DNA from: Tachypleus tridentatus
Taxonomy: Eukaryota; Arthropoda; Merostomata; Xiphosura; Limulidae
NCBI RefSeq assembly: GCF_004210375.1
Contig: NW_027467782.1
Coordinates: 26,825,276 to 26,889,275 of the forward strand
Length of the DNA: 64,000 bases
Reading direction: 5' to 3'
Shown: piece after piece, positions 1-64,000 of the stretch
Layout: each line of letters starts with the position of its first letter
How positions within the stretch are numbered: position 1 is the first letter of the stretch
Program-made: the position numbers and the translations under genes
Notes under the pieces: model-generated
The model's input: the letters and a program-made list of their open reading frames with translations, nothing else
What the model was told of the DNA's origin: nothing
Database searches by the model: none

Positions 1-849
1 CTTCCAAAAAACACCAAACTAAATATATTTTTCAATATCACAATAAACAAAATCACTGAAAATTAGTTTGATAATAAATTTTTCTTTTTTAAAAAATAAA
101 CCAAGTGACATGAAGAATGCTAAAAGTATCTCTGAAAAATCACAGCACTGGAAAACCCATTAGTGATACTGTCAAGCAAAAGTGGTAACTTTATCTGATT
201 AAGATGTTTACATGAAGAACCAGGATACCAACTGATGTAGATGGAAAGTGTATCGAGACAAATATCACTTAGGGCAATTAAGTGTGATATAAAAGAATGG
301 AGCAAGCAAGAAAATAATCAGACCAATGCTTTGATAGACAAATGAAGAAATGCTGGCAGTCAAGAATAGCTGTAGTGTGAGAGGAGGTATGTTTTGGAAA
401 CAATACATGTAATTTAAACTTTAACTTTTTATTGGTTATATATAATGTAGTATTAAATGTTACAAAGGAGTAACAGCAATTTGTGAAATAGAGGATGTGG
501 CAGATTGGTATGTCAAGTGAGTGATTTTCTAGTTTATGGCCTTGTACACAAAGAATGAAGGCTATAAACATTTCACTCTGTTCAAATAATAATTATATTA
601 TAATAAGCAGCTTATATTAAATTGTGTACTTCTGAAAGGAAAGGTCAATAAATTAAATACAAAGAGAGACTTAGAAAGTAAATTATCGATTCTATAACTA
701 AGGAAGATTGAGAATTTTTAAAGATACTTCCACATAAAATTAGAAACTTAAATATGGTATAATATTAACATTTTTATTTATTAATTATGTTTTGACATTA
801 GGTTTAATGCAATACATTAATATCAAAGTAGATAAATTGGATTTTGAAT

Positions 850-2830
850 GTAATTATGTAGAGAGGTTGCAACATATGCAAAATAGGTTAATGTATGGTT
901 AACACCATCAGCAATTTTAAGCATCATTTAATCATTACTTTATCCATATTATTGTGTAAATCAATAACAGCATACATCCAAACACTGAGGTATGCCTACT
1001 TGTGACATCAATCAAATTTAATTGAACTCCATTTAAAAAAAAAAAACCCTCTACCTTCTTCCATCCAGCCATCTTTCTATCCAAGAGCAAATTTGATCTC
1101 AGAATGGCTGGTATGGGTATTAACACTTTTATTGATAAGGAGAGAACAATATTTCAACTTTCCTAGGTCATCTTCAGATTAAAGAAGAGAGAGTTTTAGT
1201 GTGACTTTTCTTATGGACAAGAGTATAAACAGGTATGGGACTGTAGGGTATTGCAAGTGGATGTTAAGTTATTAATTAGTATAATGAGAAAGGTGTTCCT
1301 TTATATTCGTTTAATTTTGGTTTTCGTTGTTGTATAAGTAGGGTTTATTTGAATTTGTGTTTGTTTATATTTGTTTCCCTACTTGATATCTGGGTGTTTT
1401 CTATGGTTGTGTTGTGTTTATTTGATTTGCAGTGTTCAAAAAACATGTGAAAGTGTGTTTTTGTGTTCTATGAATCTAGTTTCCATTGTTTCTGCTTATT
1501 TCCCCAGTATAGAAGTCATGGCAGTTGTTGTATTGTATTTTATAAATTATGTTGGTGTTGTATTTGTCAGTGTCGTTTTTACGTAGAATGGACTTTAGTT
1601 TTTACCTGGTTTTTGAATAAATTTGATATTTACTGGAATGTTGCATTTTAAGTTTTTTTGAAATGTTTATTATTTTTTCGCTGATGTCGGGGTCATATGG
1701 TATGCAACAGTATAAGGTTTTGTAGTTTGTTGTATCTTGGGATTTATTGTTGTTTGTTTGTTGTTGGTCTAGGTGTGCGCGTGTATAATTTGTTCCATGG
1801 TTTTTGAGGAAAAGTGTCATTTTATTTTGTCTAATGCATAGTTAATTTCATCTGGTGAACACAGTTTTGTGGCTGTGTTTATTTGGTTTCTTAATATGTT
1901 GAGTTCTTGTAGATGCAAATCTAGCAATTGTATTATCAACATACCTGTACCAGTATAGTGGTGGATAGAAGGCTGAATTGATCGCTTGTGATTCAATCTG
2001 TGTCATAAAAATGTTGACATGGGATTCCCCATACTCATGCCATTTATTTGTAGATAGTTTTGGTAGTAGTGAATTCTATAAGGGTTACTAATTGGTTGCT
2101 GAGGGTGTGTGTCAATGGGTTGGGATCTTGGATATAAAGTTCTTAGGCTATCTTGTGGGTTTCAGTTGTTGGGACTTTGTGAAGACAGAGATTACATCAA
2201 AACTGGCCATTAAGGCTTTATGATTTAGTTGATTATGAATATATTTAAAATTGAAGAGTCATTGAAAAAGGATCCAGCTGATGTTACATGTTTAGTAAAT
2301 CCATAAACACTAAATGTACACTCCTACCCTTATCTTCTTAAGCAGTAGCCTCTTCAAAGAATGTCATAAGATTTGTAAAGCAATGTGTCCTTTACTGAAA
2401 CAATGTTGGCTACCTGAATCTAAAATTTTGTTCATTGAACTTAGAAAACACATTTTATCATACTTTCAAAAATATGTTTATGCAACTGATATAAGGCTAA
2501 TAGGCTTGTAATCACCTGGACAATTTTTATCTCTTCCCTTCAAAAGTGTGGTATCATTATCCAACTTCCAACCTGCTGATACCTGCCCACTATTCAAGAA
2601 CTAACAAAAAATATTATCAAGTGGCTCACGTATTCCCATTTTAACATCCTTCAAACTCCTTATGGAAATATTATCTAGTCGAGGAACTTTATTACTCTTT
2701 AATTTTCCAGTTATTTCTTAACAATTTCAGAACTGATGTGATAACATTGTTCAATATTGTCTCCATCTTGCAAATGACTAACATCAGGGATATTTGTTTT
2801 AATCAGACAAAAAATGAACACCTCACCAAT
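850..2830 (-). mobile_element. CR1/L2-type LINE relic (RT region), split by a Penelope-like insertion
   Basis: Read on the minus strand, 2830-2310 gives the reverse-transcriptase stretch of a CR1/L2-like non-LTR retrotransposon. A spacer resembling 'LNSGQVSAGWKLDNDTTLLK' is followed by PGDYKPISLISVA, the counterpart of the family's NYRPISLTSV motif. The LINE resumes at about 1025-850. A diverged relative at 40388-41450 shows the same order without the interruption: its sequence around 40735-40765 matches 985-1030 here and its 40800-41000 matches 2314-2520. The copy has many breaks and is not functional. The sequence between about 1030 and 2310 belongs to a nested element. Confidence 0.8.
1075..2300 (-). 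mobile_element. Penelope-like retroelement relic (RT and GIY-YIG parts)
   Basis: On the minus strand the order is: a piece resembling RT motif A (MASFDVISVFTKS, near 2210), a YGVSMGNP-like block near 2030, YWYRYVDNTIARFAS (the YVDD-box equivalent) near 1950, a YCCIPYDPDISEKI block near 1700, and a C-terminal stretch near 1530 resembling the GIY-YIG endonuclease start (IIYKIQYNNCHDFYTGE). RT joined to GIY-YIG is the hallmark of Penelope-like elements. The downstream non-coding end at 1175-1081, with a gaagatgacctaggaaag block, recurs at 20785-20870. It sits inside the LINE relic, so it is the younger of the two. It is an inactive fossil with several breaks. Confidence 0.8.
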
Positions 2831-3325
2831 CAAACAGTAAGAGAGTCCAGCAATAAATGATCACACAGAGTCTAAGATCAGGCTTAAATTGCATATGTGT
2901 AAAATGACCAGGCTTCAAAGAATTTGAGTACTAACTATAAAATGTTTCCTCATGATGCTACTACCACTCACAAAAGAGATCCAAATGAAACAAAGGAAAT
3001 TTGATGGGTGGAATTTTAACATCACAAACTAAGCAAACACACATGAGATGACAGTGAAGGATGAAGTTTGATTAGAGCATGATCAGAATTTAAAATGCAG
3101 CATGTGTCTCTCTCACTTAACTCAACTGAATAAACATAGACAAGGAATACGAATCCATCCCTCGTACAATACACTAGCTGTATTGGGGGTGACTCACACT
3201 ACACAGTGCCACCATTGCTCTACTTTTCACCATATTGTATTGTGCTGTACATAATCACTGAAGAACTCTACAAGATACACCATCCAAGCAGTCAGGAACT
3301 GGTAAGTGGCAAGGACATCCTTATT

Positions 3326-3658
3326 CTACTTGAATAAGGAGAGGGTGGGAATTAACATCTGGGAAATGCAAATAAATGCCCAGATCCCCATTAAACATCT
3401 GCCGGAAAGAATTTTTCCTATAGACAGTGCAAGAGATGACTGTGAAACACGATTTTGAAAAGCTGGCAAATGCAAGCCAAAGAAGTGGTCAGTTACTTCT
3501 TTGGTGCTGACTTTTTCCGTGATAGTCCATGGAATGGTACGGGCATGGTCGGGCAAATGAGTAAGTTTAATACCATGAAGATAATTAAGGTGGTCTTCCA
3601 TAACTCCCTTCCTCAAGAGTAGGCACTGTTCGAACCAGGAAAAATGGGGTGTGGGCAT
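3326..3658 (-). other. Unidentified 110-codon open frame, doubtful
   Basis: An open frame begins MPTPHFSWFEQCLLLRKG and runs 110 codons. I recognise no domain. The frame persists in copy B (48649-48954), but about 32 bp next to its 3' end differ between the copies, so the last residues change. No Kozak context, splice sites or neighbours support it. It could be a pseudo-exon, part of an old repeat, or chance. Persistence between 99%-identical copies is weak evidence of selection. Confidence 0.2.
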
Positions 3659-3659
3659 T

Positions 3660-5560
3660 TTCTTTAACCTACAGCCTAGTGTGAATCTTAGGAAATAATC
3701 ATACCATGGGAGGCAAAATCAACAGCTGGTGAAAGAATATAATGAAAAAACAGTGTACTTTTCTTTCTCAAAAACTGTGTGTAGATTGAAGAATATCAAG
3801 AACAAGGAGATGAAACTATCAGATCATGAAGACTGTTCATGAAGATGAATGTGTTTAGATTAATTCATAAGTCAACCTGAAGGTGCAAAAGAGACACAAG
3901 AAAGTAAGATAGATGACAAATTTGAGATAAAGTCTGCAAGCATCAATATCCAGGTAAGAATACATCAACATAAGGAGCTGGCAGACCTATCTAGTAAGTG
4001 TAGGAAGCAATAGGTCTCCAGATAAAGAATAAAAACAGTGATGGAAACCACAAAAAAAAAAGACATTCGTGCCATCTGATAATACATAAACCAGATACAG
4101 CAGATTGTCCAGATCCAAATAAGAATAGAGGTAAAAGATAGAAGGAGATAGGAGATAAAGAATGATCACTTTCCCGATAAGCTGAAGTATTGAAAAGAAA
4201 ACTTTGATCTGGGAGGAGAAATAAATAAGCATGGTGAAAAGGAGTGTGGAAAGAATTGACAATATATACATCCAAATGAAAGATACCACAGTTGAAAAGG
4301 AGAAAAAAAAATGTCTTTAGAGAAAGATGGTACAGATATCAAGAAGCCAATGTTTCAAATGGGACATGTGTGAGAGCATGTAAAACTACATGAAAGTCTC
4401 AGTCAGGCAAAGAGATTAGTGAAGAAGGAAGGACCAAACAAAGTGGAAAAAACAGAGGAAAGAAACACCTGATGGTAACAAGAAAGGATATGTGTAATTG
4501 ACAAATTTGTCCACTAATCAGTTATGGCAGAGACTGAAAATCCGTAATTGAACAATTATGTGAAAAAGGCCAAAATATGGACAATGTCAAGAAAACCTGG
4601 GAGTTGCAAATGGCAGATGGAACAACTATAAAGAACTTGCAACTTCCAGTGACAAAGTTCAAAGATGACAGGAACGGGATAAGAAGGCAAAACAATTCAA
4701 AAGTCCAGCCCACCAGGAAGTGGAGTAAACAAATTCCACACAAGAAGAAAGGGTGACACCACGTAAGGTTGGAGCAAGAAAGGGGGAAAGGGCAGAGGAT
4801 AAGGGGATTTCAAAGCCAAATGAAGAGAAGAGGAAACCAAAGAGGAACAAGCAACAGGACCCAATGAGGAGTGTTATATATAAAGGCCTTGACAAAAGGA
4901 ACAAGATGAAGAATGAAATAGACATTCAGAAAAAGGTGAGAAAAGTCTTGGCTGAAAGCATCAACCATCAGAGATTAAGAAGGAACTGAAAATCAGATAA
5001 ATGGAAGTTTGGTGTTGATAGCAGTGGCAAAGGTATTAGGAGCATGCCCAATGAGAAAATGAGAGTGGAGTGACCACTCTGTAGGTAGAATCCAGTCTGG
5101 TCAAGAAAGGTGATCTGTTTTAAGGTTTAGAGCCATAGCAATTCAATTCAAGCTGTAAAGGAGATAAAGATATGATAAATCTGGTGAAGCATGACTTACA
5201 GAAGTTTCCTCAACTCTAAAGAGAGCCCAGAATAAGTGATATGTATCAATTTTGTACTCACCTCAACAAAGTAGCCATGGATTAATCATAGGAACTGAAG
5301 GATCACAAAGAATAAAAAATCATAGCACATCTAAAAGCATTCTGAGAGGCAACATAACACTTCAAAGGCCTCACTGGATATAACAAATTATCAGAATACA
5401 ATCAATTATAGAGGTGAGGAATGGCAGTTCATTTAGAAATATGAGCCATGAAAAATTGATGACCTGAGGGCAGTACAGATGGGGGAAAAGTAAATAGCAT
5501 GTTTATGAAATAATTGCTGAAATGGCTTCAAGGTTAGTGTAATGACGTAAGAACATACAC
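3660..5560. other. Unidentified sequence, purine-rich on the plus strand
   Basis: No repeat or gene recognised. The plus strand is strongly A+G biased, notably at 3900-4500 and 4680-5000, which opens several short frames on both strands. None is preserved intact between the copies: a plus-strand frame at 4753-4989 is disrupted in copy B. The counterpart is about 48960-50850. Confidence 0.4.
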
Positions 5561-8500
5561 ATATATATTCTTCTAAAACATTTAGTGAGACAACAGATTT
5601 TAACTCAATTTACATCATTAACATTATTCAATTATCAAGACATCTCAAATGTATTCAAAATACTAGTTCTATTATGTGCTGCATTATCCAGTTGTGCAGC
5701 TCATATTGATCCAAAAGCATTTACACTGTCCTCTGTATGTTATTGTGCATACATATTGTTGACTTACTGACAAAAATTGTAGGATTTAGGAAAGAGTATC
5801 CACTTTGGGCCTTCATCTATGTTCAGTTTGTTTCCAACTCCAGTCACCAAAAAAATGAAAGTCTGGCTGTAGACACAAAATTTGGCTCAAGACATAGCAA
5901 GCCTAGATAGTGGCTCACCTAACATGCTGCACATGGAAGACATGTTGAGATAAATTCAAATGCAGATATGTCAAAAAACACTGTTCAAACATCTTGTTCT
6001 CTTCTCCTTTTCCAACAGAAGCTGAGGTAATATCACAACCTTTTATGGGTACACATTTGAGGCAATGATGCAAGCAGTAATAAAATAGTAGTGTCTACCA
6101 ACACTAAATGTTAGCCAGAGTTCCAAAACGTGTAGGTTGTGCAACTTGGACCTCGCAAATGCAACAACATTCACATTAGCATCTTCATGCCTGCATGGAT
6201 CATCAATGTCTTGTAAACACATGATCAAACTGAGTGATGTACAACTCCATCTTACCAATAACATGACCAAGTTAAGTGTTGTACAACCCCATCCTCTTAA
6301 TGCAAATCACAAAAAAGTTTGTGGGTGAGATAACAAAAGACCTCCTGTTCCACTGTTGCAGAGATAAGCAGCCCAATCTTTCGGAACGGTTGTTTTGTAC
6401 GAGACCTACCTCTGGAGCTTATCCCATGAACATTCCATTGTCTATTAAACTGAACTATTGGCTATATATTTGTCCCAAACATACAGACTATGAATATTTT
6501 AAAGTTTTAACCTGATGAGAGTACAAAGTTAGTATCTATATATACTTCAAAAATTCTAGCACTACTTGATTTACCATGTTTATAATACTTCTTTCACCAA
6601 AAATGTTCATACTAACTTTTGGAGATAATCCAATGGAAATACTGTTGCAAATTACTTCAAAAAATAGTGCAAAGTCTTACAAGTAGTAAGTGTCATTATT
6701 GTGCTGCAACAGAACTTTTTGCTACTGTAGAATAATGATCCAAGTTACCTACAACTGTTTTTCAGACAAAACCTTCCCCCTTTGTATCAGGCACATTTGA
6801 TGTCAGTTACCAATCTTTAATCTCTATTATTTTATTTACGGAGTTATGATAGCAGAATTTGTGATAAACATGACCATGGGTCCTACAAAATAAATCCACT
6901 TTTTTATCCTCATTCAGATAAGAAATGAAGTCACCAGCTAAAAAATATTAAAAACAAGCAAAACAATTCTGGTAAGTTTTGCTTTGTTAGAAAGAAATAT
7001 GGCAGTAACTATCATAAGAAATATTTTACAAAATGGTATGTGGTATTTCCTTAAACTTCTCTAGCAGGACAAGCACCATAACATAAGTTCAGAAATTCTT
7101 CCGTAATAAAGGTATGATTGATGTACATAATTTCAAGTTTTGCCAGAGAGAGTAACAAGTTGCTAGATGAAAAAAGAATTGTCATGGCAATCATTTTTTG
7201 GTTTTCTAAATCACATTTAACTTAATTAATATTATATGCAGCTCCTTACAAAAGCTTTCTGAAAAGTCAACTTAAATCTACTTTTCATCATTATTCAGAT
7301 AAGAAATAAAGTCTTCAACAAAACTTGACAGGCAAAATTTTTCCTTTGTAAAACAATTTTGTCAGGTTTTACTTTTATTATTAAGTCAAAATATGGCAGT
7401 ATAAATTAAAATGAATGATTAAAACAATGGTTAATGATGTTTTACTGAAGTCCATTATCAAGAACAGCACAACAATAAGCTTCGCAATTCTGAAAAGGAG
7501 TTAGTGTGTAGTTGTCTATAAATTTTACCAGCTTACACCTTATTTTGAAACCTAAACTCTTGACCTATCATAGCTACCCTAACCAGTCTTTACCCAACTG
7601 AGAGTCGTACAATAATCATGCTTTACATTTAACTATTTCTGCCTCTCTTTCAAAGAACTTGAGATTGTGGGAATACTGGTAATGTCTCATCAGGTTTTGA
7701 AAATAAAGGACAATGTCTCACCCAAATATTTTTATATGATCTGTGTTTTTATCTGTTTTTTATTACTTTTTTGAAGCATTTTGAAAGTTTGTTTGCCTGT
7801 TTTAAAGCAAGAATTTGACTATGTGAGGAAAATTAGTTCAAAAGAATGTTTCCAAATGAAAATTTAGGTAGGTAATTTGGTAATTATAATTTGTATTTTT
7901 CAGGATAAGAAATTAAACATTGTTGCATAAAATTAGAATCTCATCAGAAAGAAATGGTTCTATTGCAATAAAGCATTTGTCAAACACATTTTTCAGTTGA
8001 ATACAAGAGACTAAAAAGTTTATTTTTGGAAAATGCAAGACATTTATATGAAAAAATTTGTCTGAACATAAAACAAAAAATGATGGTTTACTTCATGTAA
8101 AGAAAAACATAGAGCAACCACCCACAACTGAAACATTGTTCAAACACATTTCTTAAATATTTATAAAAAAATGAAGAAATTTTGGTGGTAGACTTCATTT
8201 GATTACTGCATTCAAGTCTTGTTCTAATTTTTCATAAAGTATGCATCTTATATTTTATTAAAGTAATCCCAAATTTTTGCAATACTGTACTTATGAACAG
8301 GAATGTAACATCATAAGTTATTTTGTTTTAGAGCACAAGTCAGTGATCATGAAAATAAGAAATTGTCCTGGATCCTAAGATTATTGGCATCTATCATATT
8401 CATTACAGAAGATTTTAAACTTAAGATGTAAATGCTTTTAATATGCTATCCCTGCCTTAGAACTTCAAGAACACACTACTGACCATCATTTTAATTATTC

Positions 8501-8690
8501 CTTTTAATCAAGACAACCGTATTCCCTCTTATTAAATAAAGTAAAATCAAAACAGGACAAAACAGGTTTAAAAAAGAAAGAGCCCCTACCTTATTAATCT
8601 GTTGATTGACAATTTATTATCTAAGTGAGGATGAAAGAAATGATTTAGTTTTAACATAATAATCAGAAAGCTTTTTTAAGATGTCACATA
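5560..8690. other. AT-rich sequence with nothing recognised
   Basis: No gene, SINE or transposon terminus was recognised. The longest frames are about 80 codons and lack recognisable motifs. The counterpart is about 50850-53970. Confidence 0.5.
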
Positions 8691-9687
8691 GAGTACCAGT
8701 GCAGAAAAATTACCTCAGTCATGCAGCTGGATAAGTTATTTAAATGGATTGAAGACAGGCTATGTGGAAGGATGGGAAAAGTTAACAGAGTTCAGACAAA
8801 CTAATGTTACAAATAGTGTGACCTGTGATAGGATCACTGCTTTCCTCATTTACATTACTGAAACACTGTTAATTAAGTTTACAGAAGATACAAACATCTT
8901 CAGTCAGAAATGATTTGATTTTGCACAAACTTAGATTAGTTGATTGTTAGGTAAATACATGACAAATGGTATATAATTATAACATATAATTATAATGTTA
9001 TGCACTGGGATTACCACTACAAGTTAATGATAAACTTTAGATTGGAATGCTTTTAATTATGTTGATGAAATTAATGACTCAGGACACTGGCTGAATTCTT
9101 AAGCCTTCGTGACAGTGTTCTATCACATATGGTAAATTTTGGGTTGAATATACTGATTATCAGTCTCAGATGGCTACAGTATCATTAATCACTATTCAGG
9201 CATCATCTGGAGTACTGCATGCAGTTTTGGTCTCCATATTGTAATAAGTACATTGAGTTGATAGATATAATTCAGAGAAATGTCACAAGGATATTATTTC
9301 TTGGACAGATAGGTTGAACTATGACGACAGATTCTTATTTCTTAATTACTTTTCTCACGTAAAGAGAAGGCCCAAAAATGATTTGAAAAATTCAAAACTA
9401 TCAAGTAAATAGATCAACCTTTTTGTGTGTTAAATTCTAAGGATGGTAGGTCAAACAAGAGTTCACAAATTTAAGATCTGGAAAGGTCAAACTCATCTCC
9501 AGTTGAGGATTTTTTCTTTCAATAGGGTGGTGAATGTGGGGAAGAATCTGTCATCTATAATGCAATTCTACAGAAGTTTAAGAAAAAGAGCTGTTGAACA
9601 TTTGGAGGTGGATTTAATAATTAAGTTTTATAAGGAAGGTTGGGAGTTAAGAGATAATAGTACTAAAATGAGCAAAATTACCTAGTG
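8690..9687 (+). mobile_element. CR1/L2-type LINE relic, 3' end of RT ORF
   Basis: Plus-strand translation shows a degraded RT end. WIEDRLCGRMGKVNRVQT lies near 8740. A counterpart of the LVDWSNKWQM box (VNTWQMVYNYN) lies near 8950. LEYCMQFWSPYCNKYIELI, the family's LEYCxxVWxPY motif, lies near 9210-9270. An 80-codon tail at 9443-9685 with RVHKFKIWKGQTHLQLRIF and FNRVVNVGKNL ends at a TAG. This is the normal end of CR1-clade ORF2. The upstream part has many breaks. A hAT element begins two bases after the stop codon. Confidence 0.8.
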
Positions 9688-12582
9688 CAGGGGGTTTCCA
9701 ACGTAAGAGTGCCCGAGGGCCACAACTACAGTCACAAGTCTAGTGGTGGGCGGCATTATATTTTTGTCAAATTAGGGCTTGTTAGTGTATTACATAATGC
9801 AAAACAAAGAGTAATAGATCCATGGTAGGGTTAATTTATGTCCTTTCAACATAGTAAAATGAGTTATGATTGGGGAAGGAGTTAATCTGAATGGGACTTA
9901 CTTTATGTTACATGATATTTGGATGGACATATTTTCAAAAAAAGATGTATTTCATTGTGAAAATAAAAGGAAAATATAACTTAAACATGTTCAATTATGT
10001 AATGAATAATTTTATTGAAAAAATGCTGCATATAAAAGAAATTAGAATAGCAAACATATCTATGATATTTAATAAACTAAGTACATAAAAGTTTCAATGT
10101 GAACTATGAGGTCGCTCAGCAACACTGACCAAAGCAGGTTTGTTGACATGGAGTTCTGTCATTGCTAGTCTTAGGAGGTGAAGTAGAGAAGAATCTGTGA
10201 GGCGACATCTGTTGTGGTTCTTAATGAATTTCATAGTGGAGAACACACTTTCACATATATATATGTGCTACCAAACATTGATGTAATTTTCTGTCCAAAG
10301 TACACAGATTTGAAAATAGATTTTTTGAAAGTAGTTTAAAGAAATCTGGTCCTTCTTCTTGTCTGGTTTGCAGAAAGGGATCAGCTTGCAAATCACATAA
10401 TTCAAGTTGAACATCAGCTTGTTGATTTTCTGTTAACACAAAGAGGATTATTGAACAACTCTATCCTGCTTTTATAATTTCAAATTCTTCGAATCTTGCA
10501 TTAAACACATCAATAATATCTTCAAAATTTACACAAAATTCTAAAAAATCAAGTGACTCATCATCTTTGAACTGTTCTATTAATTACTGACAACTCAGAA
10601 AGTGGCCCAAGTCATTCTTTTCTAAGTAAACTTTGAAAATTCTTAACTTCTTTTGAAACCCATTTATGTTTCCCATTAAATCTGATATCATCTAGTTCTG
10701 CCCCTGGAGCTTTAGGTTGAGATCGTTAAGGTGAGTGGTGATGTCTATGAGAAAAGCCAGTTGTATCAGAAAATCCTTACTTTTGAGCTCTTCTTCCAAT
10801 TGTGTTGTATCTGATGAAACAAATTGATTGAGGAATACAGGGATTTCTTTCCTTATTCCAAAATATTGTTCACATCACTTTCGGGCACTGAGCCACCTTA
10901 CTTGGTTTTAAAGTAAGTATATGCTGCTTCCATATCCTCCAAGAATTCCTTTAGCTGCCAATGTAAAAAAGCTTTGTTTCCTCCTCTTATCAGGTAAATA
11001 ACTTTAACAAATTTAAAACTTTGTTTTGATTCACTGATTTCCACCACAAAGCTCCTTGATGAATAACACAATGAAATGTTGGGCAAGTTACTTAATTTTC
11101 CTTAAAAAAACCAACAAAGCCTAATTTTTTCCAATCTTTGCAGGTGTGCCATCTGTCACTATTGCTGAACACTTATTGAAACCTCCGATTTTATCAACTG
11201 AATTTTCACTGCCTTGAAGATATCCTTTCCTTTTGCGGCCCCATGAAGAGCTCATACATTCAATAATACCTCTTTCTTTGAAATATCTTCAACAACACAT
11301 ACAAATATTAACAGCTGACTAACATCTGCTTCATCAGTACTTTCGTCAAGACAGAGAGAAATAAGTACTTTTTTTCCCAGTCCAACAAGCGAGTTTTCTA
11401 ATTGTTCTCCCATATCAGTGACCCTTCTTTGTATGGTTTGGTTGGAAAGTGGCACTGATTAAAATTTCTCAGCAGTTTTGGCATCCCAAAACACCTTTGC
11501 CATTTCAACAGCACATTTCTTTATTAAACTGCTATCAATAAAAGGTTTCTTTGCCCTTGCAAGGTCAAGAGAAATGATGTATGAAGCATATGAAGTAGAT
11601 GTCTGGCTTTCTGACAACTTGCTAAACATATTCGTTTGTTGTTTTAATTTCTTGCTGAAATCCACAATCTGAACTTTGAGTTTCTCCTTCATAATTTTTA
11701 TACTTTTATTCGTGCATAGTTGAATAATGTTTTTTCACATTAAATTCTTTGGGCACTGATATAATTTGCATACAAATCAAACACTACAACTTGCCAATAT
11801 TGTTTGTAATAAAATAATCAAGTTCCCAACATTCCTGGTACACTATTTTCACTGTTAATCTTACGTTTCTTAAAAATTTTGTTCATTTTTATATTTAACA
11901 TGGAATTAAACAGTGATAATTTACAACATATCAACCACCACAACAGCAAACAGACAGACTGGCAACAGCCAACAGCTGGGCAAGTTCACTTTGTCTAGCA
12001 GAAAGGAGGGGTATATAACTCAGTGAATCACTTTGTCTAGCAGGGGAATGATGGTATACTATGTTCACTTTGTCTAGTAGAAGGAGGGAGTATACAACTC
12101 AGTGAATCCACTTTGTCTAGCAGGGGGAATGATGGTATACTATGTTCACTTTGTCTAGCAGAAGGGAGGGAGTATACAACTCAGTGAATCCACTTTGTCT
12201 AGCAGGGGGAATGATGGTATACTATGTTCACTTTGTCAGAAGGGAGGGAGTATATAACACAGTGAATCCACTTTGTCTAGCAGGGGGAATGATGGTATAC
12301 TATGTCGAGGTGTATGTGACATAATTTAAAAGCTCTTACTATCAAGTTATTACTGTAAAATTATAGAGGCATAATTAATAAACATATAGGTGCTGACAAA
12401 ATAAATTTTAAAATTCATTAGTGAATACTAGTTGGAGCTTTCATGCATTTTTACCTCGCAAGTAAGAATTTTTCATTTCTTCATTACAAAAAAAAATATT
12501 ATAAAAGTAGGTTATGTTTCAATTGACTTTTGCAGGCCACATAAAACCATGCAGCCTGCGTGCCACCTGTTGCAAATCTCTG
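9688..12582 (-). mobile_element. hAT DNA transposon (ZBED5/GTF2IRD2-like transposase), broken
   Basis: This is a 2.9-kb element with imperfect terminal inverted repeats. The left end starts CAGGGGGTTTCCAAC; the right end, read inward, starts CAGAGATTTGCAACAGG. Both run into a GC-rich ...GGGCC(A)CA block typical of hAT termini. The transposase lies on the minus strand. Near 11870-11700 is a BED-finger-like segment (CLIC...H..MHE). Then come segments at 11692-11459 (FSKKLKQQTNMFSKL), 11455-11252 (CLDESTDEADVSQLLIFV), 11086-10898 and 10439-10251. A C-terminal dimerisation motif near 10260-10110 reads CESVFSTMKFIKNHNRC. These match the hAT family of the vertebrate ZBED5/GTF2IRD2 genes. Frames are interrupted by several stops and shifts, so the element is inactive. 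Its transposase 5' side carries a minisatellite (11985-12304). Confidence 0.88.
11985..12304 (+). repeat. Minisatellite inside the hAT, four units of about 80 bp
   Basis: Each unit is composite: a half of about 44 bp starting ttcactttgtctagcaga and containing gggagggagtata, then a half of about 38 bp starting cactttgtctagcaggggg and ending tatactatg. Both halves share cactttgtctagcag. Four units are present here and three in copy B. The array lies between the transposase 5' end and the right terminus. The plus-strand open frame across it (12142-12324) is a by-product. Confidence 0.93.
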
Positions 12583-12590
12583 GTGGATCG

Positions 12591-12830
12591 ATGGGATAAC
12601 AGCATCTGAAGACAATACAAATAGAGGACACAAGTTTAGGATTTGGAAAAACAGACTTGGCTTCAGTTAATACATTTTTATTTACATAACAGGATGACTG
12701 ACTCAAGGAGTGTGTTACTACTGGCAATAGTGAAGGTTGGCACTTTACAAGAGTTTATTGATGGGTTTACAGTCTTACTTTCTCACAAGTGGATATGTAA
12801 GGAGAGCTTTGTAAAACCAACCAAATAGTC
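12591..12830 (+). mobile_element. CR1/L2-type LINE relic, C-terminal tail
   Basis: Plus-strand translation gives a degraded version of the CR1 ORF2 end: a GHKFRIWKNRLG-like block near 12630, NRMTDSRSVLLLAIVKVGT near 12690-12750, and LQEFIDGFTVLL near 12745-12780. This parallels 9443-9685 but is a separate, older fragment on the other side of the hAT. Copy B counterpart: 57797-58038. Confidence 0.65.
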
Positions 12831-12839
12831 CTCTGTTGT

Positions 12840-14040
12840 CATACTATTGTTATATATTACAAGTACATAAAGTAATATCTTAAGAATGGAATCCTATTAA
12901 ATCAAGAATTATGAAGAAAAAATGCACAATATTAGAAAGCTGTAACTCATTAAGTGTTTGAAGTCAACATATTTCAATGAGGATTTTTTTAGTTAAATGC
13001 TTATGAAATACACTCTGAAAACAACTTAAACTGAGATCCTTTTTGAGCAAGAAATATAAAACATGTAACTTGTTTAATAAAATATTTTATTCATCAAAAA
13101 AGCTGTATTTTGTAAACTATTCAAAGCAAATAATGAAATTGTTGTTAAAGCACAACTGATAAATTTAAAATAATTTTGAAAGCAAGTTATAATTCATTTT
13201 GCAAAAGACAAGCAATAGACATTAATCATTATGTTTTTCACACATAATAAACATAACACCAAGAAATGTGTAAACTGTAATCACTGTAAAGAGACTGTTG
13301 TGTGAATCAACCTATTTTCTGTTGATTCCAACTGTACTGTAGAAAATAAAATTTTTATTTCAATAACAAATTCATTTATTTTCTGGTTATTTCTCAAAGA
13401 AACATTCTCAAGAGTGTTTGTTTTGATTTGATTTTTGTTTACAATGTTATGTCTATTATCACCTTATAAAGTATTCACAATTATGAGGATAATTTGTAAT
13501 TGGTTGATTTACTACCCTGTGACGCTAAGTCATTGGTCAAAGATTAGCACATTTTATCAATCAACTGTCAGTGTAAAGATGGCTATGAAGAATGTTTATA
13601 AAGAATGCACCATCTGATGGTACACCATGATTTTATTACTTACACTTAGTGTTTGGTAACTTAAATATCTTGTCAAAATCTGGGTATCAGTTAATCTGAA
13701 AATGTCTGAAGGTTATTGATGGTGCTATTATTTTTATAGTCTGTTACTATTTGTTAAAAGTAGTGCTCATCAACAATGCTAAAATTTAGAGGAGGAAAAA
13801 TTTAAATCAAATTATATGCTATAAAAATATTTACCCAAAACAATACTATTTCTTCATTAAAATACATAAATAAAATAACACATATAATAGAAACTTGCAA
13901 ATTGATTATATATTTACTATAGTGTAATTTTAAAGTCTTTGTTGTTGTTTTTTTCCAATTATGAACTAATAAATGCTCCATGGTATGAACTTCACCTTAG
14001 CAAATGGGAGCTACTGCTACACCTGTATTGTCATTTCTAC
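12840..14040. other. AT-rich sequence with nothing recognised
   Basis: No gene or repeat recognised. The counterpart is 58048-59250. Confidence 0.5.
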
Positions 14041-14045
14041 AATAA

Positions 14046-14302
14046 TTGGTCCAGTAATTAGGTCACTCAGTTTGCAACTGAGAGTTGAGGTGCCATTTCT
14101 CATCCTTCAACATGCTCACTCTTACAACCATGGAACATTATATGCAACACTTAATCCCACTACTCATTTGTAAACAGTAGCTAAAGAGTTGGTAGTGTCG
14201 ACAAACTACATTCTCTCTAGTCTATTACTTAAACATTATGGACGATTATTACAAGTGGCCTTGTGTGGCTTTGTATGAAATTTCAAACTAAACTAACTAA
14301 AA
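14046..14302 (+). repeat. Old tRNA-Thr-type SINE
   Basis: This is a strongly diverged copy of the SINE seen whole at 39260-39533. The head has lost its B box, but catgctcactc, ccactactcattt, agagttggtagtg, ctctctagtcta and gtggctttgtatgaaattt follow the body in order. The same copy is at 59257-59513. Confidence 0.7.
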
Positions 14303-14734
14303 GAACACTATGTATCATCTTAAACAGAAAACATGCAGACAATAGTAATAACACAGTAAGCAATATGAACCATTTAACCTTTACAGGTAGTTACATATTT
14401 CTAGAATATTTCACTACCAAAGTTAATTTCTACAGCAACAATAAATGAATAACATTAGTAATGCTATTACTGGTACAAACAGCAGTGCTGTCAGAAGGGG
14501 TATTAAGGCCGTGTTTTCTATTTGCAGAACCATGTCGGCTGTAATGCGCTATTATAATTAAATACACCTTATAATTAGTATGCTTGCTGCTGACACTGTC
14601 AATGACAGTTCTAATACTAAACACTAGAAATATAACCTTGGTATATTGAAAACATTACGTTAGGCTAATCGCTGTTTAACTTGTACTTCGAGTTTAATGA
14701 ACTTATTTTCTTATAGGAATTATCTTTCTCAGCT

Positions 14735-14825
14735 TTTCATGATGACGAGAAATCCACCTGAAGTGGAAATGTATTCTCAAGATGGCTGGTATGGATAGTA
14801 AAACTTTAATTAAAATACAGTTCTG
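14735..14825 (-). mobile_element. Penelope-like element terminal fragment
   Basis: The segment running from catgatgacgagaaatccac to gatggctggtatgg is the reverse complement of part of 20840-20915 and shares the ggctggtatgg block with 1100-1115. It is a fossil end fragment with no coding part. The counterpart is 59948-60036. Confidence 0.55.
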
Positions 14826-15361
14826 TACTTTTAAGTTTCATCTTTTTCCTCTTACGTCTTTGAATCTATTTAATTCATCTCACATAATTAAATAATAAGA
14901 TAAATAACTTTTACTTTCTTACCTTTACACAGTATCAAAATATGTGTATCCATTGTAGCATTTGTAGTTGTACAGAACGTTAGGTTTGCTTCCAGGAAAT
15001 TTATATTAGATTTAATCAGTTCTGCTACGAGTAGATATATCTTAGAGCTTCATAACAAACAAGAGCAAAAGTATCGTTATTTGCAACACAGCACACTTTT
15101 GTTTTTGAAATGTAAGTTTTTCTAAAATTTATAATAAATCAAGTCCTACTAACTGAACCGCATGTATAATAACATTCTAATACCAACTTCTAACAGTAAC
15201 ACTTTAATTCGCGCCATTTGTATACTTCGCCATCTGTCCTTTAAAAACCGACACACTCGAAAAGAAAAAAAAATTGACAAAACAATGCTTCAGCTAAAAC
15301 ACTCGCTTGATTGTTTTGTTTGGGACTGTATTTTTGCTGACATTTTAAAGTAAAAATAATC
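14826..15361. other. AT-rich sequence with nothing recognised
   Basis: No gene or repeat recognised. The counterpart is 60037-60571. Confidence 0.4.
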
Positions 15362-15473
15362 TTGTTTGTTTTGTTGTTAAATACAAAGATACACAATGCA
15401 TCATCTGCCCACCTTGGGTATCGAAACCTGATTTTTAACAGCACTTAGACACTCACCGCTGAGCTTGTGGGTG
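15362..15473 (-). repeat. Short tRNA-derived SINE (family 2), minus strand
   Basis: The pattern is gtttgttttgttgttaaat, then caaagatacacaatg, then ctgcccaccttgggtatcga (a B-box complement). It is the reverse complement of the short SINE at 16223-16350, degraded. The counterpart is 60572-60685. Confidence 0.65.
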
Positions 15474-15479
15474 AAAATA

Positions 15480-16220
15480 GCTCTCGTGTTCCTTCCATAA
15501 TTCGACTTTTATTTCAGACGAATCAGCAAGAGAGCAGAGAGAGAAACAGACACGTACTTCACAACTTCGTATCTATCTTACTCCAGTAAGTGGACCCATA
15601 CTGTTTGCTTTAAGTGAAATCTGTGAGTCAGAAAATGCAACAGAGAAGTAAGTAAAGTGAAATTTTGGTGCTGTTGCTAGATTATTAGCGTTTTAACATT
15701 ATCAGTCATATGTCACCCATAACCCCTTGTGGGTTTTCTAATTTTATATTAACTAAGTCTTCCGCTTTTCTATAGCATTGCAAAACTTCCGGTTTATCTG
15801 CCAATTAGAATTTCTTAAGCTTTCGCATTTACCCTTGATATTTTATTTATGGCTAAACATGAATAGTCTATTTACGTTTTAGAAAACCTTGATTCAAAAA
15901 TTCACGTTTGAGGTCAATAAATCCAGATAATGTTTCAAAAAGTTATAACGAATATAACACAGTGTAAAGGTCTTAAATGCTCGCTGTGTAATCTCCTAAT
16001 GTTGATATTAAATTAGAATGTATTTCACTTCACATTCAAAAGACTGTTTTCATATATTAATATATCCATCATTTTATGAAAAACAATTCTGTCAAATGGA
16101 AAATTCCTAGATTAAAAAATGACTTTGGGTAAGTTTTATGTTAAAATTTCTTAATTATAATTGATTTTCTTTACAAAATGTTTTCCAGGTATTCTGTATA
16201 AGAAATTCTCACTAACTTAC
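15480..16220. other. AT-rich sequence with nothing recognised
   Basis: No gene or repeat recognised. The counterpart is about 60690-61433. Confidence 0.4.
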
Positions 16221-16222
16221 AA

Positions 16223-16350
16223 CCCTCCCTCCGTGGCACAGAGGCATGTCTGCGGACTTATAACGTTACAATCCGGATTTCAATACCTGTGGTGGGTAGA
16301 GTATAAGTAGCCCGTTGTGTAGCTTTGTGTTTAATTACAATCAAACAAAA
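16223..16350 (+). repeat. Short tRNA-derived SINE (family 2)
   Basis: A tRNA-like head (tccgtggcacagaggcatg, then atgtctgcggacttataac, then a degraded B box near gatttcaatacctg) is joined to a short tail containing gtgtagctttgtgtttaatt and an A-rich end. The tail resembles that of the longer tRNA-Thr-type SINE. The counterpart is about 61436-61563. Confidence 0.8.
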
Positions 16351-16779
16351 ATCACTTACACTTTATTGTTTAATATTTTTATAGGTTTGAAGTCCATATG
16401 TCCTGATGGTTTTTCAAAACAATTACACTGTGTAACATAAATTTTGTTCCTGGATAATGAGTGCTATTTTTTAATTGCTTATGTTGTAAAAGTATAGAAA
16501 ATGGCCATTATTCCATTCAAACTTTGCTTTTGTGACCTGGATAATGAAATTTAGAAATTAACCTATTTCCTATGAAAAAACAGGCAAATTTGCACGTGTT
16601 CATTTACACAAGGTCTGAATAAAATAACATATGAATCAAGATTTCCATGTATTTATACTAAAGTTATACAAAAATGTTTAGAAGTGAGTAGTTTTTCGAG
16701 ATTTGCAACTGTAATGTAAATCACTTTCACATAACAGCCTCCAAATATAGTCTTCCATCATGTTTTCGTTATACGCTTC

Positions 16780-17549
16780 TTAGTAGCGGCGTTCAAAGTT
16801 CAGTATATCTTGGTGGAAGCGCTCGCCTTCCTCCTCTAAGGATGCTCCCATGTTCTCCTTAAATTTATCACGGTGAGCGTTAAGGATATGGACTTTCAGG
16901 GGCATCCTGCAGCCCATTTTACCGTAGTTCTTCACCAGAGTCTCAACCAGTTCTACATGATTTTGAACCTTGTGATTGCCCAAAAAACCTTGAATCACTG
17001 CGACAAATCTGCCCCAAGCTTTATTTCCTTCCTACTGGACTTTTTGAGGAATTCTGCGCACTCGAGGATCTTTATTTGTGGTCCAACGAAAACACCAGCT
17101 TTGACCTTTGCCTGAGACAGCTTAGGGAAGAAGTCTCGAAGGTACTTGAAGGCTGCAGACTCCTTATCAAAAGCTATGACAATTTGTTTCATCAGATCCA
17201 ATTTTATGTGCAATGGTGGAAACTACACCTTCTGGAGGTCCACTAGTGGCTCACACTTGATATTGCACCTCCACACAGAGAATTCAGTCCGTTGTGGCCA
17301 GTGCTTCCTGTTGTGGTGTGCTGCAATGTCCTTGCTGACCCAGAGGCAAAGGTAACAGGAATACTTGGTAAAGCCTCCTTGGAGACCAATCAGGAATGCC
17401 ACCATTTTGAAGTCTCCGATAACCTCCCATCCATACTCATCATACTTCAAAGCTTCTAGCAAGGTCTTGACGCTGTTGTATTCCTCTTTGAGGTGCACCG
17501 AATAAGCCAGGGAAAGAGATAGATTATTATTTCCGTTATGGAGCAGCAC
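16780..17549 (-). pseudogene. Dispersed conserved gene family of unknown function, broken copy
   Basis: Minus-strand coding signal runs through this block in three adjacent pieces: 17549-17223 (108 codons, with FLIGLQGGFTKYSCYLCLW, HWPQRTEFSV and EPLVD), 17213-16995 (HIKLDLMKQIVIAFDKES, FFPKLSQAKVKAGVFVGPQI) and 16998-16780 (FLGNHKVQNHVELVETLV, GCRMPLKVHILNAH, EEGERFHQDILNFERRY). From memory, proteins with this motif series occur as uncharacterised, multi-copy proteins in many arthropods and other invertebrates, which suggests mobile-element origin, but I cannot name the family. The copy is broken in a few places. Base composition is clearly less AT-rich than its surroundings. A heat-shock-element array lies directly upstream (17561-17613). 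Copy B: 61992-62761. Confidence 0.72.
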
Positions 17550-17560
17550 AGCTATAAGGC

Positions 17561-17613
17561 TTCTACAACATTCTAGAAAGTTCTTGAATATTCTTGTAAG
17601 TTCGTGAAAATTC
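17561..17613. promoter_or_regulatory. Heat-shock-element array, 11 units at 5-bp spacing
   Basis: Alternating TTC/GAA trinucleotides sit exactly every 5 bp: TTC 17561, CAA 17566 (imperfect), TTC 17571, GAA 17576, TTC 17581, GAA 17586, TTC 17591, GTA 17596 (imperfect), TTC 17601, GAA 17606, TTC 17611. Nine of eleven units match the nTTCnn/nGAAn heat shock factor consensus. A further GAAnnTTCnnGAA lies at 17645-17657. The array sits between the minus-strand unknown family (frame starting at 17549) and a plus-strand frame at 17647. The pattern is directly visible; function as a heat-inducible promoter is inferred. Confidence 0.8.
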
Positions 17614-17646
17614 TCTATTAGTTACTCAGCGCTGAATCTACCTGGA

Positions 17647-17949
17647 ATGTTCTGGAAAATGGATAAATTGAAAAATTTCATTACCAAAGCCACAAAAACA
17701 AAGTTTGAAGAGAAAAATAGGTCTTTTCCATCTACTTTAGGCATAAGCGATTGGGAAATAACGCTTTCTTCTCAGAAACAAGAAAAAGTAAAAGTTTCAG
17801 GCAATGAGAATAATGAACAAATTTTTCTTGGTGATTTTCAATCGCAAAGAATTCGTCCAACCACATTTCAACTTAATAGTTATATTAAATTAGATGAGGC
17901 TGAGTGTTTTCTCGCAGCTAATTTTTTACGTAACTGGACCAGATTGTGA
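17647..17949 (+). CDS. Unidentified 100-codon frame next to the heat-shock array
   Basis: The frame begins MFWKMDKLKNFITKATKTKF and ends LAANFLRNWTRL. It is lysine-rich and hydrophilic, with no signal peptide or membrane segment and no domain I recognise. It starts inside a GAAnnTTCnnGAA element and about 34 bp beyond a long heat-shock-element array, divergent from the unknown family to its left. The same 100-codon frame is open in copy B (62859-63161) with five residue changes. No splice signals were recognised. It could be the 5' exon of the element that owns the array, or a chance frame. Confidence 0.35.
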   Translation: MFWKMDKLKNFITKATKTKFEEKNRSFPSTLGISDWEITLSSQKQEKVKVSGNENNEQIFLGDFQSQRIRPTTFQLNSYIKLDEAECFLAANFLRNWTRL

Positions 17950-18521
17950 GCAACACATGAAAAGTGTAGCTTGCTTGCGCACAGAATGAACAATGAGCCT
18001 TGGTTACATGTTAAACTCACGCATAAAGACATAAGAATAATGAAGAAAAATCGAGAAAAAAAATTCTTGTAATTCCAAAATAGAAATCCATTACGAGCAA
18101 GTATTTTTATTTTTATATCCATCCCGGCGGCAGTTTCTGTGCAGTACAGAAAATTGATATACTTATACAAAATCGTCTGGTATTTGTAACCAATTTCTGT
18201 GGTAAGTTCCACCTTATCACTGCTTTTCACACGTTTTGACAGAGAAAGTGTCCATCATGATAATATTAATTGTTTCTTCTTGAGTGTGAAAATCAAAATA
18301 CAAAAACTCAAATACATTACCAATTGCACGATATTAGGAAAACAAAAACGTGCTGAAGTACATTCGGTGGTCTAGTGTATTTTTACAGAAAACATTATTG
18401 CAATAAATATGTTCTTCTACTTTTCTACGTTGGGAAGAATACTTCAGAAGAAGGGAATGGGCTTACAAACACTTTCAGGAGGTCAGTGAAATCTCTAAAG
18501 GAAAACATTTCAGAAACATGA

Positions 18522-18798
18522 GGCCTGGTATGGCCAAGCGCGTAAGGCGTGCGACTCGTAATCCGAGGGTCGCGGGTTCGCGCCCGCGTCGCGCTAAATA
18601 TGCTCGCCCTCCCAGCCGTGGGGGTGTATAATGTGACGGTCAATCCCACTATTCGTTGGTAAAAGAGTAGCCCAAGAGTTGGCGGTGGGTGGTGATGACT
18701 AACTGCCTTCCCTCTAGTCTTATACTGCTAAATTAGGGACGGCTAGCACAGATAGCCCTCGAGTAGCTTTGTGCGAAATTTCCAAACAAACAAACTAA
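18522..18798 (+). repeat. tRNA-Thr-type SINE at the right edge of copy A
   Basis: This is a near-complete SINE. The tRNA head starts ggcctggtatggccaagcg, with anticodon-position CGT at 18557-18559 and the B-box region cgggttcgcgcccg. The body contains caatcccactattcgttgg, ggtggtgatgacta and ttccctctagtctta, and the tail gtagctttgtgcgaaattt leads into an A-rich end. No target-site duplication is visible, and the duplicated block ends at its first base. Confidence 0.93.
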
Positions 18799-18885
18799 TT
18801 TGATATCAAATTTATGTTCTAGCATATTAAAAAGGTAATTATAAATATGAGGTAATGTTGAAGAGTTGAGAAAGTTAAAAGATAG

Positions 18886-19154
18886 TGTTTGTTTGTTTTT
18901 GAAGTTCGCGCAAAGCTACACGAGGACTATCTGCGATTGCCGTCCCTAATTTAGCAGTATAAAATTAGAGGAAAGGCAGCTAGTTGTCATCACTACCAAC
19001 CGTCAACTCTTGTTTTACTCTTACCAACGAATAGTGGGATTGACTGTTAAATTATAACGCCCCCAGGGCTGAAAGGGCGAGCATGTTTGGTATGACGGGA
19101 ATTCGAACCCGCGACCTTCAGACTACGAGTCAAGTACCTTAACCGCCGGGCATG
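18886..19154 (-). repeat. tRNA-Thr-type SINE, minus strand, with target-site duplication
   Basis: This is a full-length reverse-complement copy: a gtttgtttgtttttgaa tail, the body complement, and a tRNA head ending ccgccgggcatg. It is flanked by the 9-bp direct repeat aaaagatag at 18877-18885 and 19155-19163. Confidence 0.92.
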
Positions 19155-19370
19155 AAAAGATAGATATGATGATAGAAGTTTATTTCTAGTTAGAAAGTGA
19201 ATGAATGGGTTAACTATTACAAGTATATTGATTTAATTTTACATAATTTTTAGAAATATTAATTGCTGGAAGATGAACGTAGGTCTACCACACTTTGTTA
19301 TAGTAATAGTATATAGTCTAACTTAGAAGTATTTCAAAATTAGAGTTGAAAGGTATGACTTCTTGTGAAG

Positions 19371-19482
19371 CCCAAGAGTTGGCAGCGGGTGGTGATGACT
19401 AGCTGCCTTCCCTCTAGTCTTACTCTGCTAAGTTAAGGACAGCTAGCGCAGATATTCCTCGTGAAATTCAAAACAAATAATG
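19371..19482 (+). repeat. 5'-truncated tRNA-Thr-type SINE with target-site duplication
   Basis: Only the 3' body is present, starting cccaagagttggcagcggg. It is flanked by the 9-bp direct repeat cttgtgaag at 19362-19370 and 19483-19491, so the copy was inserted already truncated, as happens in LINE-driven integration. Confidence 0.88.
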
Positions 19483-19812
19483 CTTGTGAAGTATAATGAA
19501 AATAAAACTTATTATTTCTATATTTAACACGTTTTATAGTTTAGTAACAATTATTTACAAACGTTGACGTCTTGCTGAGCTGGCTTTTTTTAATCATGTT
19601 GATAAAGTGTACAGAGCAGATAACACTAAGTATAGGAAATATACAAAAAGCACAAGTAGTCGTTCAAGAATATCAAACTTCGTAGATGATGAGAATTTCG
19701 TAACATGTCAGAAATTCGAGGGGGCGTTAGGATTTTTTTAAATCGTTTGCTCGATAAAACTGTACCCAGTTTAAAATCGTTATCTGGGTTTGGAGAAATT
19801 GTTTAATATAAT

Positions 19813-19920
19813 CGCTCTTCTGGTCTTTGGGCCTGAAATGTGAATAATCGGGTTTCGATACCCTTGGCTAACAAATAACCTACTGTGCAGTTTTGTGTTT
19901 AAAAATAAGAAGGAAACAAA
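19813..19920 (+). repeat. Short tRNA-derived SINE (family 2), degraded
   Basis: Gcctgaaatgtgaataat, then a good B box (gggtttcgatacc) near 19850, then tactgtgcagttttgtg and an A-rich end resemble the short SINE at 16223-16350. Confidence 0.6.
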
Positions 19921-19924
19921 TTAA

Positions 19925-20770
19925 GATAATCTGAAATTAACTGTCAACTTAGTCTTCGAAATCTGCACTAAATTGTTGTTGTATAAGTTGCCAACATAAT
20001 TACGAATATTTAGAATTACTATTGTTTTACGTTGTTTTCATTTAGCATAAATCATAATTTTAACCAGGAGCCTTTGTAATCATATTTTTAGGAAATAAAT
20101 TTTCATTTCCTTCTGAAATTGCATTAAACAAATAACAACAACCAGTGTAAATAAACAAATAATAATGAGTTGTAATCAACATATGACACAAAAAGTTCAT
20201 TTGACTGTTTTGAGGAAAAAATCAACGAGAAAAACAACATTGTGTGGTAGCTCGCTTTTTGTAAGAAAATTTAAATAAAGATTATGCTGTTGCTGGAACA
20301 TTGTGAAGGTAACAGGAAGAAACACTGCTTTTTAAGATTATATTTCCAGAAGTTTGTCTGTCTAGAGAACAGTTAAAGCTGTTTTTTCTTTGATTGTAAC
20401 ATTTATTTTTATACAGCTGTTATCAGTGCAGGAAATCCCTATTTTTCAATATGTTCCATTTAAAGGGCACAAAAATTCAGAAAACTGTCAGGAAAAGTAG
20501 GAGAACGAATAAAGAGCTTCTTGGGCTCTTAAGCGTGCCCTAAACTCTGGCCTCAGTATGCACGACTTTGATGTGTATTCCCTCACTTTACTTGGTCAAA
20601 TGAACCTTGCCCCACTTTTAATTTGCCTTTACTCCTCTGAGAATGTTATTTATCAAAACCTATCAGCGTAGAAATAAAAATTTTAAACATTTAACAAATC
20701 CCTCACTTAAAATTCAGCCAATTTATAAAATGAAGTTTACATTGACAAATTATTTACGAAAGAGCTGTAA
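19925..20770. other. AT-rich sequence with nothing recognised
   Basis: No gene or repeat recognised. Confidence 0.4.
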
Positions 20771-20774
20771 AATT

Positions 20775-20920
20775 ATATTTCATGACGGGTATTAGTTTGA
20801 AGATGGCCTGGGAAAGTCGAAACGTTGTTCTCTGCTTTACTTGTGTTAATACTCATACCAGCCATCTTGACATATATTTTTTACTTCAAGTGGGTTTGTC
20901 GTCATCACGAAAAGGTGTAA
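20775..20920 (+). mobile_element. Penelope-like element terminal fragment
   Basis: Gaagatggcctgggaaagtc, followed by gaaacgttgttctctgc, then actcataccagccatcttg and cttcaagtgggtttgtcgtc, matches the non-coding end of the Penelope-like relic at 1175-1081 and the fragment at 14735-14825. It is a fossil with no coding part; the open frame across it is incidental. Confidence 0.65.
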
Positions 20921-20991
20921 ATATTTTACATTGTGTAAAATTCCAAAATGAAAAAAAATGTATTTAAATATCTATTTAATATGTTTTTAAC

Positions 20992-21405
20992 GTGTATATA
21001 AAAGTTCATCTCTTATGTTTATCGGTTTTAAGTGCTATCATATTCCTTAAAACATTCAACAAGATGAATAAACCTCTTAGGATAGCGTTTTCCAGACAGT
21101 GGCGAGGGCGGGTCGGCCTTTTGGCGGAAAATAAAAAAATAACGGAGGAAGAAAAATACTCCATTACAGAATATTTAAAATCAAGAAATACCAAAGACTG
21201 TATGGAATTGATGGTAAACAATTATAAAAAACACAGCACACTATACTTATCACAGTTTATTAACTGTACAATTGATCAATGGATGTATAATGTCTTAAAT
21301 TCACAGTCTTATATATCAATATCAAAGGTGCACTTGCTTCCAAGAAACATGAAATTGAAGAAATTAGTCATAGTCAAACCAATTACATATGTCATGTTGA
21401 CCTGA
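20992..21405 (+). CDS. Unidentified 137-codon open frame
   Basis: This is the longest uninterrupted non-repeat frame in the single-copy part. The first Met is at 20992; an internal Met at 21064 (MNKPLRIAFSRQWRGRVG) starts the more hydrophilic, less AT-biased part. The N-terminal 23 residues before it are hydrophobic (LLCLSVLSAIIFL), which could mimic a signal anchor. I recognise no domain. It lies about 70 bp beyond a Penelope-like fragment and its end runs into the 80-bp tandem repeat at 21396, so it may be part of a repeat. A real gene, an exon or chance all remain possible. Confidence 0.3.
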   Translation: MYIKVHLLCLSVLSAIIFLKTFNKMNKPLRIAFSRQWRGRVGLLAENKKITEEEKYSITEYLKSRNTKDCMELMVNNYKKHSTLYLSQFINCTIDQWMYNVLNSQSYISISKVHLLPRNMKLKKLVIVKPITYVMLT

Positions 21406-21636
21406 AATAGTTTTATCTTTGACCCAATCTCTAATAAAAAATATTTATTGCGGCGCCACCTTCCTCGAATGTAGTGTTGACCCGAAATATTTTATCTTTG
21501 ACCCAATCTCTAATAGGTAATCTGTATTACCGCACCACCTTTTTGGAATGTAGTGTTGACCTGAGACAGTTTTATCTTTGACCCAATTTCTGATAAAAAA
21601 TCTTTATTGTGGCGCCACTTTCTTGAATGTAATGTT
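21396..21636 (+). repeat. Tandem repeat, three units of about 80 bp
   Basis: Units start at 21396, 21476 and 21555. Each contains gttgacc(t/c)ga(a/g)a, then tttatctttgacccaat, then a ttatt-g-ggcgccacc-like block and gaatgtagt. Units are about 85% alike, so the array is not recent. Confidence 0.93.
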
Positions 21637-21639
21637 GTC

Positions 21640-22445
21640 CACATTAACTCCCTCATAAAGTACTCTGATTCTTATATTAGATTTCGCGATCGTGCCAAAT
21701 GGTCAAGATGTGGTTAAATTTTTGAGATAGAAATGTTTCTGAAGTTTGTCAAAAAAAAAAACAAACCAAAAACGAATTATAGAAATAGCCGACTTTTCCC
21801 AGTGTTGTCAAAAAACATACACCTAAATTTCTTTAAGCTTTCGTAAGTAAACAGAAGATAAACATCTTCTGTGAAATAAAATGCGCATGTCCGAGGTTGT
21901 GTCGTGCGTGTGCAACCACTGTTATTGATATTAAAACTCTCTTCTGAGCTATCGTGGTTTCTCGGTAGACAATCAATTCACTTTTTCGGTTTCGATCATT
22001 TTCTTCTTGACGAATAACTTTCTCCTGTACGTAACTAAACATCCTTTCTTGTCTTTTAGGAGCAGGAACTGTGAATAACGTCATCCGTGACCGAAGCAAT
22101 TTTCAATATAATTTCACATTCTAAATATTGCTCTTTTAAACAGTAGCGTGAGACGTGTGAAACACACATGTTGCACATAAACCATTAAAGATATTTATCG
22201 GATTTCCGGTGTCAAAACGTACTCTACCGTCTTGTGTAAGAATAAAGAAAACTGTGCCAGTGTATGAGATTGATCATTTAAGTTTTATCGTATAAATAAC
22301 ACAAATGACATCAGAAAAGTTTTGATATACATGCAATTTATTTACAATATTTTAATGCAATATAAATGTAAACAAAACACACCGTATCTAAAGAAGAATT
22401 CTCTTCCAACATTTGTCTTTACTTAAGTACATTTTTACTCTTATG
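21640..22445. other. Sequence with nothing recognised
   Basis: No gene or repeat recognised. A minus-strand frame at 22099-21833 (88 codons) has no recognisable motif. Confidence 0.4.
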
Positions 22446-22447
22446 TG

Positions 22448-22860
22448 GCTCGCTCGTTCTCTCTGGGCAGGACGTGATTTAGCACTTAGCGTGTTGGATT
22501 GTGGATTCGTGGTTCGCATCCCATTGCAGAAACAAATCGCGCAAGCACTTTGTGGTTTTCAGTATACCGTAAGAGTGATGGTCAAATGATGTAATCATAA
22601 TAGTCCAAGAGTTGGTAGTCAAGTGATTTGATTATGATAGTCTGAAAGCAGATGGTCAAATGATGTAATCATAATAGTCCAAGAGCTGGCGCCCTTGTGA
22701 TTTGATTATAATAGTCTAAAAGCTGACGGTCAAGTGATGTAATTATAATAGTCCGAGAGTTGAAGGTGGGTGTTATTTAGCAGCTTCCTTCCCTCTAGTG
22801 TATCAGTTGAAATCTAGGGGCGGTTGCTGTTACATAAATATTCGAAACAAATAAACTAGT
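22448..22860 (+). repeat. tRNA-derived SINE with an internal tandem array
   Basis: The head (gggcaggacgtgatttagca, then a B box near gtggttcgcatcccattg) differs from both other SINE families. The 3' body (agttgaaggtgggtgttatt, ttccctctagtgtatca) belongs to the tRNA-Thr-type SINE. Between them lie about five units of about 37 bp at 22577-22760, alternating between 'atgatgtaatcataatagtc' and 'gtgatttgattataatagtc' types. Confidence 0.8.
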
Positions 22861-22864
22861 GTTT

Positions 22865-23670
22865 ATTCACTTTAAAATTTTCATTCACCCTAACGAGTGA
22901 TTCAAATTATTATTAAAGGATTATGACAAGTACATACTTAAACACAAATCTGTTAAAAACTGAAGTTGTATCCAATACATCTAGGTGAATATTCACTATT
23001 TTTCAATGATGCACACATTTATAACAGTAAGTACTAATTCATAAACTGAAGTTTTCATTAACTTTAAAGAATTTTCCTTTGAGTTAATCAAATAACTTTA
23101 GTGTACTCTTTGTTACAATCATTTCAAGAATTTTTCTGTTGATAATTTGACAGCACACTTAAAAAAAAAACAACTGACAACCAACGTATATTGACACTGA
23201 TAAAAACAATATAGATGACAAATTTTGAACTAAAGAAAGGAAGGTTAAGATAAATTTCCTCTGAACAAAATTTAGTTCAAGATCTTTATTAAAAACAGCT
23301 TCTTTTCACTAAATCTACTTAACAATGATTTAAAAAGTGATGACCAGTGTAAAAATTAAAAACTTTAATTCCTGATTTATCATTATTTTAAAACACTGGA
23401 ACTTAATATTGTGGAGACACTAAAACAGTTCAAAGAGTAAACATTATCTTAACAATGGTGTTTCTGAAACAAACTCTGAACACAAGTTTGAGATTCATAC
23501 ACAAATGACAAAGTTGATAACAATTTGGAACCGTGACAGATTGTAGCATTTGTTGTTGATCTGTTAACACTGTTCAAGTCTTGTTCTTTAGAATTCTGAT
23601 GGCACGTCACCTTGAACAAGGTGCAGGAGCAGGCATATTACTTCATTCTACAACTCTGGAATGGTCTTCC
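22865..23670. other. AT-rich sequence, likely 3' flank of the anoctamin gene
   Basis: No repeat recognised. A minus-strand AATAAA (plus-strand tttatt at 23285-23290) lies about 390 bp beyond the anoctamin stop codon and could serve its 3' end. The 3' UTR limit is not determinable. Confidence 0.35.
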
Positions 23671-23674
23671 ACTT

Positions 23675-26600
23675 CTATAGTATCATCTTCACAATGTTTG
23701 GTTCTACCTGTGTATTCAGAGATTCTCCTAAATCAGAAAAAAACACAAAAAAACGTGCTCAGTAATAATAGTAGAAAACTGAATATGAAATTACATTTAA
23801 TCAATTGTGAAACAGACTTCAGGGAAAGGAACAAAACTATGTAACAGCACCAATGTCATTAAAAGAACACACTGTAAATATAATAATCAATTTACATTTT
23901 CTTTAGTTTTACTTACACAGTATTTCATTAAGTGTGTGTGTGTAACATAAGTGTTTATTTTGATTTCCTGCAGTATTCTTGTTCTAAATTCAGATTGGCT
24001 CCCGAGACCTAAAAGGTTGCCGACACCTGTTCTAAAAGATACGTGAAAGATAGAAGTTTGGTTAAAAATAATGAACACAATATTCTCACAACTTTTAAGT
24101 ACTTATAAACATTCAACAAAAGAAAATATCAATGTTATAATACAAGACAGTTTAAAACTGTTGTCACCAAGATGGTGTAAACATTAAGTATATAAACAAA
24201 AATAAATAATTTGTTTAAGATTTAACAAGGTTTGACCTTTGAGGTTGAAATACATCAAATGTTAAGTGAAAGAAGAAATTTTCTAAATAACATAGACTTT
24301 TGCAAAGTTTAAAACGTACTTGTTCTTGTGGCACATATATGTATGGAAACTGTATTCCCTGTTGGACTTCATTGACCATAGATATTTGATTAGATGTTAT
24401 TATCAACCTGTTCACTTACCTCTTAAACAGGAAAAAAACTCTGCCTTGTTCAAATTTTTAAATATTACCAATCTGTGAAATAATGTGTTCCAAAATCATG
24501 GTGTTTCCCTCCTTCCAAGATATTTTGCTCTTTTTTAGTTCTTCTTCAATAATCACATCATTGACGATGTGATTTTCATGTCTAATCTGTAGTTTCACAG
24601 ACTTTGGAATGTCTGGTATTAACCAACAAATTAGAGTTGTCATGATGAATACAAGACACTAAAAAAAGGAAAAACATAAGTTTCACTGGAGCAGTTTTTA
24701 AAACATAATCCTTTTACATAACACTGTTTAACCAATACAGATTATAAAACTTTATGAACAATGATTAAATCATGAAGTCTTCTTAAATTACTAATGAGCA
24801 TGTACAGTCATTCAGAACAGTATCAGTGCTACATAATAAGAAAAACATTCTACTGGATGAACAGAAGCCACAAAAAAATCTAACACTTATAGAATTGGGT
24901 AATAAAAAGGATAGTTTATTAACAAAAATGATTAATCAATCCATTTTGTGAAGGATAACTTAGTAAATGTTACTGAAACTTTTAAAAACATTCTAGGATT
25001 GTCCTGGCTGTATTAAAATGTATTACCTTTTATACTCTATTTATGTTGCTTCATTAAAAACAACTGAACATAGTTATAATGTTTATACATTTTCAGTCTC
25101 AGTAAATGTTAAAAAGTTTCCAACTCCCTTGAAGTTAATTTAATACAGCAATTCTCAACTGGTTCTGTGGGTTTATGTACACCTAAACATATATTTAGCT
25201 TCCTCAAAAAAAATTTAAATTACAAATAAAAGGTGTTTTAATAAAAGCTATTCACACTTTATATTTGTTTTGAAAACTTTGGTTAAATAAAGTCTCAGGT
25301 TAGTTCTACAATTAACATTTAAAAATATTCTATCTTTTGAAGAAAGAAGGTTGTATTTTATGTCCTTAAGTGAAAGCTACTGTTAATTGATTTATTTTAG
25401 TATAAACTAAAAATGAACTGCAAATGTAATTAAGTTTAATCAAAAATAAGATCTATAATTTGAAAAATTGTTTCCAACCACAAAAATAGAAACGAAAACC
25501 AAGCGAGCTGTAGCCAGCTGCCAATATAACGTCTTATATTCATATTTGTTGCTTGCTGTTGGGGGCTCTCTATAGTCTTGGTACCTGAAACCATGAAATA
25601 AAATGACCTTAAAATAGAAGCCAGCATTTTAAACAACTTATTTTATAGTGGATGTTTTGCATTTCATAAAATTTTAACTATACCTTAAAATTGTTATCTG
25701 TACTCAGACAAGTTTTTTAAAATAAAGTTAACTTTCTAACTTAAACAGCTAAGTACATTTTATGCTCTTATATGAACAGCAATATCCAAGTTTGTTAGCA
25801 ATATCAAATTGTTAGAAATTAATTCTATAGTTTTCTTCCAAAAGTTCCTTTGAAATCCTATTGAGTGAGGAGATGTTGTTGGAATTTTGTGGCTCTGATG
25901 TCTGGGAAATATTAATAGATTTGTACCAACAGAAAAGAAATAACATCATCGAAGGGTTTACTCTTCAAATTCTATTGTTTTATTTAAACAATATTTGTGT
26001 ATCAATCCTGAAATACAGTCATTAAGAGAGTCGATGTAGTTGATTCAAATTTTGCTGAAGATAAAATCAGTAAAGTTCTCTCTCTTGAAGATGTATAACT
26101 TTTTACTGCACATAAAACAGAATCTAGAAACAATCCTTTCATCTTCCTCGGAGAAAAATGTATTAAAGTTTTGTACAAATGTTACTTCTTTCAGAATAAA
26201 AAATAAAACTGATGGTGAATGTTATGAAATCTCTTGTGATTATTTTAATGTTTATAAAAGGATAATAAAATTTCTGTTTAGTACTATGAATAATTATGTT
26301 ACATTAAAAAATATTGCATAATGCACTTGAATAGAATTGTAAAACAACTGTTATTTCTAACTAACCCACAATTAGGTTTATAAAAAAAAACAAAAAAACA
26401 AATTCATTACTACTTAAAGCAACACTTTTTGTCGAAACCCATCAGGCTAGCTTCGTGAAGTATTGGCTTTGACTGCCGAAACAAAAAGAAACTTGCCTGA
26501 TTTATGGATAGAATACACTCTTTTTATTAGTTATATAAATACAACCAATTGTCCAACAGCAATATAAATGAGAATTACACATATTTCTTGAAAAACAGAA

Positions 26601-29600
26601 GATAATACAAGGATTTGTCATTTGGGTTGAAATTTTATATTCGGAGTTGTTAGTATCTGCTATATGTACGTTTCTAATTGGTTGAACAATCTGAAACCCT
26701 TACAAGAGGAGAGAAAAAAATATTTGTAAATGAAAATTCAGAGCATCACCAGATTGTGTAGAGAAGTATATTCATTTTTTTAACTTAAGAATTAAATCTT
26801 ATGTAATACTAATATTTAAGTCATAAAGTATCTTTTTGTACCAAGTTTAATAATATGTATTATTTTAAGTAGTTTAATCAACCCTTTATTGTCTCCACCC
26901 ACATATCTACACACATGCTAGATATCACCTACAGCATTATATTTGCACATGCCAAACATCATTTCAATCCATATGTCTATGCATACGAGACATAACTTTC
27001 ATCGAAATATCTACGCATACCAGATATCTTTTCCAATATGTCTGATCATGCTAGACATCATTTCCACCCCTACATTTAACATGATAGACATCATCTGTAC
27101 CCATCTATCTTTGCATGCTAGGCATCATTTCCACCAACTTATACATGCCAAATGTACCATGTTGCATTCAACTGCCTTGAATCTGGTTCATTGTGGTAAA
27201 ATGTTGTTGCAATGATGAAAAATACTTTCATGGATGATAACTTTGAAACTAACTCAATAAAATGGTTGTACCTTGCACAATTTGATATCCCATGTCAATA
27301 GGGTTAAAGTTTGAATCTCCGTAAAATGGTAGTAACTTGTGCACTTTCATGTCCGATGTCAGTAGGGTTAAAGTTTGAATCTACGTAAAACGGTTGTAAC
27401 TTGTTCACTTTGATGTCTCACGTCAGTAGGGTTAAAGAGACACCACACTGGTATCCCATGCCAGTTGGGTTAAAGAGACACCACACTGGTTCTTAATCAC
27501 ACATACATTGTTTTCTATGCTCTGTTAATTTGAAACAATAAAACAAAAATTAACACTTACTTGCAGTATTCCACACTGGTGTCAGGTTCAGAAAGAATAT
27601 TCAAATCACCAGGAAAGTCACTGATGTTGAAATCTGACAGAGTAAAGTTCAGAAATCCATTCAGTGACCCATCTGGTGAAATGAAAACTTTATAAAATGT
27701 CTCCTCTATAAAACTTGATGTAAAGGCAATAATTAGTGCCTGAAAAGTAAGAATATAGAATTAACAGTTCAGAAAATAACACACTTTCTTTCACCTTAAA
27801 TAATATACTGTAATATTATTTAGTTTGATTGTGTAAGAGCAAACATTATTAAGTTTCACACCATTAAGTATATTGGACAATGTAGAAGAAAATATTCACA
27901 TGTGTAAACGTCATAGTACACAGTTAACTGGGTTTGACATTGTGGATTATAATAAAATTCACTGTGTTAAATGTCTATTGCATCACTAACCATGCTTGAT
28001 AGAACAGAAAATAATAGCATTTTCATCTTAAATTTCTTATGACATTGTTACTTTTATATTAAATGAACATCAATTTACTATATAGAATTATTATACTATA
28101 TAATTCCAAAATAAAGTAATAATATGGTGACACTGTACTTCAAGTGATCAGAAAGGTCAAAAACAATTTATTGTTTCTATTGACATCAATATGTAATACA
28201 TTATAAACTCCTGTCTCTTCATAATAGTAACAATTAAGTTTCTATATCACATCAAAATTGTGATAGATCAACACCATGACAATTCTTCAATGCACAAAAT
28301 TTCGTCTTTAATTAATAACAACCATTGGTCAGTAAGTGTAAACTTGTAAACTGACTCACAAAAGAAATCACATCAATGTATTTTATAAACCCACTAAAGG
28401 TGCTTTAGAAAATCACTGCAGAAAGAACACAAGTACACAGAAATTCTAAAAGAGATCATATTAAGTTACAGTTTTGGAACTGACCTATACTATATTAATT
28501 ACATTAATTTAATAATCACCTTAAACATCAAACGTTTCTCAAAATAATTTCATAATTTAGATAAAATTTGAAAGGAAATGCAGAGTTTATTTCACTTATA
28601 ATGATTCTTAAGGTGTCTCACTCTAATATCATACATGTGTATGAAGCATTCCTTTATCACTGTAATCAATGTATGTGATATTACTAACAGTTAGTAAAGA
28701 ACAAGTACAAACATTGCTCATAATTCTCTGTACTTACATTTGTGATGACAGAAATCTTTCCAACAGAATTAAGAATTCTGTACCATATTCCTATCAAAAT
28801 AGAATCAACCTATTAGGATAACTGGAATATATTTCAATAACTTTACTGTCTAATCTTTTTATTATTTTTTTGCTTACAAAACAATTCTCTTTCATTAACA
28901 TTACATTCATGTATAGAATGGATTATATATATCTCAGCTAAGTTATGAATTAATACTTATCACTAAAGACTAATCAGGAGTTATTAATTAACTCTAATAA
29001 TTCTTCTCTGTATATTTAGTGTAAAAAAATCAAGGTTTGAAATAAAACAAACTTCAAAGTATGAATATTACATTACTTCACTATCTGGGTAACTAGAAAT
29101 GTCATAATGAAAATACCTGAAAGGCTAAAATCCAAATATTTCTTACAACTGATTGGTTCACACATGACTGTCAAATGATTGTTATTATTTACTAATAACA
29201 GTCCTCACTCAGTTAATGGAAGAGTGTTTGTATGTCACAAAGAAGTTGGGTATCACAACATTATTGTCTACATTTTAAGAGCTTCAGACTGTGATTTCTA
29301 ACAGATTTACCATGATACATTTGTTTTAGTACCTACATTTATTTCAATATAGTTTTCCTTTTTTGCATGTGATGTATATTGTTGGCTATGTATTGCACAA
29401 GTCCCATCTGTTCTTGAAATTTGCAGAAGAATCTCAAGAGTAAGATTTAATATTTATTTATTTTATGAAAACACTAGCATCTTCCAACTTTGGTGATTAT
29501 TCTAGAAACTCACAATAAACTATATAAACCAACATGCCAAGAGCAGGAATAATATTATTAGTCAGTTAAAGTCAGTGTGATATAGGCCTCAGAAGCTATT

Positions 29601-31831
29601 ATTGTGATTAACACCAATTAATCATAAAACTACAAAATTGGGAACCAGGTATGCAGTAGATTTTGAACATTACAAACCGTTCAATTTGGGATATTATTTT
29701 TCTACAAGGACATTAAATAGCATTCCTGGAAAAGTCAGTTTGTAATCAGTGCAAAGCCATACAAGATAGCCAGCTTAAGTGATGTGTGACAGTCTCAACT
29801 CGGATTGAATTTGCTTGTTATGGACCTGAACTGTCGATAAAATATCTGGTTCTAGATCATATATAAAACTCAGTATTGTTTCTAAAACTCTTGTACCTAA
29901 ACCCTAATTTGTAATAACTATAATTATAGTTTGTGTCGTTTTTCTTTTTGCATATTTTAATATATTTGTGTCATAATAGAGAACAGTGCATGCCAATCTT
30001 GTTGAGAAATATCATATTTTAATACATACTAACATTTAAATAACAACTAAATTCAAATTAGTGATTATTTAGAGCAATAATACATAATGTATGTAACATA
30101 ATAAATCAGAGACTTGTCTGAAATAAAAAATATGTAACATTATCAATTTACTTTCTTCTTAACAGACTAAAACTAAACAGCTTGCTGTATTCACCACACT
30201 GTGCACTCACCAATGTTCTTAACTCTTTCTGCAACAGGTCGTCGTAAGAAAGTGATAAACTTCCTAGCATCGAGCCTGATTTCTGTGATGTTGTTTAGTA
30301 AAGCAAATAATGGTGCCAGAGGAAATGCAACCACAAAAATTGTGACAAATCCAAACTGCAACACTGGAGAAGGGGAACAAATTACAGAAACGTTTATTAA
30401 TTGAACTGTACATTTAATGTTTGAGGAAGTTTTTATGATTTAGACAGTTAAATATATTAATGTAATTAGTGGACTACAATAACAATAATACATGTGGTGA
30501 CTCCTTGGAAGTATCACACTTTATTACACAGAAATTCTAACCTTACGGTGTTGATTCAGGTCTAAAGGTGGTTGAATAAGAGATTTAATTTCTAGTTTAA
30601 CATGAAAGTCAAGACAGAAACATTAACATCAAAATCAAGTAGCATATTAATAATGTTTCATTTAAAAAACAAACAAACTAAAACACAGACAAGGACCTTT
30701 AAAATTGCTGTTCCAAAAAATACTAATCATTGAGGTGGTGTAGCTGTTTTACAGGTATTTAATAAATGTTTCCTCTATACATTAAACTGTTCTGAAAAAC
30801 AAGCTGAAACCCATAACATTAAAAAAAAATTTCTTTGTTTGTTGTTAAATGCAAAGTTGTACGATGTGGAATTTGACCCATAACCACAGCGGGAATCAAA
30901 TGTTTAATCTTAGCATTATAATCCTTCAGGCTGAGCAATAAACACAATTCATATCCATTTCTACATCATCAAAAACATTCTAAATGCTGCTCCAACTACA
31001 TTTTTCACATACATTATTATCATATCACACATTTCATTTTTACTGTTAATTATACATTATATATCTAAAAGTATTTTAAACTACGTTGGAGATACTTAAA
31101 ATAATTATATTTCATTCATTTCCATAGTAGTCAGTTACTCAGTTAACTACAATTAGAATAACTTGATTTTAAGGCTCTTGAATGATGTACAAACTACAAG
31201 GTCATTGTTAAAGATCTAACATTTTTCACAGACATGGAAAAAAGTACCATTTTAATCTGTTCTAGTTTTTATGTAGAACATATGTATCTATTAATGTAAT
31301 TATTTTCACATCATTATTTTAAACTTAAGCCTTACCCATTTCAAGATATTCACTAAAAAGACCCAGTTCTTCTTGGTTTATTAAGTTGTAGTCACTCTCC
31401 CACTGAGTGGGTGCATGGTTTTTATGCACTGACCACTTCTTGTAAACCCGTAACAGCCATCTAGATAAATACAAAAATATTTTTACCTAGTTTTAAAATA
31501 ATATCAGTTTTTGTTGTTGACATGAATGTATAAATAGTTTAATTTTACATACAATCTGACATACTACATGTTTGACTGAACATTAATAAACTATGAATCT
31601 TGAACATATCAAAATCACTTTTTGAAAAAAAAAAGTACAACAGTTCTAATATCTCAAAATGAGCCAACTGTCATAGAAAATGTTCTTACATGAAATTATT
31701 ACAATAAATGTCTATTTTAACTAAAAAACTTACGGAACACCCATTTCCACCACGGCGTTAATGAACTGCTTCCCTGCCACAATTATAGCTAACTGTAAAG
31801 AGAGTTCAAACAAACACCCTCCTGTTCCACA
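23675..31831 (-). CDS. TMEM16: Anoctamin (TMEM16) family membrane protein, C-terminal half, 8 exons
   Basis: Anoctamins are calcium-activated chloride channels and/or phospholipid scramblases with ten membrane segments. Exons on the minus strand: 31831-31734, 31460-31336, 30363-30211, 28790-28738, 27739-27561, 25584-25479, 24658-24469, 23727-23675. They total 957 nt (318 codons plus TAG); all introns are AG/GT and every junction keeps phase. In order: [19 protein letters not shown] (TM6), [23 protein letters not shown] (TM7), [13 protein letters not shown] (TM8), NIGIWYRIL, an extracellular loop with NFT and NIS glycosylation sites, [13 protein letters not shown] and [10 protein letters not shown] (TM10 end). 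The six calcium ligands of ANO1 are present: N and E in FINAVVEMG, both E in EYLEM, E and D in EIRLD. The motifs look closest to ANO1/ANO2, but the paralogue is unproven. The exon 6 donor is weak (GTTGG). The N-terminal half is not found between here and the gap. The last exon is the least certain. Confidence 0.95.
23975..24040 (-). mobile_element. hAT terminus fragment in the last anoctamin intron
   Basis: On the minus strand, acaggtgtcggcaacctttt followed by aggtctcgggagcca resembles the CAGGGGTCGGCAACCT...GAGCCA terminus of hAT elements. Only an end is visible, so it is probably a non-autonomous or truncated copy. Confidence 0.5.
25146..25220 (+). mobile_element. Possible hAT terminus fragment in an anoctamin intron
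   Basis: Cagcaattctcaactggttc resembles the CAG(C/T)GGTTCTCAACCTGG start of hAT transposons. No matching opposite end or target duplication was located. Confidence 0.3.
26893..27165 (+). repeat. Degenerate minisatellite in an anoctamin intron, about 8 units of 34 bp
   Basis: The theme is (c)catatatct-cgcatgc(t/c)agacatcatttccac, repeated about eight times with 20-30% divergence (for example catgctagatatcac, catgccaaacatcatt, catgctagacatcatt, catgctaggcatcatt). The 90-codon frame across it is a by-product. Confidence 0.8.
27250..27490 (+). repeat. Minisatellite in an anoctamin intron, 3 units of about 64 bp plus a shorter repeat
   Basis: Units contain aaaatggttgtaccttgcac, then tttgatatcccatgtcaat and agggttaaagtttgaatct. 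Three such units are followed by two copies of agagacaccacactggt separated by a shortened unit. The array ends about 70 bp from the splice donor at 27560. Confidence 0.85.
30833..30948 (-). repeat. Short tRNA-derived SINE (family 2), in an anoctamin intron
   Basis: Ctttgtttgttgttaaatgc, then caaagttgtacgatg, then a degraded B-box complement near cacagcgggaatcaaatg is the reverse complement of the short SINE, heavily mutated. Confidence 0.6.
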
Positions 31832-32667
31832 CTAGAAATAAATGTAGAAAAACAGTTTCAAAATTACTGTGGCAATACCACTTTAAAAAATATCTCAGAA
31901 AGGACACAAGACTGAAAAGTACAATAAGATATAAGTTAGTGAGTGAGAGCACTAATAACTTGCCCAGGATCAAATGGTCCAAAAAAATAATGTTTCAAAC
32001 CTCAAAATTTAAAGAATGTGTGTGACTAACATGAAAAACTTTGATTGATTCTTCATAGTTTAAGTTTCTCATGACAGGCTCAATCCCAGGAACTGACCTA
32101 ACAATTATTCTGTGCTTGTTATAGTATTACAATGTATTCACATCATTTGGCAGGCTTTAAGTAAACATAAAATGTTTTTGCACACCAAAGATTATATTTT
32201 TGATGGAGTATTTTCACTAAAAATGTATCTGTGAATACTTACATATGTATAGATGAATAAATAGAGAATTTCTGTTTGCTAGTCTGAATGTTGATTTCCG
32301 TGTTTAGCTTAAAAATACTTTTCTTAGTCTCAAAATTTCAAACCTTTTTCTGTAATATCTAAACCTAAATCCTTGTTAGTGGTGTAACCCATGAAGCAGT
32401 GAAGAATGACTGTCTGAATGACTTTAAATTGTGATATTAAACTACTTATGTTTATACTAAATAGTTTTATGCTCATAATAGTGTGTGTATGTGTATACAT
32501 TGTTAAATGTTATTGTTTTATTGCCTTTATAACCCCTAACTAATTACTATTCATGCCTTAATAAGTTGTAAATCATGTGACAAATATGCAGCTCTTGCTA
32601 TGCTTTTGAATTCCATTATGCACGAGCTACTCATGAACATTTTTAAAATATTACTATTATTATTAGT

Positions 32668-32949
32668 TTTTTGTTTGTGTGTTTTTTTGGTGTGTTTTAT
32701 TTTAATTTTGCGCAAAGCTACACAAGGGCTATCTGCAGTAGCTGTCCCTAATTTAGCAGTGCAAGACTAGGGGAAGGCAGCTTGTCATCACCATCCAGTG
32801 CCAACTCTTTCACCAACAAATAGTGGGATTGACTGTGCCATTATAACGACCCCACGGCTGAAAGGGCGAGCATGTTTGGTGTGACGGTATTCAAACTCGC
32901 CACCCTCAATTTACGAGTCGAGTGCCTTAACCACCTGGCCATGCCAGGC
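32668..32949 (-). repeat. tRNA-Thr-type SINE, minus strand, with 14-bp target-site duplication
   Basis: This is a full-length reverse-complement copy ending at the head catgccaggc. It is flanked by ctattattattagt at 32654-32667 and 32950-32963. The body matches the other full copies with about 10% divergence. Confidence 0.93.
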
Positions 32950-32969
32950 CTATTATTATTAGTAGTAAC

Positions 32970-35900
32970 AGTAGTACTTATATTACTCAATCTAACCTAA
33001 CTGATCTAAAGATATTTCTATTTTTAAACAATAATTTCCCATGGCAATCAAGGTTAAATTGAAAGCAAAATATGGAATTTTATTTACAGGAAACATTGCA
33101 ATATGATAAATCACTTGACAGATGAAAACCATGGCTTTCTATTGGTTTTAAGTAATACTGAACTGAGTGGCTTAAACACTTATTGGTAATTTCTAATATA
33201 GAGGACGTCACAAGTGGGTGTGGCAAGATAGATTTGATTTCATGTCTCTGGAACCAAATAATATCAAACGCTATGAAAATTATAGTATGTCTTAGTGAAA
33301 TTATATAATAATAAGAGATTTACATTAAATTTCATTTTCTACTTCTTGAGGGGTGGTAAATAAATTAGAGAAGAAAAGGCCTAGAGAGAAAATGTTACAA
33401 TTCTTACACTAGAAAATTCTAGTTTTTTATTTTAAATATTGCCTTCTGGAAGTAAAATCTTTAAACTTGTATACTATTAAAATATGGATCAAGAGCTATG
33501 TTTTCAGAGTTTATTTATTAGTATATCATAAAAAGAAAATACTTTAATCAACTTTTGAATGTAACTCACTAAAACCTTAAGACATGCACAGAAAAAAATG
33601 TCTACAGAAATAGGGTTAATATTGCTATTTTTCCCAGCCAACAGGAAGTGTTCTTTGAATAAAAATCAAGATTTCATGTTTTTTACCATGAATTTATGAC
33701 TTCAGGTCCCAAATACCAGTGCAAATACAGGACTTCTTATAGTTATTTGACTGATTGCTATTATGTTATTGAGCAAAACATTGTCTAACCAGGTTTCAGA
33801 TTGAGCATATACATATTGTTAAAGTAGGTCATAGATCAGTGTTGTCTGTGTAAAGTAGATTACCTCAAACAGTGCTGGTTAGTAAGGTCATGTGGGAGTT
33901 TATGTACATATATCAAAATGCAGTTTGTTAGAACAAGAAAGAAGTAATTTAGGTATGTTACTTTCTAATCTAAATTACATTTGTCTGTGTATAAATGAAT
34001 AATTATTACTGATCTTGGATCTTATCTAAGCCTAGATCTATACTACTGCTAGTAGCAATAAAACAATGCAGGTGTCCTAATGATACTCAGGCCTAAACAC
34101 AGGTCTGAGCAACACTGAATGATATGTGCAAATTGGAGATAGTTTTACAATGCTTTATGTTTAGTGTCATTTCTACAACACAGTGACAATGCTGGATACT
34201 TATAATTTCTTGGGATAAAATTTCAAAAAACCAAAAATTCTTTTGAATATGTCTAAGAGACAACTTAAAAAAAGAACATTGGAAAAGAAAATCACAAAAG
34301 TCCTTAATTATAGAACATATTTAGTTTTATAGATACAGTATAAAATCAAATCCTATTTGCAAATTTCAACTTAAACTAAGAACAAACAACACAATTATTA
34401 ATAAAATATTCCCTTCAATGTTTCAGTTACTTTTTAACTTATTATTTAAATTCTTAACTCATAATATCCTTACGTATTTAGAAGTTAATTAAGTTAATGG
34501 CCATTTTGGCCAACTGACCACCATTTTGCATACAATCTTCACATGACTATATCAACTTTAAAGAGACTTTACAACATTCATGTTTCAATATTACCAGGAG
34601 ATATAAATGAAAGTCTGAAAATGGTAAGTTGTCTTAATTATTTTGGTAGTGCAAAAGTAAATAAAAAGGTAGGATTTTATAAATAATAAACTGCAAACAA
34701 CAACATGATGTTATTTATTATGACTTAAAGAACAGAAAAGTGGCAATTACATTCCAGTTTTAGTTTCTTAAAAATTACAAGATTACTGGGAAATTAAAAG
34801 CCTCTAGAAGGCTTATTTTCTAAAGTTATCTAAAAATAAAAGTTAACATTTTACTTAAACTGAAAATTGTTTCCAATAATACTTACCATCACCAACACTC
34901 TAGCTAGAATCTCACATTGATAAAAGTGTAGGGGCAGTGCAGGCATGATCCACACACAAAGCATTTGTATAGAACAGGAATGTACCAAGAGAAAAGTGGT
35001 ACAAGAGTGTGGAAATTACACCATACCTCTATGACAAATATGCTCTTCACTTGGAGCTTTGTTCCTAAATCAAAGGCAGAACAGAATATGAATAATCATC
35101 AGGTAGGCCACCCTGACCAGACAGCCAAGATTCTATGGCTCAGGGTTGAAATTAAGGGGTTGTAGTACCTATATCCCATGTTGCTGGCTATGGTTATCAG
35201 ACCACAATGTTATATGTGTATATATACACACACACACACTTTAGATACCAACATGTAACCACAGAATGTTGCATTTGGCACCATCAGAATAACGACACGA
35301 AAGTAAGCAACACTTAACGAGTCCAAAAGGTAACACCCGAGGCTAGGAATAATGGGATCCCATATGTCATACTCAACAAATGAACAGAACTCATCTGGTA
35401 AGGAATTATGAACATTTGTTTTCAGTCTCTAACCAAGTGGATAAGGTGTATTCTACTTAACCCTGGAATTATGTGGAACCTGCACTCAACCAAGGACTTA
35501 CAATGGAATTGCTTTAGTTTCAAAATTATGATATAGTGAACCAACCTCCATAAATGATAACCAAACTGGCACTGATCAAAGAGAAGGGTTTTGCACTCCC
35601 CAACTAGATAACTGTATGCAAAATATGAACCAAATTTATGAGTAGGTTCCCAGGAAGGCTGGAGCCACTCTTTCTGAAAGATGAAAAAAAAGATCTAGAA
35701 ACCCTAGAAGGAAGACCCCTGACTTTGCCCTCTTCTCCAAGAGTGGTTGAACACACTCAAAAACTTTGGTGGAAAAGCCTCTTGTCTGCCACAGATTCTC
35801 AAGCTCCACTAATACAGCCTGGTGTGCTAAAATGCACTGGGAGACCTGAAAACAGAGCTCTGGAAACTGTGCAATAGGTGAATCAAGTTCCCTACATTTT

Positions 35901-36100
35901 TTCAAAGCAAACCAATCACAATTTATTCAATATGAAGATTAGCAAGATCCTTTTAGGGGTCGTGGGTGACGATCAAATCTCACGATGTACTCAGACAATG
36001 ATGACCTAACAGTTAGTGATGGCTGTCGTTGATAATCCATTTCCCTATAATTTGAATGTTTAAAATTAAAGATCATTATGTAAAGGTAGCGTTTATATTG
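32970..36100. other. Mostly AT-rich intergenic or intronic sequence
   Basis: I searched the minus strand for the missing upstream anoctamin exons (TM1-TM5) and recognised none. A short CA microsatellite lies near 35215-35240. The less AT-rich part, 34900-35900, holds frames on both strands (minus 35905-35636, 89 codons; plus 35638-35877, 79 codons) that overlap each other and carry no known motif. Confidence 0.4.
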
Positions 36101-36119
36101 CTATACGTGAAATTTTGAA

Positions 36120-36745
36120 ACATACTTGGACGAAAAGTTACCAAAACTACACAGGAGCATGAATCAGACATTCAGCCATGGATTTGTTACTGAATGTACA
36201 ATTCGGCATTGGTTTTAAAGACTTCGACACGGAGATAAAAGTCTTGAAGACCACGAAGGTTGTGGAAGAAAGCCATCCTTAGGTAAAAACACATTAAGGG
36301 AAGCAGTTGAAACAGAACTTTGCACAACGGTAATGGGGGGCTTGCAGAAAAGCCAACACAAGCAAATCAAGCATAGCCAACTATCTTAGTACGATTAAAA
36401 AGACGAAAATGTTGGATAAGTGGGTTACGCATGAATTAACTGAAAGCCAACAAAATCGGTGTTTTAAGACCTGTCAAGGATTGCGTTCCAAAATTGAATG
36501 AATTGGTAATCGAGGTTCTGCCTCATCCACCTTATTCCCCAGATCTTTACCTTAAAAATTTAATTTTTCAAGCACTTTGACAATTTTGAACAATAAATGC
36601 TTTAAAATCTAAACAGCTGCAGAAGAAGCTTTCAGGAAGTTTATTGGCCATAGAGACTCTGAATTGAGCAGCAGGGACATAAAGAACATTGTGACACATG
36701 TAATACACAGATATCCTTCACTTTACGAAAATGCTAGCAAGCTTA
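36120..36745 (+). pseudogene. mariner transposase relic with catalytic core deleted
   Basis: The plus strand shows mariner motifs in three frames: CTIRHWF..RLRHGDKSLEDHEGxGRKPSL with TLREAVETELCTTV (36195-36330), LDKWVTHELTESQQNRCF (36412-36465), then LNELVIEVLPHPPYSPDLY (36497-36555) and a degraded C-terminus. Family members have about 345 residues. Here the first half is followed within about 30 bp by the HPPYSPDL motif, so the stretch carrying the first two catalytic aspartates is missing. Frameshifts are frequent. Terminal inverted repeats were not identified. Confidence 0.85.
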
Positions 36746-36994
36746 CTCCTGTTTGGCCTTACGCGGTTTAGAAGCTTACTTTTCACAGAGGAAGATGATG
36801 TCTAATGTCTTCATAAGTACACTGCCATTTGAAGTTGAATGGCTCGTAATGTTTGAAATCTACAAATGTTCCTAAGCAAATTCTGTAGTTTTACGATTAA
36901 TGAGTATTAATCACAATTATAGGTTCCTGGATTTGTTGTGTACTAACTGAAGCTAACAAAACAATAATATATCACTGTCTCTGAGTGGGCTCTA

Positions 36995-37040
36995 TACCAA
37001 TCACGAGCGATTCTAGAACGTTCAACAACGTTCGAAAACA
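36995..37040 (-). promoter_or_regulatory. Heat-shock-element-like promoter with CCAAT box
   Basis: Units lie at 5-bp spacing: TTC 37011, GAA 37016, TTC 37021, CAA 37026 (imperfect), TTC 37031, AAA 37036 (imperfect). A CCAAT box (accaatcacgagcg) abuts it at about 36997. On the minus strand a TATAGAG at about 37000-36990 could be a TATA element. The grouping resembles heat-shock gene promoters, but no heat-shock gene follows on either side. Confidence 0.45.
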
Positions 37041-37224
37041 CGATAGTATTTTCGTAAACCACATATTGTTGATTCTTCCTCTCTAAAATATTCTAAAATT
37101 TAGAGAACATGTAAGACTTGTGCAATACACATCCAGCAATATGCGTCACATGCATCAAAAATATATTGAAACAAATGTAGGTGTTAAAAAATGTTTAAAA
37201 AGAAAGCCGTAATGAAAAATAACG

Positions 37225-37292
37225 GTTGCTATTAATTATTATTAATTAATTATTAATTATTTATTTATATATTTATTAATTATTTGTTTTCA
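37225..37292. repeat. AT-rich simple repeat
   Basis: Repeated ttattaattatt-type units, a low-complexity run. Confidence 0.85.
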
Positions 37293-37294
37293 AC

Positions 37295-38420
37295 TGAAAA
37301 ATAAGTTATCGGAGACTGCATCCGTAACGCTTCATATGAGCTTCTACTCCAGCAAAGCTAAACAAATGAAATATTACTTATTTGATAAGGCAGCTGTTGC
37401 CTACAGTCTTATTATATAGTTCAGATAAACAGAAACGTTGCTGAGAGTTGAGGTGTTACTAATTTAATGGCTTGGAATCAGTCATACAAGGTATCAAAAT
37501 AGCAGAAAAACTCCATCAGAATCTTCTTTCTTAGCTAACATTATAATCCAAATGTTTGTAACTTAATAACCTTCAGAAAAATTTTAATTTAATGTCGACA
37601 TATCTTTTTGATTTTTGAAATAATACACTCTCATATACACACACATATATATAAAACAATGAATGGGATAGCTTTATTAAACCTCACAAACAATTCATAA
37701 TTTATACGTTTGATGCTTGTTCAATAAAGGTCCCTAAAATTGACGTGACTGAAAACTTCCCCATCAAATTAAGAATATCACAAAACACTTGTTTTAGAAC
37801 ATATTTCAACAGAATTGATAGCACATCTAAGTGACGAAACTATTTCAGTTATGAATACTAAATGTTAAACTGTTGAATATTTATGATTCTATAGATATAG
37901 TTCATACTAAATATTGTGAACACGGGTATGTCTCAAATCTGGAGAAAAATAACACGAAATCCAAAGATTATTGATTAACGTACGAAATAGTGCATTTAGA
38001 ATAAATACAGAAAATCATAAAAGGGGTCAAAAAAAGGAACTTAAGGGTACTTTGTGTAACAGTCACTAACTTATTCCGTAAATTCTATTTCACTAAGTGA
38101 GAAAATCATAATTATCAAATTCTCTTATCCCTCTAAATGGTTTTAGTTTCAGTTTCAGTTTTAAACCTATAGTTTATAGACTATGTTATTCTATGTGTTG
38201 AAAGATAATATAATATCCCCACAAATACCAAATGTATAACATAACATAAGCAGGAAATAATTATTTTATAAATTTATTATTTAGTTTATGTTAATAGGTG
38301 TATTATGATCTAGTAGGATGTATGGGGTTTCTTGGTACGGACGTCTTAACAGGTACGTTTGTAGAAGTGTACTGTTTCAGACTGATAATACACTATGGTT
38401 TTATGTATATAAATGTATAA
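37295..38420. other. AT-rich sequence with nothing recognised
   Basis: No gene or repeat recognised. Confidence 0.4.
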
Positions 38421-38432
38421 AAAGATATACTT

Positions 38433-38688
38433 TGGTTTGAATTTTACGCAAAGCTACACAAGGGCTATCTGCGCTAGCCGTCCCTAATTTAAAAGTGTAA
38501 AACTAGAAAGAAGGCACCTAGCCATCGCCACTCACCGGCAACTTTAGAGTATTATTTTACCAACGAATAGTGGCATCGGCCGTCACTATATAATGCCCCG
38601 CGGCTGACATGTTCGGAGAGACGGAGATTCTGAGCCGCGACCCTATGATTGTGAGTCGAGTGCCTTTACCACCTGGCCACGCGTGCCT
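38433..38688 (-). repeat. tRNA-Thr-type SINE, minus strand, with target-site duplication
   Basis: This is a full-length but diverged reverse-complement copy. It is flanked by aagatatactt (38422-38432) and aagatatacctt (38689-38700). Confidence 0.88.
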
Positions 38689-38962
38689 AAGATATACCTT
38701 AAAAAGAACTAAAATAATAACTTCAGTGGATTTTGCTATATCAATAGTTCTTTGGCAAACTGTTTGAAGTGTGAGCAGATCTGATAAACTGTATTTCTTT
38801 GGATCACAGATATTTATATTTAAAGGTTGAAGTTTCGAATCAACACAGTATTTATCAATTACAAAAAACAAATTCTGTGAAGCAACCTGATAAGGAATAT
38901 ATAATGTTTTAAACTATTAAATAACAAAATTATAGCCTTTAATGTCTAGAACGTATTACGTC

Positions 38963-39080
38963 ACCCTTGATTTGTTTGATTGTTTTAAGCGCAAGCTTAC
39001 ACAATTGACTATGTATTTTGCTCATCGTTGGGTATCGACAATAGATTTTAGCGCTGAAAGACTTATCCATCTGAGGACCC
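38963..39080 (-). repeat. Short tRNA-derived SINE (family 2), minus strand
   Basis: The order is ttgtttgattgttttaagcg, then caagcttacacaattg, then a B-box complement near gttgggtatcgacaatag and gcgctgaaagacttatcc. It matches the reverse complement of the short SINE. Confidence 0.65.
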
Positions 39081-39259
39081 ATCTGTAAATATACTTTGCT
39101 TATAGCAATATCACTGATAAAAGCTAGTTTTACACTAAACGAAAACTTATAACATTCAAATATATGCAAGTAAAAGTTTGAATCATAATAAAAATATAGA
39201 AATGTAACTTCAATGTATCTTAAAATAAGAATTATAATAATGTTAATTAATATTCACTG

Positions 39260-39533
39260 GGCCCGGCATGACCAAGCTCGTTAAGGCGTGCGACTCGTAA
39301 TCTGAGGAACCTGGGTTCGCATCCCCGTCGCGCCAAACATACTCGCCCTTTCAGCCGTGAAGGCGTTATAATGTTACGATCAATCCCACTATTCGTTGGT
39401 AAAAGAGTAGCCCAAGGTGGTGATGACCAGCTGACTTCCTCTAGTCTTACACTGCTAAATCAGGGACGCGCTAGCACAGATAGCCCTCGAGTAGCTTTGT
39501 GCGAAATTCAAAAAACAAAACAAACAAACAAAA
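39260..39533 (+). repeat. tRNA-Thr-type SINE, full length, with 12-bp target-site duplication
   Basis: This is the best copy in the window. The tRNA head starts gcccggcatgaccaagctcg, with CGT at anticodon position (39296-39298) and B box ggttcgcatcc (39314-39324). The body contains caatcccactattcgttgg, and the tail gtagctttgtgcgaaattc leads into (aaac)n. It is flanked by taatattcactg at 39248-39259 and 39534-39545. About 15 bp of the body around 39415 are missing compared with other copies. Confidence 0.95.
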
Positions 39534-39887
39534 TAATATTCACTGTTTACGAAATATTTCTACATGTCCATCGATTATAAACATAGGACCTTATCCTCGC
39601 CTTAATATTTAGAATTATGATGAATTATTTTAATTAAATGCAATGATATATAGTTAATCATCGTAACTGGAACGGTTTTGATAAAATCCGGCTTTCCTAA
39701 AACGCAAAATTGTTTTAACTACCAATGTCTGTATGAGATATTTTAATTGCGTCATGTTTTCGCGTACGTCATGTTTTATTTTTATTTTCAACATGTTATT
39801 TGAAACCTTTTAATTTCAGAATTTTATCAAATGTTTTATGCTGTTTCTTGTAGTTTTCAAATGTGTTTTACAATAAAGAGAAAGTTT

Positions 39888-40387
39888 NNNNNNNNNNNNN
39901 NNNNNNNNNNNNNNNNNNNNNNNNNNNNNNNNNNNNNNNNNNNNNNNNNNNNNNNNNNNNNNNNNNNNNNNNNNNNNNNNNNNNNNNNNNNNNNNNNNNN
40001 NNNNNNNNNNNNNNNNNNNNNNNNNNNNNNNNNNNNNNNNNNNNNNNNNNNNNNNNNNNNNNNNNNNNNNNNNNNNNNNNNNNNNNNNNNNNNNNNNNNN
40101 NNNNNNNNNNNNNNNNNNNNNNNNNNNNNNNNNNNNNNNNNNNNNNNNNNNNNNNNNNNNNNNNNNNNNNNNNNNNNNNNNNNNNNNNNNNNNNNNNNNN
40201 NNNNNNNNNNNNNNNNNNNNNNNNNNNNNNNNNNNNNNNNNNNNNNNNNNNNNNNNNNNNNNNNNNNNNNNNNNNNNNNNNNNNNNNNNNNNNNNNNNNN
40301 NNNNNNNNNNNNNNNNNNNNNNNNNNNNNNNNNNNNNNNNNNNNNNNNNNNNNNNNNNNNNNNNNNNNNNNNNNNNNNNNNNNNNNN
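39888..40387. other. Assembly gap of exactly 500 N
   Basis: Positions 39888-40387 are all N. The round length indicates a placeholder of unknown true size. Open frames across it are meaningless. Confidence 1.
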
Positions 40388-41450
40388 ACCAGCAATAACA
40401 ATGCTTGGATAGCTTCTGAGACTGATCAGCTATTATATTAAGATCCCTTTTCTCTATTGTTTAGATTATTCCCATCCAAATTATTATTCATATAATGATA
40501 ATCCAGTGGCATTATTTTACATTTATTATAATAAAATCCCATCTGCCATTCATTTTCCCAATTCACTGAATGATACAAATATTTCTGTAAATCAGCAGCA
40601 TTCTCTTCACAGGCAGTAACACCCTATGCCTTAATGTAATCTGCACATTTAATTATTTATTGACCATTCTTTCATCTGTGTCATGGATGCATATCAAAAG
40701 GAGCAAAGGTCCTAAGACTTGAACCCTGAGGTACCTCATTTGTGACATTAATCTAGTTTGGTTGAACTACATTTGTGACAATCCTTTCTTCCTGATCTAC
40801 TCTTACTCTCATCAACACAAATAGTAACCTTTTGAAAGAATGCCAGAAGATTTTGTAAGGCAAGGTTTTCCATCAGTGAAACCACGTTAGCTGTCTGATA
40901 AAATTCTAAACTTGGTTAAATAACTTTTTGAAGTTTTTCTTTTATCAGACTCTCCAAAATGTGATCTACAACTGATGTAAGACAAATGGGTCTGTAAGTA
41001 CTGGAACAATTTTCATCACCCTATTGATAAGAGAAGTTACATTAGTTAATTTTCAATTTGTTTTGTTTCTCATTAATTTTACTTCCAATACTCTTCATGA
41101 GTCAACATTGTTTTTACTTGCTGCTACCCTGTTCTTTATGTAAGGAAAATATTTACCTTGAATATTGAAAAATTTTTCTTTAAAGATTTTCCATATTTGC
41201 TTTGTGTCTCAGCATAACACAGCTGCCCAATTCACAATGGATAATTCTTGTTGCTTTCCTTCAAAATTTGATTTTTAAAATTTGGAATCAAAATATTCTG
41301 AATTCAATATCCAGGAAAAATATCAAACTTAATACAACAGTGATCACTTGTACCCATGTGTTCTCCAATTTCCTACATATATTTTTGAAGCTACAACAAA
41401 TCTCAAATAGTAGTTTGTAGTAAGACTAAGGGAAGGGAAATTTAAAAAAA
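40388..41450 (-). mobile_element. CR1/L2-type LINE relic (RT), touching the gap
   Basis: The minus strand reads, from 41450 down: VQVITVVLSLIF near 41330, NFEGKQQELSIVNWAAVL near 41250, FKEKFFNIQGKYFPYIKNR near 41150, a RPISLTSV-like block (TYRPICLTSVVDHILESLI) near 40990, GVPQGSVLGPLLF-like sequence near 40730, and NEWQMGFYYNKCKIMPLDY near 40540. This is the canonical order of a CR1-clade ORF2 from the end of the endonuclease to past the RT. Many breaks show it is old. The gap begins where the ORF's C-terminal part should continue. Confidence 0.85.
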
Positions 41451-41461
41451 AGTTATTGATG

Positions 41462-41557
41462 CATATATATAAATACAGGGAGCAGTGTGTGTGTTTACAT
41501 ATATATAAATACAGGGAGCAGTGAATGTGTTCACATGTGTGTGTGTTCATACAGGGA

Positions 41558-41608
<51 letters not shown>

Positions 41609-41656
41609 AATACAGGGAATGGTGTGTGTCTGTTTACATACATATATATATACACA
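41462..41656. repeat. TG/TA microsatellite with a tacagggagcagtg motif
   Basis: (TG)n and (TA)n runs alternate with four copies of a(t)acagggagcagtg-like segments. Open frames on both strands here (41344-41745 minus, 41525-41731 plus) are by-products of the simple repeat. Confidence 0.95.
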
Positions 41657-44600
41657 CAACTTCCTATTGTTACAAATGTTAGTAAGCTTTGTTGTGCACA
41701 TTTATTCATTATATTGACAAACAGCATTTGATTTTGTGTTTTCATCTAACAATTTATTATTTAGGAAGAGATAAATGAAAAAGGGCATTACCTGAAACAC
41801 TAACAACAAACGTACATATATTAAAGTGTGTGCATACTGTAGTTAACTTTGTGGTGGTTCTATCTTCAACATTTCCTTTTCTTCCATTAACAACCACCAC
41901 ACATAATTTTCTACAGTTTTAAACCAACTATAATATTAATACAATAAGGAAACATAAATAATAAGTTATACATTGTTAGACACATGTTATGGCAGACTCG
42001 AGAAATAGAACATTACAAGCAGTTTTGTAATTTAACAAATATTCTAACATCAAATAATTGAACATATTAACTCTGGTAAATCTGTGAAAGTGAAACATTG
42101 ATTAAAATAAAATTATATTCCTTGTTATTTATCTGAATTGTAAAGGTCAGTTTTTTATAAACTTTCATCAAAACTATTGTCTTCCCCACCACAGCAATTG
42201 ATTACCTCATATTGTCAAAATGTTACGTAGTTTTTGTCAAGTGTAAAGCTTTAGAAACTAGAACAGTTAATTCTAATCATCATTAAATGCTGAAACAAAT
42301 GTAGTACAAAGTGATATTTGATGAAAATGTTTTCATTTTTCAAAAGGGTTCCTCTTGAATTTTTTATTAAGAACAGAATCTACTTGTTAGTGGTGATTCA
42401 GGTTGTTGCTGCACTTTGTTATAACATGTATGGTATAAGCCAGATTATTTTTATTCATTCTCTGTGGATAGGAAATATCTGTAATATCACTTTACACATG
42501 ATGTGGAATAAGTGATTAATGAAGATCGTTTGTGTTAATTTTTTACAGTAACTGGATATTTACATTGATTCAATTCAGTTGTTTGTTCCACGTATTTTGC
42601 CAAGTGTATCTATATTATTGGTATCTGTATGAGGCATGATTTATTCACCATTTTACGAAAATTACAGATCTGATTACTTAACATCTTTCAATGTGCTTTC
42701 TGTTGTCAGATGTTCTGACTATAAAAGATGCAACCAAGGTTTCCCTGAAGGAGAGAGATATTTATGTAGCTTATCTTCTACAATGCAGAATTTTTTCGTA
42801 TTGATAGTTCTTGTGTTATGTCAGTTACTCTTTCAGGAATTATTAGCGATATTTTAACTTAAACCATAAAATGTACTATTTCTATTGAGAATACCTTCGT
42901 CAATTAAATAACACAACATAAAGAAACCAAAACACTTTCATTTGAACCAAAGTCTTATCAGTCACAGAAGTGAAAAATTGTGATGGCATAAAACAGGAAA
43001 AATAATTTATCCCCAATCCTGATTGTGTCTTGGGTAAAAAGGACCAGTCCAGGAATGAAAGTTAAATGATACAACATCCTGTGGACAGTCAGCACAAACT
43101 ATTCTAACTGGCAATGTCCATAGGTCAGCAGCAACAAAAAATAAACTTTCAGGTAAAGGCGAGACATCACATACGAGACTCAGATCACAAACAAGTGTTG
43201 AAAAATGGCATGTTATGCAACCTTAACATACCAGTACCCAAAGACCCCAAATTAACTTGAGGAATTTGGAAAGTAAAGGAACTGAAAAAATATTTTGTTG
43301 TATCAGATGGTAGTCAATATGGCCATCTTTTACAAGGAAGATGCAAAAATATTTCCCAAATAGCCAGATCGAAATACATGTTATGGTTGGCACTTAAGAT
43401 TGAAGTGGATTCAACCTCTTCTCAATCCACCATTGTCAATGTGTGTCATTTTTGTAGCTAAATATCCATCACAGAACAAAGCAAAAACCGAGAAAGACAC
43501 ATAGTAACCTTAAAAATTAAATGCTTGTACTATGCAAAGAACTGCATAACCTCCATACCTGTAGCTTAACTTCTGGATAGCTGGGTGTGCCACGTCAAAT
43601 CATGCTGCCTCCACAGAGGTGACTAAAGATGAAATAGAAGAAGTAGCCACTTATGAATGTACTGCAGAAACAGGAACAGGATGCAAATCTAGTGCTATCA
43701 ACAGGACCCAATAATGGAATGGAACAAATCATTGCTAATACCTTGAGTAACATGACAATTGAAGAGAATGCCAAGAATTGTAAATCTGTTATATCCTAAT
43801 GGAATGCATCCCTTGCCAAAACCAGGCATAACCAATCAACTATTTTGTTAGAACAATCTGTCTTGGTTTAACCTGTTCAGTGCCACAGATGAGATAACTC
43901 GTTCAAGAAGATCAATAGCACAGTGCCATGGACAAGTTAATTTGTTCAATAATACTGAGCTTCAACGCTACATCTCAGCATCATACATGCATTTGACCTA
44001 CTTACAAATTGTTTCACTTTTGATCCAATGGTGCACAGTGCTAGGCAATGAAGGTGATGAAAAAAGCTTATATGATTCAATAGAACCAATGTGACACTGA
44101 TGCTAGTCTGATGGTAAAAACCTCGAACTGCAGCACCTGACCCTTGTGCACAAAAAATGCTGATAGTGTTGGTGTACCACCACTGTGGTAATGTGCAAAA
44201 TGGAACCAACTACAAAAAACTTGGACATCCACAATCCCAGCAAAATAAATGGAAACTCAGAATGAGGAATGAGCAACTTGTGTACCTTAGAAAATCTAAG
44301 TATTGATACAGATGAGAAAGATTAACAACTAGACACCAATTCCTTGTCTTCTTAGGACCAATAATTGATGGAAATAAAGCCCTGAAAGAACTAGTACTCT
44401 TCTTACCCCAACACCAACCAAACTCTGATAGCCACAAGTTCTAAAGTCTGAAGATCTGCAGGTAATGGATATGCTACAGGTTTGATTGATAATGACAAGG
44501 AAGGTGTAAAGTAAGTGACTAACCCTTATTTAAGGATATGGAGTTCCCACAGATCCTTGGTTAAGGTTACTACACGTCCAAAAATTCTTAGGGCTAAGTT

Positions 44601-45589
44601 GCCACAGAACCTGAAGGTAGAAAATGATCACTGATGCTGCTGGCAGCATTCAGACCAAGCAGCAGAAGCCTTGGATATGAAAAGAATCTATTTTGGTACC
44701 AATGTAAGAAGAGGCTAATGCCAGGTGGTCAGGACCCTTGAAGAGGCACAGATGTATAATCTTTTGTAAGTGCAATGAAACATGACACATCAACAATGAC
44801 AAAGATGAATGTAACAGCATGTGTGCATGCTTACAATGAGTTCAACTTGTCTTCAGTGAAATTGCTGATCCTGAGAACCTTCCAACAGTTTGTTGTCAGG
44901 AAAAAACACATTGGATTTTAAAAGTTGTAAGTCCATAAACTTTCCACTATCCCACCAGAGGCCATTGACCTATTCAGGTTAACTACAAACTCCACCTTAG
45001 AACCCTTACGTTTGAGAAACAGATGCATTATTTAAGAGTTGGGATGAGTTTTCATGTAGCAGTGGTTGGCTAAATCACATAGTTCCAACAACCTTGATGG
45101 ATAAGTCATAACTGTTCCTTCATGTTACTGAGTAGCAAAGCTCTTTGCATAAAACACAATGTTATAGATGGAGAAAAAAAACTAAATATTTGCTTCCAGG
45201 CCTTTCAGCCATCAAGTAAGGTGTGCAGGCTCAAAAGTAATCAGGGAAAAGACCCAAAACATCATACCCTTAATGAACCAAATGAAGAAAACACTTTTGA
45301 AGCAGCTTATCCGAAAGTGGCCTGCTTGTGTATTTCTTTTAAAGACTGTATTTATTACCATTGTTTGGGACAACATTTAATTAGGTAAGTTTGTTTCGTT
45401 TGAGCAAACCAGCATTGAGCTATCTGGAAAACTGAACCTGAAATTCCAGTGTTTTAAATCAGTAAACTTACCACTGTCCCACGAAGAGACTGAAAAGCTA
45501 ACAGGCCAAAGGAAGTTGCAGCAAAAAACTATTCTAAATTCTTTCCGGAACGTCAAGAAGCACCCATAATTGCAGCCTCAGAGCCTCAC
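41657..45589. other. Unidentified sequence left of copy B
   Basis: No gene or known repeat recognised. 41657-43000 is AT-rich. 43000-45589 is less AT-rich and has many short frames on both strands (for example 44437-44210 minus and 45122-45388 plus) without recognisable motifs. In texture it resembles 3660-5560. If the duplication is allelic, this should match the sequence left of window base 1. Confidence 0.4.
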
Positions 45590-46439
45590 CTTCCAAAAAA
45601 CACCAAATTAAATATATTTTTCAATATCACAATAAACAAAATCACTGAAAATTAGTTTGATTAGAAATTTTTCTTTTTAAAAAATAAACCAAGTGACATG
45701 AAGAATGCTAAAAGTATCTCTGAAAAATTACAGCACTGGAAAACCCATTAGTGATACTGTCAAGCAAAAGTGGTAACTTTATCTGATTAAGATGTTTACA
45801 TGAAGAACCAGGATACCAACTGATGTAGATGGAGAGTGTAACGAGACAAATATCACTTAGGGCAATTAAGTGTGATATAAAAGAATGGAGCAAGCAAGAA
45901 AATAATCAGACCAATGCTTTGATAGACAAATGAAGAAATGCTGGCAGTCAAGAATAGCTGTAGTGTGAGAGGAGGTATGTTTTGGAAACAATACATGTAA
46001 TTTAAACTTTAACTTTTTTATTGGTTATATATAATGTAGTATTAAATGTTACAAAGGACTAACAGCAATTTGTGAAATAGAGGATGTGGCAGATTGGCAT
46101 GTCAAGTGAGTGATTTTCTAGTTTATGGCCTTGCACACAAAGAATGAAGGCTATAAACATTTCACTCTGTTCAAAATAATAATTATATTATAATAAGCAG
46201 CTTATATTAAATTGTGTACTTCTGAAAGGAAAGGTCAATAAATTAAATACAAAGAGAGACTTAGAAAGTAAATTATTGATTCTATAACTAAGGAAGATTG
46301 AGAATTTTTTAAAGATACTTCCACATAAAATTAGAAACTTAAATATGGTATAATATTAACATTTTTATTTATTAATTATGTTTTGACATTAGGTTTAATG
46401 CAATACATTAATATCAAAGTAGATAAATTGGATTTTGAA

Positions 46440-48158
46440 TGTAATTATGTAGAGAGGTTGCAACATATGCAAAATAGGTTAATGTATGGTTAACACCATC
46501 AGCAATTTTAAGCATCATTTAATCATTACTTTATCCATATTATTGTGTAAATCAATAACAGCATACATCCAAACACTGAGGTATGCCTACTTGTGACATC
46601 AATCAAATTTGATTGAACTCCATTTAAAAAAAAAAAACCCTCTACCTTCTTCCATCCAGCCATCTTTCTATCCAAGAGCAAATTTGATCTCAGAATGGCT
46701 GGTATGGGTATTAACACTTTTATTGATAAGGAGAGAACAATATTTCAACTTTCCTAGGTCATCTTCAGATTAAAAAAGAGAGAGTTTTAGTGTGACTTTT
46801 CTTATGGACAAGAGTATAAACAGGTATGGGACTGTAGGGGTATTGCAAGTGGATGTTAAGTTATTAATTAGTATACGTAGAAAGGTGTTCCTTTATATTC
46901 GTTTAATTTTGGTTTTCGTTGTTGTATAAGTAGGGTTTATTTGAATTTGTGTTTGTTTATATTTGTTTCCCTACTTGATATCTGGGTGTTTTCTATGGTT
47001 GTGTTGTGTTTATTTGATTTGCAGTGTTCAAAACATGTGAAAGTGTGTTTTGTGTTCTATGAATCTAGTTTCCATTGTTTCTGCTTATTTCCCCAGTATA
47101 GAAGTCATGGCAGTTGTTGTATTGTATTTTATAAATTATGTTGGTGTTGTATTTGTCAGTGTCGTTTTTACATAGAATGGACTTTAGTTTTTACCTGGTT
47201 TTTGAATAAATTTGATATTTACTGGAATGTTGCATTTTAAGTTTTTTTGAAATGTTTATTATTTTTTCGCTGATGTCGGGGTCATATGGTATGCAACAGT
47301 ATAAGGTTTTGTAGTTTGTTGTATCTTGGGATTTATTGTTGTTTGTTTGTTGTTGGTCTAGGTGTGCGCGTGTATAATTTGTTCCATGGTTTTTGAGGAA
47401 AAGTGTCATTTTATTTTGTCTAATGCATAGTTAATTTCATCTGGTGAACATAGTTTTGTGGCTGTGTTTATATGGTTTCTTAATATGTTGAGTTCTTGTA
47501 GATGCAAATCTAGCAATTGTATTATCAACATACCTGTACCAGTATAGTGGTGGATAGAAGGCTGAATTGATCGCTTGTGATTCAATCTGTGTCATAAAAT
47601 GTTGACATGGGATTCTCCATACTCATGCCATTTATTTGTAGATAGTTTTGGTAGTAGTGAATTCTATAAGGGTTACTAATTGGTTGCTGGGGGTGTGTGT
47701 CAATGGGTTGGGATCTTGGATACTGAAACAATGTTGGCTACCTGATTCTAAAATTTTGTTCATTGAACTTAGAAAACACATTTTATCATACTTTCAAAAA
47801 AATATGTTTATGCAACTGATATAAGGCTAATAGGCTTGTAATCACCTGGACAATTTTTATCTCTTCCCTTCAAAAGTGTGGTATCATTATCCAACTTCCA
47901 ACCTGCTGATACCTGCCCACTATTCAAGAACTAACAAAAAATATTATCAAGTGGCTCACGTATTCCCATTTTAACATCCTTCAAACTCCTTATGGAAATA
48001 TTATCTAGTCGAGGAACTTTATTACTCTTTAATTTTCCAGTTATTTCTTAACAATTTCAGAACTGATGTGATAACATTGTTCAATATTGTCTCCATCTTG
48101 CAAATGACTAACATCAGGGATATTTGTTTTAATCAGACAAAAAATGTACACCTCACCA
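46440..48158 (-). mobile_element. CR1/L2-type LINE relic with nested Penelope-like element, copy B
   Basis: This is the copy B counterpart of 850-2830. The Penelope-like part occupies about 46666-47722 and the LINE parts flank it. The junction at 47722/47723 marks a 260-bp deletion relative to copy A that removed the Penelope-like RT start and part of the adjoining LINE RT. The LINE relative at 40388-41450 retains sequence matching the lost LINE part, so the deletion arose in copy B. Confidence 0.8.
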
Positions 48159-48648
48159 ATCAAACTGTAAGAGAGTCCAGCAATAAATGATCACACAGAG
48201 TCTAAGATCAGGCTTAAATTGCATATGTATAAAATGACCAGGCTTCAAAGAATTTGAGTACTAACTATAAAATTTTTCCTCATGATGTTACTACCACTCA
48301 CAAAAGAGATCCAAATGAAACAAAGGAAATTTGATGGGTGGAATTTTAACATCACAAACTAAGCAAACACACATGAGATGACAGTGAAGGATGAAGTTTG
48401 ATTAGAGCATGATCAGAATTTAAAATGCATGTGTCTCTCTCACTTAACTCAACTGAATAAACATAGACAAGGAATACGAATCCATCCCTCGTACAATACA
48501 CTAGCTGTATTGGGGGGTGACTCACACTACACAGTGCCACCATTGCTCTACTTTTCACCATATTGTATTGTGCTGTACATAATCACTGAAGAACTCTACA
48601 AGATACACCATCCAAGCAGTCAGGAACTGGTAAGTGGCAAGGACATCC

Positions 48649-48954
48649 TTATTCTACTTGAATGCAAATAAATGCCCAGATCCCCATTAAACATCTGCCG
48701 GAAAGAATTTTTCCTATAGACAGTGCAAGAGATGACTGTGAAACACGATTTTGAAAAGCTAACAAATGCAAGCCAAAGAAGTGGTCAGTTACTTCTTTGG
48801 TGCTGACGTTTTCCGTGATAGTCCATGGAATGGTACGGGCATGGTCGGGCAAATGAGTAAGTTTAATACCATGAAGATAATTAAGGTGGTCTTCCATAAC
48901 TCCCTTCCTCAAGAGTAGGCACTGTTCGAACCAGGACAAATGGGGTGTGGGCAT
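48649..48954 (-). other. Unidentified 101-codon open frame, doubtful, copy B
   Basis: This is the counterpart of 3326-3658. The N-terminal 93 residues are nearly the same, but the end differs because of the 32-bp indel. No domain recognised. Confidence 0.2.
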
Positions 48955-48959
48955 TTTCC

Positions 48960-51900
48960 TTAACCTACAGCCTAGTGTGAATCTTAGGAAATAATCATAC
49001 CATGGGAGGCAAAATCAATAGCTGGTGAAAGAATATAATGAAAAAACAGTGTACTTTTCTTTCTCAAAAACTGTGTGTAGATTGAAGAATATCAAGAACA
49101 AGGAGATGAAACTATCAAATCATGAAGACTGTTCATGAAGATGAATGTGTTTAGATTAATTCATAAGTCAACCTGAAGGTGCAAAAGAGACACAAGAAAG
49201 TAAGATAGATGACAAATGTGAGATAAAGTCTGCAAGCATCAATATCCAGGTAAGAATACATCAACATAAGGAGCTGGCAGACCTATCTAGTAAGTGTAGG
49301 AAGCAATAGGTCTCCAGATAAAGAATAAAAACAGTGATGGAAACCACAAAAAAAAGACATTCGTGCCATCTGATAATACATAAACCAGAAACAGCAGATT
49401 GTCCACATCCAAATAAGAATAGAGGTAAAAGATAGAAGGAGATAGGAGATAAAGAATGATCACTTTCCTGATAAGCTGAAGTATTGAAAAGAAAACTTTG
49501 ATCTGGGAGGAGAAATAAATAAGCATGGTGAAAAGGAGTGTGGAAAGAATTGACAACATATACATCCAAATGAAAGATACCACAGTTGAAAAGGAGAAAA
49601 AAAAAATGTCTTTAGAGAAAGATGGTACAGATATCAAGAAGCCAATGTTTCAAATAGGACATGTGTGAGAGCATGTAAAACTACATGAAAGTCTCAGTCA
49701 GGCAAAGAGATTAGTGAAGAAGGAATGACCAAACAAAGTGGAAAAAACAGAGGAAAGAAACACCTGATGGTAACAAGAAAGGATATGTGTAATTGACAAA
49801 TTTGTCCACTAATCAGTTATGGCAGAGACTGAAAATCCGTAATTGAACAATTATGTGAAAAAGGCCAAAATATGGACAATGTCAAGAAAACCTGGGAGTT
49901 GCAAATGGCAGATGGAACAACTATAAAGAACTTGCAACTTCCAGTGACAAAGTTCAAAGATGACAGGAACGGGATAAGAAGGCAAAACAATTCAAAAGTC
50001 CAGCCCACCAGGAAGTGGAGTAAACAAATTCGACACAAGAAGAAAGGGTGACACCACGTAAGGTTGGAGCAAGAAAGGGGGAAAGGGCAGAGGATAAGGG
50101 ATTTCAAAGCCAAATGAAGAGAAGAGGAACCAACAACAGGACCCAATGAGGAGTGTTATATATAAAGGCCTTGACAAAAGGAACAAGATGAAGAATGAAA
50201 TAGACATTCAGAAAAAGGTGAGAAAAGTCTTGGCTGAAAGCATCAACCATCAGAGATTAAGAAGGAACTGAAAATCAGATAAATGGAAGTTTGGTGTTGA
50301 TAGCAGTGGCAAAGGTATTAGGAGCATGCCCAATGAGAAAATGAGAGTGGAGTGACCACTCTGTAGGTAGAATCCAGTCTGGTCAAAAAAGGTGATCTGT
50401 TTTAAGGTTTAGAGCCATAGCAATTCAATTCAAGCTGTAAAGGAGATAAAGATATGATAAATCTGGTGAAGCATGACTTACAGAAGTTTCCTCAACTCTA
50501 AAGAGAGCCCAGAATAAGTGATATGAATCAATTTTTGTACTCACCTCAACAAAGTAGCCATGGATTAATCATAGGAACTGAAGGATCACAAAGAATAAAA
50601 AATCATAGCACATCTAAAAGCATTCTGAGAGGCAACATAACACTTCAAAGGCCCCACTGGATATAACAAATTATCAGAATACAATCAATTATAGAGGTGA
50701 GGAATGGCAGTTCATTCAGGAATATGAGCCATGAAAAATTGATGACCTGAGGGCAGTACAGATGGGGGGAAAAGTAAATAGCATGTTTATGAAATAATTG
50801 CTGAAATGGCTTTAAGGTTAGTGTAATGAGGTAAGAACATACACATATATATTCTTCTAAAACTTTTAGTGAGACAACAGATTTTAACTCAATTTACATC
50901 ATTAACATTGTTCAATTATCAAGACATCTCAAATGTATTCAAAATACTAGTTCTATTATGTGCTGCATTATCCAGTTGTGCAGCTCATATTGATCCAAAA
51001 GCATTTACACTGTCCTCTGTACGTTATTGTGCATACATATTGTTGACTTACTGACAAAAAATTGTAGGATTTAGGAAAGAGTATCCACTTTGGGCCTTCA
51101 TCTATGTTCAGTTTGTTTCCAACTCCAGTCACCAAAAAAATGAAAGTCTGGCTGTAGACACAAAATTTGGCTCAAGACATAGCAAGCCTGGATAGTGGCT
51201 CACCTAACATGCTGCACATGGAAGACATATTGAGATAAATTCAAATGCAGATATGTCAAAAAACACTGTTCAAACGTCTTGTTCTCTTCTCCTTTTCCAA
51301 CAGAAGCTGAGGTAATATCACAACCTTTTATGGGTACACATTTGAGGCAATGATGCAAGCAGTAATAAAATAGTAGTGTCAACCAACACTAAATGTTAGC
51401 CAGAGTTCCAAAACGTGTAGGTTGTGCAACTTGGACCTCGCAAATGCAACAACATTCACATTAGCATCTTCATGCCTGCATGGATCATCAATGTCTTGTA
51501 AACACATGATCAAACTGAGTGATGTACAACTCCATCTTACCAATAACATGACCAAGTTAAGTGTTGTACAACCCCATCCTCTTAATGCAAATCACAAAAA
51601 AGTTTGTGGGTGAGATAACAAAAGACCTCCTGTTCCACTGTTGCAGAGATAAGCAGCCCAATCTTTCGGAACGGTTGTTTTGTACGAGACCTACCTCTGG
51701 AGCTTATCCCATGAACATTCCATTGTCTATTAAACTGAACTATTGGCTATATATTTGTCCCAAACATACAGACTATGAATATTTTAAAGTTTTAACCTGA
51801 TGAGAGTACAAAGTTAGTATCTATATATACTTCAAAAATTCTAGCACTACTTGATTTACCATGTTTATAATACTTCTTTCACCAAAAATGTTCATACTAA

Positions 51901-53970
51901 CTTTTGGAGATAATCCAATGGAAATACTGTTGCAAATTACTTCAAAAATAGTGCAAAGTTTTACAAGTAGTAAGTGTCATTATTGTGCTGCAACAGAAAT
52001 TTTTGCTACTGTAGAATAATGATCCAAGTTACCTACAACTGTTTTTCAGACAAAACCTTCCCCCTTTGTATCAGGCACATTTGATGTCAGTTACCAATCT
52101 TTAATCTCTATTATTTTATTTACGGAGTTATGATAGCAGAATTTGTGATAAACATGACCATGGGTCCTACAAAATAAATCCACTTTTTTATCCTCATTCA
52201 GATAAGAAATGAAGTCACCAGCTAAAAAATATTAAAAACAAGCAAAACAATTCTGGTAAGTTTTGCTTTGTTAGAAAGAAATATGGCAGTAACTATCATA
52301 AGAAATATTTTACAAAATGGTATGTGGCATTTCCTTAAACTTCTCTAGCAGGACAAGCACCATAACATAAGTTCAGAAATTCTTCCGTAATAAAGGTATG
52401 ATTGATGTACATAATTTCAAGTTTTGCCAGAGAGAGTAACAAGTTGCTAGATGAAAAAAGAATTGTCATGACAATCATTTTTTGGTTTTCTAAATCACAT
52501 TTAACTTAATTAATATTATATGCAGCTCCTTACAAAAGCTTTCTGAAAAGTCAACTTAAATCTACTTTTCATCATTATTCAGATAAGAAATAAAGTCTTC
52601 AACAAAACTTGACAGGCAAAATTTTTCCTTTGTAAAACAATTTTGTCAGGTTTTACTTTTATTATTAAGTCAAAATATGGCAGTATAAATTAAAATGAAT
52701 GATTAAAACAATGGTTAATGATGTTTTACTGAAGTCCATTATCAAGAACAGCACAACAATAAGCTTCGCAATTCTGAAAAGGAGTTAGTGTGTAGTTGTC
52801 TATAAATTTTACAAGCTTACACCTTATTTTGAAACCTAAACTCTTGACCTATCATAGCTACCCTAACCAGTCTTTACCCAACTGAGAGTCGTACAATAAC
52901 CATGCTTTACATTTAACTATTTCTGCCTCTCTTTCAAAGAACTTGAGATTGTGGGAATACTGGTAATGTCTCATCAGGTTTTGAAAATAAAGGACAATGT
53001 CTCACCCAAATATTTTTATATGATCTGTGTTTTTATCTGTTTTTTATTACTTTTTTGAAGCATTTTGAAAGTTTGTTTGCCTGTTTTAAAGCAAGAATTT
53101 GACTATGTGAGGAAAATTAGTTCAAAAGAATGTTTCCAAATGAAAATTTAGGTAGGTAATTTGGTAATTATAATTTGTATTTTTCAGGATAAGAAATTAA
53201 ACATTGTTGCATAAAATTAGAATCTCATCAGAAAGAAATGGTTCTATTGCAATAAAGCATTTGTCAAACACATTTTTTCAGTTGAATACAAGAGACTAAA
53301 AAGTTTATTTTTGGAAAATGCAAGACATTTATATGAAAAAATTTGTCTGAACATAAAACAAAAAATGATGGTTTACTTCATGTAAAGAAAAACATAGAGC
53401 AACCACCCACAACTGAAACATTGTTCAAACACATTTCTTAAATATTTAGAAAAACTGAAGAAATTTTGGTGGTCGACTTCATTTGATTACTGCATTCAAG
53501 TCTTGTTCTAATTTTTCATAAAGTATGCATCTTATATTTTATTAAAGTAATCCCAAATTTTTGCAATACTGTACTTATGAACAGGAATGTAACATCATAA
53601 GTTTTGTTTTAGAGCACAAGTCAGTGATCATGAAAATAAGAAATTGTCCTGGATCCTAAGATTATTGGCATCTATCATATTCATTACAGAAGATTTTAAA
53701 CTTAAGATGTAAATGCTTTTAATATGCTATCCCTGCCTTAGAACTTCAAGAACACACTACTGACCATCATTTTAATTATTCCTTTTAATCAAGACAACCA
53801 TATTCCCTCTTATTAAATAAAGTAAAATCAAAACAGGACAAAACAGGTTTAAAAAGAAAGAGCCCCTACCTTATTAATCTGTTGATTGACAATTTATTAT
53901 CTAAGTGAGGATGAAAGAAATGATTTAGTTTTAACATAATAATCAGAAAGCTTTTTTAAGGTGTCACATA
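48960..53970. other. Copy B counterpart of 3660-8690, nothing recognised
   Basis: It has the same purine-rich and then AT-rich character as copy A, with scattered substitutions and small indels. The most visible is a loss of about 20 bp near 50130 that disrupts a plus-strand frame open in copy A. Confidence 0.4.
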
Positions 53971-54968
53971 GAGTACCAGTGCAGAAAAATTACCTCAGTC
54001 ATGCAGCTGGATAAGTTATTTAAATGGATTGAAGACAGGCTATGTGGAAGGATGGGAAAAGTTAACAGAGTTCAGACAAACTAATGTTACAAATAGTGTG
54101 ACCTGTGATAGGATCACTGCTTTCCTCATTTACATTACTGAAACACTGTTAATTAAGTTTACAGAAGATACAAACATCTTCAGTCAGAAATGATTTGATT
54201 TTGCACAAACTTAGATTAGTTGATTGTTAGGTAAATACATGACAAATGGTATATAATTATAACATATAATTATAATGTTATGCACTGGGATTACCACTAC
54301 AAGTTAATGATAAACTTTAGATTGGAATGCTTTTAATTATGTTCATGAAATTAATGACTCAGGGCACTGGCTGAATTCTTAAGCCTTCGTGACAGTGTTC
54401 TATTACATATGGTAAATTTTGGGTTGAATATACTGATTATCAGTCTCAGATGGCTACAGTATCATTAATCACTATTCAGGCATCATCTGGAGCACTGCAT
54501 GCAGTTTTGGTCTCCATATTGTAATAAGTACATTGAGTTGATAGATATAATTCAGAGAAAGGTCACAAGGATATTATTTCTTGGATAGATAGGTTGAACT
54601 ATGATGACAGATTCTTATTTCTTAATTACTTTTCTCACGTAAAGAGAAGGCCCAAAAATGATTTGAAAAATTCAAAACTATCAAGTAAATAGATCAACCT
54701 TTTTTGTTTGTTAAATTCTAAGGATGGTAGGTCAAACAAGAGTTCACAAATTTAAGATCTGGAAAGGTCAAACTCATCTCCAGTTGAGGATTTTTTCTTT
54801 CAATAGGGTGGTGAATGTGGGGAAGAATCTGTCATCTATAATGCAATTCTACAGAAGTTTAAGAAAAAGAGCTGTTGAACATTTGGAGGTGGATTTAATA
54901 ATTAAGTTTTATAAGGAAGGTTGGGAGTTAAGAGATAATAGTACTAAAATAAGCAAAATTACCTAGTG
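53970..54968 (+). mobile_element. CR1/L2-type LINE relic, 3' end of RT ORF, copy B
   Basis: This is the copy B counterpart of 8690-9687, including the 80-codon C-terminal frame at 54724-54966 with one substitution (S for M near its end). It is followed directly by the hAT element. Confidence 0.8.
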
Positions 54969-57788
54969 AGGGGGTTTCCAACGTAAGAGTGCCCGAGGGC
55001 CACAACTACAGTCACAAGTCTAGTGGTGGGCGGCATTATATTTTTGTCAAATTAGGGCTTGTTAGTGTATTACATAATGCAAAATAAAGAGTAATAGATC
55101 CATGGTAGGGTTAATTTATGTCCTTTCAACATAGTAAAATGAGTTATGATTGGGGAAGGAGTTAATCTGAATGGGACTTACTTTATGTTACATGATATTT
55201 GGATGGACATATTTTCAAAAAAAGATGTATTTCATTGTGAAAATAAAAGGAAAATATAACTTAAACATGTTCAATTATGTAATGAATAATTTTATTGAAA
55301 AAAATGCTGCATATAAAAGAAATTAGAATAGCAAACATATCTATGATATTTAATAAACTAAGTACATAAAAGTTTCAATGTGAACTATGAGGTCGCTCAG
55401 CAACACTGACCAAAGCAGGTTTGTTGACATGGAGTTCTGTCATTGCTAGTCTTAGGAGGTGAAGTAGAGAAGAATCTGTGAGGCGACATCTGTTGTGGTT
55501 CTTAATGAATTTCATAGTGGAGAACACACTTTCACATATATATATGTGCTACCAAACATTGATGTAATTTTCTGTCCAAAGTACACAGATTTGAAAATAG
55601 ATTTTTTGAAAGTAGTTTAAAGAAATCTGGTCCTTCTTCTTGTCTGGTTTGCAGAAAGGGATCAGCTTGCAAATCACATAATTCAAGTTGAACATCAGCT
55701 TGTTGATTTTCTGTTAACACAAAGAGGATTATTGAACAGCTCTATCCTGCTTTTTATAATTTCAAATTCTTCGAATCTTGCATTAAACACATCAATAATA
55801 TCTTCAAAATTTACACAAAATTCTAAAAAATCAAGTGACTCATCATCTTTGAACTGTTCTATTAATTACTGACAACTCAGAAAGTGGCCCAAGTCATTGT
55901 TTTCTAAGTAAACTTTGAAAATTCTTAACTTCTTTTGAAACCCATTTATGTTTCCCATTAAATCTGATATCATCTAGTTCTGCCCCTCGAGCTTTAGGTT
56001 GAGATCGTTAAGGTGAGTGGTGATGTCTATGAGAAAAGCCAGTTGTATCAGAAAATCCTTACTTTTGAGCTCTTCTTCCAATTGTGTTGTATCTGATGAA
56101 ACAAATTGATTGAGGAATACAGGGATTTCTTTCCTTATTCCAAAATATTGTTCACAACACTTTCGGGCACTGAGCCACCTTACTTGGTTTTAAAGTCAAT
56201 ATATGCTGCTTCCATATCCTCCAAGAATTGCTTTAGCTGCCAATGTAAAAAAGCTTTGTTTCCTCCTCTTATCAGGTAAATAACTTTAACAAATTTAAAA
56301 CTTTGTTTTGATTCACTGATTTCCACCACAAAGCTCCTTGATGAATAACACAATGAAATGTTGGGCAAGTTACTTAATTTTCCTTAAAAAACCAACAAAG
56401 CCTAATTTTTTCCAATCTTTGCAGGTGTGCCATCTGTCACTATTGCTGAACACTTATTGAAACCTCCGATTTTATCAACTGAATTTTCACTGCCTTGAAG
56501 ATATCCTTTCCTTTTGCGGCCCCATGAAGAGCTCATACATTCAATAATACCTCTTTCTTTGAAATATCTTCAACAACACATACAAATATTAACAGCTGAC
56601 TAACATCTGCTTCATCAGTACTTTCGTCAAGACAGAGAGAAATAAGTACTTTTTTCCCAGTCCAACAAGCGAGTTTTCTAATTGTTCTCCCATATCAGTG
56701 ACCCTTCTTTGTATGGTTTGGTTGGAAAGTGGCACTGATTAAAATTTCTCAGCAGTTTTGGCATCCCAAAACACCTTTGCCATTTCAACAGCACATTTCT
56801 TTATTAAACTGCTATCAATAAAAGGTTTCTTTGCCCTTGCAAGGTCAAGAGAAATGATGTATGAAGCATATGAAGTAGATGTCTGGCTTTCTGACAACTT
56901 GCTAAACATATTCGTTTGTTGTTTTAATTTCTTGCTGAAATCCACAATCTGAACTTTGAGTTTCTCCTTCATACTTTTTATACTTTTATTCGTGCATAGT
57001 TGAATAATGTTTTTTCACATTAAATTCTTTGGGCATTGATATAATTTGCATACAAATCAAACACTACAACTTGCCAATATTGTTTGTAATTAAATAATCA
57101 AGTTCCCAACATTCCTGGTACACTATTTTCACTGTTAATCTTACGTTTCTTAAAAAGTTTGTTCATTTTTATATTTAACATGGAATTAAACAGTGATAAT
57201 TTACAACATATCGACCACCACAACAGCAAACAGACAGACTGGCAACAGCCACCAGCTGGGCAAGTTCACTTTGTCTAGCAGAAAGGAGGGAGTATATAAC
57301 TCAGTGAATCCACTTTGTCTAGCAGGGGGAATGATGGTATACTATGTTCACTTTGTCTAGTAGAAGGGAGGGAGTATACAACTCAGTGAATCCACTTTGT
57401 CTAGCAGGGGGAATGATGGTATACTATGTTCACTTTGTCTAGCAGAAGGGAGGGAGTATATAACTCAGTGAATCCACTTTATCTAGCAGGGGGAATGATG
57501 GTATACTATGTTGAGGTGTATGTGACATAATTTAAAAGCTCTTACTATCAAGTTATTACTGTAAAATTATAGAGGCATAATTAATAAACATATAGGTGCT
57601 GACAAAATAAATTTTAAAATTCATTAGTGAATACTAGTTGGAGCTTTCATGCATTTTTACCTCACAAGTAAGAATTTTTCATTTCTTCATTACAAAAAAA
57701 AATATTATAAAAGTAGGTTATGTTTCAATTGACTTTCGCAGGCCACATAAAACCATGCAGCCTGCGTGCCACCTGTTGCAAATCTCTG
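54969..57788 (-). mobile_element. hAT DNA transposon, copy B
   Basis: This is the counterpart of 9688-12582, with the same transposase fragments (56972-56739, 56368-56180, 55720-55532 and others) and the same minisatellite with one unit fewer. The first C of the left terminus is lost. Its flanks keep a recognisable 8-bp target-site duplication, ACCTAGTG on the left (54961-54968) and ATCTGGTG on the right (57789-57796). Six of eight bases match and both differences are transitions. Eight base pairs is the hAT standard. Confidence 0.88.
57265..57510 (+). repeat. Minisatellite inside the hAT, three units of about 82 bp
   Basis: This is the counterpart of 11985-12304 with one unit fewer. The composite two-half unit structure is identical. 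Confidence 0.93.
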
Positions 57789-57796
57789 ATCTGGTG

Positions 57797-58038
57797 GATC
57801 GATGGGATAACAGCATCTGAAGACAATACAAATAGAGGACACAAGTTTAGGATTTGGAAAAACAGACTTGGCTTCAGTTAATACATTTTATTTACATAAC
57901 AGGATGACTGACTCAAGGAGTGTGTTACTACTGGCAATAGTGAAGGTTGGCACTTTACAAGAGTTTATTGATGGGTTTACAGTCTTACTTTCTCACAAGT
58001 GGATATGTAAGGAGAGCTTTGTAAAACCAACCAAATAG
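57797..58038 (+). mobile_element. CR1/L2-type LINE relic, C-terminal tail, copy B
   Basis: This is the counterpart of 12591-12830, with the same degraded C-terminal block directly to the right of the hAT. Confidence 0.65.
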
Positions 58039-59256
58039 TCCTCTGTTGTCATACTATTGTTATATATTACAAGTACATAAAGTAATATCTTAAGAATGGA
58101 ATCCTATTAAGTCAAGAATTATGAAGAAAAAATGCACAATATTAGAAAGCTGTAACTCATTAAGTGTTTGAAGTCAACATATTTCATTGAGGATTTTTTT
58201 AGTTAAATGCTTATGAAATACACTCTGAAAACAACTTAAACTGAGATCCTTTTTGAGCAAGAAATATAAAACATGTAACTTGTTTAATAAAATATTTTAT
58301 TCATCAAAAAAGCTGTATTTTGTAAACTATTCAAAGCAAATAATGAAATTGTTGTTAAAGCACAACTGATAAATTTAAAATAATTTTGAAAGCAAGTTAT
58401 AATTCATTTTGCAAAAGACAAGCAATAGACATTAATCATTATGTTTTTCACACATAATAAACATAACACCAAGAAATGTGTAAACTGTAATCACTGTAAA
58501 GAGACTGTTGTGTGAATCAACCTATTTTCTGTTGATTCCAACTGTACTGTAGAAAATAAATTTTTTATTTCAATAACAAATTCATTTATTTTCTGGTTAT
58601 TTCTCAAAGAAACATTCTCAACAGTGTTTGTTTTGATTTGATTATTTGTTTATAATGTTATGTCTATTATCACCTTATAAAGTATTCACAATTATGAGGA
58701 TAATTTGTAATTGGTTGATTTACTACCCTGTGATGCTAAGTCATTGGTCAAAGATTAGCACATTTTATCAATCAACTGTCAGTGTAAAGATGGCTATGAA
58801 GAATGTTTATAAAGAATGCACCATCTGATGGTACACCATGATTTTATTACTTACACTTAGTGTTTGGTAGCTTAAATATCTTGTCAAAATCTGGGTATCA
58901 GTTAATCTGAAAATGTCTGAAGGTTATTGATGGTGCTATTATTTTTATAGTCTGTTACTATTTGTTAAAAGTAGTGCTCATCAACAATGCTAAAATTTAG
59001 AGGAGGAAAAATTTAAATCAAATTATATGCTATAAAAATATTTACCCAAAACAATACTATTTCTTCATTAAAATACATAAATAAAATAACACATATAATA
59101 GAAACTTGCAAATTGATTATATATTTACTATAGTGTAATTTTAAAGACTTTGTTGTTGTTTTTTTCCAATTATGAACTAATAAATGCTCCATGGTATGAA
59201 CTTCACCTTAGCAAATGGGAGCTACTGCTACACCTGTATTGTCATTTCTACAATAA

Positions 59257-59513
59257 TTGGTCCAGTAATTAGGTCACTCAGTTTGCAACTGAGAGTTGAG
59301 GTGCCATTTCTCATCCTTCAACATGCTCACTCTTACAACCATGGAACATTATATGCAACACTTAATCCCACTACTCATTTGTAAACAGTAGCTAAAGAGT
59401 TGGTAGTGTCGACAAACTACATTCTCTCTAGTCTATTACTTAAACATTATGGACGATTATTACAAGTGGCCTTGTGTGGCTTTGTATGAAATTTCAAACT
59501 AAACTAACTAAAA
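59257..59513 (+). repeat. Old tRNA-Thr-type SINE, copy B
   Basis: This is the counterpart of 14046-14302, virtually identical. Confidence 0.7.
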
Positions 59514-59947
59514 GAACACTATGTATCATCTTAAACAGAAAACATGCAGACAATAGTAATAACACAGTAAGCAATATGAACCATTTAACCTTTACAGGTA
59601 GTTACATATTTCTAGAATATTTCACTACCAAAGTTAATTTCTACAGCAACAATAAATGAATAACATTAGTAATGCTATTACTGGTACAAACAGCAGTGCT
59701 GTCAGAAGGGGTATTAAGGCCGTGTTTTCTATTTGCAGAACCATGTCGGCTGTAATGCGCTATTATAATTAAATACACCTTATAATTAGTATGCTTGCTG
59801 CTGACACTGTCAATGACAGTTCTAATACTAAACACTAGAAATATAACCTTGGTATATTGAAAACATTACGTTAGGCTAATCGCTGTTTAACTTGTACTTC
59901 GAGTTTAATGAACTTATTTTCTTATAGGAATTATCTTTCTCAGCTTT

Positions 59948-60036
59948 TCATGATGACGAGAAATCCACCTGAAGTGAAAATGTATTCTCAAGATGGCTGG
60001 TATGGATAGTAAAACTTTAATTAAAATACAGTTCTG
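59948..60036 (-). mobile_element. Penelope-like element terminal fragment, copy B
   Basis: This is the counterpart of 14735-14825. Confidence 0.55.
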
Positions 60037-60571
60037 TACTTTTAAGTTTCATCTTTTTCCTCTTACGTCTTTGAATCTATTTAATTCATCTCACATAATT
60101 AAATAATAAGATAAATAACTTTTACTTTCTTACCTTTACACAGTATCAAAATATGTGTATCCATTGTAGCATTTGTAGTTGTACAGAACGTTAGGTTTGC
60201 TTCCAGGAAATTTATATTAGATTTAATCAGTTCTGCTACGAGTAGATATATCTTAGAGCTTCATAACAAACAAGAGCAAAAGTATCGTTATTTGCAACAC
60301 AGCACACTTTTGTTTTTGAAATGTAAGTTTTTCTAAAATTTATAATAAATCAAGTCCTACTAACTCAAACGCATGTATAATAACATTCTAATACCAACTT
60401 CTAACAGTAACACTTTAATTCGCGCCATTTGTATACTTCGCCATCTGTCCTTTAAAAACCGACACACTCGAAAAGAAAAAAAATTGACAAAACAATGCTT
60501 CAGCTAAAACACTCGCTTGATTGTTTTGTTTGGGACTGTATTTTTGCTGACATTTTAAAGTAAAAATAATC

Positions 60572-60685
60572 TTGTTTGTTTTGTTGTTAAATACAAAGAT
60601 ACACAATGCATCATCTGCCCACCTTGGGTATCGAAACCTGATTTTAACAGAAAAGCACTCAGACACTCACCGCTTAGCTTGTGGG
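60572..60685 (-). repeat. Short tRNA-derived SINE (family 2), copy B
   Basis: This is the counterpart of 15362-15473. Confidence 0.65.
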
Positions 60686-61435
60686 TGAAAATAGCTCTCG
60701 TGTTCCTTCCATAATTCGACTTTTATTTCAGACGAATCAGCAAGAGAGCAGAGAGAGAAACAGACACGTACTTCACAACTTCGTATCTATCTTACTCCAG
60801 TAAGTGGACCCATACTGTTTGCTTTAAGTGAAATCTGTGAGTCAGAAAATGCAACAGAGAAGTAAGTAAAGTGAAATTTTGATGCTGTTGCTAGATTATT
60901 AGCGTTTTAACATTATCAGTCATATGTCACCCATAACCCGTTGTGGGTTTTCTAATTTTATATTAACTAAGTCTTCCGCTTTTCTATAGCATTGCAAAAC
61001 TTCCGGTTTATCTGCCAATTAGAATTTCTTAAGCTTTCGCATTTACCCTTGATATTTTATTTATGGCTAAACATGAATAGTCTATTTACGTTTTAGAAAA
61101 CCTTGATTCAAAAATTCACGTTTGAGGTCAATAAATCCAGATAATGTTTCAAAAAGTTATAACGAATATAACACAGTGTAAAGGTCTTAAATGCTCGCTG
61201 TGTAATCTCCTAATGTTGATATTAAATTAGAACGTATTTCACTTCACATTCAAAAGACTGTTTTCATATATTAATATATCCATCATTTTATGAAAAACAA
61301 TTCTGTCAAATGGAAAATTCCTAGATTAAAAATGACTTTGGGTAAGTTTTATGTTAAAATTTCTTAATTATAATTGATTTTCTTTACAAAATGTTTTCCA
61401 GGTATTCTGTATAAGAAATTCTCACTAACTTACAA

Positions 61436-61563
61436 CCCTCCCTCCGTGGCACAGAGGCATGTCTGCGGACTTATAACGTTACAATCCGGATTTCAATACC
61501 TGTGGTGGGTAGAGTATAAGTAGCCCGTTGTGTAGCTTTGTGTTTAATTACAATCAAACAAAA
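61436..61563 (+). repeat. Short tRNA-derived SINE (family 2), copy B
   Basis: This is the counterpart of 16223-16350. Confidence 0.8.
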
Positions 61564-61991
61564 ATCACTTACACTTTATTGTTTAATATTTTTATAGGTT
61601 TGAAGTCCATATGTCCTGATGGTTTTTCAAAACAATTACACTGTGTAACATAAATTTTGTTCCTGGATAATGAGTGCTATTTTTTAATTGCTTATGTTGT
61701 AAAAGTATAGAAAATGGCCATTATTCCATTCAAACTTTGCTTTTGTGACCTGGATAATGAAATTTAGAAATTAACCTATTTCCTATGAAAAACAGGCAAA
61801 TTTGCACGTGTTCATTTACACAAGGTCTGAATAAAATAACATATGAATCAAGATTTCCATGTATTTATACTAAAGTTATACAAAAATGTTTAGAAGTGAG
61901 TAGTTTTTCGAGATTTGCAACTGTAATGTAAATCACTTTCACATAACAGCCTCCAAATATAGTCTTCCATCATGTTTTCGTTATACGCTTC

Positions 61992-62761
61992 TTAGTAGCG
62001 GCGTTCAAAGTTCAGTATATCTTGGTGGAAGCGCTCGCCTTCCTCCTCTAAGGATGCTCCCATGTTCTCCTTAAATTTATCACGGTGAGCGTTAAGGATA
62101 TGGACTTTCAGGGGCATCCTGCAGCCCATTTTACCGTAGTTCTTCACCAGAGTCTCAACCAGTTCTACATGATTTTGAACCTTGTGATTGCCCAAAAAAC
62201 CTTGAATCACTGCGACAAATCTGCCCCAAGCTTTATTTCCTTCCTACTGGACTTCTTGAGGAATTCTGCGCACTCGAGGATCTTTATTTGTGGTCCAACG
62301 AAAACACCAGCTTTGACCTTTGCCTGAGACAGCTTAGGGAAGAAGTCTCGAAGGTACTTGAAGGCTGCAGACTCCTTATCAAAAGCTATGACAATTTGTT
62401 TCATCAGATCCAATTTTATGTGCAATGGTGGAAACTACACCTTCTGGAGGTCCACTAGTGGCTCACACTTGATATTGCACCTCCACACAGAGAATTCAGT
62501 CCGTTGTGGCCAGTGCTTCCTGTTGTGGTGTGCTGTAATGTCCTTGCTGTCCCAGAGGCAAAGGTAAGAGGAATACTTGGTAAAGCCTCCTTGGAGACCA
62601 ATCAGGAATGCCACCATTTTGAAGTCTCCGATAACCTCCCATCCATACTCATCATACTTCAAAGCTTCTAGCAAGGTCTTGACGCTGTTGTATTCCTCTT
62701 TGAGGTGCACCGAATAAGCCAGGGAAAGAGATAGATTATTATTCCCGTTATGGAGCAGCAC
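61992..62761 (-). pseudogene. Dispersed conserved gene family of unknown function, copy B
   Basis: This is the counterpart of 16780-17549 with the same three pieces and motifs (GGFTKYSSYLCLWDSKD, HIKLDLMKQIVIAF, GERFHQDILNFERRY). It has a few substitutions relative to copy A. At one position copy B reads CLWDSKD where copy A reads CLWVSKD. It is also broken. Confidence 0.72.
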
Positions 62762-62772
62762 AGCTTTAAGGC

Positions 62773-62825
62773 TTCTACAACATTCTAGTAAGTTCTTGAA
62801 TATTCTTGTAAGTTCGTGAAAATTC
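62773..62825. promoter_or_regulatory. Heat-shock-element array, copy B
   Basis: This has the same 11-position array as 17561-17613, with units at 62773 to 62823. One unit is changed (GTA at 62788 in place of GAA), leaving eight exact units. The secondary GAAnnTTCnnGAA near 62857-62869 is retained. Confidence 0.78.
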
Positions 62826-62858
62826 TCTATTAGTTACTCAGCGCTGAATCTACCTGGA

Positions 62859-63161
62859 ATGTTCTGGAAAATGGATAAATTGAAAAATTTCATTACCAAA
62901 GCCATAAAAACAAAGTTTGAAGAGAAAAATAGGTCTTTTCCATCTACTTTAGGCATAAGCGATTGGGAAATAACGCTTTCTTCTCAGAAACAAGAAAAAG
63001 TAAAAGTTACAGGCAATGAGAATAATGAACAAATTTTTCTTGGTGATTTTCAATCGCAAAGAATTCGTCCAACCACATTTCAGTTTAATAGTTATATTAA
63101 ATTAGATGAGGCTGTGTGTTTTCTCGCAGCTAATTTTTTACGTAACTGGACCAGATTGTGA
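62859..63161 (+). CDS. Unidentified 100-codon frame, copy B
   Basis: This is the counterpart of 17647-17949 and is uninterrupted. It differs by five substitutions (for example I for T at residue 16 and V for E near residue 87). There is no recognised domain. Its persistence is only weakly informative because the copies are so similar. Confidence 0.35.
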   Translation: MFWKMDKLKNFITKAIKTKFEEKNRSFPSTLGISDWEITLSSQKQEKVKVTGNENNEQIFLGDFQSQRIRPTTFQFNSYIKLDEAVCFLAANFLRNWTRL

Positions 63162-63733
63162 GCAACACATGAAAAGTGTAGCTTGCTTGCGCACAGAATG
63201 AACAATGAGCCTTGGTTACATGTTAAACTCACGCATAAAGACATAAGAATAATGAAGAAAAATCGAGAAAAAAAATTCTTGTAATTCCAAAATAGAGATC
63301 CATTACGAGCAAGTATTTTTATTTTTATATTCGTCCCGGCGGCAGTTTCTGTGCAGTACAGAAAATTGATATACTTATACAAAATCGTCTGGTATTTGTA
63401 ACCAATTTCTGTGGTAAGTTCCACCTTATCACTGCTTTTCACACGTTTTGGCAGAGAAAGTGTCCATCATGATAATATTAATTGTTTCTTCTTGAGTGTG
63501 AAAATCAAAATACAAAAACTCAAATACATTACCAATTGCACGATATTAGGAAAACAAAAACGTGCTGAAGTACATTCGGTGGTCTAGTGTATTTTTACAG
63601 AAAACATTATTGCAATAAATATGTTCTTCTACTTTTCTACGTTGGGAAGAATACTTCAGAAGAAGGGAATGGGCTTACAAACACTTTCAGGAGGTCAGTG
63701 AAATCTCTAAAGGAAAACATTTCAGAAACATGA

Positions 63734-64000
63734 TGAGCTGTTATTTTTATTACCACACGAAAGTAGGCGCTATTTGAATATTTATAATGTTTCTGTCAAA
63801 CAAGCAACAACAACAAAAGAATCGTTGATTATCTTCAAAGTTCTCTTCTCTCTTCAAAACATAACACAATAGTTACACTGTCACAATCAATGATTTACCC
63901 TATTCTGGGATATCGAGTTACGTAGCACTTGTGGGTTATGACAAAGCAAACAACCCGGACACTGGTGAAACACGTTTGTGAGGAAAGTCTTAGCGGCAAG
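63734..64000. other. Unidentified sequence right of copy B
   Basis: It does not match what follows copy A at 18522 and I could not find it elsewhere in the window. No gene or repeat recognised. Confidence 0.4.

Follow-up and report, generated by a model that had tools for sequence, protein, structure and literature searches.

Near-identical 18-kb blocks on a Tachypleus tridentatus scaffold as probable copies of an amplified, mosaic segmental duplication that includes part of an anoctamin gene

The interspersed segmental duplications of primates, or core duplicons, are large blocks that carry part of a gene, have a mosaic structure, are 98–99% identical to one another and lie on several chromosomes. 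The horseshoe crab unit described here is built likewise; it differs from the primate ones in holding a tandem array with a period of about 970 bp, and it is known here from sequence alone. Haplotype duplication artefacts also leave near-identical direct copies at a scaffold gap, separated by a distance equal to heterozygosity. Our two copies show this same pattern, but they come with more than two sequence groups and with the same arrangement elsewhere without a gap. An interspersed recent duplication that carries a gene part is already a well-known kind, and the present family is of the ordinary kind of recent segmental duplication, strongly amplified. Closer to our species, PMC7210998 describes 230 tandem gene clusters in the mangrove horseshoe crab; they and the present copies are alike in being lineage-specific duplicated genes of a horseshoe crab, whereas the present copies also lie across several scaffolds and many of them resemble gene fragments.

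The window, that is, the whole stretch of 64,000 bp that was analysed, is C19:26825276-26889275 of T. tridentatus (w denotes a window coordinate; other places are given as scaffold and Mb), and the genome searched comprises 2,167,478,450 bases in 205 contigs. One of these, C205, bears mitochondrial COX1. We hold, with a probability of about 0.78, that the two direct copies in the window, A and B, are paralogous, mosaic copies of a recently amplified segmental duplication (an "amplicon"). Self-alignment of the window gives three aligned pieces at 98.5–99.1% identity, w1-2134 with 45590-47722 (98.6%), w2393-12228 with 47721-57512 (98.5%) and w12063-18521 with 57264-63733 (99.1%), so that the two direct copies with outer coordinates 1-18521 and 45590-63733 that an earlier, sequence-only reading had described are confirmed, as is its placing of them on either side of a scaffold gap. 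Over the 5.3-kb left block and the core up to w17168, 147 of 21,948 ungapped sites carry substitutions (0.67%). Among the 39 single-base indels, 37 fall within homopolymers of at least four bases, a bias expected from long-read error, and the BLAST percentages therefore understate the likeness of A and B.

That reading had also held that all nested repeats are common to both copies and that their right flanks are unrelated. Neither statement survives alignment: B lacks a 258-bp stretch of A and has one unit fewer of an 82-bp tandem repeat (Table 1), and to the right the homology restarts at w18795, at 97.9% over 3.9 kb. In A the sequence at w18521 runs directly into a SINE, and in B the shared sequence restarts after 1,747 bp. 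Unit C departs from the shared core at w17168 and the unit on C4 at w17222, so that the stretch here is variable between copies. The repeat measures 18 kb because the window starts at base 1 and because A underwent a local change, a SINE accompanied by a deletion; the duplication itself does not end at these points. On the left, a check proposed earlier, comparison of the DNA before base 1 with 40388-45589, does give a match, at 97.7%. By eye, two stretches of the core resemble decayed transposon genes, one hAT-like (w11255-11734) and one a repeated protein of unassigned kind (w16783-17621). Rfam at its gathering threshold and ARAGORN gave no match in the 64-kb window.

Table 1. Positions of features in the window, with the observations that define them
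Feature	Position (w)	Strand	Basis or remark
Core block, copy A	1..18521	+	Window self-alignment; pieces recur across genome
258-bp stretch	2135..2392	+	A-B alignment and split genome matches
82-bp tandem repeat	11984..12305	+	4 units in A; 3 in B at 57264-57512
SINE copy, 273 bp	18522..18794	+	Occupies in A the site of 1,747 bp in B (C19:26889009-26890755)
Right-hand homology of A and B	18795..22735	+	Matches C19:26890756-26894703, outside window
Right block; colinearity with unit C extends to C19:26994481	18795..35954	+	Genome alignment
Last anoctamin-like exon, anoctamin-1 E 0.0018	24459..24657	-	C and C4 frame shifted relative to A by A-run indel
Anoctamin-like exon region, by eye	25440..25584	-	C frame shifted relative to A by C-run indel
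Further 3' exon, anoctamin-like by eye	27561..27738	-	Open frame common to A, C and C4 unit; AG/GT ends
Anoctamin exon, PF04547 positions 333-387	30200..30364 (C19:26855475-26855639)	-	Open frame, splice-like ends
A-B spacer	35955..39887	+	Between C and D, no match above 500 bp and 90%
500-N scaffold gap	39888..40387	.	Matching place in A, C, C4: array ends about 400-660 bp to left
Left block of B	40388..45589	+	Its pre-A copy outside window at C19:26819999-26825275
Core block, copy B	45590..63733	+	Window self-alignment
First 267 bp of 1,747-bp stretch missing from A	63734..64000	+	Matching DNA in D and C2 copy

Searches of the genome with pieces of the unit, in each of which 40 candidate places were scored, show that A and B are far from the isolated pair that had been implied. 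The 3-kb piece w4500-7500 lies at 12 places (A and B counted) at 93–100% identity, the other candidates being 70–76% matches to a short dispersed repeat, and w12800-15800, also 3 kb, lies at 16 places with matches of more than 1 kb at 95–100% (A and B again counted); besides these there are two matches of about 0.36 kb and some short pieces. Together the two core queries mark 16 places, in both orientations, on C19, C1, C2, C3, C4 and C8. The left block (w41800-44800) has 15 places of at least 1.86 kb at 95–100%, shorter matches being a dispersed repeat, and the right block (w24000-27000) has at least 40 places, with a main piece at 87–100%; 19 of the 40 scored are on C19. Matches longer than 1 kb at more than 90% identity, by which a segmental duplication is recognised when two or more places in an assembly share them, are thus present. 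Within a unit, a tandem array of about 970-bp period is followed by the 5.3-kb left block, then by the 18-kb core and then, in antisense orientation, by the 3' portion of an anoctamin-1-like gene or gene fragment. As scaffolded, successive units on C19 are spaced by about 46 kb (gap included), 88 kb and 76 kb; among them units C (26.95 Mb) and D (27.03 Mb) stand in direct order 75.7 kb apart, within 115 kb that contain no N. A and B are parts of a larger block tied to an anoctamin gene part and found at a dozen or more places in the assembly. The phrase "young segmental duplication" therefore had the kind right and the extent wrong, the object being a dispersed family of many copies instead of a single 18-kb pair, and the two options originally posed, a private duplication or a gap-spanning join of haplotypes, do not cover the case.

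The gap itself most likely sits at or adjoining the tandem array in front of the left block. Unit D retains a short piece of the array at the place matching the gap. The array's period is 970–971 bp in A, 969 bp in C4 and 972 bp in C, and A and C4 also show a longer one of about 3.8 kb; D gave no clear period. Among the matches listed, an array monomer lies beside the left block at 12 of 15 places (at C7:116.65 as a 101-bp piece only) and none was seen at C8:158.13 or C1:140.23; in B this position is taken up by the gap. The monomer is also found on C13, C1, C9, C11, C12 and C2 at places with no known left block.

We compared the copies by trees of the six fetched units and by a scan for the nearest copy in 15 windows of 1.5 kb. 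From the left block into the core (-5276 to 12600), the six-copy tree joins A with C and B with D, each with support of 1.00; from 13500 to 17168 the partner of A becomes B (0.886) and that of D becomes C4 (1.00). In the scan, in which some windows are near-ties, the copy nearest to B is D in 12 windows, C in one and A in the last two, and the copy nearest to A is C in ten, C4 in two and B in the last three. Only to the right of about w12650 is B the copy nearest to A, and only to the right of about w14130 is A the copy nearest to B. Presence of the 258-bp stretch agrees with the left-hand grouping: it is found in A, C and C2:55.96 and is missing from B, D, C19:29.50, C19:32.51, C3:57.89, C4:57.61 and C4:65.31. 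A comparison of ten of the twelve copies at w4500-5510 separates them into four groups, with four or more substitutions between groups, namely A with C; B with D, C19:29.50, C3:57.89, C19:32.52 and C4:65.32; C4:57.61; and C2:55.96. One diploid animal cannot hold four such groups at a single locus, so at least two loci are needed if the DNA came from one such animal. The units also end differently. B departs from A at w22735 and D does so at about w21775; A and C stay together as far as w35954, and the C2 copy ends at w45091 and at 373 bp past the window. Partners beyond the shared part differ in the same way: the spacer of A leads to C4:57.58 (of the 40 places scored for its piece w36000-38400, a single other one matches over the full length, C4:57580512-57582916), and the best other matches to the right flanks of B and D are at C8:73.0 and C19:32.54, respectively. 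Such a patchwork of partners has the look of mosaic segmental duplications, and mis-phased contigs could give some of it.

Given the place counts, shared order and copy relationships read directly from the assembly, units would have spread by tandem duplication (unequal exchange), whole blocks would have been copied to other scaffolds, and the copies would then have exchanged sequence by gene conversion or crossing-over; such exchange may be why the left part of A is like that of C and the left part of B like that of D, and why on the right A is like B. A bolder version of this idea, which we regard as rather unlikely, is that an anoctamin-bearing amplicon is spreading now, with dozens of copies concentrated on C19 (perhaps heterochromatic, sex-linked or supernumerary), kept alike by gene conversion and varying in number between animals.

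The gap between them fits the idea that A and B are unpurged haplotypes, two alleles of one locus set in tandem by scaffolding, as had been proposed. Their distance of 0.67% equals the heterozygosity of about 0.65% given for another animal of the species in PMC6390705 and, taken alone, fits alleles; redundancy has moreover been published for what appears to be the same assembly. PMC7210998 examined a chromosome-scale assembly of the tri-spine horseshoe crab, reports that 4855 of its 34,966 proteins are duplicated at ≥98% identity, and calls it considerably redundant and mis-assembled. Table 1 of PMC7815833 lists 34,966 genes for the T. tridentatus assembly CNA0000821 (204 scaffolds, 2,167,470,406 bases, scaffold N50 169,002,194), and from this identical number the critique very likely targets the present assembly. 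A and B as mutual alleles nevertheless seem very improbable to us. Over about 18 of 22 kb each has a closer copy elsewhere, so along most of their length their nearest relatives are not those expected of two haplotypes; the four well-separated groups among ten copies call for more than one locus if the DNA came from one diploid animal; and the same direct arrangement recurs in C and D with no gap and without the A-B spacer between them. The copy relationships and the gap-free C-D stretch favour A and B as distinct loci, and the published redundancy points the other way.

Redundancy could still act on a real family, in that B, D, C19:29.50, C3:57.89, C19:32.52 and C4:65.32 would be a few loci assembled repeatedly and scattered by scaffolding, which we think possible though doubtful. 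These six copies, on three scaffolds, differ by 0–2 substitutions per kb, D and C19:32.5 share a right flank (5209 of 5232 bits) as alleles would, and C19, with 3.2% of the bases, holds 19 of the 40 scored right-block places. The same Table 1 of PMC7815833 gives another T. tridentatus assembly as 1.72 Gb against 2.17 Gb here, and with the duplicated proteins this means that some copies may be redundant contigs; k-mer estimates of the genome size, 2.14–2.15 Gb, count against redundancy of a 2.17-Gb assembly. Against this explanation, too, C3:57.9 contains an additional 5 kb or so near w15190, a place that 11 other copies match without interruption and at which C3:67.06 shows a smaller break, and the points at which the right flanks diverge differ between B, D and the C2 copy. 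A coagulogen check, which is weak, found a gene at C11:9.02 Mb without an equal by bit score and several coagulin-like exons on C7 that score alike. A giant mobile element of 50–90 kb that carries the anoctamin gene piece would account for copies scattered over six scaffolds in either orientation, and two decayed core frames look transposon-like by eye; we consider it highly unlikely and set aside such an element, or an endogenous virus, as the leading idea, since the six fetched units end differently, where a transposable element would have constant ends with target-site duplications, and no such protein was recognised. In the Pfam scan, no mobile-element family, and indeed no match of any kind, reached the curated cut-off in 16 entries (15 distinct frames) picked from the window's 17 frames of at least 120 aa and from 110 frames, each 62 aa or longer, that lie outside copy B; 17223-17621 was entered twice, and 62435-62833 is its B copy. 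We conclude that the family is probably real and that A and B are probably paralogues.

If A and B are copies of an amplified segmental duplication, the anoctamin piece and the A-B interval belong to one of many related units and are not a single misplaced locus, and because there are many such units, care is needed with gene counts, synteny and duplication dates taken from this assembly. If the copies are real, some differ no more than alleles do, so that copy number in natural populations would be directly testable, and this horseshoe crab would be unusually rich in anoctamin genes and fragments compared with other animals. Judged by title, the literature yielded no report of an anoctamin/TMEM16 expansion in horseshoe crabs. 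Both the count of anoctamin exon copies and their clustering on the 70-Mb scaffold C19 deserve the attention of those who study horseshoe crab genomes.

The exon at w30200-30364 matches PF04547 with 80.0 bits (curated cut-off 28), and its best solved relative is anoctamin-1 (E 9.4e-21). It is the only PF04547 match listed in the window, and unit C has others at 26996060 and 27007932; the exon at 27561..27738, taken alone, gave no anoctamin match against Pfam. Homopolymer indels disturb two of the anoctamin exons in some copies. Across the genome, 90 PF04547 matches are listed, 17 of them to 5' exons, 19 to exons between and 54 to exons of the w30200-30364 type (16 on C19), a count that was matched to the family model and not to the window DNA and that surely includes some separate, ordinary anoctamin genes. 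Many of the copies may be 3' fragments, the other exons being also harder to detect. We compared the w30200-30364 exon in 12 copies (A, C and ten fetched). Its frame is open in ten, and eight of the 12 also retain both splice-like motifs by eye. The copies at C7:116.69 and C13:131.16 have a premature stop in common, the latter with a 1-bp deletion as well; the donor is changed in C19:40.25 and the acceptor region in C13:93.95. Selection holding the exon copies alike was considered and rejected: synonymous sites and short flanks are equally alike, which points to exchange between copies. In C9:122.86, C1:103.55 and C19:27.51 the exon is identical to that of A, though the nearby block is only 92% alike.

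Scaffold C19, on which the window lies, makes up 3.2% of assembly bases (69,812,617 bases), and yet it carries 19 of the 40 scored places of the right block, the segment that includes the antisense anoctamin exons, together with 16 of the 54 places that match the PF04547 anoctamin exon, by count of the listing; by this measure C19 looks unusually rich in recent duplications. Elsewhere in the assembly, two copies of this exon (C7:116.69 and C13:131.16 Mb) have an identical premature stop, so that one inactive exon lineage seems to have been duplicated itself. The amplicon unit on C2 runs straight into a large array of repeated DNA, from C2:55971549 onwards, and DNA of this array is also present, at about 70–75%, beside copy B (C19:26894939-26895765).

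A SINE roughly 270 bp long occurs five times in the window, in both orientations, its copies being 72–83% alike. A Pfam scan of the two decayed frames that resemble transposon proteins gave no matches above the cut-off.

Repeat and transposon-like features of the window
Feature	Position	Strand	Remark
Decayed frame	11255-11734	-	hAT-like by eye
Decayed frame	16783-17621	-	repeated protein of unknown kind, by eye
SINE copy	18522-18794
SINE copy	18886-19151
SINE copy	32680-32976
SINE copy	38432-38682
SINE copy	39235-39530

CpG is scarce in 11 of the 16 4-kb intervals of the window (14–25 per 4 kb, where our own arithmetic from base composition predicts about 100) and reaches 74–103 per 4 kb at 16–24, 36–40 and 60–64 kb, a distribution suggestive of DNA methylation and of a loss of CpG from older DNA.
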